Assembly: GCA_033439295.1 (NCBI GenBank)
Contig: JAVTLE010000010.1
Location: 496,001 to 560,000, forward strand
Direction of reading: 5' to 3'
DNA length: 64,000 bases
DNA from: Deuterostichococcus epilithicus
Lineage: Eukaryota; Chlorophyta; Trebouxiophyceae; Prasiolales; Stichococcaceae
Shown piece after piece: positions 1-64,000 of this stretch (the first letter of the stretch is position 1; every line of letters begins with the position of its first letter). Below the pieces are notes generated by a model. The model worked only from the letters and a program-made list of their open reading frames with translations, was not told where the DNA came from and made no database searches. A program made the position numbers and the translations under genes.

Positions 1-114
1 GGCTGCATGTCGAAGCCACTGTGCTGGAAATTGTGCAACATCACCCTGACACCGTCTTGCAAGGTCTGACACAGCCACGCATCACAACGAAGGCTTGCCA
101 TTCTGTGTGCACAG

Positions 115-3100
115 GAGCCGGAGCCTTTCGAGGGCGCGGAGCGCGACGCCCAAGTCCCGGAGCCGCTCGCGTGAGCCGCTGCACCTTTTCCCGCCCCCTC
201 CGCTGCAGCGCCCATCAAAACCAAAGCTTCCGTTTGCGCAGCAGCGCCGGCGGCGGCCGAAACACTGACGAGGCCATCGGCCAGGGCGCTCTGCTCGAGG
301 CGTGAGCCTCATCGCTGCCGCAGCGGCCATGCCGCTGTCCCAGCCGGGCCGTCGCTACTGCTGCTGCTGCTGCTGCTGCCACCACCTGCTTGCTGCACCT
401 CCCGCATAGTCAGCGGCGCACCCAGCTGCCTGCTCATGCTGCTGCTGCTGCTGCTGCCCGCACACGTGCAAAGCCACAGCCTGGTCGCGTCCTCCCCGCG
501 TGCGTGGTCTGCGGCATAATTTGCCACGCGAGGTAGGGCGTCTTCCTGCGACATGTTTGGGCCAGCAAATGAGCAGCGTGCCATCCTTCAGGCAATGCAG
601 ATTGGCGGCCAGCGGCTGGCTTTAACGCTTGGTGATATACTGTCCATGCCACAGGAGATCCCATCATACAGGGAGAGGCGTGCATTGTGCCTCAGCAGAG
701 CTTTGTACACTGTTCTGATGTTTCAGCCTGACCTGGGCTGTGCGGTGCTTGCACAGTTTCGCGCGGACGTGTGCGCAGCCGCAGCCGCAGTCCCATCAGG
801 TGAGTTAAGCCCTGCACAGCCACTCGGTCGATGTGCACAGTGAGCCTCGCCACGCAAGCCATGTGCTGAAGATCGGCCTCCTGAGAGCTCTTTGCATGGC
901 GCTGCTGTGTACTACATGCACCAGTTTGTGGCTTCAATAAGCTTCAAGCTCAGATGTGAGGAGCTCAAAAACCGCAGGCGGCGCTCGCGCAGCAATAGCA
1001 GCCCCCGCCGCCGCTCGCGCACGCCGGTCCGCCGCTCCCGCAGCCGCTCCCCCCGCGGCGGCGGCGGCGAGCCCTACTGGCAGGTTCGCACTCTCGAGAT
1101 GCCTCAGCAGCCTGCCTTTCGTCGTCGCTGTCCCCTTCTGCAGTCCTGGGGTTGGCCAGCCGGCAGTCACTTACATGTTTATGCAGTGCGGCAGGCAGAT
1201 GTGGAGGACATGCACCTGACAGTGATAGCTGCAACACCCTATTCCATGCTGCATTCACCATTGCGCTGTGCTTCGTGTGCTCCACCTTCTGCCTGCCGTG
1301 CCACCCCTACCGCAGTCCTGCGCATTTCGTGTTACACGACTCTGCTTACTTTCCGTGTGCACCAGAAAAAGCTGAACCGCCTGATTGATGACGGCGTCGT
1401 GCGCGCGGGCGAGATCGACAACCGCACGCTGGATGCCCTCGAAGGTGCGCGGGCCCGTGAAACAGCCTGCAAACAATTCGCAGTTGCGGGAGCTAAGGGT
1501 TTAGGGCTTGCAGTGATCAGCAGTTGTCACCTGTTTGCTCAAGGCTCGCACACAAATTGCCATGCACTGCCGTGCAGACCTGTCGGCAGAGCTGGCGGAG
1601 TGTGCCATTGAGCGCTTTGCGGAGGCCAACTTCAGGAACATCAACAACAAGAGCGGCTTCCTCATGGTGGGTTTATGGCCATGCGACAAACATTGGGCCG
1701 CGTGCTGCAAGTGACTGGCGCCTTCATGTGAAGCATCTGGAGAGTCTGCAGGGGCCATGTCGTGGTACGGGCAGCGGCGCCAGCCTTGAGCTCTCGCTCT
1801 GCAAGGCTTCGACTTGAGCTCATCACCCGAGCCGAAGGCACGTTTCGACTGGATCAGGTGGTCACCTCAGATCCTTCATCGTGCTTGCGCAGGGCATTAT
1901 CCGGCGGGTGAAGGAGGACGGTCCCGACACTGGCGACAATGTCAACTTCGACCTGTTGTCACGCTCCGTGCGCCACCGGCTGCGCGACCTCATGGACGAT
2001 GTGAGTTCCTCCTGTGGCCCCTGTCTCATCTCTGCAAGCTCCTGTCTGGTCCGCTTTGCATGCCTGTGCACCAACACGAGGCACCAGACCTTGGCGCTGC
2101 ACACGCCGCTGCGCTGGTTCTGCTGCCCGACCCATTTCACAGCTGATAAGACAGCAGAGCGACTCTGGTGCCGTCTGCTTTTGCCCCAGAGCCTTTCGAA
2201 CAGAGGTGGACCACCGCATGATCAAGGCGCTGGCAGGCTGTGGCGGGGCCACAGCCTGCTGGCCCACAAACAATTCTTCAATATTCTCGAATTTCGTTGT
2301 GCCCTGAACACCATCAGCCTCATGTAGGGCTTGCTGCAGGCCCCATAATGACATAGGCTCTGTCCAGTGTAGTCAGGCTGGCAAATCATCAAATTTCCAA
2401 CAATGACTACAATGTACAGTGTCTGTCAGTGATAGGCCTGTAGCACCTGCCAAGGCATTAGAAAGTCGTTCAGAGCAGAAAAACCTTCAACGCCTTGCCC
2501 CTCTACTTCTTATGGCACGCTGTCCAGCAGCAGCGACGCGGACCAGCGCATGATCAAGACGCTGGCGGATGCGCCCCTCGGCCCTGCCACTTGCTTTTCT
2601 GGAGACTTTGAAAAATTTACTCACGACCCTTCAACGTGTGCTGCTCCAGGGCACGCTGTCCAACAGCGAGGTGGACCAGCGCATGATCAAGGCGCTGGCG
2701 GACCTGCCATCGGAGCTGGGCCTGGAGGCTGTGGACAAGTTTGCGACCTCCAACCTGGACTCTGTGCGCTCCAAGACCGGCTTCATGGTGAGAGGACCAT
2801 CTCGCTTCGGTTTGCAGATGGTTTGCATATGGATCTGCAGCGCTTCCTCGAATGCAAGGCTTCCTCGAAAGCGTGTGTCCCCCCTGGTGGGCAAGGCCGC
2901 CTCGCAGTACCGGCTGCCTTCCATTCGGAGCCTGCGCAATCTGGGTAGACCCCGCGCCTGCTGCCGCCTGGCTCTGCAGGCTGTCTTGCTGCGTCCCTGG
3001 CGTGCACGCCAGAGCATTCGTCTGATTGCCGGTAAAAAGCCTCGTCTTCGGCATGGATGTGACAGCAGCAGCAGCAGCAGCGGCAGCCGTCCTGGCAACG

Positions 3101-4237
3101 GTGTCGTCTGATGGATTTTGCATTTCCATTCCGCTGCAGATGGGCATCATCAAGCGGGTGCACCAGGAGAGCTTGGGCCGTCCCGCCTTTGGTGGCCCCC
3201 CGCCATACGGTATGGTTCTTTGTTAATGCCAACGTGCCTCGAGATGTTCTTTTCACTTGCGACACAGTCGTGAAATGGTCTTCTGTTGCTGCAAGCAGGC
3301 GGCGGCTACGGCGGGCCCCCACCTCCATATGGCGGCGGCGGCGGTGAGCGCTCGTTCCATGACAAGGCCTGCTCGCATTCTCTGTTGCATTCCCAGAGCC
3401 TAGACCCCTTCTCCGACCTTTCAGTGTTCATTCCTGGGGTATTTCTGCTGCAGGCTACGGCGGCGGCTATGGTGGGCCCCCTCCGGACCGCTATGGTGAG
3501 TCCTGAAGTCGCTTAGTGCAGAGACTGGCGAACGTACATGAAGATTCCCCTCCGGGTGCTGATCAGGCTGCAAGGTGGCAATGGAATGCCCTGAGCAGAT
3601 GTGGTGTTCTGTGCAGGTGGCGGCGGCTATGGTGGCGGTAAGATTCCAAGCGCCGAGACTTCACTTGACAACAAGTGAAGTCATCAACTTTTGACCCGGA
3701 CGACCATGGACCTGCCATCAGCCGCCGCCTCGGCTTGTGGGCAAAATAGTTCGTCATGACATTTTGTTGGACCCAATGACGCTTGTCGACGCTCATGACG
3801 TGATTCTGCATGTGGCATGGCAGGCGGCTACGGTGGCGGAGGCGGCTATGGTGACCGTGGTGAGCGTCGTGATTGACGGTCCTATCATTGTGTCCTGGTG
3901 CCTTATCTGCTATCTTGGGTTTGCAGGTGCGTTAGCAGTCAGGCGCACCAGAGCCTGAGCTGTAGTGTGTGCATGTCAAGCAGGCGGCTACGGTGGTGGC
4001 GGCGGCTACCGCGGTTTGCACTTCTTCGACCCCCTCGATCCCGACATTCTTCGCACTTTTGCCTCTGCGGCCCTGCACACTCCGCTGCCACACTCCGAAG
4101 CTGATGTGTTTGCCTCATCTTTGCCATTCGCCGTGCACATGAATGCGTTTTGTTTCAATTTCACCGTGCAGATTCAGGTAGGTGATGAACTCAGGGCGGT
4201 TGCCGGTGGACCCCTGTTTGCAGATCGGTACTACTGA
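115..4237 (+). CDS. RS-domain / duplicated hnRNP-Q acidic domain / Gly-Tyr-rich RNA-binding protein, 5'-partial
   Basis: Fourteen phase-consistent exons: 115-170, 757-799, 978-1083, 1366-1444, 1578-1666, 1893-2000, 2650-2787, 3140-3209, 3299-3343, 3454-3495, 3617-3637, 3824-3859, 3984-4013, 4224-4237 (TGA). The 5' end lies outside the window. The first three exons encode an Arg-Ser region (RSRSRSPIRRRSRSN). Next come two copies of a helical module, LIDDG..EIDNRTLDALE..NNKSGFLMGIIRRV and LMDDG..EVDQRMIKALA..RSKTGFMMGIIKRV. Both resemble the N-terminal acidic (NURR) domain of hnRNP Q/R. The C-terminus is built from phase-1 mini-exons encoding GGYGG and GGPPPYG, ending GYRDRYY. Inferred role: nuclear mRNA binding or splicing. 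No RRM is visible; one may lie upstream. Domain family recognised from memory of hnRNP Q; exact orthology unknown. Confidence 0.8.
357..455 (+). repeat. CTG trinucleotide tracts in intron
   Basis: Two (CTG)n runs, about 357-378 and 437-457, lie in the intron between the first two exons of the RS/NURR gene. A (CAG)n run lies at 3063-3080 in a later intron of the same gene. Confidence 0.7.
2194..2585 (+). repeat. Two decayed copies of the start of the second NURR exon, inside the preceding intron
   Basis: The true exon at 2650 carries GAGGTGGACCAGCGCATGAT at 2671. Near-identical text occurs at 2204 (one mismatch in that 20-mer) and at 2534. Both copies lose similarity within about 40 nt and neither continues as an open exon. 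The copy at 2520 also lacks the AG acceptor. Confidence 0.75.
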
Positions 4238-5559
4238 GGGCAGTATTTGGGACGCCTGCGGCTGCCGCACGCCATAGAAGCGATGTCGCGACGAGCAACT
4301 CTGGCGAGTGGATCGCACAAGGAGGATGGTTGGTCCTCATTCAGGGGAACGTAGCTATAATACTACGCAATGAAGGGTTCCTTCTTGGTTGCGTGCAACT
4401 GATAGTGGAGCCCAGGCATGCAGGTCAGACGCTAGAGCAGTCCTGCCTGCATATAACTGTTTGCCGTAATTTGAAACACAATTCGTTTCGCATGCAAGCA
4501 GTGCTCTGTCAAATCAGCTCCACCACAAAGTCTGTTAGCCGATTTGTGTCACAAGCCGATCCGCGCCGCCGCATTACTGCTGGCACTCAGCAGGAATGCA
4601 TCCATACAGACCAACACAATGTTGAGGCTTTTGATTGTCTGCAGCAGGCGATTGTACTCGGTCCGCGTGCAGAGCTCCGAAGAGCTTGGGCATCTTCTAC
4701 CTGGTCCAATCGTGCAGCAGAATAACCTAGCCCAACAGCTGGCTCCGACACGAGTCGTTCCACTATTCGGCTCTCGTCACTTGTGCACTTCCATATTGGA
4801 CGTTTCGACGCCAACGTACGAGCACATAACAGTCCACAAACAGAGCTGTGCAGTCGGCCATTCCCGAAGAGGACTGCGTCCATCACCGACGACCACCTGG
4901 GCCATCTCCGTCGTACACAGCTCGGGAGGGCACGGGCAAGGGGCCGTTTGCGTTGCTGCGACCAGCGCAGGTACCCCGAATACCTTTCTACAGTTGCCTG
5001 TGTCATCCTAAAGCTTGCTTCGCGGGGCATCAGAGAAATGGTGCATCCTGTGCCACCCCCGCCTCTCAGCAGCTGATGGGCAGCGACTTTGCGACGGGCG
5101 CAGCAAGCGTCTGTCCGTACGTGCTGCAGTGAACCGACACACCTTCAGCATCGCAACATTTCGGATGCGATGTTGCGAAGTCGCGATGTTGCACCAGCGC
5201 TCACACACGACCGCCGAGTCACCATCACCCGCCGGTCTGATGGACGAGCGTTCTCACCAGAGGCGCTTGACGCAAGCGCAATCCGAACGGTCTAGATCTG
5301 GATTAGAGTACATGATGTTAGCCGATTGAGGAGCGTCGAGCTCCTAAGATCCTACTGCTGACAGTGCCATGCATTCTTCAGCACCCCGGGCTCCATTCAC
5401 GCCAGTAGGTAGTGCTTGGAACATGACTGCTGAACTGTTCGCGACGCTGTTTGACGCGATCTGACTGCTGCCCATGGTACAGGAGGATCCTTGGCGGTCT
5501 CGCCTCCCTTTCACACCGGCCGCAGCTCATCGCATCGCGCCATATAACCTGCGCTGCAC
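4238..5559. other. 1.3 kb without a supportable gene
   Basis: Open frames of 90-155 codons exist on both strands but none has a recognisable domain or a coherent splice chain. The best exon-like piece is about 4848-4970, a proline-rich frame ending at a CGCAG|GTACCC donor. It could be an upstream exon of the small membrane-protein gene that follows, but I could not join it in phase. Confidence 0.5.
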
Positions 5560-6224
5560 ATGGTCCTCGGGCGGGCCCTCCTTCTGAACAGCACCCCGCC
5601 GCCGCCTCCTGTGTACTTCAGCGCCTCCCACGCGTGGATTCCAATCGTGATAGCCGTCGTCGCCATCGCGGGCGCCATCATCGCATTATGCCTTGGAGTC
5701 TTCTGCCTTGTGCGGTGCTGCCATGGCATGAACGGGTGCGCACTGTTGGGGCATTGCCGATCGAGACGGCGTTTCACCTGATGTGGCCCACTTCTTCAGC
5801 ATCAAGTTTCTCGCCAGCATGTGTTCCTGACCGCTGTGGGCTGCCGCACGGCATCTGCGCACCCTGCCTGCAACGAAACTGCGGCAGCACTCCTTTCGAG
5901 CAACCGGCGTTACGGCACCACATTTCAGGGATGAGGTGCAGATGTCCTCATGCCTTGGAGCACACAGCTGCATCAGTGTCCTCCATGACTTTGTGCAGGG
6001 TCGTCAGGTACCAGGAAGAGAAGAGGGCCGGCCTGCATCCCGCTGGAAACTGTTTCACGAGTGGGTTCATGGTGGGCGTGGTGACGCCTCCAGTCGCTAG
6101 GCGCCACGGGGAAGGCACGGCCGGAGGCAGCGGCTGTGGCGGCGGTGGCGGTGGAGGCGGCGGCAACTGTGGCGAGGGAGGCGGCGGTGGCGGCTGTGGT
6201 GGAGGGTGCGGAGGCGGATGCTGA
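5560..6224 (+). CDS. Small single-pass membrane protein with Gly/Cys-rich tail (tentative)
   Basis: Two exons in consistent phase, 5560-5735 and 6008-6224, give 130 residues. A short N-terminus with a run of five prolines is followed by a hydrophobic helix, AWIPIVIAVVAIAGAIIALC, continuing into a Cys-rich border (CLVRCC). The second exon encodes a charged stretch (YQEEKR), then a Gly tract broken by cysteines, ending CGGGCGGGC. The start is the first ATG after an in-frame stop at 5545-5547, but upstream exons are possible. Family not recognised. The hydrophobic helix is directly visible; membrane insertion, topology and the splice are inference. Confidence 0.4.
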
Positions 6225-6782
6225 CCCTTGTTATTCAGGTCCGGATTTCTCTCAGAGCCTGTCGAGGCGTCAGTCGGGCCCATGGGCCGACATCCAACAT
6301 ATTTTTGATGACCAATAATGGGTACTGCATCCCTTGATGAACTTACAGCCGTTGGAGTACATCCACAAGGCCCCAGGACCACCATCTTGTAGCCATAGAG
6401 CAGCAGTTCGACATTAATCAAACATCGATCTGACTGAGTGACTGTTCTGAAGCCAAGGCTGTTGATGGGCTGTTGGGTATGTTGGAAGAGGCTTCATGTA
6501 CCGTGTTGCATCTGCGAACAGCATCTGAATCAAATCTGCGCATGCCCTTTGCTGTCAGGAACCAGCAGAGGAATTCTGCACATTGGCAACCCTCCGATTT
6601 GACTGGCATAAGACACTTTAACTGGCTGTTCTTCTTTGCTCGACTGCCTAAGTGAGAGCAAGAGATTCTGCAACGTTCAAGCTCCGCGCTGCTCACGATT
6701 GGGGCTTATTGGTCCCAACTCCCTGTCGCTGCGGCAGTATGATCAGCAGCCGCGACGTGACCCTCCTGATGGTCCGGCACCC
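6225..6782. other. Convergent intergenic region
   Basis: Presumed 3' UTRs of the membrane-protein gene (+) and the golgin gene (-). I see no further open frame or repeat. Confidence 0.5.
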
Positions 6783-9700
6783 TCAGGGCTGCCACGGCGG
6801 CAGCCACGTCTTGCTCTTGCACACGTTCAGGCGGCGCGTGTCGTCGGGCGTGAACTGCAGCAGCCGCCCCAGCACGGGCAGCAGGCTGCTGTGCACTGGC
6901 AGCGCGTCCGTCTCGAAGCCCCTGCAGCGTCAGTTTGCAAATGCAACTCTCGGGCGCAAATTGCAGCTGAATTTCGCTGTCGTTGTCAGGCCCCTTGCAC
7001 TCCCAGAGCAAGGCATCCGCACGCGAGCTAGGCAGCTCTCTGAGAGACATGCTGCCAACCCTTAGCACATGACTGCTCTGGGCTGACTTGCTGGGTTTTG
7101 CGCGTGTCTCATCTGGCAATTGCACACCTGACGATGACGTCCTTGACGTAGGTCAGGTCCACGGTTGTGCGCTTCTCTCGCCGCCGCATCTCCATCAGCT
7201 CCTCCTTGAGCACGGCCGCCGCCCGGTCCCGCAGCGCCTCTGTCTGCTGCCGGTCCTCCAGGTCCTTGCGGATGGCCGCCAGCTGTCGCCGCAGGTCCGC
7301 CTGCTCGCCGCCGCGGGCGTCCTGCGGAAAATTGCACAGACGGGGCGCTTCAGCCGCAGCAGCGCTGCGGGTAGGCTCCATGGGCCTTCGGCGTGTTGGG
7401 ACATTGCCATGCTGTGCACTACAAGTTGCATGCTGTTCCCCCTCCCTGCGCCCTCCTAGGCAAGGGAATGGCTGCGGAGCGCGGTGCTTCGAGTGCAGAG
7501 AGCGACTGCATGGTCCCTTTCTTGACAGAATGCGCACAAGGCAGCTTCCATACCCGTGCCAGACAATAATGCGACAATTGCGTCATTATATCTACAGCGC
7601 CCCCCCTGCCCGGGAGTGACCGGCGACGCAGGCGCGAACAGATACGACAGCCCAAGCTTCGACACCAACATCGAGATGAAAGATGCCATGTAACCAGCAC
7701 TGCACCTGCTTTGGGGTGACTGGCGATGCCGGCTCGATCTCAGCAAAGCTGACGGTGCGGCGCACAGGCTGCGGCGGCGGTGACGCCGTGCCGTCGCCAT
7801 CGGCGTCCCTGCCGCCGCCGCCCTGCCGCAGCGGCGTCAGCCCGCCCGGCTGCGAAGACGTGCGCAGGGCACTGGCGACTGGCCCACTCCGCGCCTGCAC
7901 CCCGGATCGTAGGGTAGGTCAGTAAATGACGCTGTAGCCAGGGGGATGTCAGCGGCTGCCATGTGGGCAGGGCTGGGCCACCAGGCACCCGAGCATGCAG
8001 CCTCCCCAGCCAGGAGCAGCGCCCTTAGCAGGGGGGGAGTGTTGGGAATGCTTGGCAAGACTGCAGGTGTGAGAGGCACCTTGCGCCCCTGAGATCCTGC
8101 AGACCGTCAGAATTCGGCAAGACGACAGCTGCAACAGTTGAAGCGCACCTTGTAAGCGGCGATATGCGCGTCCTTCTCTGCCATAAGTGCCTGCGCCCGC
8201 TGCCGGACCTGCGCCACCTCTGCAGCTGCTGCCTCCGCCCGCGCCTGCATCAGCGAGTACCACCCGACTTTGGCGTCGTTATCATGCGATACTGTGCGTA
8301 CATGACAGAGCATCACGAGCGGCACAGCTGGTGCCTGCTGCCCGTACTGCATCGGCCGCCGGACTGGAGGAGCGCTGGTCCCAGCAGTTACGGAACATCG
8401 CAGTCATGCAATGACTGACGGCGCTCAAGGCATTGTTGAGTGGCAACCCGCCCAAGGCTTACAGACAACGAATCAAGTGGCGGGCTGAGCTGCCGTCCAA
8501 CAAAATAACGCGCCTGCCACTCGTGGGCGTCCTCCGCGGCCTCCGCCGCCCGCCGCCCTGCGGCGGCGGCGTCCGCCTCGGCGGCGGCGGCACGCTCTGA
8601 AGCGGCGGCGTCTGCGCTGGCCAGCTGCGCAGCAAAGGCGTCCTCCCGGTCGTGCAGCTCCGCGGCCAGTCGGTCGGTCTCTGCCTCGGCTGCTGCGCTG
8701 CATTCATGCAAGGGAAGAATACGCATTAGGTCAGAAGAGTATCACGGCCGAGATGTAGGCTCCGACGCCTTGGTCGTGCAGCACCGCGGCCATCCAGCCG
8801 TCTCCGCCTCGGCTGCCGCCCTGCAGTCATGCAGGGACGGACTTGCAGCAGGTCAGGAATAAATGTATGCGTCGTCTCCGAAGCAATGGTCGTGCTGCAG
8901 CTCTGTGGCCATCTGGCCGTCTCCGCTCCTGCCGCCGCCCCTGTGTCGTGGCATTGCAGGCACTGCTGCACTCAGCCCGGGATGATCGTCCTTGACCCTG
9001 ACACATACCACAACTGGCATCGGGAGGCCAAGCACCATCGGATGCCCCAGACACTGCTGCCCCCCTCCCCAGAGCTGTTCCCCAAAGAACAGCAGGAAAC
9101 CCACGGGCACGGGCATGAGCATTCACCCACCAAGCTGCATGTTGACGCATTCGAAAAAGTAACACGCAGAGAGCGGATAGGATGCCGGAGCGAATAGGGT
9201 GCCGGGCCTTGTCACACCTGGCCTGCTGCGCCGCCGAGGCCTGCTGCGCCGCCAAGGCCTCGGCGGACCGCAGTGCCTCCAGCTCTGCTTCCAGAGCCGC
9301 TTCTGCTGCTTCTGCCGCCTGCCGCACATCCGCTGCCGCCGCCTCCGCTGCTGCAGCCTCCGCGGCAGCGACCAGGGCCTGAACCGCCGCGGGCCAATCG
9401 TCGCGATCCTGCGGCCATGTCCGATACATGTGCTCACTGACAGCTGCTACAGGGATTATCTGAAGGTCAGGTTGGTGGCTGCAGCAAACCTGACGAATGG
9501 TTCACGGGGTCGTCAGTGGCGGTGGTAGCAGGCACGCTCGGCCTGTAGGAGGCTCAACCCGGCCCCGCCAGCCACGGGCGTGAAGCACACGCATCTAAAT
9601 TGCATATGGCAGTCACAGGCTTGGTCTGCAGAATCCGGCTCTCGTGTCAGGTTGTACAATGCAACATGCGCACCGCGTCCTGCAGGCGCTCCAGCGCCGA

Positions 9701-12700
9701 TTCTGCTGCGCGCACCCCCTGCGCATGGTCCAGTCGCTCCTGCTCCACCAGCACTGCAGGGTGGGCCAGCGACGAGTGTGAATGAAAATGGGTGGGTGAG
9801 AAAGTGGGTGGGTGGGGAACTCCCTCACGTGCCTGCCGCAGAGCTGATGCGCTCAGGAAACAGAGGGGCAAGTGGCGTAGGGCGATCTGGGGCCCGCCAA
9901 AGTTCGCGCAACAGGTTGAGCAACCTGCAGCTCTCCCTTCACAAGGCATTGCTGTCTGACGTCAAAAGCTGAATATGGTGCTCGCCAGTGATCTCTGCAG
10001 ACTCGCCATTCCAGGGTAAGTCTGCAGAGAGCTCCACCTGGGGCAGCCTCAAGCCTGTCCTCCGCATGTGCACGCCTGCCCTCTGGACTCCACACCAGAG
10101 CCTACAGCTCCAGTCCCAGTCCCAAGATAACCCCAAACGCCATCACCTTGCGCGGCCTCCAGCTCCTCTTCAGCATGCCGAAGCTGGTCCTCCAGTCGTG
10201 CAGTTGCGGCTGCCGTCGTGGCCAGCTCCGCCTGCGTCGCGGCCAGCTGGCTGCGCCATGCCTCAGCCTGCTGGCGCTCGACCTTTGCCGCCTCCAGCTG
10301 CGCGGTGGCCGCCTCCAGCTGCGGCCGCAGGTTTGAGGACGTGCACTCAGCGAGTGGGGCAAACAGAGAAGGTGCAGCGTTCTTTTGTCGAACTCTAGCT
10401 GTCAGCCTGCTGTGCAGTTTGTGTGCAGAGCCTGATAGGCAGCTCGGAGGTCGAGCACAAGTGGAAGAGAGACAGTCAGAAGGCACATATGCCTGTCGCT
10501 TTGATGGCCTCAGAACCGTAGTAATTCGATTTGTATGTGTCGTCTACACGGAAGTTCAGACTGACGTGCAATACATGTTCATCAGCGGCAACAAGGCCAA
10601 CACAAGTGCAGCGTCAAGAGTATATATAGTGTGCAAGCACAAGACATGTGCAAGAAGCGGGACTGATGTGCTGACCAAGCCCAAAAAGCCAGCTGTGGAA
10701 CTAACCTTCATTCCGAGGCAGCGCCGAGGCCATGACCCAGTGCTTTGAACAACGCCAAGCAGGTGAACTCCTGGAGCTCGGAGATGAGAGGGGTTGCAGC
10801 CGATCCACTTGCCTGCTCCTCCAGCGCCACACGCTCGGCGAGTGCCGCCTTGCTCCGCGCCTGGAACTGCACCAGAAACTGGCTGCGCGACTCCTGCTCC
10901 GCCGCCAGCTTAGCCTCACCGCTCGCAATGGCTGCGCGCGCCGCCGCCAGCTGATCCTGCGGCGGCAGACAGGGACGCGCGATGCTTTGCGCTGGCCGTG
11001 TGGCCCACAAACCGGAGGAACCAGCGGCGCGATTGCGCGCTGCAGCCTGCCCTGTGGCCTCGTGCAGAGCAGCAGGACCCGCGGCTCACGCGGGCGCAGT
11101 CAACGGCCCCCAGAGCAGGGCAGTCAGCGTGCCGTCAGGCGCGCTGCAAGCTTCCATCCAAGCTGCGCGCGCCGACCTGCAGCGGCTCCAGCTCGGCGAC
11201 GCGGGCGCGCACCAGGTCCGCCTCCTCCGACAGCGTCCTGAGCGCCGCCAAATTGAGCTGCGCCTCGTCCAGCTCACCCCGCCGGTCCCTGTGATACAGT
11301 GTGGAGAGCAACGAGAGTCGCACGTCAGAGTTTTTGCCCCGGAAGTGATATTGAGCTCCGTGAGGTTTGAGCTGCACTCGTCCAGCTCCCCGCGCAGGTC
11401 CCCGTGGTGGAGCGTTTGGCTGGGACAGTGACAGAAGCGGTTGTTGCCTTCTCAGACAGTTCTCGGAAGCTGACTGAGCGCCGCCAGCTTCAGCTGCGCC
11501 TCGTGTAACTCGCCCTGCCGGTCAATGGCGAATTGTTGCATCCGATCTCTTGGCGCGGCGCCAGACGATTGCGACACAGGAGTATTGATGTGCTTGCGGA
11601 GCACGCAGGGGGCCGCCAGGTCGAGCTGCCGCCCCTCCGCAGAAGCATCATGCTTCGCCCAAGGGAAAACGTTCGAGCGCCACCAGGAGGAGACTTGACG
11701 CAGCCTCAGCGAGCGCCTCAGGGCTTGAGCCTCCGTCAGAGGAGTTGCAGCNCNANNCNCACGGTTTGGGGGAGGGGGGGGGACAACCGCGCACTTGTTG
11801 ACCTTCTGCAGGCGTTCCACCCGCTGATCCAGCGCCTTGCGCTCGTTTGCCCACGCCCGCTCACTGGCCTTGGCCTGCCACATCGCCATGCACATGACTG
11901 AGCCGCTTGCAAAAGTAGACGAGCGCGCAGTAGTGTTCAATGGGACAAAGGGCCATCAGCAGTTCGAAACTCGGCAGTTCACAGAGAGCGGCACTCAAGA
12001 GATGCCCAGGAGGCATCCGCCAGACAAGTGAGGCACGCCTGCATTGAACTGCCAACGGGTGCCATGTGCTCAAGAAGCCACATGCATCCAGACTAATCTT
12101 CCGACCCTATCTAAGCTCCTCACCTGTGACACCCGCGCACGGGCGTCCTCGAGGCCCTTGGCCAGGTCCACTGCCTCGCCCTCGCGCTGCTGCAGCAGCT
12201 GGCGCTGCTGCCGCACCTCCGCCAGCGCGCCGTCCAGCGCCCGCTGGCTGGCCGCCAGTTCCTCCTGCAGGCGGGGGCGAGGCCGTGGAGTGCCAATGTC
12301 ACTGGCGAGTGCAATCCGCGCACGCCACGAGGCGTTGTCTGCAATGCAGCTGGGCACTTACTCACAGGCTGACGGGGCTCAGCCTCGGCATGTCGAGAAC
12401 GAGCTCGGCCACCTGGTGCCACTGGGTCCGACAGGCCTCGATGCTGCAGCTGGCACCACGACCGAGCGCAGGCTCCCAACCGCTCACCTGCGCATCGGCG
12501 TGCGCCTCCCGCTGGGCAGCAGCCGCCGCCGCCTGCGCCACCTCTGCCGCACTCGCCTGCTCCCGCGCCGCGGCGGCCTCCGCCTGGGCGGCCACAAGCC
12601 CCTCCTGCGCCGCCGCCAGCTGCTGCCTGGCTTCCGCCAGCTGCTCCTCCGTCTCAGCGCGGCCCGCCTGCAGGTGCAGCGCCACCTGCACACAAGACAG

Positions 12701-15700
12701 GCGAGCTGGAATATTAAATACTTGGAAATGCTATTCGGGTTGATGTTTGCACCATCGCCTCAGGATCAGGCTGTGCCACTGGAATCAGGACCCTCCTGGC
12801 GCTGCTGCTGCGCCACAGTGGCCCTGCTAAAGGTTGTGCTCCCTTTCAGGGTAGAAGGCAAGGCTCAAGACATCGCGTCACTGATGTGCACTGAACGATT
12901 GAATGCTGGATGCAGCCACCATGACTGAACACAGCGCCAGAGCACCAAGCATCCTGGCGTCATCCTGCTGCCAACCCACACCTGTTGCAGTGTTCGGCAC
13001 ATGTTGACGCATGCCAAAATTGTTTCTCACGAAGCACAGAGCTGCTTCGACTCAATGCAGAGAAGCCCCTCCCAGAAAACTCGGGCGCAGCTGCTCCTAG
13101 TCAGCGTCCGCTGCATTCAGAAAAGCGGTTCCCAACCCTGACGATGGTGAAAACCACAGTATGAACCGGCCCCATCCCACACCTGGCGCAGCTGCTCCTC
13201 CTCGGCGTCCGCTTCCGCCAGCTGCACGCGCGCCGCCTGCAGCTCCTGCTCCAGGGCCGCCGCCGCAGCGGCGGCGTCACGCATGGCGTCCTCCGCCACC
13301 GNCAGCCGTGCCGCGGCGCCCGCTGCCTCCTGCCGCGCCTGCTCGGCGTCCCGCCTTGCCTGCTCCGCTTCTTGCCGCGCCTCTGCCGCCGCCTGCTCCG
13401 CCTGCACGGCCCGCTGTCGCGCCTCGGCTGCCTCCTGCTCAGGAGTCTGCGCCTCCAGCTCCATGGCTGCCTGCACAGGCTCCACCGCAGGCTCGGGAGC
13501 CATTGCCGAGGGCTCGGCGGCTGCATCCAAAGGCTCATCCGCGGGCGCGGGCGGCGCCTGCGCCCGCCCCAGGGCTGCCGTCAGCTCCTCGCGCGGCTTC
13601 GCGGCAGTGGCCTCCGCCGCTGCGGCCCGCGCCTCCGCTTCCGCCGAGTGCGCCTCTGCATTGGCAGCCCGCTGCTGCAGGGCCTCCTGCTGCTGCGATG
13701 AGGCGTCAGGCTGCTGCGCTGGCGCCTTGCGCGGATGCTGCTGATCCTGCAGGTGTGGGGGCCGGCCCGCTGGCGCCTCCTCTGCAGCTGCCGCTGGCTC
13801 GGCTGCCGCCGCTGCCTGCTGCTCGCGCTGCTGCTGCAGCAGCTGCTCTGCTTCTGCCCGGGCCTGTGCTGCAGCCTGCGACAGCTCCTCGCGACGGGCT
13901 GCCTGCTCTGCCGCAGCAGCCTCCGCCGCCGATGCCCGCTGCTCGGCCGCCGCGAGCTGTTCTTGCAATGCATTCCCAGCGGCGGCTGCATCATGCTGCA
14001 AGCGAGCCGCCTGCGCCTCGGCCGACTGCAGCGCATCAGCGAGCTGCGCCGCTTCTGCCCTGCTGGCTTCCTGCACCTCGGCGATCCGCTGTGCCGCTGC
14101 CTTCAGGTGCCCTGCGAGCTGCCCGGCGGCCGCCTCTGCACCCTGGCGCAGGCTGTCGCGCTCTGCGACAGCTGCCTGCAGCTGCGTCTCGAGCGCCTCG
14201 CAGCGGCCTCGCAGCTCTGCTGCTGCAGCATCCGTGCCTGCGGCCTGCTGCCGCGCCTCCTCGGCAGCCTCCTGCCGCAGCCGCTCGGCGTCTGCTGTGG
14301 CCGCCTGCAGCTGCCCCTCGAGCTCGTCGCAGCGCCCTCGCAGATCGGCCGCCGTGGCCTCTGCACCTGCCGTCTGCTGCTGCGCTGCCTCGGCCGCCTG
14401 CTGCTGCAGTCGCTCGGCACCAGCTGTCGCCGCCTGCAGCTGGCCATCCAGCTCCTGGCAGCGTGCCTGCAGCTCTGCCGTGGCGGCGTCCGCGTCAGCA
14501 CTGTGCTGCTGTGCCGCCTCAGCCGCCTCCTGCCGCAACCGCTCGGCGTCCGCTGTGGCAGCCTGCAGCTGTGCCTCGAGTGCATCACAGCGTGTCTGCA
14601 GCTCTGCTGCGGCAGCCTCTGCGCCTGCGGCCTGCTGCTGGGCCGCCTCGGCTGCACGCTGCCCTGCCTCGAGCACCGGCAGCTCGAGAGCCGTCGCCCG
14701 CTGCTCTGCTGCATCTGCGCGCTGCTGTGGTGCATGCGCCTCTGCCGTTGTGGCTGCGCGGCCCTCTGCCGCTTCAGCAGCCGCCGTTGACTGGGGCATG
14801 TGTTCGGCCGGCCCGGCGCCGCCGGCAGCAGCAGCGTTAGCTGCAGTGCCCGCCGCCCTGGCGTCAGACTGCTGCGAGGCAGCCTGTGCAGCCTCTCGAG
14901 CAGATCGCAGCTCGGCCTCGAGGGCCTCCTCCCGCATGGCCGCAACTGCCCGCTGCTCATGCGCCGCCGCCGCCTCGACCGCAGCAGACTCGGCCTCTGC
15001 CTGCGCAGCGGCCAGCCGCTGCTGCAGCTGCGCCGCCTCAGCCGCCTNCTGCCGAGAGGCCGCGGCCCAGTCCTCGCCNGCGGCCGNCAGCTTGGCCGCG
15101 GCTTCCTNCAGCTGCTGCTGCAGCGCCGCCATCGTCTCGGCATGCTGCGCCTCCGCAGACGCCAGCCGCTGCTGCAGCTCGGCGACAGCCTGCTGCTCGG
15201 TGCCGGCGGCTGCCGCCGCGCCTGCTTCCGTCTGGGCCAGCCGCTGCTGCAGCGCCGCGGCGGCTGCCGCCGCTCGCTGCCGCTCTGCTGCCGCCTCCTG
15301 CGATGCCGCCTTGGCTGCGGCCTCGGAGTCGCACAGTCGCGACTGCAGCTGCGCCACCTCTGCCGCCAGGCCCACCTCAGTGGCCCCAAGTCGCTGCTGC
15401 AGCCGCGACACCTCCTCGGCATGCTGCTCCTGCACCGACTGCACACCGCACACAGCAGAGAGTGATACGGCATGCACGCGTTGCAGCTGGCCTCACCAGA
15501 CGCTGTGAAGCTGACGCGCTGCCGTGCAGTCCTGTATGCCATGTTGCGCACGCACTGCGACGGGCATCGCGTGCCATGTCCCCGCCACCGGCACACACCA
15601 CGTTGGCCTCACACAGACACGTGCGCAGGACCTGTTGTGCCACAACCTGTAGACACGACTGTGCAGCCAGCACTGCCAAGAGGGCCTGAAACGGACGTCA

Positions 15701-17484
15701 GAGTGGGCCATGTCAGAGTGGGGCTCAAGGAACCTGTGCCTCATCGCACGAAGACGCCAGCTGCGCCTCCAGGTCCACGAGTCGCTGCGCCAGCGCCTCC
15801 GACTCCTGCCGGTGGGCAGCCTCCGCCTCGTCGAACGCCGCCGCCAGGCGGCCCTCCGCTGCCGCCAGCCGCTCCTGCAGCTGCGCCGTCGCCGCGGCCT
15901 GCTGCTGCTGCGCGGCCTGCATGATGGACGTCGGTGCTGGAGACCGCGGTCACTTGGAGCGTGAACGCCAAGGACTTGGAGTGTGGAAGCCAAGGACTGG
16001 TGTCGGTTGAGCACGGCTCGGGTGTGGACGCCGACGGCGACTGCTTGGCTGCCGCAGGCTGATCGACTGCTCGACGCCTGCATCCGATTTGAGATCAGTG
16101 GGTATCCCAGGCTGATGGCAAGAAGAGCTTTGCAGCAGAAGCAGCACCTGCGCGTCCGCCGCGACCGCTTTCAGTTTTGCCTCCGCCTTTGTCAGCTTGG
16201 CCTGCAGCTCCGCGGTCTCGTCTGCTTGCCACGACTGCGCCTCCTCTGCCTCCTCCGCGGCCGCCGCCAGCTGTGCCTCTGCCTCCGCAAGCCGCGTCCG
16301 CAGCGCCGCGAGCTCCTCGCNTGCCGGGCCGCCGCCGCCGCCGTCGGACCCAGCGCCGTCTGGACCGCCAAGGGAGCTGCCGGTGGCCGCCGCCGCGTCC
16401 GCGTGCTGCAACCGCTCCGTCAGGGTTTTAAGCTGCGCCTCCAGGCCGTCGGCGCGCTCCGCCTGGCCGCGCACGTCCGCCAGGTTGGAGCGCAAGATGT
16501 CCACCTTTGCTCTCAGCGTCGCATTCGTCTGCATTTCGCAAAAATCAGGATGACATCAGCACCTGTCTGCGCCACCTCAAGACAAGCGTGAAGATATTGC
16601 CGCCTGTTCGTCGACTTTCAAAGATGCATTGAGCGTGAGGATTGGGCGAGAGCAGGAAGGGCCGTGCCCGCCTGTGACACAGCAGATGTGGCACTGCCCT
16701 GCAATCAAGCAGCTCGCACCCTTTCGAGCTTGGCGGCCTGGTCCGCGACTTCATGCGTCTGGCCGCCCGCGGCGCCATTACTCAGGGCCGATGCCTCCTG
16801 GGCGCACCATTCACAAGAACCAGATTAAGACGGTAGCATCTGGTTTCATGCGACCGTCTCTGACATGAAGACCCGGCAAGCAGCTCGAGCATGCACTCAC
16901 CAGCTGATGCGACAGCCGCTCGTTCTGCTGGCGCAGCCGGCTGTTCTCCTCCTCCGCGTGCCGCGCCTGGAACAGCTTGGCCTGCAGCTGCTCGTTCTGC
17001 TCCTGCAGCATGCGCAGCGCTTCCCGCGGCGGCAGCCGTGCCAGCGCGCCGGCGTCGAGACCTCCGGGCCCGCCATCGTCTGCGCGTCGGTGACGTTGCA
17101 TCAAGGAGAGGCTGGTCTGTGTGGGCACGCATCGCAGGTCTGCTTGCTTCGGCCCAAGGCATGTGCGAACTCGCTGGCCCAGCTCGCTCTCTCTGTGCAA
17201 GGAGCCAGTGCAATTTGACCAGCTGCAAGCTATCGGTCTGTGGATTGAAGCATTGTCTCTGTCGAGTTGCTGACGAGTCTGTGACCATGCAGATGTCAGA
17301 TCAGTGCTGTTCGCAGGATTTCGAACACGGCACCTGACGCGCGACCGGGCTTGGGAGAGTACGAGTTGAGCTCGGCAAAGGTTGGCAGCCGGCTGCTGGC
17401 CTCTGTGGCGGACGCTGCCAACTTGGTTCCTGCATTTTTCGCCTGCTCGGCGAGCTTGTTGAATCCGAGATTGAAGCGGTTCAT
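6783..17484 (-). CDS. GRIP-domain golgin, long coiled-coil Golgi tether
   Basis: Eighteen exons, all phases closing: 17484-17334, 17079-16901, 16528-16148, 15916-15734, 15438-13183, 12685-12488, 12264-12124, 11874-11795, 11288-11177, 10956-10813, 10318-10147, 9753-9674, 9408-9218, 8697-8514, 8244-8149, 7894-7706, 7321-7128, 6921-6783 (TGA); 1689 residues. The body is Ala/Glu/Gln-rich coiled coil (LQQRL, AEAQHAE heptads). The last 57 residues match a GRIP domain: VDLTYVKDVIV, then SLLPVLGRLLQFTPDD. GRIP domains bind Arl1-GTP on trans-Golgi membranes; the coiled coil would tether vesicles. The start is ATG at 17484; an in-frame ATG at 17526 is an alternative. One exon is 2256 bp, against about 80-380 for the others. 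Introns after 10813 and 8514 need GC donors. A few ambiguous bases (N) fall in exons. Confidence 0.9.
7606..7655 (-). repeat. Ghost of a golgin exon 3' end with its junction
   Basis: The true exon ends at 7706, encoding ASPVTPKQ before the GT donor. About 104 bp downstream on the minus strand the same text recurs, encoding ASPVTPGQ, but with the donor lost (CAGGGG). Confidence 0.7.
8757..8958 (-). repeat. Two ghosts of a golgin exon start
   Basis: The true exon starting at 8697 encodes AAEAETDRLAAELHDRED. Degenerate copies lie at 8757-8832 and 8872-8958, upstream on the minus strand, at 121-124 bp spacing. They keep an AAAEAET-like start, then break down. Confidence 0.75.
11340..11642 (-). 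repeat. Three ghosts of a golgin exon start
   Basis: The true exon at 11288 reads DRRGELDEAQLNLAALR. Copies at about 11340-11412, 11460-11530 and 11588-11642 keep parts of this (for example DRQGELHEAQLKLAALS) at about 118-124 bp spacing. All lie in the preceding intron. Confidence 0.8.
13083..13122 (-). repeat. Ghost of the 3' end of the 2256-bp golgin exon
   Basis: GCGCAGCTGCTCCT with the following CGTCCGCT, which ends the exon near 13183, recurs about 100 bp further into the intron with several substitutions. Confidence 0.65.
14170..14690 (-). repeat. Four-unit 129-bp coding tandem repeat in golgin
   Basis: The anchor CCTGCAGCTG recurs with exact 129-bp spacing at about 14175, 14304, 14433 and 14562. 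Each unit encodes 43 residues around LEAQLQAATADAERLRQ. Units are diverged, and the frame is kept because 129 is a multiple of 3. Confidence 0.8.
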
Positions 17485-18901
17485 GCTGGCGATCGATGGT
17501 GCCTCAAAGGCAGTCCCTTCTCTCACATGAGGCCTTCTTCACGAAGCGTTTCAATGCTAACATGCTCAACGTCTATGCTCGCTGCGACGATCATCTGCCG
17601 AGTCGCGAGTCATCATTAGGGAAATGCATGAGGGTTTTGTCTCGACCAGCAGAGCAGCAGAGCCGCAGTAGGCAGATCTCACTGCTTTGCACGCGCAGCT
17701 GCTGTCCCTGCGACGACGGAGAGCAAGCCTCTTCGCGTGGACGGGGGAATGCATGCAAGGGGGGCCGGCCAGGCATGCACACACGCAACGAAGGCAGGTG
17801 CGTGAACGGCGGCGGCTGCAGAATGACACTGTCGGCAGGCGAGGGGTACAGCGAGCTGGATGCAATCAGGCAATGTCCTATGCACCCAACGGCACCCTTG
17901 AAATGTTTTTTTGCACAGACTGTCAAAGCACTTTGCATTCGCAGCAGTATTTTCATTACGACTCGAGGTTGCCCACGACCCAGCAAAGCCACTGCATGGC
18001 CTCTGGCGTTGGCACCGTCACAGCGGCGATGAAAGCGGCGAGCAAAGCACTAGGTGTTGTGCTTAAAATGGCAGTTTCTCACACACTCTGAGGCTGATGC
18101 AATTTCAGTGCGGTACACATGAACATTGCTTGAAAGATTTTGGCGACATACCTGATGTGAAGATAGAGGTGTGAGACACCAGGGAATTTGGGCTGGAGAT
18201 GGGCAATTTTGTTGTCCGTCTCTTACACACATGCGAGTCCTGTGCGACGTGCCTGATGCGCAGCGCCGCCTGCCAGCGGCTTGACGCACACCAGACGGGT
18301 CGTTGTTGGCCCAACAACACTTGGACGCCCCTCACTGCGGGGGCGCGCACGCCCTCAAGTGCCCCATGCCCGAGGCCTGCTGCCGGGGCAGGCACGATCG
18401 ACTGAGAAACAGAGCGCGCGGCTGCTCCAGCGCGAAGAATGAGTCTCAAAAGAATACGAGGTGACTCCGTCCCCAGCTGGCGTACGGGCGCGCACTCTGC
18501 TCTGTCAAACAATTGGCTGAAGGCGTCAAAACTCGAAACCGACCCACTCCCGGACCCTGGGCTGCTGCAAGAGGAAAGGGGGACCCTCAAATAGTACAAA
18601 GCTAACACTGATGTTGCAGGGAGGTACGGGCGCTTTGTGCCCGCCTTGTATGTTCGGAGCCTCCTGCTGCTCGATGGCAGACTCGCCTGATCCTGCGAAC
18701 AGGCTCTGCGCCCCGAGGGCCTCTGCCACAGCTGTCTGTGGGGGCTAGATGCCCGGATCCATTCATGCTGCCTCCGGCACACTGCTCCCCTGCTGCAGGG
18801 CTGGCGCTGCCGCCCGAGGCAGCCGTCGACACCGCCGAGGCGGCCGCGCCAAAAGTGCAGCCTGCCGAGCGCAGGCCGCCGCCGAGGTCGGTGCTGTGGA
18901 T
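17485..18901. other. 1.4 kb intergenic region
   Basis: Lies between the golgin start and the helicase stop, both on the minus strand. It should hold the golgin promoter and helicase 3' UTR. An open frame of 178 codons (17496-18032, +) shows no domain. A palindrome GTTGTTGGCCCAACAAC lies near 18302. A segment near 17868-17930 resembles one at about 60268-60325. Confidence 0.5.
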
Positions 18902-24231
<5,330 letters not shown>

Positions 24232-24557
24232 GATGAGTTGTAACTTGTAGGCTGTTCTGATCGTCCGAAACACTCCAACGCCCTGAAGCCCGCTGCCCTG
24301 TGCGCGGCCGGGCAAACTTAGAAAGGCCGAGTTGCGGGGCAGCGGGGGCCATTCACAGGCGAGCAAGTCGATTAGTCGATTAGGCTGCAGTAGCGCCACA
24401 CTTGCTGTGACTGGGACCCGGGGGACTCGCCCACCTACTGGCCATAATGGCTGGGCGTGCAGAGGCGCAGCGATCGCGGTTCCCCATAAGAGTGCTGCAG
24501 TCGAAAAGCCCGATCTCAGGCTACATGCCGGGGCGCGGCTTGCGGCGCTGAGCCGGC
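24232..24557. promoter_or_regulatory. 326-bp divergent promoter, helicase / DPE2
   Basis: The two start codons face away from each other only 326 bp apart, so both promoters and 5' UTRs must share this stretch. I see no clear TATA box. Confidence 0.55.
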
Positions 24558-27500
24558 ATGGGCGGTGGCGCTAGCGAACGCAAGATGGACAAGAGCAAAG
24601 CAGCGGGCTTTAACGCGCGAGTCAGCGTGCCCTACCCCACAAGATGGGGGCAGAGCGTGCGTCTGATCGGCGAGGGCGCCGCACTGGGTGAATGGCAGCC
24701 CAGCCGCGGCCTGGCAATGGAGTGCAAGCACAGGGATGGCGCGCTGATATGGACTGCGTCGCTGGCGCTGCCGAAGGCGACGGAGCTGACCTATAAGTAT
24801 GTTGTAGTAAATGAGGGCGGCGCCGTAGAGGATGTGGAGACGCGGCCTCGCACCGTGCAGTTGCCTGCGGATCTGCCGCCCGGCGCGGCGGTCGTCCTGT
24901 CGGACGAATGGCAGGTGCGGCAGGGCGCACATGCGGGAGACTGACTCATGCATGCACCAAACTGCTAAGTTGTAGTCGACGTGCTGATCTCGACCCCCCC
25001 TGCAGCCTGACATGAGGTACCTTCAGTCATAGAGTCCAGGACAGCAATGTGCGGCAGGACTGGCAGCCATGGTCCGTGCTGCTTATATGACGCGGACCGA
25101 CATCACAAGCCTGTCTTTGCGCAGGACAAGTCGGACCCTGGCAATGTGTTGGCGACAAGCGCCTTCCGCAAGGTCATCTTCGCGCAGTCAGCTGACGCGA
25201 AGGCGGATGGGGAGCAGCCCACGCCGGTTTCGCCGTTGGGGAAGAAGGTCGTGCTGCGGCTGCATGTGTGGTGAGTGAGAAAGCGAGCGGCACGATCTCA
25301 CGAGCGACTCCAAATTCCAGTCGGAGCACTGGAGAAGTCGCATCCCTGGGTGGCGCGGGCAAAGCACGCTGTGGCTGCGGGTCTGCGCATGCCAGTGCCT
25401 CTGCTGCACACCAGCCATGGTGCAGGCGGGCGCACCCATCAGCAGACTGAGCTGTTGCTGGGTCGGCACTCGTGCCTGGTGGTCCAAGATCTCAGTGGCT
25501 GACGAGTCTGCCGCCCAATCGACACTTTACAGGGACTGGGGCCTGGCGGAATGTGAGGCGATTCATGTGGTCGGCTCCCTGCCGTCGCTGGGCGACTGGC
25601 AGCAGGAGCAGGCGCTGCGGATGACCCGCCTGGCGCCGCCGCACTGGCAACTGGAGGTATTGGCTTGACCCGCATGCACCCAATTGCTTGAGATGGCCAT
25701 GCGACAGAGCCTCAGTGTGTTGCGGCTGTCTGATTGGGACATGTGCGGGGCGCCCGCGGCTTGGTATACACCCCACATCTGCTCTGTTTCGCCCTGAGAC
25801 CGGTTCGAAGGCTGCTGCCACCTTGACGGCAGGTGGCCGTGGCGGCAGACTCCTTCCCGGTCCGCTATCAGTACCTGGTGGTGTCGGAGGACGGCACCCG
25901 CACGCTGGAGGAGGGGGACGAGCACAGGGTGTCCCTCCCAGAAGGTGGATTTAGATTCCTCTTGGGCATGCCATGCCGCGAGTTTCTTAAAGCGCTGCCA
26001 GGCAGAAGTCCTGCGGGGCCGGGCAATTTCCATCCGCGGCATGAGCCTGGAATGGAAGCTGCATCAGTGGCTGGGCAGAGGTGGACGCCTCACCATTGTT
26101 TGCGCTTTACTTGCAGCAGAGGAGGATGCGGGGGGCGCAGCTGCCCCCGACGCCGCATCAGCAGCACCAGCGGCAGCGGAGAAGGGCGCCGCTGCGGCGG
26201 CGCCCGTGGATGCTGAGGCGGATGCGCCCTCCACAGCGGATGGTCCTGGCAAGGTGCCGGCGCTGGTGGTGCAGAATGACGGCGCGCTGCGCCGCAAGTC
26301 CAGGTCAGTCATGGTGTGGCGTCCCATAAGAGCCGGAGAGCCAGAGCTTAGGAGCCAGGTCGCATGTGGGCATGATCACATAGGGAAGCAGGTGATGACG
26401 GCGAGCCGCTACTGGTGGTGCTCGCCATCCTTGCGGCACTGCAGACGGAGCTGGGTGCAGCGTCGAGCGAGCCTGTGAAACCAGGCCAGCAGGCACCGCA
26501 ACTGAACACAGCCTGGCACTGCTGTGCCGTGCACGCGGCTGGTGCTTCGACCACAGGAAGCCTGCAGACTCTTCCGGTAGCGCTGTCAGCCTGTCCCTGC
26601 GGCCACATGCAGGTGGCGCGGCTCGGGCGTGGCGTGCCCCGTATTCAGCCTGCGCACCCGCGACAGCGTCGGCGTCGGCGAATTTCTGGACATCAACCGC
26701 CTCGTCGACGTCTGCTGCCTGGCAGGTGTGCTTGGTGCTGCAAGCGGAGCCTGATGCTGCTGGCCTCTGTTGCATGGTCTGACCAATGGTCGAGCGCCCT
26801 TGGTGAGCGGGTCCATCTGGTGGAGGCAGCGCAGCTTTCTGTGCCTGTCTGCACCAACACATCAAGGCGCCAGGGGCGGCTGGCATGTCTCAGCAGCGAG
26901 GGCTGTGTCAACGGACAGCCACTGCCACTGCCACCACTTGCCGCTTCAGATTGCGGTCCCGTCCGTTGCTGTGATAGCTGTGATAGCCGTGATACAAGAG
27001 ATGTGGGTTGAGGCATTACACTTGTTTGACTCTCAGGCATGCGGTTGATACAGCTGCTGCCAGTGAACGACACCTCGGTCAACATGATGTGGTGGGACTC
27101 GTATCCCTACAGCTCCCTGTCGGTGAGGGTTTCCAGGCGCCACAGGCTTTCAAGCTCTACATGCAATGCCCTTCTTGAAGCTATACCTTCGACATTAACA
27201 CAGCATGCGGGCATGACTGCTGACAGACTGTCAATGACAGTGTCAAACGCAACGATCCACCCTCTCACATTCAACTCTACTTTTCTGCCGGCTGCTTGTC
27301 TTTGATTAAATATTTCACATTGATGCCGACCGCAGGTGCATGCGCTGCATCCGCTCTACTTGTCACTGAGGGCGCTCACAGACAAGATGCCAGCAGACTT
27401 GGAGGTGAGCATTGACATTGATGGCGTTTTGAAGCCAGCCGGCACCTCACTGTCACACCTGCGAAGGGCGGTGCAGCGCCCGCACAGCCTCTGCGGCAGC

Positions 27501-30500
27501 ACGCAGTCGCCTCCCCACATCTCCCTAGTTTATTCAGAAAACTTCGTCGCAGATTCTGTATCGCAACCCTGCACCGCGGAAGCAGGCGCCCGCAGTGTAC
27601 TCAGCCTTCAGACCACCAGCACAAATCGAATTCCGCAAGTCCTTCACACCTGGACCACAAACCTACAACCTGCCATTCTGCCGCCGCAGGCCCAGATCGC
27701 GTCGGCGAAGGAGGCACTGGCACAGGCGGACGTGGACTATGACGGCACGATGGCCGCCAAGCTGCTCATTGCGCGGCAGCTCTTCGACCGCGAGGGCGCG
27801 GCGCTGCTGCAGGTGAGGAGTCGCTCTTCCTGCTTGTCCACATCCTGGCTCAGCATGGTCTGCAGCTTTCAGGTAGCGCTTTCAGGTATACAGCAGGGGC
27901 CGCCATTGGTATGATCACTGGGGACGCCGCAGCCGCTGAGCTCTGTGGCTCAGCAGTCCATCAGCTGGGCGCGCGCTGTGCTGGACCTGGCAGTTCTGTG
28001 AACCTGGCAGTCCTGGTGCAACACCCTCGAACCTGCTGCGGCCGCCAGTGCGCGACCGACCGCTGCTGGCTCAGCAAGCAGTGGCGGCTGACACCACTGA
28101 AACGTTGGGACTGAGTCTGCACCTTCAAGCAGCTTGCTGGCGCGGATTTTGCAGACACCGGAGTTCAAGCAGTGGTACGGGGACAACAGGGCATGGCTGC
28201 AGCCATACGCCGCGTTTTGCTTCCTGCGGGACCTCTTTGGCAGCGCGGAGCACTGGAAGTGGGGCTCCCTCAGCCGCCCCAGGCCCCAGGCGCGCAGCGC
28301 ATACCCCTCCTATCGCCTGACATACATGCTGCAATGCCGGCACGGCCAGGCCTGGCCGTCAGCAGGTTATGACAGCAAATTGTGACGGGAGCAATGCTGT
28401 TGCAGATTCTCAACGTCGTCCCCATGGCATGGGACACTTCGGAGCCTGACAAATTTGTAGCAACTTGTGAATGTTAAGGAGTCAGGTCCCAGTTCGGCTC
28501 AAAATTCGAGCCCCGCCTGACGCATTGTACATTTCCACCGCAGGACCTGGACCGCATCACGAGCCCGGAGCGGGACTTCCATGCCAGCATCCAGTTTGTG
28601 TATTATCTGCAGTACCAGCTGCACCGGCAGCTGCTGTCCGTGTCGCAGTACGCCGCGCAACACCACATCGTCCTCAAGGGCGACCTGCCCATCGGTGCGT
28701 GGTGCCCGCTCTTGGGCCCCCTGGAGACCCCTGCCGACAACCCGTCACTAAGAGGCCTCGCAGCCCTGGCAGCTGCAACCAAATTCAGCTTCATAACCGT
28801 CGCTTGAGGGTGTTCCTATGCTTCAGGCCATGTCGCCACCTGTTTGTGACTCCTTCAACAGGCAGAACTGCCACTGTCAGGCTCGCACACCACGACAAAG
28901 CTGGACCCCTGCCTGCGCCCGTGCCCCCCACGGCCGTCGACGAGCGCAGTGTTATCACAAACTGTGTCTGAGTCGTCAGAGAATGAGATCCCTGTGTGAC
29001 TCCTCTTTGCAGGCGTCGACAAGCGCAGCGTGGACGCATGGATGCAGCCGACGCAGTTCCGCATGCACGTCAGCACGGGGGCGCCGCCCGACGTCTTTGC
29101 GACGCAGGGCCAGAACTGGGGCTTCCCCACCTACCAGTGGGCGGAAATGGAGAAGGACGGCTACTCCTTCTGGCGGCGGCGCCTCACGCACATGTCCCAG
29201 TGCGCTCTGCCATGTGCACCCCATCCTCCTGACTCGAGCCAACATGCTCGTGTCCTCTTGGAAAATTTGTATCAGGACCTGCAGGCCCAGGCAGCTGTTG
29301 ACGAGGAGGCATTGCAATGACGCAGGTACTTCTCAGCATATCGCATTGACCACATCCTGGGCTTCTTCCGCATCTGGGAGATTCCCGGCGACTGCGCCAC
29401 AGGTGCCCGCTGACCCCTATTCCTAGATGAAAGCATCCATCATTTCGTCTGAGCGCACGCTGGCATTTGCCCTGGTCCCGCATGTCCTAGCTTGCCAGTC
29501 TTCTGGCATGTCGAGCCTCAGCAATGTTTTGGTGCATCCGGCAGGGCTTCTCGGGCATTTCAGGCCCTCCATCCCTATCAGACGTCACGAGCTGGAGAGC
29601 CACGGCATTTGGGACATCGACAGGTGCGACCCCTGTCCCACCTCCCAACTCAAGCAGGCGTCATGACACCGCTGCAACCAGACAATGGGCTCCAGGCTCG
29701 TGCACTCTCCTTGCACACATGCAAATTCTCGCATTGCGCATCCAAGAAAACCACTGAACGCCTGTAATGCAGGCTGTGCGACCCGTACGTGACTTGGGCG
29801 CTCATTCAGGAGGAGTTTGGGGACATTGCTGCGGAGGTGGCCTCGAAGTATTTTGAGGAGAACATTGCGGCGCGGCGCTATGTGTTCCGCGCGCCATACA
29901 GCAGGTGCTAATGCACCTATTCCACTTCGATCGTATGCATTTCCAGCAGCGGGCAGTTTGCTGTCAGCTTGGCCCGTCCAGACGCCACGCTCTGATGGGT
30001 GTCTGCGGCGCGATGCGCCAGACCATCTTGAATGATACATGACTCATTTTGAACCCTGCTCGGACGCATGCCATCAAAGCCTAGAACTCATCGTATCCGA
30101 GCACTGGTCGCTGACTGCCATGCTCGCCGTCATGCCGCAGCGAGGTGGCCATTGCGGCGATTGAGGCACGGCCCAACAGCCCGGAGTGGCTGCGGGAGGA
30201 GGTGGCCAAGACGCGGCGGGGGCTGATGCGGCTGCGGCAGAACGTGGTGCTGCTGCGCAACACGGACGAGCCCGACAGCTTCTTCCCGGTGAGACGATGA
30301 TGACGTTGGCCCAAGGGCTGCAGGGCGCCCCATGCTGCTGTCTCCGCCACCATGCTCGGGTGTATGTGAGAACGTGCGGGCCGATTTGCTATGACTGCGA
30401 TCATCGAAAACCGTCTCTCAGTCGAGGGTGCTGCGAGTTTCTGCGCCCTCAAAACGGCCTTCCGTCTCTGCTACAGTCCCACGCACTGGCAACCTTGACC

Positions 30501-33283
30501 ATCGGCTGCCACCCCTGCCCCCCCCTGCAGCGCTTCCAGCTCATGGACACCAGCAGCTTCAGGGAGCTGGACTCGGGCTGGCGGGAGCGCCTGGCCTGGC
30601 TGCACGATGACTACTTCTACCGCCGCCAGGTCAGCTGCTGCTTGGGCCGACCTTGTTCAAGTTTTGCCCGGCTGCACAAACAGTCTTTACAACAGTCTGC
30701 CGCCACGTCAGCCAAATGTTCCAGTTCTGCACCGTGTTTCGTCAGCCTTTGGGTGGGCATTTCAGACCAGCATGCGTCACACCAGCGCCTTGGCGCGCAG
30801 TGCTAATACAAGGCCAGCCGGGCACTGTGCACACGCCATGGGCGCACGGTCCTGCTTTGCCCGCGCTCGGCCATGCCGCCTTACAACTGCAGCCCTGCCG
30901 AGGACAGCCCCCTGTCTGGCAAGACCTGTGAAGGAAGTGTGCTGCCGTGCTGCAGCCATGCTGCCAGCTGGCCCGGCGGTGCCGAGGCCTGTCATGGTCG
31001 ACAAGCTGCATTCCCTCCTACACTCATTCACCAGCCGGATACCGAGCCTGTGGGGGCCTGTGGGGATCGCAGTGCGCTGCACGCTGGCGGAGCCGATGCT
31101 CCTGATGGCCCGCAGTTTGCCGCCGATGTCACCAGCCCGTCCCGTCACTGACCCTGTGCGCCCCCTGCTGTTCACAGGAGGACCTGTGGCGGGCCAACGC
31201 GCTGCGAACGCTACCGGTGCTGATGGGTGCGACAGACATGATGGTCTGCGGCGAGGACCTGGGCATGATTCCCGCCTGCGTGCACCCCGTCATGGAGCGC
31301 CTCGGCCTGTTGGGTGCGCAAGTGTCGGAGGGACAATATGTTGGTGTCTGGAATTCGTTCACACTTCCTGCTGCTTTGGGGCATTGGTCCCTGCCCTGCA
31401 TGCACCGCGTCATGGCGTGCCTTGGCCTGCTGGGTAAACCCAAAACCCAACTCGTGTGCAGCAACATTGTAAAGACAATTCCTTATGTTTCGTTGCTGCA
31501 AACATCTCACTTGCCAAATGGGACGTTGTTCTATCAGTGTCAGGTGCACCGTCAGGTGCACCACCGGAAGGCAGTGCCAGCAGCAGAGGCGTGCTAGTGG
31601 CCAGTAGAGAACGCCTCCAAGCAGCGTCACTGCCGCCGGTCAAGGAACTGGGCCAGGAGGCCCGGCGCTTGGTCGCCCCAACACGTCTGCCTGCACCCGT
31701 GTATCCTGACCCATGTGGTGCGGGCTGCCCGTGCCGCAGGCCTGCGGATACAGCGCATGCCCTCGGAGCCGGGCCAGGAGTTTGGCGACCCATCTGGCTA
31801 CCCATACATGGTGGTGTGCAGCCCCTCCTGCCACGACACCAGCACCACGCGCGCCTGGTTCGAGGAGGACGCGGGCCGCCGCGAGCGCTTCTGCTCCGAG
31901 ACGCTGGGCGCACAGGTGTGCTGCACGTTCGCCAAAATCCCTGAACCTTGCGGCATCCTGGCGCACATGGCTCGAGGAGGACGTGGGCGCCGCTACGAGT
32001 AGGGCTTTTGCTTTGAGACGGGCGTCCAGATGGGACGATCACAGCTAAAAAGCCCTCTCGTGGCTTGGTCTTGGCGTTTCAGGTGGGTCACCTGAAGATT
32101 GTGCATCGGTGCTGTGGGCGCCGGGCTGAAAAGCCTGGCAGCTGGTACTCCGGAGTCGTCCGCTCGTGCTGGGCGCCTGCCTCGAAGCAGCAGGGCATGC
32201 GCGGATTGAGGGGGACTGCATGGGCCTTGGGCAGCATGGACGACTGCAAGGCGTGACCCCAGATCCTCGGCATCATGGGACGTGGCTCCATGTGCGCAGG
32301 GGGAGGTGCCGGAGCACTGCACGCCGGAGATCATGCGCAGCATCGTGCGGCAGCACCTGGCATCGCCCGCCATGTGGTGCATCTTGCCCATCCAGGTGCG
32401 CCGCCTCTGCGTTCGCCTATGCTGCATTCCTCTTTCCAGGGTGGCATCCTGCTGGTGCAATGGTGCGGTGGCTGAGCTCAGCTGCCGGCCCCTCAAGAGC
32501 CACATGGTGCAACGCACACGGCTCGGCTCGCAGCAGCACTGCACGTGCCGCCCGCGAGGCGGTCGACGAAGCCAGCTCAAGGGTCTCGACTCCTGCCTCA
32601 CCTCCACAGCAACATGGTCTCCCACACGGCAAGGTGGAGCACCCTGGCATGCATCCCTGCAGCAAAACGCTGTGATCACTGCAAACCCCAGGACATGGTG
32701 GCGCTGTCGCCAAAGTACATGGGGCGCCCTGCGGCGGAGGAGACCATCAACGACCCCAACAACCCGCGGCACTACTGGCGCTTCCGCATCCACTACACCC
32801 TTGAGGACGTGCTGGAGGACGAGCCCCTCATCTCCGACCTGCAGGCGCTGCTGCTGGGTGAGCGCAGATGCATGAGACGACCCCATTTGGAACAATGTAC
32901 TAGTGCCAGCATCGGCCCGGATTCGCACGTTGTTCCTGGCTAATTGAAGGGCAAATCGCCTTGACGTACCGAGAGGCTTGGGCTAGGTGTTCCAGCGTCT
33001 CCTTGCTGGGGAGCAATATCTAAACTGTGGGGTGTCTCTGGCTGGGCAGGTTCAGGACGCTGCAGCACTGACGACCTCCCGGAGCTGCACACACAGTAAC
33101 ACGCTTCAAGCAGCACAGCAATTTGGTGTGCCGCTGCTGCAGCGCTGCGCCGCACAATCTCATGCAGGCCGTGTCACGCCCGCGGGTCTGGACGCCCTGA
33201 TGCAATGCACGGGCCAGGGCTACTGGCGGAACGCCAGTAGCTGTGGTGCAGCTCTGCTTGCCCAGAAGCTTCGGTGTCAATAG
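24558..33283 (+). CDS. DPE2: Cytosolic 4-alpha-glucanotransferase (disproportionating enzyme 2) with two CBM20 modules
   Basis: Twenty-two exons: 24558-24914, 25125-25270, 25533-25656, 25833-25944, 26117-26303, 26613-26725, 27037-27122, 27336-27404, 27690-27812, 28155-28289, 28544-28694, 29013-29199, 29326-29402, 29545-29623, 29773-29904, 30141-30288, 30531-30629, 31178-31313, 31740-31915, 32300-32395, 32692-32857, 33168-33283 (TAG); 1004 residues, near plant DPE2 (about 950). Two N-terminal starch-binding modules (GALGEWQ-like; LPSLGDWQ) precede GH77. Catalytic residues visible: nucleophile Asp605 in YRIDHILGF, acid/base Glu801 in CGEDLGMIP, Asp853 in SCHDTST. The enzyme transfers glucose from maltose to a heteroglycan acceptor in the cytosol during starch use. 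No transit peptide. An Ala-rich linker (residues 250-300) is alga-specific. The exon ending at 28289 needs a GC donor. The last exon is assigned by phase only. Confidence 0.93.
28945..28970 (+). repeat. Ghost of the DPE2 exon start at 29013
   Basis: The exon begins GTCGACAAGCGCAGCGTGGA after the split Gly codon. About 65 bp upstream GTCGACGAGCGCAGTGTTAT occurs in the intron, with no usable AG directly before it. Confidence 0.6.
31053..31108 (+). repeat. Ghost of the DPE2 exon start at 31178
   Basis: CCTGTGGGGATCG, CGCTGC and GCTCCTGATGG in the intron parallel CCTGTGGCGGGCC, CGCTGC and GTGCTGATGG of the exon start about 125 bp later. Similarity is partial. Confidence 0.45.
31388..31436 (+). 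repeat. Ghost of the 3' end of a DPE2 exon, including a GT donor
   Basis: The true exon ends at 31313, encoding ACVHPVMERLGLL before GGTGCG. About 118 bp later the intron reads PCMHRVMACLGLL before GGTAAAC. The copy therefore keeps a plausible splice donor. Confidence 0.8.
31964..32035 (+). repeat. Ghost of the 3' end of the next DPE2 exon
   Basis: The exon ending at 31915 encodes WFEEDAGRRERFCSETLGAQ. About 107 bp downstream the intron reads GGCTCGAGGAGGACGTGGGC and further matching text, with in-frame decay. Confidence 0.8.
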
Positions 33284-33732
33284 AGAGCGCCATTTTGAGC
33301 GCACTTGGCGTCTGCAGCGTCCCATGCGCCATCAATCAGGCAAACGTGTTGTCCTTTGTTTCTTGACGTGGTTTCAGATTTGCTTTGCACCTCCCTCTCC
33401 GCTAGCAATCGATTGTCTTGACTGTCTGTTGTTAAGGCCTTGCCGAACTTGCAGCCCTTCGAAGACCTCTTTTGTGCCTGGTAAGCTCGTACCTAGATGC
33501 CAGGGCAAGGCGCATCCATGCAACCTGACAAGGTCTCGAGATTTGCAAAAGAGTTGAGCCCTGCACCTTTTGCACACGTTTGCACGGCAACAATTTTTCT
33601 CGAACTCCTTCACCAGATCCTCGGACGCTTACAGACAACCAAATTGCTCACTTCTTGCTGGCACATTTCGCTGAAACCACCTGTCAAGCGAACCTCCCAC
33701 ACAATGCCCAGCGCGATGCTGATTTGCCGTGG
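33284..33732. other. Convergent intergenic region
   Basis: Shared 3' flank of DPE2 (+) and the thioredoxin gene (-). Nothing else recognised. Confidence 0.5.
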
Positions 33733-34816
33733 TCACTTGTGCTCGTCGATGAGCTTTTGGAGCTCCTCGACCTTGGCGCCAGTCATCTCCGCAACCTTCT
33801 CAGTCTTCTTATACAGCTGGAAGGTCGGCGCCACGCGCACGCCTGCACATCGAGCAGGTTTAAATTAGTGCAAGCTCGCAGTGACTGTGTGACATGTGGT
33901 GGCTGTGGCATGGAACTCGGCACGTGAGCGTCCGGGCAATGGAGCACGTCTCAATGAGACGAGCACTTGCGGAATACTGCAACAGGTGCAGTCTGCATGG
34001 CATTAGGCCGCACCGAGCTGCTTGCCGAGGTCTTTGTTATATTTGTTACAGTTGAGCTTCACAAAGGTGACGTCCTGCTGCTCCTGCGCCATCTTGCACA
34101 GCATCGGGTACATCACCTTGCACGGGCCGCACCTGCGCATGCAAACATGATTGGGCTGTAATCTGGTCAGCGGTGAGAGTCTGTGATGCCTATATTGGCA
34201 AATGAACGGACAGACATGCATGCGTGGCGGGCAGAGCCTGGATCCAAGATGGAGAACGTCCCGTCAGCGTCCGTTAGCTTTCAATATCAGCATTCAACAG
34301 GCAGGAGTTCTCGCATCCTAGCCGACGACTTCACGAATTGACAGCCAACACCCTCACCAGTCAGTGAAGAAGTCTACGACGACGAGCTGGTCGCCGGCCT
34401 CGTCCAGGCAGGAGTGGAAATCGTCTTTGGTGAGCTCCCGCAGCTCTGGAAGGTCGCCCGCGCCGCCGCCGGCGTCGCCTGCGGCAGCTGCGGCCACAGA
34501 CCCGCGTCGGCTAATGGTTTGCCGGAGGCTGCTGGACGACTTAAGGGTGGGCTGCTCACGCGGGTGCGAGCTGCGGTTCGCGGCGGCGGCAGCAGCGGCG
34601 GGAGGGGCGGTGCTCCGCACCTGCGCCGGATGATGAGCCGTTTGAGGATGAGCCGCTCTTCAGCGATTTTTCCTTCTCTGCCAGCGCATCGGACACGGAG
34701 CTCCTGGTCCTGGCCAGCTCCGCGAGGTCGTCCTCTCGGGATGCCCGCACCACCAGCTGCCACTGCAGTGGGCCAGCCAGGGTGTTGACACTGCAGCGCT
34801 TGCTCTGTCGCACCAT
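33733..34816 (-). CDS. Plastid thioredoxin, f-type-like
   Basis: Four exons in phase, 34816-34621, 34478-34358, 34132-34014, 33842-33733 (TGA), give 181 residues. The N-terminus is basic and hydroxylated (MVRQSKRCSVNTLAG), reaching a VRAS site typical of plastid transit peptides. An acidic/Ser-rich spacer precedes the thioredoxin fold: VVVDFFTDWCGPCK, with redox cysteines 107 and 110 and the Trp codon split by an intron. Then come VKLNCN, whose third cysteine is characteristic of Trx f, VRVAPTF with the cis-proline, and MTGAK. Trx f takes electrons from ferredoxin-thioredoxin reductase and activates Calvin-cycle and starch enzymes. The acceptor at 34478 was chosen because it alone keeps phase; a longer Ser-rich exon is possible. 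ACHT-type thioredoxin is the alternative. Confidence 0.85.
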
Positions 34817-35625
34817 GGTCCGGATGTGGAGGAGGCCTTGCACAAGCAGGACTGCAAGACTGAAAACGTTAGAGGGAAGACCTGCAGGCGGGCACTTCCC
34901 CAGGAGCCCTGATATGGCCCTGAAACCTTCAGGTGGTGAAGAGAGTGTGTGAGCCGCGGTGCACCTACCTGCTGTCTGCAAGTGCGAGGCCTAGCTGGCA
35001 GGGCTGCATTTGACTGGAACGCCCTGCATATGGCAAGAGTATTGTCCGTCGACACCATGAGGACGAGTGCTGGGTTTTCACAGAGGACTTCGCCAAGTTG
35101 AGGTCTCGCCGGGTGCGACAGTCTGCGATCTGGCGGCATGCGTGGGGCAACGCCCGTGAAAGCACTGCAGTGACGTTACAGAAGCGCCTCCGATCGCCCC
35201 TTGCAGGTGGATCGCAGGGAGACTCAAAACGCATGCCATGCACAAGCACCTCGGGCAGTGGGCTCTGCTCCCGCACAGCGGGCTGGCTGCCATCATAGCG
35301 CTGCAAGACCTCCGTCCGCTGCCGGATGCGCTCGACAGGGATTGCTTACTCTGACAAGTCCCAGGTGCAAGGCAGATCCTGCAAAGTGCATAACTCAGCT
35401 CGAGTGAAATCTCGTGAAGTGAAGGGGGTGTAGACTGGGTGACGACCGTACACCGAGGGCCGAGCGAGACACGGGGTCTGCCTTGGTTGCAGGTGCAACC
35501 CACTTTCGCGGTCCGCATCGTCCCCAAAACGCCCACGTACCTTGCTTCATTGTTTCAAGTATCGCTTCCAGAGTCGCGCCGGCGGAAAGGGCAACGGTCG
35601 AGACGGCTATATGTGAAACGAAAGG
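34817..35625. promoter_or_regulatory. Divergent promoter region, thioredoxin / ABC transporter
   Basis: 809 bp between two outward-facing start codons. Several open frames run through it without recognisable domains. It should hold both promoters and 5' leaders. Confidence 0.45.
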
Positions 35626-38600
35626 ATGGCTTCGTCACTGTGCAGTCACTCCCACACGCTGGTAGTGCAGCAGCGCATGCACACGGTCGTTCCAGCTATC
35701 ATCCATAGATCTCATGTATGCAGCTTCGCGCCACAGCAGCGGCGTAGCGCCGCCTCTAGCCGCCCACAGCGACAGCATGGCAGCGTACAAGGGCCATTGA
35801 CGAGGTGTCTCGGCGCACGGCCGCTGCAACACGCATGTCGCGGTGCAACGATCGTAGTGTCAGCCAGCTCGGCCGCGACATGGGCCGCTCCAGCGGGCTT
35901 CAACAGGCCAGATGCATCGCATGAGACTGATGAGCTGGCGGCGCCGCCACCGCTGCCGCCAACGCCAAAGAGCAGCAGCCTACTGGACGTGTTTCCTTAC
36001 CTTGCGCGGCTGGCGCTCTCCGAGCGGTCCTTGTACTGGCGCCTGGCGCTGGCGCTGGCGCTCATGGTGGCGTCCAAGGTTGCGGGTGTGGCGCTCGAAT
36101 TTCCTTTGATGTGGTTAACGTGTGGGGAGCCAGGATTCATACCTTACCTGCAACGGGCAGCGTAGACCGCCTCCAATCGCTGCCTACACACCATATCCCT
36201 AGCCTGACCGGCAGCATCCAGGCCTCACGCACTGACATGGCTTTGAAACAGCAACTTGTCAAGTGTCCAGTGATATCTCGTGAGCCCGCGCCACAGGTTT
36301 GCTGGCGCCAGTGTACTTCAAGCACGCGGTGGACGCTATGGGGCAGGGCGCGGTGCAGATGACCATCGGCGCACTGCTGACGTCGGGGCTGTGCCGCATC
36401 GTCAATGGCGTCGCCAAGGAGATCCAGCACCCCTGTTTCACGCCCATTAGCCAGGTGAGTAGAATCTGTTTTTGCTCATGCGTAGAACTTCTGAGGCGCA
36501 GCAGAGGCGTCTCATCGGTGGCCATTGTACGAAGGCCGTGCTACTGCATGAGAAGACATCGTAGATGGCCGATCTGGGACGACAGCAGAGCCTATTTTTC
36601 AGGAAGGCGCACCCTGTGCGCCCCCGATGATGGGTGGGGAGGGGTGGGAGGTGTGATTCCTGTAGCAGGTCCAGACCTATCAACAGCAGCTGTGTCCTTA
36701 GGCGCACAATTTGCGACGCCCTCTCCCACTTCATTTGCAGGCAGCCGGGCGGCGGGTGGCGTACCATACATTCGCGCATGTACTGGACTTGGACATAGGG
36801 TTTCATTTGGAGCGGCGCACGGGCGCGCTGTCCCGCGTGCTGGAGCGCGGCACCCGCTCTATTGCCGTCATGTTCCGCGCTATCGTGTTCACCTTCGTCC
36901 CCACCGCCATTGAGCTAGTGAGGCGGTGCATGAGAGCCGCCTTCGCCGCAGTAAAGACAAGCTGCAGAAGAGCATGTGCCACCGTCTTGGCTTGGTTACA
37001 TCCTCTTGAGAAACCTGCTGCGCCTCGCCCTGCCGTGCATTTTGTTGTGCAGAGCCTCTCACTCACATGTCTTGACTTTGTCTCGACAGGTACTGGTGGC
37101 GGTGGTGCTGGCGCGTAGCTTCAGCCCGATGGTGGCCGCGCTGGTCATCGGCACCTTTGTGGCATACGTCTCCTGGACGACGCTCATGACCCAGGTGCAG
37201 CCGCATGGCCAGTCCTTCCACAATCATTGCCTCCACGTCTTTTCCCTCGTCAACGCTATTGGAGGGCGGCAACGATAAGCAGTTATGCAGTCCTCTGTCG
37301 CCCGATTCCAAACTGTCAATTTTGAAGATTCCAACCGGGTGTGTGCGCAGGCAGCCACAGACATCCGAAAGCAGGTGAATGTGCTGGACAACCAGACGAC
37401 CGGCAAGGCGGTGGATGCGCTGCTCAACTTCGAGACTGTGGCGCTGTTCAACAACCAGGTGCGATGAGTGAGCCTGTGTCCCCAGCTTGCTGCAGCCATG
37501 CTCTGAGCCTACTCTCGATCCCAGATGGGGAGGCAGGCTGTATGGAGGGGAGGGGTGAATGCGCATGTGCATCCCCCGCTGCGCTTGAATGAGGCCGGAA
37601 TTGACTCCAGCACCGTCAATATGTCGACCGCGCACCGTTTGGTATTGCTGCCATGCGCTGCGGATGCCACAGCATGACATGCTGCTCAGTATTCGAGCAT
37701 CAGGCCCTGAAACCCGGAAACCGTGCCGCCCATTCCGCAGGCGCTGCAGGTGTCGGTGTATGATAAATGCTCAGCAGTTGGATCCTGGATCCCCAAACCT
37801 TTCCATATACATCCTGCTGAGGCCTGCTGAATCCCGCTGCATTGCGCTGCACAGGTGCTGGAGGTGTCGGAGTATGACACCGTGCTCAGCATTTGACCCC
37901 GGAACTTCCGACACACTCGATCCTGATGAATTTGCTAAATTCTGTAGGCGCTGGAGGTGTCGGAGTATGAGACAGTGCTCTGCCTTGGCCTCAGAGACGT
38001 CAGTCTCGAACACCTTCCCACTGCACCCGAAAACATGCCCGCAGGCGCTGGAGGTGTCGGAATACGACACCGTGCTCAGCAAGCTGCAGAAGGCGTCCAT
38101 CAAGACGGAGGGCATCAGCGCGACGCTCAATGCGGGGCAGTCGGTCATCCTGTCCTTTGGTCTCACGGCAGTGTTGGCGGTTGCCGCCATGGGCTCCGCG
38201 ACCACTGCAATGACAGCTGGCGACCTCGTCCTCGTCCAGGGCTTGCTGCTGCAGCTGTGGGGACCTCTCCAGGTGGGTTGTTTTGTTGCGCAATGCGCTG
38301 ATGCCGTGTGCTTGTCGTCACCTGCACGTGGTACTGGCATGCTGCCTTTTGGCTGACTGCAATGGCGGGCACAGGCCCCGACCGCCAACATCCCCTGCAT
38401 CCTACGCAACAACCAACCTTCTCATGATTGAAATAGACAACGATGCGTTTTGAAATAGACAACGATGCGGTTGCACGGCTCTGCTTTCATTGACGGTCTG
38501 CCGGCCGACTCTGACTGATTTCACAAAAGTTGCCCCGCAGTTCTTGGGCTGGTTTTACCGTGAGCTGCGGCAGTCGCTGGTGGACCTGGATGCCTTCCTC

Positions 38601-41600
38601 AAGGTGCTGCAGACGCAGAACTCGCTGCCTGACGGCGACAGGGAGCTGCCGGCACTTGACGTGGAAACCCTCGAGCACCACTTCCAGCAGTAAGACGATC
38701 GCTGCTTCATTTCAATTCTGGGCTGTGGGGGGTTGGATGCCAGGCGAAAATGAATGGATGCATTTTGGGGGTCCTTAACCGGACTGTCCTCCTGATGCTG
38801 GGTGTGAGCAGCCTGTACACCGCATCATACTACAGGTTCTTTCACCTTTGCAGGAGGGTGCAGGAGCCCGCAGCTGAGACGCGGTGTGCAGGCTCTCGTG
38901 CAAAATGCCGCCTGACAGCATGCCGATGCGTTCGGCACTTAGAGGACTGATGATCACCGCTGCCGGCGGCGCTGTGGCATGCATCAGCATGGCTTGCTAG
39001 CAGTACTCATCTGGCGGCCTTGCTGGGCGCAGGTCTGGCAATGGGACAGAGGCACAGGCGACCAATGGTGCAGAGGCGCAAGCTGTCGCCGATGCATCAG
39101 TGCGCGGCCTGCGAGTGGAGCTCAAGGTGCTTTTCAGAGTGGCTCACGTTTCTGCATACGATATGCAAAATTTCGACCTACCCATCCAGCCTGCACTTGC
39201 GTGCTGATGCCGGCACCACCTGCCTTCGGTTGTAGACCCGTCACGGTGCCAAGGGACCTGCTCTGTTGTGTCTCTCGAGGCAATGCGGCTGTGCCGGGAC
39301 CCGCTCCTCCAATGCCGTAACTACATTGCTGACTCGTGGGCGCCGTCGTGGAGCTGAGAATGTGGTGTCTGGACCTCGGCTGCAGGGTGTGCATCTCATC
39401 TGTGACTCGGAGTGAGGCGCTCAACGGCGTCAAGGGCGCCGGTGCTGGGATTTCTGTTGTCAGCCTTTGACTGACTCTATTTCTCAAAATTTCAATTATC
39501 CTTACCGCAGGATGTGCACTTCAGCTACAACCCGGAGCGGGAGGTTCTCAAGGGCGTCAACATCACAGCGGAGCCTGGACAGAGCGTTGCCATCGTTGGC
39601 CCCAGCGGCAGCGGTGTGCGTTGTTGAGGCTGCTGTGTTTGCATTGCCAGACGTTTGTAGCATATCTGGTTTACTTAATATCTGTTGGCTCCGCGTCCGT
39701 AGGTTGGCCCATGTGTTGCTTATACATTTTGGCGCCTAACGCTGAATGCTGCTTGGGTGGTGTCTGCTGAGCTTTCAAATTCATTTCAGCTTACCCAACA
39801 TAAGCCATTTGTGCTGGAATCCGCAGGCAAGTCCACTTTGCTGCGGCTAATGGTGCGGCTGTATGACGCCACCAGTGGCAGCATCAGTTTGAATGGCGCC
39901 GATGTCAGGTGCAGTCCTTGCAGTGAAGATTGAGCGCATCCGTGAGAAATGCATGCTTGCATTGGCCAAGACTTCCGCTGTGAACTTAAGGAAATGCACT
40001 TCTAGACGGGCTTTCATTTCTGACAGGGACTTGCGGCAGGGGTCACTGCGGGGCAGCGTTGCGGTCGTGCCGCAGGACACGGTGCTCTTCAACGATACGA
40101 TCTACAGGAACATCGCATATGGCAGGTGACAGCTCGCTGCCTGGAAAGTCAAACCCTCTGCCTGACACACAGCACCAGAAGGCCAGAAGTTGGAGCAGAC
40201 CTTGGGTCCCAATCGACACTCTTCGGAAGCCCGGGTCTGGCAGCTGATCACCTGTGGTTGATGGGTTGGCTCGGAGGTTGACGTAGCTCTCACCAATTCG
40301 CACCAGGATTGGGGTTGGGTGGCAACAGGGCCGGAAGCGGGCACACTCTTTCAAGAACCATGGTCTAGCTTGCCCTTTTCAAGGGGAGCCTTTGCCAGTT
40401 CACAACGGGATCTGGGGGGCGTGGGAGGAGGTGGAGGCGGCCCAGTTTCAAGTCAAAGGGCTGGCATTTTAGGTTGTTGGCAGGACCTTTGCCTTCTGCG
40501 TCAATCAGGATTGGGGCGACGCGGGAGGAGGTGGAGGCGGCGGCGCAGCGGGCGCAGCTGGACTCCGCCATCGCACGCATGACTGATGGCTACAACACCA
40601 TGGTCGGCGAGCGCGGCCTCAAGCTCAGCGGCGGCGAGAAGCAACGCGTAGCCATCGCGCGCGCCTTCCTCAGGTGCTGCTGTGTGTGCAGCTGCCATGG
40701 AAGAGTGGTGCTTGCAGTGCACATTAGCGCCTCTCAAAACAGGAGAAGGCTAGCAATACCCTTGTCACCATAGCTACGCAGACCTTGCATCCCACACAAG
40801 CTCAGAAAACTGCTGCGTAATGTTGATGTGCCATCCCCCTCCAATTGCATGTCGCAGGTCGCCCAAGCTGCTCATCTGCGATGAAGCCACCTCGGCGTTG
40901 GACACGGCCACGGAGCGTGGCATCATGGACAGCCTGACGGAGTTGGCCTCGGGCCGCACTTCCATCTTCGTGGCACACAGGTCAGCCCGATGGGTCATGC
41001 TGTGGCTGCACGCGTGAATGCACTCGGTGCCAGCCTTCTCGTCACGTGCTCTCCCCCCTTCTCAGCTTGACGTCCGATAGGAAACCACCAGTTGCGGCTG
41101 GTAGTCGTCACGGTTTGCAGTTACACTCCAGACGCTTCATGATCAGAATTTGGTGTGCACATGTCACGCGCCGTCTGTGCCCGCTTCCGTCCCAGCCCAG
41201 CAGTGCCAAGACCCTGACAACCTTCTGGCTTTGTGCAGGTTATCGACAATCAGGAGCTGCGACAAGATCGTGGTCATGTCGGCGGGCCAGGTCGTGGAAG
41301 AGGGCAGCCACCAGGACCTCATGAATGCCGGTCGCGTCTATGCCGACATGGTGATTTGCCTTGAGCCCCGACTGCATATACATCCACATGTTGTGCACAT
41401 GCGCGTGCCTCTCAAACCAATTTTAAAAATGCAATCGTTTCACGAGCTTCGCGATCTGTTGGCCACATCCTCTAATGTCTGTGTGTTGCAGTGGGCTATG
41501 CAAGCGGAACAGGAGGAGCAGTCGCAGAATGTCTGCATCGCACCGGAGTCTTGGGAGGCTTGGGAGGCATGTAACAATGCGGCAGGCTCCACAAGCTCAA

Positions 41601-41608
41601 TAGCCTGA
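35626..41608 (+). CDS. ABCB half transporter of the Atm1/ABCB7 (ATM) family
   Basis: Fifteen exons: 35626-36085, 36297-36454, 36741-36917, 37090-37194, 37351-37458, 38045-38272, 38541-38689, 39033-39126, 39511-39613, 39827-39908, 40027-40125, 40509-40673, 40858-40980, 41239-41350, 41492-41608 (TGA); 759 residues. The N-terminal ~85 residues are Ser/Arg-rich and nearly without acids, an organelle-targeting leader (mitochondrial expected for ATM). The membrane domain (about 120-450) includes [19 protein letters not shown], typical of ATM. The nucleotide-binding domain has Walker A GPSGSGKST (523-531), signature LSGGEKQR (627-634), Walker [13 protein letters not shown] (647-658) and H-loop AHRLST. 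The family exports a glutathione-linked sulfur compound needed for cytosolic Fe-S assembly. A homodimer is expected. HMT1/ABCB6 is the alternative. Confidence 0.92.
37650..37985 (+). repeat. Array of four ghosts of the exon-6 start in the ABC gene
   Basis: The true exon begins GCGCTGGAGGTGTCGGAATA at 38045. Related text starts at about 37657 (weak), 37741, 37855 and 37948, at 84-115 bp spacing. The copy at 37855 keeps CACAG before it and about 35 nt of coding match, then hits TGA. The one at 37948 is preceded by TAG. Confidence 0.85.
40295..40450 (+). repeat. Two ghosts of the exon-12 start in the ABC gene
   Basis: The true junction at 40509 reads CAGGATTGGGGCGACGCGGG followed by AGGAGGTGGAGGCGG. 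Copies occur at about 40301 (CACCAGGATTGGGGTTGGGT) and 40408 (ATCTGGGGGGCGTGGGAGGA), about 105 bp apart. Confidence 0.75.
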
Positions 41609-41811
41609 AGCTCAGATGCCTCACCAAGTTTTCATTTTACAGCAGCGTTTGTACCTGCCAATTGTGCAGTCCATTATTTCGGTCTCACGAGATGGATTTC
41701 TTGTGCCGCGCGCCCAAACCAATATTGCTGTGCGGCATGCTACAGGAAATTGTTTTGCAAGTCTGTGACCGTTTTCTAAGGCCTAGGTGTCAATGCCAAC
41801 CCGCATTGTGG

Positions 41812-42071
41812 GTGTGTGGAGCGTGAAAAGTGGAAGAAACTTCAACCGGAAGGTTGGTTGTGAAAGTGGAATTAAATCCACTTATATACACAACCAAGAG
41901 ATATTGGTTGGAATGTCACCCGAAGGTGATCGAAAGCGATGGACGATTGCCGAGGCAATGCGAAAGCAGGGCAGTCATGTTTGACTATGACCCAAATCAC
42001 GCCAAATTTTTATCCGCATGGGGAACCGAACTCGCGACCCCTTCATGGGTATTTTTCCGTTTTCCAACTCC
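41812..42071 (-). mobile_element. tRNA-related SINE, copy 1
   Basis: Reverse orientation copy of a roughly 260-bp element seen again near 47866, 48872, 55647, 58196 and 58242. The head reads (AGT)GGTTGGAAAACGG, then a pol III B-box-like GAGTTCGGTTCC. The body contains CCCTGCTTTCGCATTGC and an imperfect palindrome around GTGGAATTAAATCCAC. The end is TTTTCACGCTCC. Confidence 0.75.
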
Positions 42072-42164
42072 ACATCAGCATGGCCACATTCTTGGGCGGA
42101 TGCGCGACACTGCTTGCCATAATGCATGTTGCAACGCCAAAGTTATAACAAGTGCATTTACAGC

Positions 42165-42258
42165 TTGTTTGTTTGTTTGTTTGTTTGTTTGTTTGTTTGT
42201 TTGTTTGTTTGTTTGTTTGTTTGTTTGTTTGTTTGTCTGTCTGTCTGTCTGTCTGTCC
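42165..42258 (+). repeat. (GTTT)n followed by (GTCT)n microsatellite
   Basis: About 17 GTTT units and then 5-6 GTCT units. Adjacent to a fragment whose own tail is (CAAA)n, so this may be a relic of a retroelement tail in reverse. Confidence 0.95.
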
Positions 42259-42411
42259 AGATCAAGCCAGGTTCTAGCACTTGGCTTTGGTCTGGACGCC
42301 CGCTGTAAAACACAAACAAACAAACAAACAAAGCCAGGTTCAAGAACAAGAAAGGCAATGCGACACAATGTCGGCATATCCCACGTGTGAACCGAAGGCG
42401 CGGCGGGGTGA
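42259..42411 (+). mobile_element. Poly(A)/(CAAA)n-tailed element, two short 3'-end fragments
   Basis: CTTGGCTTTGGTCTGGACGC followed by (CAAA)n marks a plus 3' end at 42259-42330. It abuts an inverted fragment (AAGGCAATGCGACACAATG) of the same family seen at 52035 and 57530. Confidence 0.65.
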
Positions 42412-42557
42412 CTTGGACTTGGACTAGGTTGAATACTGTGCCAACCACTTCCTGCACAATATGTAACCAAGTCCATGTAACCAAGTCCAAGTCCTGCCCG
42501 GCCGCCCGCCGCCTGCCACCTACCATTGCTACTGCCGACTTCACCCCGCCTACCGCC
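42412..42557. repeat. Diverged LINE tail relics
   Basis: GACTTGGACTTGGACTAGGT at 42412 and TAACCAAGTCCAAGTCC near 42476 resemble the LINE tail in opposite orientations. Confidence 0.55.
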
Positions 42558-43800
42558 GCCCGTGCAGACGCCGGCACTCTTCTACGCGGACGACCTGGCA
42601 CTGGTGTCCACCACCGTCGCCGGCCTGCAGGCGCAGCTGGACCTCTTGCAGGCCTACAGCAAGCGCTGGCGGCTCACCGTCAACGTCAAGAAGACGAAGG
42701 TGGTGGTGTACACCACCGCGCGCGGCGCGGTGGCGGCGCCACAGCTCACCTACATGTCCGCCCCCATCGAGGTGCTTGACACGTTCAGGTACCTGGGGGT
42801 TGACCTGCACAGCACGAAGCCATTTGCGTCGAGCGCAGCGGACCGGGCGGCGTCCGCCCGACGCGCCGCGCTCGCACTGCATAATCGCTGTCGTGATCTC
42901 AGGCTGCATGATCCTGCACTGCTCACGCATCTCTTTGACGCACTTGTGCGCCCGGTGATGCTGTACGGTGTGGAGACTTGGGGGCCTGGGGCGCTGTGTG
43001 GCAAGGCAAGCGGCATGGAGGCTTGTGAGAAAGTGCAGAGGAGCTTTTTGCGGGCTCTTCTTGGCGTGCGTGCAGGCATGCCCAAGGCGGCGCTACTCGG
43101 CGAGGCGGGCCGCTTTGAGGCGACGCACACAGCAGTGACGCTGATCTGCCGCTTCTGGAACCGGCTGGTGGACATGCCCGACACGCGGCTGACCAAGCAG
43201 GCCTTCCTCGAGAACGTCAGCATGGCCGGCTGCGGCGGCGGCATCCACTCGGCCTGCTGGGCAGCCCAGGTGGCCTCGTTTCTGGACTATATGTCCCCCA
43301 TTGTTGACGGTGTGCCGCAGCACATCGACCCTGACGCAGCCACAGCAGTGCTGCAGCGCCGACACTTTGAGTCGGTGAATGGTAGCGACGCCCGCAAGGT
43401 GCGCGAGTGGCTGCAGATTCGGGGCCCTTTGGCTTTTGGTGCCTACGAACCAGCTATGTATCTGCAGGCGGTGGCCTCCAGGACCGGCCGTGTTCGGCTG
43501 GCGCAGTTTCGCACCGGCTCCCATTGGCTGCGGCTGGAGACAGGGCGGTGGGCCGGTCTGCCGCGCGAGCAGCGCAGCTGTCAGCGCTGCGACAGCGGCG
43601 AGGTTGATGACGCAGAGCACATGCTCTGGGGGTGTTCTGCTCTGCTAGAGCAGCGCCTCCAGCACGTGGAGCTGTTCAGCCGGGGCGACGCCACAGTCGA
43701 GGCGTTCATGCAGCAGGACCCTGCCAGCTTGGGGGTGTTTCTGCGGCATTGCGCCGATCGCTGCGCGGAGCTAGAGGGCTGGGGCTCGAGCTCTCAATGA
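42558..43800 (+). pseudogene. LINE ORF2 fragment: RT catalytic core to C-terminal zinc knuckle
   Basis: One open frame of about 415 codons ending TGA. YADD near 42590 is the polymerase active-site box. It is followed by VKKTKVVVY and FRYLGVDL, both typical of LINE RT/thumb. The C-terminus carries CQRCDSGEVDDAEHMLWGC, a CX2C..HX4C knuckle of the zf-RVT type. There is no endonuclease, no RT motifs 0-4 and no native start, so it is not autonomous. Confidence 0.85.
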
Positions 43801-44372
43801 GGCCTATCATCATCATGCTTTCGAGGCAGAGGGCACCTTGCTGTCGGGACTTTTGGGGCCGGCATGGGGGTAGATGGAGAGTTCATTCTCTGTGTTTGGT
43901 TTTCGGAGTGGTGTGCCATAGCGCTCGCGGAATCCTGCAATGGGAGCGGCTAGCTCAGATGCCGGGGGCACTTTAGGCATGTTGCGCAGTCAGACATCCC
44001 GTAGCCTTGGCAGGGGGAGGTTAGGCTTAGCAGGTGTTTTTCAGTCCTTGGCTGTTGTGTTTGGTCTGCTTCCACCAGCATGCAGGGCGCCTCACGGCGT
44101 TTCCAGTCCAAGCGAGCCAGAGAGCTCGGCGCTTTGCGCGCAACTGGCCCTGTATGTTTGCACGGGGATTACTGGGTTTACCCGCGGGTGCTGTGGCACA
44201 TGACTCTATGACTGGACATGGTTGCCGATGTCGTTTTGATCTGCTCGACGCCCTTTCCGTTTGTTCCCTCAGCATGTCGCTTGCTGTTGCGCATTCCGAC
44301 CGCCTTCGGGCCTGTGCTATAGTCAGCCACTTGACTGCACAGTATGTAACCAAGTCCAAGTCCAAGCCCTCC
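42558..44372 (+). mobile_element. LINE copy A, 5'-truncated, ORF2 C-terminal half intact
   Basis: Begins just before the reverse-transcriptase catalytic box (LFYADDLALV) and runs through the ORF2 C-terminus, a 570-bp 3' UTR and the AAGTCCAAGTCC tail. It is the best-preserved copy of this part of the element in the window. Flanked by tail relics upstream and CCACC-rich satellite downstream. Confidence 0.9.
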
Positions 44373-44581
44373 ACCACCCGCCACCCACCACACGACACCC
44401 AAATAGTGTCATTCAACACTCACCGCCACCTATGCAATGTTTCCCAACGCTTCCCACCACCCATCACCCACAGCCACTTGCCGCCCGCCACTAACCGCTA
44501 GCCCATCCGTTACCCACCACCACGCCCCAAAGTATCGCCATCACTCGCCGTCCCTTGCGGCCGCCCGCCGCTCGCCGCTTT
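44373..44581 (+). repeat. CCACC-rich satellite segment
   Basis: Low-complexity CCACCCGCCACCCACCAC-type sequence, like the larger block at 47746-49530. Confidence 0.8.
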
Positions 44582-45480
44582 GCGGTGGCCTCTAGGTTTC
44601 GCAGCGTTCGGCTGGCGCATCTTCGCACCGGCTCCCATTGGCTGCGGCTGGAGACAGGGCGGTGGGCCACGCTGCCGCGCGAGCAGCGCAGCTGTCAGCG
44701 CTGCGACAGCGGCGAGGTTGATGACGCAGAGCACATGCTCTGGGGGTGTTCGGCTCTGCTAGACCAGCGCCTCCAGCACGTGGAGTTGTTTCAGCCGGGG
44801 CGACGCCACAGTCGAGGCGTTCATGCAGCAGGACCCTGCCAGCTTGGGGGTGCTTCTGCGGCATTGCGCCGATCGCTGCGCGGAGCTCGAGGGCTTGGGC
44901 TCGAGCTCTCAATGAGGCCTATCATCATCATGCTTTCGAGGCAGAGGAGGGCACCTTGCTGTCGGGGCTCTTGGGGTCGGCATGGGGGTAGATGGCGATT
45001 TCATTGTCTGTGTTTGGGTTTCGGAGTGGTGTGCCATAGCGCTCGCGGAATCCTGCGATGGGAGCGGCTAGCTCAGGTGCCGGGGGCACTTTAGGCATGT
45101 TGCGCAGTCAGACATCCCGCAGCCTGGGCGGGAGGTCAGGCTTAGCGTGTGTTTTTCATTCCTTGGCTTTTGTGTTTGGTCTGCTTCCACCAGCATGCAG
45201 GGCGCCTCACGGCGTTTCTGGTCCCAGCGAGCCAGAGAGCTCGGCGCCTTGTGCGCAACTGGTCCTGTATGTCTGCGCGGGGTTTACAAGGTTTACCCGC
45301 AGGTGCTATGGCACATGACTCTATGACTGGACATGGTTGCCGATGTCGTTTTGGTCTGCTCGACGCCCTTTCCGTTTGTTCCCTCAGCTTGTCGCTTGCT
45401 GTTGCGCATTCCGACCGCCTTCGGGCCTGTACTATAGTCAGCCACTTGACTGCACAGTCTGTAACCAAGTCCAAGTCCAA
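44582..45480 (+). mobile_element. LINE copy B, 3' end with frameshifted ORF2 tail
   Basis: Begins in ORF2 near RLAHLRTGSHWL, includes the zinc knuckle, and carries an extra T near 44790 (GAGTTGTTTCAGCC) that breaks the frame. 3' UTR and CCAAGTCCAAG tail are complete. Forms one arm of an inverted repeat with copy C. Confidence 0.85.
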
Positions 45481-45711
45481 GCTATAGTCAGCCACTTGAC
45501 TGCACAGTATGTAACCAAGTCCAGTCCAAAATGACTCTATGACTGGACATGGTTGCCGATGTCGTTTTGGTCTGCTCGACGCCCTTTTCGTTTGTTCCCT
45601 CAGCTTGTCGCTTGCTGTTGCGCATTCCGACCGCCTTCGGGCCTGTGCTATAGTCTTGGACTTGGACTTGGACTTGGTTACATACTGTGCAGTCAAGTGG
45701 CTGACTATAGC
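45481..45711. mobile_element. Three short LINE 3'-end fragments, head to tail then inverted
   Basis: 45481-45528 and 45532-45655 are plus-strand tail pieces; 45656-45711 is a minus-strand tail. They form the centre of the inverted repeat. Confidence 0.8.
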
Positions 45712-47634
45712 TTGGACTTGGACTTGGTTACAGACTGTGCAGTCAAGTGGCTGACTATAGTACAGGCCCGAAGGCGGTCGGAATGCGCAACAGCAAGCGA
45801 CAAGCTGAAGGAACAACCGGAAAGGGCGTCGAGCAGACCAAAACGACATCGGCAACCATGTCCAGTCATAGAGTCATGTGCCATAGCACCTGCGGGTAAA
45901 CCTTGTAAACCCCGCGCAGACATACAGGACCAGTTGCGCACAAGGCGCCGAGCTCTCTGGCTCGCTGGGACCGGAAACGCCGTGAGGCGCCCTGCATGCT
46001 GGTGGAAACAGACCAAACACAACAGCCAAGGATTGAAAAACACCTGCTAAGCCTAATCTCCCGCTGCCCAGGCTGCGGGATGTCTGACTGCGCAACATGT
46101 CTAAATGCCCACGGCACCTGAGCTAGCCGCTCCCATCGCAGGATTCCGCGAGCGCTATGGCACACCACTCCGAAACCCAAACACAGATAATGAAATCGCC
46201 ATCTACCCCCATCCCGACCCCAAAAGTCCCGACAGCAAGGTGCCCTCTGCCTCGAAAGCATGATGATGATAGGCCTCATTGAGAGCTCGAGCCCCAGCCC
46301 ACTAGCTCCGCGCAGCGATCGGCGCAATGCCGCAGAAACACCCCCAAGCTGGCAGGGTCCTGCTGCATGAACGCCTCGACTGTGGCGTCGCCCCGGCTGA
46401 ACAGCTCCACGTGCTGGAGGCGCTGGTCTAGCAGAGCAGAACACCCCCAGAGCATGTGCTCTGCGTCATCAACCTCGCCGCTGTCGCAGCGCTGACAGCT
46501 GCGCTGCTCGCGCGGCAGACCCGGCCCACCGCCCTGTCTCCACCCGCAGCCAATGGGAGCCGGTGCGAAACTGCGCCAGCCGAACGCGGCCGGTCCTGGA
46601 GGCCACCGCCTGCAGATACATAGCTGGTTCGTAGGCACCAAAAGCCAAAGGGCCCCGAATCTGCAGCCACTCGCGTACCTTGCGGGCATCGCTGCCATTC
46701 ACCGACTTAAAGTGTCGGCGCTGCAGCACCGCCGTGGCTGCGTCAGGGTCGATGTGCTGCGGCACACCGTCAACAATGGGGGACAGGAAGTCCAGGAACG
46801 AGGCCACCTGGGCAGCCCAACAGGCCGAGTGGATGCCGCCGCCGCGGCCGGCCATGCTGACGTTCTCGAGGAAGGCCTGCTTGGTCAGCCGCGCGTCGGG
46901 CATGTCCACCAGCCGGTTCCAGAAGCGGCAGATCAGCGTCACTGCTGTGTGCGCCGCCTCAAAGCGGCCCGCCTCGCCGAGTAGCGCCGCCTTGGGCGTG
47001 CCTGCACGCACGCCAAGAAGAGCCCGCAAAAAGCTCCTCTGCACTTTCTCACAAGCCTCCATGCCGCTGGCCTTGCCACACAGCGCCCCAGGCCCCCAAG
47101 TCTCCACACCGTACAGCATCACCGGGCGCACAAGTGCGTCAAGAGATGCATGAGCAGTGCAGGATCATGCAGCCTGAGATCACGACAGCGATTATGCAGT
47201 GCGAGCGCGGCGCGTCGGGCGGACGCCGCCCGGTCCGCTGCGCTCGAAGCAAATGGCTTCGTGCTGTGCAGGTCAACCCCCAGGTACCTGAACGTGTCAA
47301 GCACCTCGATGGGGGCGGACATGTAGGTAGAGCTGTGGCGCCGCCACCGCGCCGCATGCGGTGGTGTAAACCACCACCTTCGTCTTCTTAACGTTGACGG
47401 TAAGCCGCGAGCGCTTGCTGTATGCCTGCAAGAGGTCCAACTGCGCCTGCAGGCCGGCGACGGTGGTGGACACCAGTGCCAGGTCGTCCGCGTAGAAGAG
47501 CGCCGGCGTCTGCACGCCGGACAGTGTGGGAAGAGCGAAGCCGGCGGAGCCGGCTTCGAGCTCAGCCTGGAAGTCATCAATGAAGATGCCAAACAGGGTT
47601 GGAGAAAGTGGGCAGCCCTGTTTCAAGGGGGTTC
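45712..47634 (-). mobile_element. LINE copy C, 5'-truncated, reverse orientation
   Basis: Reads from RT motif GCPLSPTLFGIFIDDF (near 47630) through YADD, the ORF2 C-terminus, 3' UTR and tail (TTGGACTTGG at 45712 on plus). It supplies the segment that joins the RT of copy G to the start of copy A. Confidence 0.9.
46276..47634 (-). pseudogene. LINE ORF2 fragment with frameshifts
   Basis: YADD, FRYLGVDL and the zinc knuckle are recognisable, but the frame is interrupted near 47340, 47130 and 46510. It has no start and cannot give a full protein. Confidence 0.8.
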
Positions 47635-47745
47635 GCGCGGCAGACCGGCCCATCGCCCTGTCTCCACCCGCAGCCAATGGGAGCCGGTGCGAAACTGCGC
47701 CAGCCGAACGCGGCCGCCGGTCCTGGAGGCCACCGCCTGCAGGAC
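47635..47745 (-). mobile_element. LINE ORF2 scrap joined to copy C
   Basis: A 100-bp piece of the ORF2 C-terminal region (same text as near 46505-46620) abuts the 5' break of copy C, followed directly by the satellite. Confidence 0.7.
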
Positions 47746-47865
47746 TCCCCACCATCCACCGCTCACCGCTACTTGCCGCCGCCACCTGCCACCTGCCACC
47801 TGCCACCTGCCGCCTACCACGTGCCACTTGCTTCTTTGTTGGCTTGCCACCCACACCCACCGCCC

Positions 47866-48066
47866 TAAAAGGAGTGAATTGGGTCATAGTCATACATATG
47901 ACTGCCCTGCTTTCGCATTGCTTCGGCAATCACCCATCGCTATCGATCACCTTCGGGTGACACTCCCCATCATCTCTTGGTTGTGTATAAAAGTGGATTT
48001 AATTCCACTTTCACAACCAACCTTCCGGTCAAAGGTTCTTTCACTTTTCACGCTCCACCACCCCCA
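47866..48066 (+). mobile_element. SINE, head-truncated copy
   Basis: Same body as the copies at 55647 and 58242, starting at AAAGGAGTGAATTGGGTCAT and ending CACGCTCCACCACCCCCAAG, within the minisatellite. Confidence 0.8.
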
Positions 48067-48714
48067 AGCCCGTCACCCGCCGCCATCCACCCGCCGCCAT
48101 CCGCCACCCGCCACNNGCCGCACAAACAGTGTTTCTAAACACTCGCCACCGCCCACACAGTGTTTTCGAACACTCACGACCACCCATCACTCACCACCCC
48201 TCGTCTCTAGCCGCCACCTGCCGCCGCTTGCCACCTTCAGCGGCCACCTCCTGCCACCACCGCACCCGCCACCACCACCCGCTGCAGCCCACCATCCACC
48301 GCTCTCCGCCNCTTGCTGCCGCCACCTGCCACCTGCCGCCTACCACCTGCCACCTTCTTCTTTGTTGGCTTGCCATCCGGCACCCACCGCCCGNCACCCG
48401 TCGCCATNCGTCACCCGCCACCACCACTTGCCGCAGCCCCCCACCCGGCACTCCTCACCATCCACCACTCACCGCCACTTGCCGCCGCCACCTGCCACCT
48501 GCCACCTGCCACCTGCTGCCTACCACGTGCCACTTGCTTCTTTGTTGGCTTGCCACCGGGCACCCACCGCCCGTCACCCGCCGCCATCCGCCACCCGCCA
48601 CCCGCCACCACCACCCGCCGCAGCCCACCACCCGGCACTCCCCACCATCCACCGCTCAACGCCACTTTCCGCCTCCACCTGCCACCTGCCACCAACCAAG
48701 TCCAAGTCCACCCG

Positions 48715-48868
48715 CCTGCATTCCCCAGTGGTTTCAGAGTCCTCCACCTACATTTTTCGAATGACGGTTCTTTTGAAGATTCAACCCGCCGCGCCCTCGT
48801 TCACACGTGGGATGCCGCATTGTGCCGCATTGCCTTGTTCTAGGACTTGGCTTTGGTCTGGACGCCCA
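48715..48868 (+). mobile_element. Poly(A)-tailed element, 3' fragment without tail
   Basis: Includes TTTTTCGAATGACGGTTC, CACGTGGGATGCCGCATTG and TGGCTTTGGTCTGGACGCCC. Matches the reverse complement of 52035-52195 and 57515-57685. Confidence 0.75.
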
Positions 48869-48871
48869 CTT

Positions 48872-49000
48872 GGGGGTGTCGGAGCGTGAAAAGTGAGAGA
48901 ACCTTTGACCGGAAGGTTGGTTGTGAAAGTGGATTTAAATCCACCTATATACACAACCAAGAGATGATGGGGAGTGTCACCCGAAGGCGATCGATCACTG
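48872..49000 (-). mobile_element. SINE, partial reverse copy
   Basis: GGAGCGTGAAAAGTGAGAG to the end of the palindrome and CACCCGAAGGCGATCGATC; the head is missing. Confidence 0.75.
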
Positions 49001-49530
49001 TAAGAAACAAACCAAAAAAGAAAGTCCACCCGCCGCCTACCATCTGCCACTTGCTTCTTTGTTGGCTTGCCACCCGGCACTCACCGCCCGTCACCCGCCG
49101 CCATCCGCCCTCCGCCCCCCCCCACCACCACCCGCCGCAGCCCGCCACCCGGCACTCCCCACCATCCACCGCTCACCGCCACCTGCCACCTGCCACCCGC
49201 CTACCACGTGCCACCTGCTTCTTTGTTGGCTTGCCACNCGGCACCCGCCGTCCGTCACCCGCCGCCATCCGCCACCCGCCACCCGCCGCACAAACAGTGT
49301 TTCTAAACACTCGCCACCGCCCACACAGTGTTCGCTAACACTCACGACTACCCATCACTCACCACCTCTTGTCTCTAGCCGCCACCTGCCGCCGCTTGCC
49401 AACGTCAGCCGCCACCTCCTGCCCCCCCCACCCGCCACAGCCCACCACCCGGCACTCTCCACCATCCACCGCTCAACGCCACTTTCCGCCGCCACCTGCC
49501 ACCTGCGACTTGCCGCCTACCACTTGCCAT

Positions 49531-49716
49531 GTGGCTGTGGCACATGACTCTATGACTGGACATGGTTGCCGATGTCGTTTTGATCTGCTCGACGCCCTTT
49601 CCGTTTGTTCCCTCAGCTTGTTGCTTGCTGTTGCGCATTCCGACCGCCTTCGGGCCTGTGCTATAGTCAGCCACTTGACTGCACAGTATGTAACCTAGTC
49701 CAAGTCCAAGTCCAAG
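49531..49716 (+). mobile_element. LINE 3'-tail fragment
   Basis: From CTGTGGCACATGACTCTATG to the hexamer tail CCAAGTCCAAGTCCAAG, inserted in minisatellite. Confidence 0.8.
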
Positions 49717-49970
49717 CCACCTGCTTCTCTGTTGCCTTGCCACCCGGCACCCACCGCCCGTCACCCGCCACCACCACTTGCCGCAGCCCGCCACCCGGCA
49801 CTACCNACNATCCACCGCTCACCGCCACCTGCCACCTGCCACCCGCCTACCATCTGCCACCTGCTTCTTTGTTGGCTTGCCACCCGGCACCCGCCGTCCG
49901 TCACCCGCCGCCATCCGCCACCCGCCTCCCGCCGCACAATCCGTGTTTCTGAACACTCGCCACCGCCCAC
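49717..49970 (+). repeat. Minisatellite, continued
   Basis: Two further units of the CCACC-rich family. Confidence 0.8.
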
Positions 49971-51289
49971 TGTCTGCTAGGGGTGTTGGGGCCGGGCTGC
50001 GCCCGGCGCCGTCCGGTCCCCTCACAGCTCATTGTCCGTGTTGCACCTGAACGTCCATGGCTGGCTCTCAAAAGATGCGTTTGCTATCACGCAGGCCATC
50101 CAGGGAGCGGCCTACGATGTCCTGGTGTTCACGGAGACGTGGCTGCGGGAGGGCGCTGACGCGCCGGAGCTGGCAGGCTACACCGCCATCCTCAATCTGC
50201 CTCAGAGCCGAAAGCTTCAGCACGGCGGCACGCGAGGCGGCATCGCTGTCTACGTCACAGACGCGCTGGCACTAAAGGTCACGATGCTGTCGACAGGGCC
50301 ACAGGGCTGCTATGCCTTGTTGCGTCTTGATGGCTGCATCGGGATGCATACATGTTTGCATGCTACATTCCGCCAGAGGGCAGCTCAGCACTAGCTGGGA
50401 AGGGACCTGCGGTTTGGGAGGCATTGCGTGAGGAGGTTGGGGCCACCTCGCGCTTGGGTCATGTCTTTGTCATTGGGGACCTGAATGCACGCACAGCCAC
50501 ATTCCCGGATTTTCCCAGGACCATCACTCACCCCATTCGGGAGCCTTTGCTGTCCACCGGCGCCGAGCCAGTGCGGTCGCAGCGACACAGTTGCGACCCA
50601 CTGGCGCGGCCAAACCTGTGGGGCACGGAGCTGCTCGATCTGTGCATCTCCACCAGCATGCGCATTGCTAACGGTCGTGTGTCGGGTGATGAGCAGGGAA
50701 AGGTCAGTTTTGTCAGCCAGAGTCAGGAGGGCAGCAGCCTCCGCGAGCAGCGCAGCTGTCAGCCAGTGGTTTTTAGGGGCCGACATGGGGGTAGATGGCG
50801 ATTTCATTCTCTGTGTTTGGTTTTCGGAGTGGTGTGCCATAGCGCTCGCGGAATCCTGCGATGGGAGCGGCTAGCTTATGTGCCGGGGGCACATTAGGCA
50901 TGTTGCGCAGTCAGACATCCCGCAGCCTTGGCAGCGGGAGGTTTAGGCTTAGCACGTGTTTTTCAGTCCTCGGCTTTTGTGTTTGGCCTGCTTCCACCAG
51001 CATGCAGGGCGCCTCACGGCGTTTCCGGTCCCAGCGAGCCAGAGAGCTCGGCGCCTTGTGCGCAACTGGTCCTGTATGTCTGCGCGGGGTTTACTGGGTT
51101 TACCCGCGGGTATTTGTGGCACATGACTCTATGACTAGACATGGTTGCCGATGTCGTTTTGGTCTGCTCGATGCCCTTTCCGTTTGTTCCCTCAGCTTGT
51201 GGCTTGCTGTTGCGCATTCCGACCGCCTTTGGGCCTGTGCTATAGTCAGCCACTTGACTGCACAGTATGTAACCAAGTCCAAGTCCAAG
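49971..51289 (+). mobile_element. LINE copy D: readthrough site, endonuclease, internal deletion, 3' UTR
   Basis: Starts within a few bases of the ORF1 stop (TGTCTGCTAG at 49971-49980). Endonuclease text runs to about 50742 but a 10-bp deletion near 50344 shifts the frame. It then jumps, through a 20-bp scrap of the zinc-knuckle region, to the 3' UTR and tail. Confidence 0.85.
50032..50742 (+). pseudogene. Frameshifted LINE endonuclease
   Basis: LNVHGW, FTETWL and IGDLNART boxes of an apurinic-type endonuclease are visible in two frames. The distal SDH box is lost in the deletion. Confidence 0.8.
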
Positions 51290-51938
51290 CAGGACCCTGC
51301 CAGCTTGGGGGTGTTTCTGCGGCATTGCGCCGATCGCTGCGCGGAGCTAGAGGGCTTGGGCTCGAGCTCTCAATGAGGCCTATCATCATCATGCTTTCGA
51401 GGCAGAGGGCACCTTGCTGTCGGGACTTTTGGGGTCGGGATGGGGGTAGATGGCGATTTCATTCTCTGTGTTTGGGGTTTCGGAGTGATGTGCCATAGAG
51501 CTCGCGGAATCCTGCGATGGGTGCGGCTAGCTCAGGTGCCGGGGGCACTTTAGGCATGTTGCGCAGTCAGACATCCCGCAGCCTGGGCAGCGGGAGGTCA
51601 GGCCTAGCGAGTGTTTTTCAGTCCTTGGCTTTTGTGTTTGGTCTGCTTCCACCAGCATGCAGGGCGCCTCACGGCGTTTCTGGTCCCAGCGAGCCAGAGA
51701 GCTCGGCGCTTTGTGCGCAACTGGTCCTGTATGTCTGCGCGGGGTTTACTGGGTTTACCTGCGGGTGCTGTGGCACATGACTCTATGACTGGACATGGTT
51801 GCCGATGTCGTTTTGGTCTGCTCGACGCCCTTTCCGTTTGTTCCCTCAGCTTGTCGCTTGCTGTTGCGCATTCCGACCGCCTTCGGGCCTGTGCTATAGT
51901 CAGCCACTTGACTGCACAGTATGTAACCAAGTCCAAGA
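51290..51938 (+). mobile_element. LINE 3' end
   Basis: Begins in the last 28 codons of ORF2 (DPASLGVFLRHCADRCAEL), then stop, 3' UTR and CCAAGTCCAAG tail. Joined directly to the tail of copy D. Confidence 0.85.
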
Positions 51939-52016
51939 CCACCCGTCGCAGCCCACCACCCGGCGCTCACCACCATCTACCGCTCACCGCCACTTGCCGC
52001 CGCCACCTGCTTTTTT
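51939..52016 (+). repeat. Minisatellite fragment
   Basis: One partial unit, CCCACCACCCGGCGCTCACC, ending at a T-rich tract. Confidence 0.75.
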
Positions 52017-52626
52017 TTTGTTTGTTTGTTTTTTACAGTGGGCGTCCAGACCAAGGCCAAGTCCTAGAACAAGGCAATGCGGCACAATGCGGCATCCCAC
52101 ATGTGAACGAGGGCGCGGCGGGATAAATCTCCAAAGGAATCGTCGTTCGAAAAATGTCGGTGGAGGACTCTGAAACCACTGGGGAATGCAGGTCCTATGT
52201 GACCCGCGAAAGGCAATAGTCCCGATGAGGCTGAACTATCTGACGTTCCTGCAAGTGCGGGGTCACGGCGGCGGCGGCAGCAAAGCCATGCACACGCGGC
52301 TGGAACGATCCGCTGACAAACTAGCGCGCTAGATAAGACGTGAAGCCAAAGTCTCTATGTGCCACGGCACCCGCGGGTAAACCCAGTAAACCCCGCGCTA
52401 GACATGCAGGCCGGTAGCGCACAAGGCGCCGAGCTCTGTGGCTCGCTGGGGCCGTTCCGCCGCAAGGCGTCCTGCATGCTGGTGAAAGCAACCGAGCCCG
52501 AGGTAACAGAGGGCTGGCGCTCGCAATGGCTGACATCTATGCGACTGACGCCGCCAGCTATCGGCTAACGCGCAACGCCGGCTCGCGGACCGGTCTGTCG
52601 AGCGTGCGATGCGCAGCGCCAAGGCG
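52017..52626 (-). mobile_element. Poly(A)-tailed retroelement 3' region
   Basis: On the minus strand this ends ...GGACGCCCACTGTAAAAAAC followed by A/CAAA runs. About 570 bp are shared with 57494-58065. A central part (GCGGAACGGCC, GAGCTCGGCGCCTTGTGCGC, ACTGGGTTTACCCGCGGGTG) is also present in the LINE 3' UTR, so the families are related. Confidence 0.7.
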
Positions 52627-53760
52627 CTTGGACTTGGACTTGGTTACAGACTGTGCAGTCAAGTGGCTGACTATAGCACAGGCCCGAAGGCGGTCGGAAA
52701 TCGCAACAGCAAGCGACATGCTGAGGGAACAAACGGAAAGGGCGTCGAGCAGACCAAAACGACATCGGCAACCATGTCCAGTCATAGAGTCATGTGCCAC
52801 AGCACCCGCGGGTAAACCCAGTAAACCCCGTGCAGACATACAGGGCCAGTTGCGCGCAAAGCGCCGAGCTCTCTGGCTCGCTTGGACTGGAAACGCCGTG
52901 AGGCGCCCTGCATGCTGGTGGGAGCAGACCAAACACAACAGCCAAGGACTGAAAAACACCTGCTAAGCCTAACCTCCCCCTGCCAAGGCTACGGGATGTC
53001 TGACTGCGCAACATGCCTAAAGTGCCCCCGGCATCTGAGCTAGCCGCTCCCATCGCAGGATTCCGCGAGCGCTATGGCACACCACTCCGAAACCCAAACA
53101 CAGAGAGTGAAATCCATCTACCCCCATGCCGACCCCGAAAGTCCCGACAGTAAGGTGCCCTCTGCCTCGAAAAGCATGATGATGATAGGCTTCATTGAGA
53201 GCTCGAGCCCCAGCCCACTAGCTCCGCGCAGCGATCGGCGCAATGCCGCAGAAACACCCCCAAGCTGGCAGGGTCCTGCTGCATGAACGCCTCGACTGTG
53301 GCGTCGCCCCGGCTGAACAGCTCCACTTGCTGGAGGCGCTGGTCTAGCAGAGCAGAACACCCCCAGAGCATGTGCTCTGCGTCATCAACCTCGCCGCTGT
53401 CGCAGCGCTGACAGCTGCGCTGCTCGCGCGGCAACCCGGCCCACCGCCCTGTCTCCACCCGCAGCCAATGGGAGCCGGTGCGAAACTGCGCCAGCCGAAC
53501 GCGGCTGGTCCTGGAGGCCACCGCCTGCAGATACATAGCTGGTTCGTAGGCACCAAAAGCCAAAGGGCCCCGAACCTGCAGCCACTCGCGTACCTTGCGG
53601 GCATCGCTGCCATTCACCGACTCAAAGTGTCGGCGCTGCAGCACCGCCGTGGCTGCGTCAGGGTCGATGTGCTGCAGCACACCGTCAACAATGGGGGACA
53701 TGAAGTCCAGGAACGAGGCCACCTGGGCAGCCCAACAGGCCGAGTGAATGCCGCCGCCGC
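52627..53760 (-). mobile_element. LINE copy E, 5'-truncated, reverse
   Basis: Tail at 52627, 3' UTR, then ORF2 C-terminus open to 53760, where it breaks at GCCGCGGCCG and abuts copy F. Confidence 0.88.
53192..53760 (-). pseudogene. LINE ORF2 C-terminal fragment
   Basis: About 190 codons with the CQRCDSGEVDDAEHMLWGC knuckle and the shared C-terminus GSSSQ. Open but lacking everything upstream of the C-terminal region. Confidence 0.8.
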
Positions 53761-54155
53761 GGCCGCTGCCGCACGACTGCCCCGTCAGCATCTACCGCAG
53801 CCTGCCGCCGCAGCAGCGCGGCGCCGCCGCGCAGCTGCGACTAGCACGTCGCCAAGAGCAGCTGCTCACGCCGCAGGAGGTGGCGACCGCGCGCCGCGCG
53901 GCCAAGGCCGCGCTGGACTTCGCCCGACAGCACATCGCCGACCAGCGGCGCTCGCCGTTTCACCGCGCTTTCCGCCCATTTCCTGTTGCAGTCCCCCTGG
54001 GAGTGCCATCATTCTTCAGTGTCCTGCATGACGAGTCTGCACCCACTGCATCGCCGGACGTCCAGGCGCCGGCAGAGGGCTTTACCCCTCCGACGGCTGC
54101 GGCGGCCGCCGACCCCACCACCATGCCTGCTGCTGCACGCATCGATGTCTGCTAG
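53761..54155 (+). pseudogene. LINE ORF1 C-terminal part
   Basis: 131 codons: Ala/Arg/Gln-rich helix (QVATARRAAK-like), then a Pro/Ala/Thr tail ending AARIDVC and TAG. No zinc knuckle or RRM recognised. Its frame is the frame of ORF2. Confidence 0.65.
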
Positions 54156-54182
54156 GGCTGTTAGGGCCGGGCTGCGCCCGGC
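54153..54182 (+). promoter_or_regulatory. UAG plus 7-bp GC hairpin between LINE ORF1 and ORF2 (candidate readthrough signal)
   Basis: UAG at 54153-54155, 10-nt spacer, then stem GCCGGGC, loop TGC, stem GCCCGGC (54166-54182). ORF1 and ORF2 are in one frame. The second copy at 49978-50007 has identical spacing and hairpin. Confidence 0.6.
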
Positions 54183-56672
54183 GCCGTCCGGTCCCCTCAC
54201 AGCTCATTGTCCGTGTTGCACCTGAACGTCCATGGCTGGCTCTCAAGAAATGCGTTTGCTATCACGCAGGCCATCCAGGGAGCGGCCTGCGACGTTCTGG
54301 TGTTCACGGAGACGTGGCTGCGGAAGGGCGCTGACGCGCCGGAGCTGGCAGGCTACACCGCCATCCTCAATCTGCCTCGGAGCCGAAAGCTTCAGCACGG
54401 CGGCACGCGAGGCGGCATCGCCGTCTACGTCACTGACGCGCTGGCACTAAAGGTCACGGTGCTGTCGACAGGGCCACAGGGCTGCTATGCCTTACTGCGT
54501 CTTGATGGCTGCATCGGGCAGGAGGAGGATGCATACATGTTTGCATGCTACATTCCGCCAGAGGGCAGCTCAGCACTAGCTGGGAAGGGACCTGCGGTTT
54601 GGGAGGCATTGCGTGAGGAGGTTGGGGCCACCTCGCGCTTGGGTCATGTCTTTGCCATTGGGGACCTGAATGCACGCACAGCCACATTCCCGGATTTTCC
54701 CGGGACCATCACTCACCCCATTCGGGAGCCTTTCCTGTCCACCGGCGCCGAGCCAGTGCGGTCGAAGCGACACAGTCGCGACCCGCTGGCGCGGCCAAAC
54801 CTGTGGGGCACGGAGCTGCTCGATCTGTGCACCTCCACCAGCATGCGCATTGCTAACGGTCGTGTGTCGGGTGATGAGCAGGGACAGGTTACTTTTGTCA
54901 GCCAGAGTCAGGAGGGCAGCAGCCTCATCGACTATGTGCTGGCCAGCCCTGACGCCATGCCCCTCATTCAGTCTTTGCAGGTGATGCCGGCGCCGGAGTC
55001 GGACCACCTTGCTGTGGTCTTGCAGATAGAGCGTCGCTCCGCAGCCAGCCCGACCTCGCAACGGCGGCGCCCGCGCCGCCGGCCAGCGATGCCGCCGCCG
55101 CCGCCGCCGGCTCCCGAGCCGCCGCGCCTTAAGACGGACGTGCAGCTGGCCGCATGGCAGGAGCTGCTGCGGCAGCCTGACTCAGTCATGGATCTGTATC
55201 TGATGGAGGTTGCAGCTTGTACTGCCGCAACCCCGGCAGACATCCATGAGGCAGGACAGCAGTTCGACTCTTTCGTTGAGCGCACGCAGGCACAGGTGCT
55301 GGCGTCGCAGCCGGCCGCCAAGGGGCGGCGGCGCGGCGCCAAGGAGCAGCCAGACTGGTGGGACAAGGAGCTGGCCGACGGCCGGCGCGCAGCGCGGCAG
55401 GCCATGCGCAGCGATCCGCGTTCGCACGCGGCTCGCGCGGCGCGCGCTGAGTACCAGCGCGCGCTGCGGCGCAAGCTGAGCCGCTGGACGCGCAGCCAGG
55501 CCATCGCCCTCCTCACCCTGGCCCAGGCCAACCCGGCGCGCTTCTGGGGCAAATTCAAAGTTGCCAAGAAGCGTGTCTGCGCTGTGCCTGATGATGCCAT
55601 GGCTGACTACTTTCGTGATCTGCTGGGGCAGCAGCCCGTCCTAAATAGTGGTTGGAAAACGGAAAAATACCCATGAGGTCGCGAGTTCGATTCACGACTC
55701 ATGCGGACAAAAAAAGGAGTGAATTGGGTCATAGTCATACATATGACTGCCCTGCTTTCGCATTGCTTCGGCAATCACCCATCGCTACCGATCACCTTCG
55801 GGTGACACTCCCCATCATCTCTTGGTTGTGTATATAAGTGGATTTAATTCCACTTTCACAACCAACCTTCCGGTCAAAGGTTCTTTCACTTTTCACGCTC
55901 CACCACCCCAAGCGTCATCCCTTCTGATGTGCAAGAGGACCCGACAGCCGACGCCGGCGCCGCGCCACCAGCCGCAGATGGTTCCGAGTTGAATGTGCAG
56001 TTCACAGGTGCCTCTGTCACCAAGGGCATTGAGTCCCTGCATGGTGGCAAGTCAACTGTGGGTGTGCTTAAGCTTGATGCTCTCTCTGTTGCTGCTGCTG
56101 AGCTCGCGCCGTGTCTTGCTGCCGTCTTCAATGCTTGCCAGAGGGTGGGGGCGCTGCCGCGCGCTTGGGCGCTTTGCGGCATCACCCCCATCCACAAGGG
56201 TGGCGACGTTACTGACCCTGGCAACTACCGCGGCATCGCGGTGGGCTCTCTTTTAGCAAAGCTGTACGCTGCGATGCTCAACGAGAGGCTCATGGAGTGG
56301 ACCGAGCGCCACGGGCTGCGTGCCCGCGGACAGGCTGGCTTCCGGAGGGACCACCGCACCACTGACCAGGTGTTTGTGCTCCGCACGCTCATTGAGCGAG
56401 CCCGTGCAGACAAAAAGCCGTTGTATGTATGTTACGTTGACTTCAAAAAGGCATATGACACCATTCCACGTGACCTACTGTGGCACAAACTGCAACGCAT
56501 CGGGGTGCATGGGGACTTCTTGCGGGCGGTGCAGGCTCTGTATGCGGAGGTGCCCATGGGGGTGCAGTTTGCTGACGGCATGTCTGCCACGTTCGATTCC
56601 CTGCTAGGTGTGAAACAGGGCTGCCCACTTTCTCCAACCCTGTTTGGGGGCTTGGGCTCGAGCTCTCAATGA
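54165..56672 (+). pseudogene. LINE ORF2: endonuclease and reverse transcriptase, interrupted
   Basis: Endonuclease boxes in order: LNVHGW, FTETWL, IGDLNART, SLIDYVLASP, SDHLAVV, a complete apurinic-endonuclease set. After the SINE, RT boxes: ITPIHKGGDVTDPGNYRGIA, RARGQAGFRRDHRTTDQ, YVDFKKAYDTIPRDLLW, GVKQGCPLSPTLFG. A deletion then fuses in frame to the ORF2 C-terminus GLGSSSQ. The catalytic YADD is gone. No in-frame ATG occurs before codon ~123 (near 54534). Confidence 0.88.
55647..55912 (+). mobile_element. SINE inserted in LINE copy F
   Basis: AGTGGTTGGAAAACGGAAAA head, B-box-like GAGTTCGATTC at 55683, full body and CTCCACCACCCC end. LINE coding resumes at once after it. No clear target duplication seen. 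Confidence 0.85.
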
Positions 56673-57239
56673 GGCCTATCATCATCATGCTTTCGAGGCA
56701 GAGGGCACCTTGCTGTCGGGACTTTTGGGGTCGGCATGGGGGTAGATGGCGATTTCATTCTCTGTGTTTGGGTTTCGGAGTGGTGTGCCATAGCGCTCGC
56801 GGAATCCTGCGATGGGAGCGACTAGCTTAGGTGCCGGGGGCACTTTAGGCATGTTGCGCAGTCAGACATCCCGCAGCCTTGGCAGCGGGAGGTCAGGCCT
56901 AGCACGTGTTTTTCAGTCCTTGGCTTTTGTGTTTGGTCTGCTCCCACCAGCATGCAGGGCGCCTCACGGCGTTTCCGGTCCCAGCGAGCCAGAGAGCTCG
57001 GCGCCTTGTGCGCAACTGGTCCTGTATGTCTGCGCGGGGTTTACTGGGTTTACCGGCGGGTGCTGTGGCACATGACTCTATGACTGGACATGGTTGCCGA
57101 TGTCGTTTTGATCTGCTCGACACCCTTTCCGTTTGTTCCCTCAGCTTGTCGCTTGCTGTTGCGCATTCCGACCGCCTTCGGGCCTGTGCTATAGTCAGCC
57201 ACTTGACTGCACAGTCTGTAACCAAGTCCAAGTCCAAGT

Positions 57240-57333
57240 CGCTTGCTGTTGCGCATTCCGACCGCCTTCGGGCCTGTGCTATAGTCAGCCACTTGACTGC
57301 ACAGTATGTAACCAAGTCCAAGTCCAAGTCCAA
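57240..57333 (+). mobile_element. Extra LINE tail
   Basis: Repeats the last 90 bp of the LINE 3' UTR with a four-unit hexamer tail, directly after the tail of copy F. Confidence 0.8.
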
Positions 57334-57493
57334 GTGGCAGGTGGTAGGCGGCAGGTGGCGGTGAGCGGTGGATGGTGGGGAGTGCTGTGTGGTGGGCTGC
57401 GGCGGGTGGTGGTGGCGGGTGGTGGGTGGCGGATGGCGACGGGTGATGGCCGGTGAGTGCCGGGTGGCAAGCCAACATAGTGGCAGATGGCAG
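57334..57493 (-). repeat. Minisatellite unit, reverse orientation
   Basis: GTGGCAGGTGGTAGGCGGCA to GGCAAGCCAACATAGTGGCA, one inverted unit. Confidence 0.8.
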
Positions 57494-58140
57494 GTTTTTT
57501 TTTTTTTTTTTTTTTTTTACAGTGGTCGTCCAGACCAAAGCCAAGTCCTAGAACAAGGCAATGCGGCACAATGTGGCATCCCACGTGTGAACGAGGGCGC
57601 GGCGGGGTGAATCTCCAAAGGAATCGTCGTTCGAAAAATGTCGGTGGAGGACTCTGAAACCACTGGGGAATGCAGGTCCTATGAGACTAGCGAAAGGCAA
57701 TAGTCCCGATGAGGCTGAACTATCTGACGGTCCTGCAAGTGCGGGGTCACGGCGGCGGCGGCAGCAAAGCCATGCACACGCGGCTGGAACGATCCGCTGA
57801 CAAACTAGCGCGCTAGATAAGACGTGGAGCCAGAGTCTGTACGTGCCATGGCACCCGCGGGTAAACCCAGTAAACCCCGCGCAGACATGCAGGCCGGTAG
57901 CGCACAAGGCGCCGAGCTCTGTGGCTCGCTTGGGCCGTTCCGCCGCAAGGCGTCCTGCATGCTGGTGGAAGCAACCGAGCCCTAGGTAACAGAGGGCTGG
58001 CGCTCGCAATGGCTGACATCTAGGCGGCTGACGCCGCCAGCTATCGGCCAACGCGCAACGCCGGGCACCCAAGTCATCTGTGGTCGACGCCTCCATGGCA
58101 GCGGGTTCTGCGGGTGCCTGGCTCAAGATGAGTCCGTGCT
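57494..58140 (-). mobile_element. Poly(A)-tailed retroelement 3' region, second copy
   Basis: Starts on plus with about 24 T residues (the poly(A) tail) and matches 52035-52590 closely for about 550 bp. Divergence begins after AACGCGCAACGCCGG. Confidence 0.75.
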
Positions 58141-58195
58141 ATTAGTGGAATCCGGTCTTCTTCCATGTGCTCTCCCTCTAAGGGGAGGCATTGGA

Positions 58196-58241
58196 ACCTC
58201 CGGTCAAAGGTTCTTTCACTTTTCAAGCTCCACCACCCCCA
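58196..58241 (+). mobile_element. SINE 3' end
   Basis: CCGGTCAAAGGTTCTTTCAC to CCACCACCCCCAAG, directly followed by a complete SINE. Confidence 0.7.
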
Positions 58242-58500
58242 AGTGGTTGGAAAACGGAAAAATACCCATGGGGTCTCGAGTTCGATTCCTCATGCGGACA
58301 AAAAAAGGAGTGAATTGGGTCATAGTCATACATATGACTGCCCTGCTTTCGCATTGCTTCGGCAATCACCCATCGCTATCGATCACCTTCGGGTGACACT
58401 CCACCATCTCTTGGTTGTGTATAAAAGTGGATTTAATTCCACTTTCACAACCAACCTTCCGGTCAAAGGTTCTTTCACTTTTCACGCTCCACCACCCCCA
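58242..58500 (+). mobile_element. SINE, complete copy
   Basis: Head AGTGGTTGGAAAACGG, B-box GAGTTCGATTCC at 58278, body, palindrome and tail. Followed by a LINE endonuclease fragment. Confidence 0.85.
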
Positions 58501-58735
58501 TTGCGTGAGGAGGTTGGGGCCACCTCGCGCTTGGGTCATGTCTTTGTCATTGGGGACCTGAATGCACGCACAGCCACATTCCCGGATTTTCCCGGGACCA
58601 TCACTCACCCCATTCGGGAGCCTTTCCTGTCCACCGGCGCCGAGCCAGTGCGGTCGCAGCGACACAATCGCGACCCGCTGGCGCAGCCAAACCTGTGGGG
58701 CATGGAGCTGCTCGATCTGTGCATCTCCACCAGCA
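58501..58735 (+). mobile_element. LINE endonuclease fragment
   Basis: From LREEVGATSRLGHV through IGDLNART to the ICISTSM region; both ends truncated. Confidence 0.8.
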
Positions 58736-58825
58736 TGCCGCTTTGTGCCGCATTGCCTTGTTCTAGCACTTACTTGGCTTTGGTCTGGACGCCCACTGTA
58801 TAAATAAACAAATAAATAAAAAACA
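58736..58825 (+). mobile_element. Poly(A)-tailed element 3' end with (TAAA/CAAA)n tail
   Basis: GCCGCATTGCCTTGTTCTAG, TTGGTCTGGACGCCCACTG, then an A-rich tail. Confidence 0.75.
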
Positions 58826-59580
58826 CCGCCTGCAGATACATAGCTGGTTCGTAGGCACCAAAAGCCAGAGGGCTCCGAATCTGCAGCCACTCGCGTACCT
58901 TGCGGGCGTCGCTGCCATTCACCGACTCAAAGTGTCGGCGCTGCAGCACCGCCGTGGCTGTGTCAGGGTCGATGTGCTGCGGCACACCGTCAACAATGGG
59001 GGACATGAAGTCCAGGAACGAGGCCACCTCGGCTGCCCAACAGGCCGAGTGGATGCCGCCGCCGCGGCCGGCCATGCTGACATTCTCGAGGAAGGCCTGC
59101 TTGGTCAGCCGCGCGTCGGGCATGTCCACCAGCCGGTTCCAGAAGCGGCAGATCAGCGTCACTGCTGTGTGCGCCGCCTCAAAGCGGCCCGCCTCGCCGA
59201 GTAGCGCCGCCTTGGGCGTGCCTGCACGCACGCCAAGAAGAGCCCGCAAAAAGCTCCTCTGCACTTTCTCACAAGCCTCCATGCCGCTGGCCTTGCCACA
59301 CAGCGCCCCAGGCCCCCAACCAAGTCTCCACACCGTACAACATCACCGGGCGCAAAAGTGCATCAAAGAGATGCATGAGCAGTGCAAAATCATGTAGCCC
59401 GAGATCACGACAGCGATTATGCAGTGCGAGCGCGGCGCGTCGGGCGGACGCCGCCCGGTCTGCTGCGCTCGATGCAAATGGCTTCTCGCTGTGCGAGTCA
59501 ACCCCCAGGTACCTGAACCTGTCAAGCACCTCGATGGGGGCGGACATGTAGGTGAGCTGTGGCGCCGCCACCGCGCCGCG
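58826..59580 (-). mobile_element. LINE copy G, internal ORF2 fragment, reverse
   Basis: Runs from just after the YADD region (APIEVLDRFRYLGVD) to the QAV region of the C-terminal half. Lacks knuckle, 3' UTR and tail, so its 3' end was lost, probably to the insertion next to it. A 4-bp insertion near 59319 shifts the frame. Confidence 0.85.
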
Positions 59581-60593
59581 CGCAGTGGCGGATGGTGGTA
59601 GCGGTAGTGATAAGTGGTGGGTGAGGGCAGCAGCAAGGGGTTAATGGGGCAGCAGTGACAGGTTACGAACTCAGCTCACTTTTAAAAGCCAGTGGATCAG
59701 CAACTAGACTAGCCAACAATGTGTCTCAAGCAGCATCGCTTTATAGACAGCTACACATATTTGTCAAGGGCCGTGCAATACGGTTGCTGATGTAAGAATG
59801 TTGAATATAGACATTCAAACTCAAAACAATATCAAGGGCATCTCGACATGTGATACCAGTTGGACCCAAGCGTTGCATTGCGGGCCGTCTCGAGGACCCG
59901 AGGGTTGAATGATCTGCATGAGACAGCATGAAGGACTGAAATGACGTCAGATACTTTTAAATAATCCTTGAAAAAAGCAAAAAAACTATATATATATTTG
60001 CTGCCAGGTGGTGTCCCTGAACACACCGGGCACCATTGCGGCAAATCCGCTGACTGATCACAGGTTACTGTCCCCGCAACTAAGGAAACGAGAACCAAAG
60101 TGCGAGCGGGTGGAATGCACTCAGGCGGGGTCGGCCAAGCAGCATGCACACGACAGAACAGGCACCTGGCTCGAGGGTCAGGCTGACAGGGAGTGTCCCA
60201 GGTTCGCTAGACAGTGGCTTTAGGGACCAGTGTCAATAGGAGAGGGCTATCGCAAAATGTGTTGATCAATGCAGTGTGCTATGCACCTAACGGCCCCTGA
60301 AAAGTATATTTGATTGACTGTCAAGGCATACCTCCAGGCAGCGAGGGTGCAATACTGCTAAAACAGCTGCAGGCTGGCCAGAGCGGAGGCCAAAAGCAGC
60401 ACATAGGTAGCACGGTAGTTGTGACGAGGTTGTCAAGGCTACCTGTTTCACACCAGGCAACCACGGTCAAGTGCCCGCTAGCGGGCTAGGGGGCACCGGA
60501 CCGTGCTGCCAGTCGACGTACTTGTAGTCGACGAGTCGTAGTGCCTCCTGCATCAGGCACTACAGGGCTGCCCGCTGATTATTTGGGCAGATT
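59581..60593. other. Flank of the retroelement block and 3' flank of DNAAF11
   Basis: About 1 kb without a supportable gene. It holds a short TATATATATA run near 59990, a 14-bp palindrome GCCCGCTAGCGGGC at 60473-60486, and a segment (60268-60325) resembling 17868-17930. Confidence 0.5.
60538..60563 (-). terminator. Stem-loop in the 3' UTR of DNAAF11
   Basis: Perfect 9-bp stem GTAGTGCCT / AGGCACTAC around an 8-nt loop, 31 nt past the stop codon. Role unknown; a 3'-end or stability element is inference. Confidence 0.4.
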
Positions 60594-62248
60594 TTACAAG
60601 GTACTGATCACATGTATCCGCATACTGGGAAAACTTCCATGCAGATGTGTATATGCTTCGGGTAGTGCTGTCATGGCGCACCCATTTGCGTTTGCTGTGC
60701 TGCTTTTCGTGCGAGGCTGAACAAGCGGTTGCGCTCTGGGCATGTGAATGATCAGGTCTCCAGCAGTGGAAGCGTGCTCAGCCCTGCGGGTGGTGTCCAC
60801 TTCCAGCGGAAGGTGCAGCACGAGGCGTTGGTCCTGTCATTCAGGTGATGCTCGTGTTTGCATCTGCTTAGGCAACACACATATTAGCCTCTGGGTTGAT
60901 TCCACCTTCATGGCGACTTCTAGGTATGTGGGCTGCACGCCGATGTCGATGCTAGTCAATCTGACGTACTTGCCGACCGTAATGGTGAGCTTGACCTCGC
61001 ACATCGTCTCCTCAAGCTTGAATGGCCACTTCCCCTGGTTGCGTTGGCTTGGTTTGTTAAGATCGGATGCTTGCGCAGTTCGCATGCGATTTTGAACGCA
61101 GAGTTTCAACACGCTCACTTGTGAGATTAGCCACACCTTTATGCCGTCTTGTTTCAACAAGTCGATACAATGTCGTGGCGTCATGCCGCACCAGATTTGA
61201 AGCATCTGCAGACACGAAACAGACATGGAGGACAGCCATGCATTCTGGTAGAGAACACATGACCATGGCTGACGGTTTGCTGCAGAGTCTCCCATCTGCA
61301 TCATAAGCGCATCAACAGGAAACGAGCGAGACGCCGCACCAACATTCTTGAGCTGCGAGGCGTCACCCGTGTCAACATCACGATGTGCAGTCACTTCCAA
61401 AGCGTCGGCTACAATCTGAGTTGATGGCCGATTTGCCCTCATCACTTGCTGTTGTCGCACATGTGTCAGCATTTCTGGGATCCTCTGGGTGGCAAGCATG
61501 TGCTCCGACCGCACCACATCCTTGCCGTCCTGCAAGTGAAGGGCTCCAGTCGTCGGCTACAGGTTCTCGACGGACTGCAAAAATCAGAATGGATGCAGGG
61601 ATGTGCATCGGCTCACCAAGTGCTTCAGCTGAGGAAGTTTTGCAATCGCAAATAAAGAGACGGTGTCCTGGCCATTGGCGCACGGGTTCCCCAATAGGTA
61701 TAGGGTGTGCAAATGCCTGTTCCCTTGCAAGCTGGAGAGTGAACGCAGGTCTGCGGCCTCAATTTGGTTCAAATTCATGTCCAGCTTTTCCAGGGACTCG
61801 CAGCCCTCCAGGTTCTCGAGTCGCCGAATCTGATTCATGGCCAAGTTCAAGTACCGAAGGTCCTGCGGGACAATAGATTTTCAGGTTGGAGCTTGCATGA
61901 GCATGACAGTGCATCACCGCCTATTTATAAGTTGTGCGTGTGTGTCCGTTTGTCACCTTGAGGCGGTACAAGTTCTCGAGGCGAGTTATCGAATTGGCTT
62001 GCAATGTGAGGATCCTCAGGTTTGGGCACACTTGCCCCAGCACCTCGATACGCTCCAGGTCTTGCTGGTGAAGCGACAGCTCCTCGAGTTCAAAGAGGCA
62101 GCCATCGTTGTGGTCCGACCGCTGCACAACACAATCACCGCCTCTGATGCTTGGACAGACCGAGAACAGAGCATCAATATAGCGGGTTTTGCTTTGGGCA
62201 TCGCAAGCAAACACACCTTCCAATCAGGTCCAGCGTGATGCAAGGCAT
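60594..62248 (-). CDS. DNAAF11: Ciliary dynein-arm assembly factor, DNAAF11/LRRC6 (MOT47, tilB) family
   Basis: Exons: 62248-62217 (start, uncertain), 62121-61957, 61862-61617, 61529-about 61413, 61034-60906, 60833-60594 (TAA). N-terminal leucine-rich repeats LEELSLHQQDLERIE, LRILTLQANSITRLENL, LRYLNLAMNQIRRLENLEGC and HTLYLLGNPCA, then DGKDVVRSEHMLATQ, follow the LRRC6 order closely. A CS/p23-like C-terminal region reads IDIGVQPTYLEVAMK then LVLHLPLEVD and DLIIHMP. The family acts in the cytosol in preassembly of axonemal dyneins. The phase from the ATG exon (MPCITLDLIG) into the second exon does not close by one nucleotide, and the middle exon's 3' end is approximate, so residue count is not given. 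Confidence 0.85.
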
Positions 62249-63022
62249 GTTTCACCTTATGCCGGAATAATCCTGAGGGTCAGCTGCAGCTTGAGCAACC
62301 TGGCTGCCTTGTCAGGCCGTCAAGACCACAGGCCGCAATGGAGGACGAAGGCTTGCCGGCAGCACAGCGAGCAGTATTAATTGAATGTTTATCGCTGAAA
62401 GGGTGCATCCGGCGTTCGGACACGCTCTGCGTTCGGCCATTTTCGCTTACTGGTCTGTAATTTCGGGGACGCTCGGGGACGCTGGAAGCAGAACGGTATC
62501 GCGCCCTCGACAGTGCGCTGCTCATACTCCTGGTTGAATTTGAATCGCGTCCTGCAACAGCGATCACTACGAAGCGCTTCCTGGCTCCGAGTCACGTTGC
62601 AACACCAGCAGCAGGAGTCAAGGACAGTCCATAGCGCAGCAGTGCCTTGCAACGGCGGCGCGCATCAGCTGCTGGCTCGACCCAGACGGTCGCTGCTCTG
62701 GCCTGCTTGAAGGCCGATCCAACATTGCACGCGCTGAGGGCTGCACTGTCCGCTCAGGTTGAATCAGTAGCTTGACTGCAGGCAGCCATGGACGACGACC
62801 GGCGCGACAGTGAAGGTGCGGCCTGACCAGTGAAGTGCTCCTTTTCGAATCAAACTTGCCGATGGCAAAATCGTTTCAGCAGGCCCGCACGGCCGCCATG
62901 TAGGACACCTAAGCATCTCCGGCGTCGATGCGCATGATGTCGCAGGCCGCAGGCGCTCTCTTCACCGTTCTGACACGTTTCCGAAACATGATTCGAGATG
63001 TCTGAACCCGGTCTGCCGCTTG
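62249..63022. promoter_or_regulatory. Divergent promoter region, DNAAF11 / MCM4
   Basis: 774 bp between two outward-facing genes. Short open frames only. Confidence 0.45.
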
Positions 63023-64000
63023 ATGGCCACAGCGACTCCGCGACCCGCAGGCACGGCAGAATCGGAGCCGATGGCGCTACCTTCAGGCAGCGCTGCGCTG
63101 CCAGGCCGATCAACTGGCGGCGAGACCAGCTTTGGCACGCCCGGGCTGAGCGGCGGCCTGGGCGCGCACGGCACGCCGCGCTCCGTCCGCGCCGGCGCCC
63201 GCCAGAGCCTGAGCGACGGTCGGTTCAGCATAGAGGGCCAGGCCTACCGGCGAAGTCTCAGCGGCAGCCGCCGCCGCAGCATGAGCCAAGCCCGCAGCGA
63301 TGCCGGGCCGTCACCGCTCGATCGCGGTGGCTGGCGCGGCGACCTGGGTCAGTTCCAGGGGCCACGCGGCCGCCTGCAGGACCGCCGCCGATCGATCAGC
63401 ATGCCGCTGTCGCCCGTCGCGAGCGTGGTGCGGCATCTGACTGGCAGTGACACAGACCGCAGTTTGACCACACTGGTGACTGACAGCGCCTGAGGCCGCA
63501 TTGCACTCATTGCTTGGACTCGTGTGAACCCAGTGTGAGTGCGTCAGCATCCGATAGGACGATCGTTTGCTCAGGAATGCCGATTCAGGTTCCAGAACCA
63601 GTTCGTATTTCTGACGCCCAGGATGGCGCGGCGGCCGACTCCATCGACATGGACGGTGACGGGGACGTGATCTACGTGTGGGGCACAAACCTGACGATCG
63701 CCAGCGTGACGGAGCGCATTCGCCGCTTCTACACCACCTTCAAGGGCCCGGAGCAGCGCGGCGCGGACGATGACGCCAAGTACATCGAGCTCATCCGCCA
63801 GGTGCGCGTGCGGAGAGTTGCTGGTCCTGTTCGCTCCTGATTGCGCGATAATCCAGTGCTTTGTGAAGCAGCAGGCGCGGGTCCTGCAGACTGTCAGTGT
63901 GAGCCGCAGAGTATCGAGACCCTCCAGCAATGCAGGGCTTGATCGCATTTCGGCAAATCGGTCTGGCTGACTCTTTGCGGCCGTGCTGGGTGTGCTTGCA
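63023..64000 (+). CDS. MCM4: MCM4 replicative helicase subunit, N-terminal part
   Basis: Two exons in phase are seen: 63023-63446 and 63575-63801; the rest is beyond the window. Exon 1 is a Ser/Arg/Gly/Pro-rich disordered tail with SP/TP and RS sites (GTPGLSGGL, RRSISMPLSP), as in MCM4 N-termini, which are phosphorylated by DDK/CDK. Exon 2 carries DGDVIYVWGTNLTIASV, then KYIELIRQ, matching the start of the MCM4 N-terminal domain (plant VYVWGTN..V). MCM4 is part of the MCM2-7 ring loaded at origins. The start chosen is the second of two adjacent ATGs; the splice A|GTGACA was picked for phase. No ATPase part is visible, so another MCM is not fully excluded. Confidence 0.75.

Follow-up and report, generated by a model that had tools for sequence, protein, structure and literature searches.

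Within a 64-kb stretch of the Deuterostichococcus epilithicus genome (hereafter the window), introns contain decayed copies of the edge of the adjacent exon together with its splice site. These copies, here called ghosts, raise the question of what process placed them there and whether that process must recognize splice junctions.

Exon-edge copies in the window

The original prediction named 10 loci in the window, and all of them carry the neighboring exon edge as a direct copy. At eight (2.2, 8.8, 11.4, 13.1, 31.4, 32.0, 37.7, and 40.3 kb), the copy reaches a Smith-Waterman score of at least 30, a level attained by almost no control pair, and the remaining two (7.6 and 28.9 kb) lie just below this threshold. 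The features are as follows, each ghost with its match to the exon edge and its distance from it.

2001..2649, + strand: intron, 649 nt long, in a gene that encodes hnRNP-Q acidic domains by Pfam (the RS/NURR gene of the original prediction)
2203-2234, + strand: acceptor ghost in the same gene, 31/32, 465 nt from the exon start at 2650
2514-2569, + strand: acceptor ghost in the same gene, 50/56, 136 nt from the exon start at 2650
7613..7637, - strand: weak donor-side ghost (score 25), 20/25, 100 nt; golgin-like gene, intron 7322-7705 (384 nt)
8772..8819, - strand: acceptor ghost of exon edge 8648-8696, 41/49, 123 nt, in the 520-nt intron 8698-9217; the flanking intron is likewise similar
11367-11401, - strand: acceptor ghost of exon edge 11238-11288, 31/36, 113 nt, in intron 11289-11794
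11474-11523, - strand: acceptor ghost of the same exon edge in the same intron, 42/50, 236 nt
13084..13112, - strand: donor ghost of exon edge 13185-13213, 26/29, 101 nt, in intron 12686-13182
28935..28952, + strand: weak acceptor ghost (score 26), 16/18, 79 nt; DPE2-like gene (4-alpha-glucanotransferase with starch-binding domains by Pfam), intron 28695-29012 (318 nt)
31379..31433, + strand: donor ghost of exon end 31261-31313 in the DPE2-like gene, 44/55, 120 nt
31961..31993, + strand: donor-side ghost of exon region 31849-31882 in the DPE2-like gene, 29/34, 111 nt; the match ends 33 nt before the exon edge
37741..37983, + strand: three-ghost acceptor array derived from exon start 38045-38081; ATM1/ABCB25-like transporter, intron 37459-38044 (586 nt)
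37741-37776, + strand: acceptor member of this array, 29/37, 304 nt
37857-37891, + strand: acceptor member of this array, 33/35, 190 nt
37948-37983, + strand: acceptor member of this array, 31/36, 97 nt
40413..40441, + strand: acceptor ghost of exon start 40512-40541, 27/30, 99 nt; G-rich; same transporter, intron 40126-40508

The ghosts sit within one predicted intron, and no new intron was found between the two copies. The transporter protein is continuous across a ghost-bearing junction, and the spliced product aligns gap-free to a solved homologue across two such junctions.

Position, spacing, and intron length

Ghost statistics were gathered over 304 kb of the D. epilithicus genome, comprising 593 introns, with exon edges predicted from DNA alone by a self-trained gene finder. 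A ghost was counted where a 60-nt exon edge matched its own intron with a score of at least 30, and chance was gauged with length-matched other introns in 20 rounds. The 66 raw matches were reduced to 50 cleaned ghosts by removing 14 in four introns (nos. 28, 87, 88, and 90) with C-rich or glycine-codon repeats and a further two with low trinucleotide variety. The G-rich ghost at 40.3 kb, with 11 distinct trinucleotides, was also omitted from the statistics.

Together, the cleaned ghosts mark 37 junctions and are distributed over 35 of the 593 introns. Own-intron matches at this threshold occur for 20/531 donor edges (control mean 0.0, maximum 0) and 23/531 acceptor edges (control mean 0.3, maximum 2), compared with 3/294 (control 0.2) and 1/292 (control 0.3) for the exon stretch 60 to 120 nt inward on the donor and acceptor sides, respectively. 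Exon interiors and far edges give almost no matches; the lack of an excess at junctions over exons or random introns had been set beforehand as grounds for refutation, and the pattern withstood this test. The exon edge itself is reached within 10 nt by 44 of the 50 ghosts. As had been proposed, both junction sides are affected (23 donor and 27 acceptor ghosts) and the copies are in direct orientation, with no inverted exon-edge copy at a score of at least 30. Spacing of the nearest ghost ranges from 58 to 166 nt (median 111, sd 20, n=37), in agreement with the anticipated mode near 100 to 130 bp, and is alike on the donor (mean 115, n=18) and acceptor (mean 107, n=19) sides. Its rank correlation with copied length is 0.28 (p 0.11, n=34), a value that does not separate a fixed unit from a fixed spacer length. 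The proposal that older copies are more degraded fares less well if distance stands for age: of the 10 arrays with at least two ghosts, six have their closest match to the exon in the nearest one.

The original prediction did not contain a further regularity, the confinement of ghosts to long introns. Ghosts are present in 34/146 introns of at least 300 nt versus 0/325 of 150 to 300 nt, and in a small hold-out set from four other contigs they occur in 3/16 long versus 0/52 shorter introns. One ghost in a 116-nt intron is an exception to this limit, and introns of 240 to 300 nt hold a small surplus of weak matches over the control (9 against 4.2 at a score of 22, and 4 against 1.2 at a score of 24). 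At 36 of the 37 junctions, the intron remaining after splicing at the nearest ghost would measure 192 nt or more, yet 37% of introns are shorter than 190 nt. The resulting exon would likewise measure 207 nt or more at 36/37, whereas exon lengths (lower quartile, 96 nt) plus 110 predict this for ~75%. Greater exon length is seen beside ghosts (171 against 132; p 7e-4). Among ghost-bearing introns, length increases by 88 +- 20 nt per ghost, for a unit of ~110, which bears out the claim that the copies enlarge introns.

Proposed duplication across splice junctions and its alternatives

We lean, by a narrow preference, toward old tandem duplications of ~110 nt across splice junctions, kept only where splicing bypasses the ghost. 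We infer that the birth step would have been a tandem duplication of ~110 bp, composed of ~45 nt of exon edge and, together with the splice site, ~65 nt of intron. The copy adjoining the exon body would stay in use, while the outer copy would become intron and drift neutrally. Exon-internal duplications would be purged by selection on the protein, and intron-internal ones would have decayed on both copies and no longer be visible. Junction-spanning survivors would then stay visible longest, giving an apparent centering on junctions without junction-aware machinery. The original prediction of a process centered on splice junctions would therefore hold only in part: ghosts do cluster at exon edges, but such a process is not needed, as blind duplication would look alike.

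A splicing filter would complete this account. A ghost would be retained only if its use gave both an intron not shorter than about 190 to 200 nt and an exon beyond the ordinary size range, not shorter than about 200 nt, and such a filter, as the presumed cause of the length restriction, would produce both the limitation to introns of at least 300 nt and the lower limit on spacing. In Drosophila, recognition across the intron ceases above about 200 to 250 bp, and exon definition limits exon length, according to PMC2397502.

Arrays appear as if they had been born in one multi-copy event, since in half of the multi-ghost arrays (5/10) the copies have a common inner end within 1 to 2 nt, and changes are mostly confined to a single ghost (90, against 8 that every member of an array carries). 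At one locus, the alignment extends over 180 nt at a lag of 112-109. Self-matches within the 304 kb, taken at lags of 400 nt or less, included no near-identical junction-spanning unit; hence, the duplication process looks past rather than ongoing, and the duplications would belong to one past episode.

The ghosts evolve neutrally. Private changes are even across codon positions (31/24/35), the eight changes common to all ghosts of an array fall at 2/1/5, and pooled mismatch is 0.130/0.102/0.205; these codon-position tests give no sign of coding selection on ghosts. The same site is changed in two ghosts of an array 17 times versus 11.0 +- 2.7 under independence, in 13 cases to the same base and in 4 to different bases. 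This excess may reflect common ancestry of the ghosts or substitutions in the exon itself.

Intron flanks, scored against other introns anchored alike, behave differently on the two sides. On the acceptor side, they are similar in register (excess 4.8 at 6 to 46 nt, 34 pairs, p about 1e-6), and the similarity persists at 20 to 50 nt (excess 2.4, 33 pairs, p 0.002), as whole-unit tandem duplication predicts. On the donor side, there is no such similarity (excess -0.3 in 24 pairs, versus ~6.6 simulated), and these flanks resist the tandem-duplication reading: they bear no trace of co-duplication, despite exon parts that are about 84% identical. A simulated neutral whole unit with 0.3 indels per substitution at d=0.2 gives an identity of 0.842 and a gap rate of 0.018 (observed 0.849 and 0.015), a weak/strong ghost ratio of 0.80 (observed about 0.7, an estimate from a 30-130 nt window), and a flank excess of 6.6, to be set beside the observed acceptor value. 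Plain decay with few indels (0.12 per substitution) is rejected by the pooled flank scores; frequent indels partly rehabilitate it, and the acceptor data then nearly fit.

The donor flanks could alternatively mean that a junction-respecting process took ghost exon edges, by copying or rewriting, from the real exon, which would make ghosts look younger than the intron sequence between them. We regard this possibility as real but distinctly less probable than not. It could take two forms, either of which is, by itself, rather improbable. In the first, concerted evolution, the duplications would be old, but short gene conversion or template switching over ~110 nt would keep overwriting the exon-edge part of each ghost with the sequence of the real exon; the spacers, their homology gone, would drift. 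This would account for exon parts much less diverged than donor-side spacers, for the preponderance of private changes, and for the common inner ends. However, the mismatches are not patchy (52 adjacent versus 54.7 expected in 43 ghosts), the acceptor side comes close to plain decay when indels are made frequent, and we know of no mechanism that acts on 25 to 70 nt while sparing the flanks.

In the second form, a templated, perhaps RNA-based process would place the splice site and 25 to 70 nt of exon ~65 nt into the intron without any flank. Such copying would be an exon-aware mutational process. It would explain the dissimilar donor flanks, and likewise the fact that among the eight of 50 ghosts with at least 92% identity only one has flank similarity at p<0.05, the clearest of these high-identity ghosts without flank similarity being the array at assembled position 203966; these ghosts count against tandem duplication as well. 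It also agrees with the spacers, which show no excess of local patch sources and, in the two introns searched, no genomic source elsewhere except one paralogous fragment on C18. That fragment, which has ~79-81% identity and stops just short of the third ghost, shows that an intron so diverged is still alignable over about 250 nt. Against this form, acceptor flanks are homologous out to 20 to 50 nt, and the length gained per ghost exceeds the copied exon bases alone by ~2 standard errors. Continuation of the ghost flank into the next exon, expected of spliced RNA, was rejected (mean 10.8 versus 11.2 in the control).

Two other sources for the spacers were tried and rejected. Filler DNA of break repair is not indicated, with 0.10 versus 0.11 exact 11-mer patches per spacer in 49 spacers, and a mobile spacer or introner common to the loci is contradicted by a mean spacer-spacer score between loci of 12.3 versus 12.5 for random intron pieces. 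This absence of likeness between loci upholds the earlier view that the arrays are built from local sequence rather than from a dispersed transposon. A single 14-nt patch match lies within the array at position 203966, and a 10-kb paralog search returned two short C18 matches and a dispersed repeat.

We consider it very unlikely that selection maintains ghosts in long introns as functional splice sites, whether decoys or helpers. Their near-strict confinement to such introns would fit this role, but the evenness of changes across codon positions does not, and few sites (the four noted above) changed to different bases, with no sign of shared variable and constrained sites beyond the same-base changes. 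Moreover, GT is kept in only 10/23 donor ghosts and AG in 14/27 acceptor ghosts. The same counts, together with positions at which splicing should ignore ghosts, weaken the earlier suggestion that the copies offer alternative splice sites. An artefactual origin, whether from gene prediction, from low-complexity coding sequence, or from dispersed repeats, did account for the 16 of 66 raw matches removed but is scarcely credible for the rest, given the few matches in matched-intron and shuffled exon/intron controls, the gap-free transporter alignment, and the unlike spacers.

Relation to known systems

Intron lengthening is usually put down to transposons. If the tandem-duplication reading is true, then junction duplication would be an under-noticed route of intron growth: about a quarter of introns of at least 300 nt (34/146) carry a recognizable duplicated splice junction, and perhaps half would once have carried one, allowing for decay at a simulated detection of about 0.4. 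If the splicing filter is right, ghost positions would form a natural experiment on where intron and exon definition fail in an alga, with limits of ~190 nt for the intron and ~200 nt for the exon legible from DNA alone.

Intron gain by tandem genomic duplication was reportedly described by Lehmann in 2010, and the genome paper of Chlorella NC64A may mention exon-derived repeats in introns. Among titles and abstract openings we found no description of the present pattern, the sources consulted including PMC3446292, PMC3111385, and PMC12636532; the Chlorella paper lay outside that scope.

Intron gain by tandem duplication (PMC3296678) is similar in that a short duplication containing exon and splice sites alters gene structure and leaves the mRNA unchanged. 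There, however, a spliceable intron is created, whereas here an existing intron is lengthened, the outer junction copy becomes intronic, and no new intron position arises. Introners in Micromonas (PMC3488318) likewise represent large-scale gain of intron sequence in a green alga, but they are repeat elements present in thousands of introns, whereas ghosts derive from their own neighboring exon and have spacers that are unlike between loci. Exon duplication (the target of tools such as Exonize, PMC12343006) also repeats exon sequence within a gene; it involves an exon with two splice sites, whereas ghosts comprise only 25 to 75 nt beside one splice site. Finally, the limits of intron and exon definition (PMC2397502), ~200-250 nt for the intron together with a constraint on exon length, are close to those found here, although there they are a property of splicing and here they are proposed to act as a filter on duplications.

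Ghost exon edges and the sequence behind them

The ghosts, which are decayed direct copies of an exon edge inside the neighbouring intron, constitute a real pattern. Our main sample of 304 kb, drawn from a genome of 46.8 Mb in 21 contigs, comprised the window (C9:496001-560000), the 200 kb downstream of it and 20 kb from each of two other contigs, C1 and C5; together with a hold-out of 10 kb from each of four further contigs, the analysis covered about 0.35 Mb of the genome. Exon edges were predicted by a self-trained gene finder, so ghost calls depend on predicted genes. For the 304 kb it returned 755 exons and 698 introns, with splice consensus CAG/GTG at donors and GCAG/G at acceptors. Once internal exons of less than 60 nt had been merged, 597 introns lay between two exons, and dropping four repeat-laden ones left 593 that were counted. 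The gene models look sound at the places tested: Pfam domains in the window identify a 4-alpha-glucanotransferase with starch-binding domains, an ABC transporter and a protein with hnRNP-Q acidic domains, and the transporter aligns with ABCB25 (7n58) without gaps across ghost-bearing junctions at 38045 and 40509.

Self-alignment of the 304 kb yielded 164 local direct repeats; three shuffled versions, with codons preserved in exons and dinucleotides elsewhere, yielded 4 to 8. The excess falls at lags of 80-125 nt, and many of the repeats pair an exon edge with the adjoining intron. A Smith-Waterman score of 30 against their own intron was reached by 20 of 531 donor edges and 23 of 531 acceptor edges, whereas the same edges gave a mean of 0.0 (donor) and 0.3 (acceptor) matches to length-matched other introns. 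Exon interiors 60-120 nt from the edge matched in 3/294 and 1/292 cases, and the opposite edges of those exons in 2/294 and 1/292. From a raw list of 66 matches spread over 41 introns, 16 were discarded (repeat-rich introns or low trinucleotide variety), leaving 50 ghosts at 37 junctions in 35 introns. The facts reported in the original prediction hold. It had named ten loci, and a match is present at all ten, two of them under the score threshold; the junction specificity and spacing mode by which it stood or fell were both found on checking.

Several other repeats and features were noted (window coordinates unless a contig or fetched stretch is named):

14174-14652: 129-nt in-frame coding tandem repeat in the golgin-like gene (3.7 copies, about 76% matches), a different kind of repeat from the ghosts
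38428-38469: intronic 22-nt perfect tandem duplication
42165-42256: TTGT array, 23 copies
about 42.6-43.8 kb: reverse-transcriptase-like reading frame with a YADD motif, which gene prediction had run on from the 3' end of the transporter; it looks like a mobile element
42568-45760, 50750-51942, 57148-57330: blocks duplicated over a few hundred nt, together with tandem repeats of 50-nt and 90-nt units
47744-50000: C-rich short-repeat tracts (GCCACCT, CCGCCAC and similar) with strong strand bias, plus longer duplicated blocks; GC skew is -0.43 at 48-50 kb; the tracts gave doubtful exons and were left out
about 11.75 kb, 15.0-15.1 kb, 48.3 kb: N bases, of which the window has 19 in all; those located fall in the repetitive golgin-like gene and the C-rich tract
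C18:965415-965738 (L026 2415-2738): degenerate copy of part of a transporter exon plus 253 nt of intron, about 79-81% identical to window 37383-37711
C9:687471 (assembled position 191471; L014 about 7471): intron-plus-exon duplication of about 200 nt at a lag of about 270, outside the 110-nt ghost class
L006 6591-6685: GCAGCAGCGG-like repeat, about 95 nt long, close to assembled position 110592 and with dozens of matches genome-wide

Spacing and length limits

The ghost nearest to the real splice site lies 58-166 nt from it (median 111, sd 20; means of 115 nt for donors and 107 nt for acceptors), and distances above about 170 nt are rare yet present, with 193 nt in the hold-out and a longer self-match at a lag of about 270. 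Measured from the edge, the copied part of the exon extends for 25-75 nt, averaging 45 in the nearest ghosts, and 44 of the 50 ghosts start no more than 10 nt from the edge. Arrays hold at most three visible ghosts, spaced mostly 93-131 nt apart (exceptions 67, 72 and 329), with the inner end common to within 1-2 nt in 5 of 10 multi-ghost arrays.

Ghosts were found in 1 of 122 introns shorter than 150 nt, in none of 325 introns of 150-300 nt and in 34 of 146 introns of at least 300 nt. At lower score thresholds, introns of 180-240 nt stay at control level, and those of 240-300 nt are slightly above it (9 vs 4.2 at score 22) but far below longer introns. The hold-out contained three ghosts in 75 introns (distances 134, 193 and 100 nt), all among the 16 introns of at least 300 nt (control mean 0.35), and none in 52 introns of 100-300 nt. 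Across 34 ghost-bearing introns, length rises by 88 ± 20 nt per ghost, which supports the intron enlargement originally proposed. Hypothetical use of the nearest ghost would leave an intron of at least 192 nt in 36/37 cases and produce an exon of at least 207 nt in 36/37. Introns shorter than 190 nt make up 37% of the total, and about three quarters of exons would be expected to reach 207 nt once 110 is added (lower exon quartile 96 nt); exons adjoining ghosts measure 171 nt against an average of 132 nt (p 7e-4).

Decay and origin of the copies

Ghosts mismatch the real exon at rates of 0.130 (codon position 1), 0.102 (position 2) and 0.205 (position 3). Private changes of ghosts in arrays are spread evenly over these positions (31, 24, 35), and the eight changes common to all ghosts of an array fall 2, 1, 5; ghosts therefore evolve neutrally, and the real exon is the likeliest source of the third-position excess. 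Two ghosts have changed at the same site in 17 cases (13 to the same base), somewhat above the 11.0 ± 2.7 predicted by independence; either substitutions in the real exon or partly shared ancestry would produce such an excess. An in-frame stop is present in 4 of 31 ungapped ghosts. Donor ghosts keep their splice dinucleotide in 10 of 23 cases and acceptor ghosts in 14 of 27, and the data do not require the supply of useful alternative splice sites that had been envisaged.

Compared with other introns aligned to the same anchor site, acceptor flanks, the intron sequence beside the ghost, have an in-register similarity excess of 4.8 over 6-46 nt (p about 1e-6) and of 2.4 over 20-50 nt (p 0.002), and their similarity also exceeds that in shifted registers of the same intron; this flank was evidently duplicated along with the exon edge. 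Donor flanks have no excess similarity (-0.3 for 24 pairs vs other introns; 0.03 vs shifted registers). Simulation with 0.12 indels per substitution predicts flank scores far exceeding those observed. With 0.3 indels per substitution, neutral whole-unit decay at 0.2 changes per site nearly matches ghost identity, gap rate, weak-ghost share and the acceptor flank value, but misses the donor flank value, and 7 of the 8 highest-identity ghosts are without flank similarity. On the strength of this near-fit and of the acceptor flanks, we prefer whole-unit tandem duplication as the probable origin, its main misfits being the donor flank and the flank-less high-identity ghosts. Junction-aware rewriting or copying of ghosts, a less probable reading, would account for the donor-side result. 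The self-alignment holds no near-identical junction-spanning unit at lags of 400 nt or less, which suggests that ghosts formed in a past episode rather than by a steady process.

Visibility at junctions and a proposed splicing filter in long introns

Whole-unit duplication would be seen mainly at junctions: placed entirely within an exon it would break the protein, and entirely within an intron it would lose similarity twice as fast, since both copies drift, while a junction-spanning duplication would keep one copy under selection and so remain visible. This bias makes a junction-aware process unnecessary; of the junction-targeted process in the original prediction, the copies at junctions stand and the targeting is not needed by the data. 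We found no account of the pattern among the open-access papers searched.

A new junction-spanning duplication would set two equal splice sites in competition. If ghosts persisted only where splicing would pass over them, this filter would also account for spacings seldom falling below 80 nt; the upper limit must then lie in the duplication process itself, because spacings above about 170 nt are rare, not absent. Recognition across the intron is stated to end in Drosophila above about 200-250 bp, and exon definition to limit exon length (PMC2397502). The limits seen here, 192 nt for the intron and 207 nt for the exon, fit the survival of ghosts only where neither mode of recognition would pick them.
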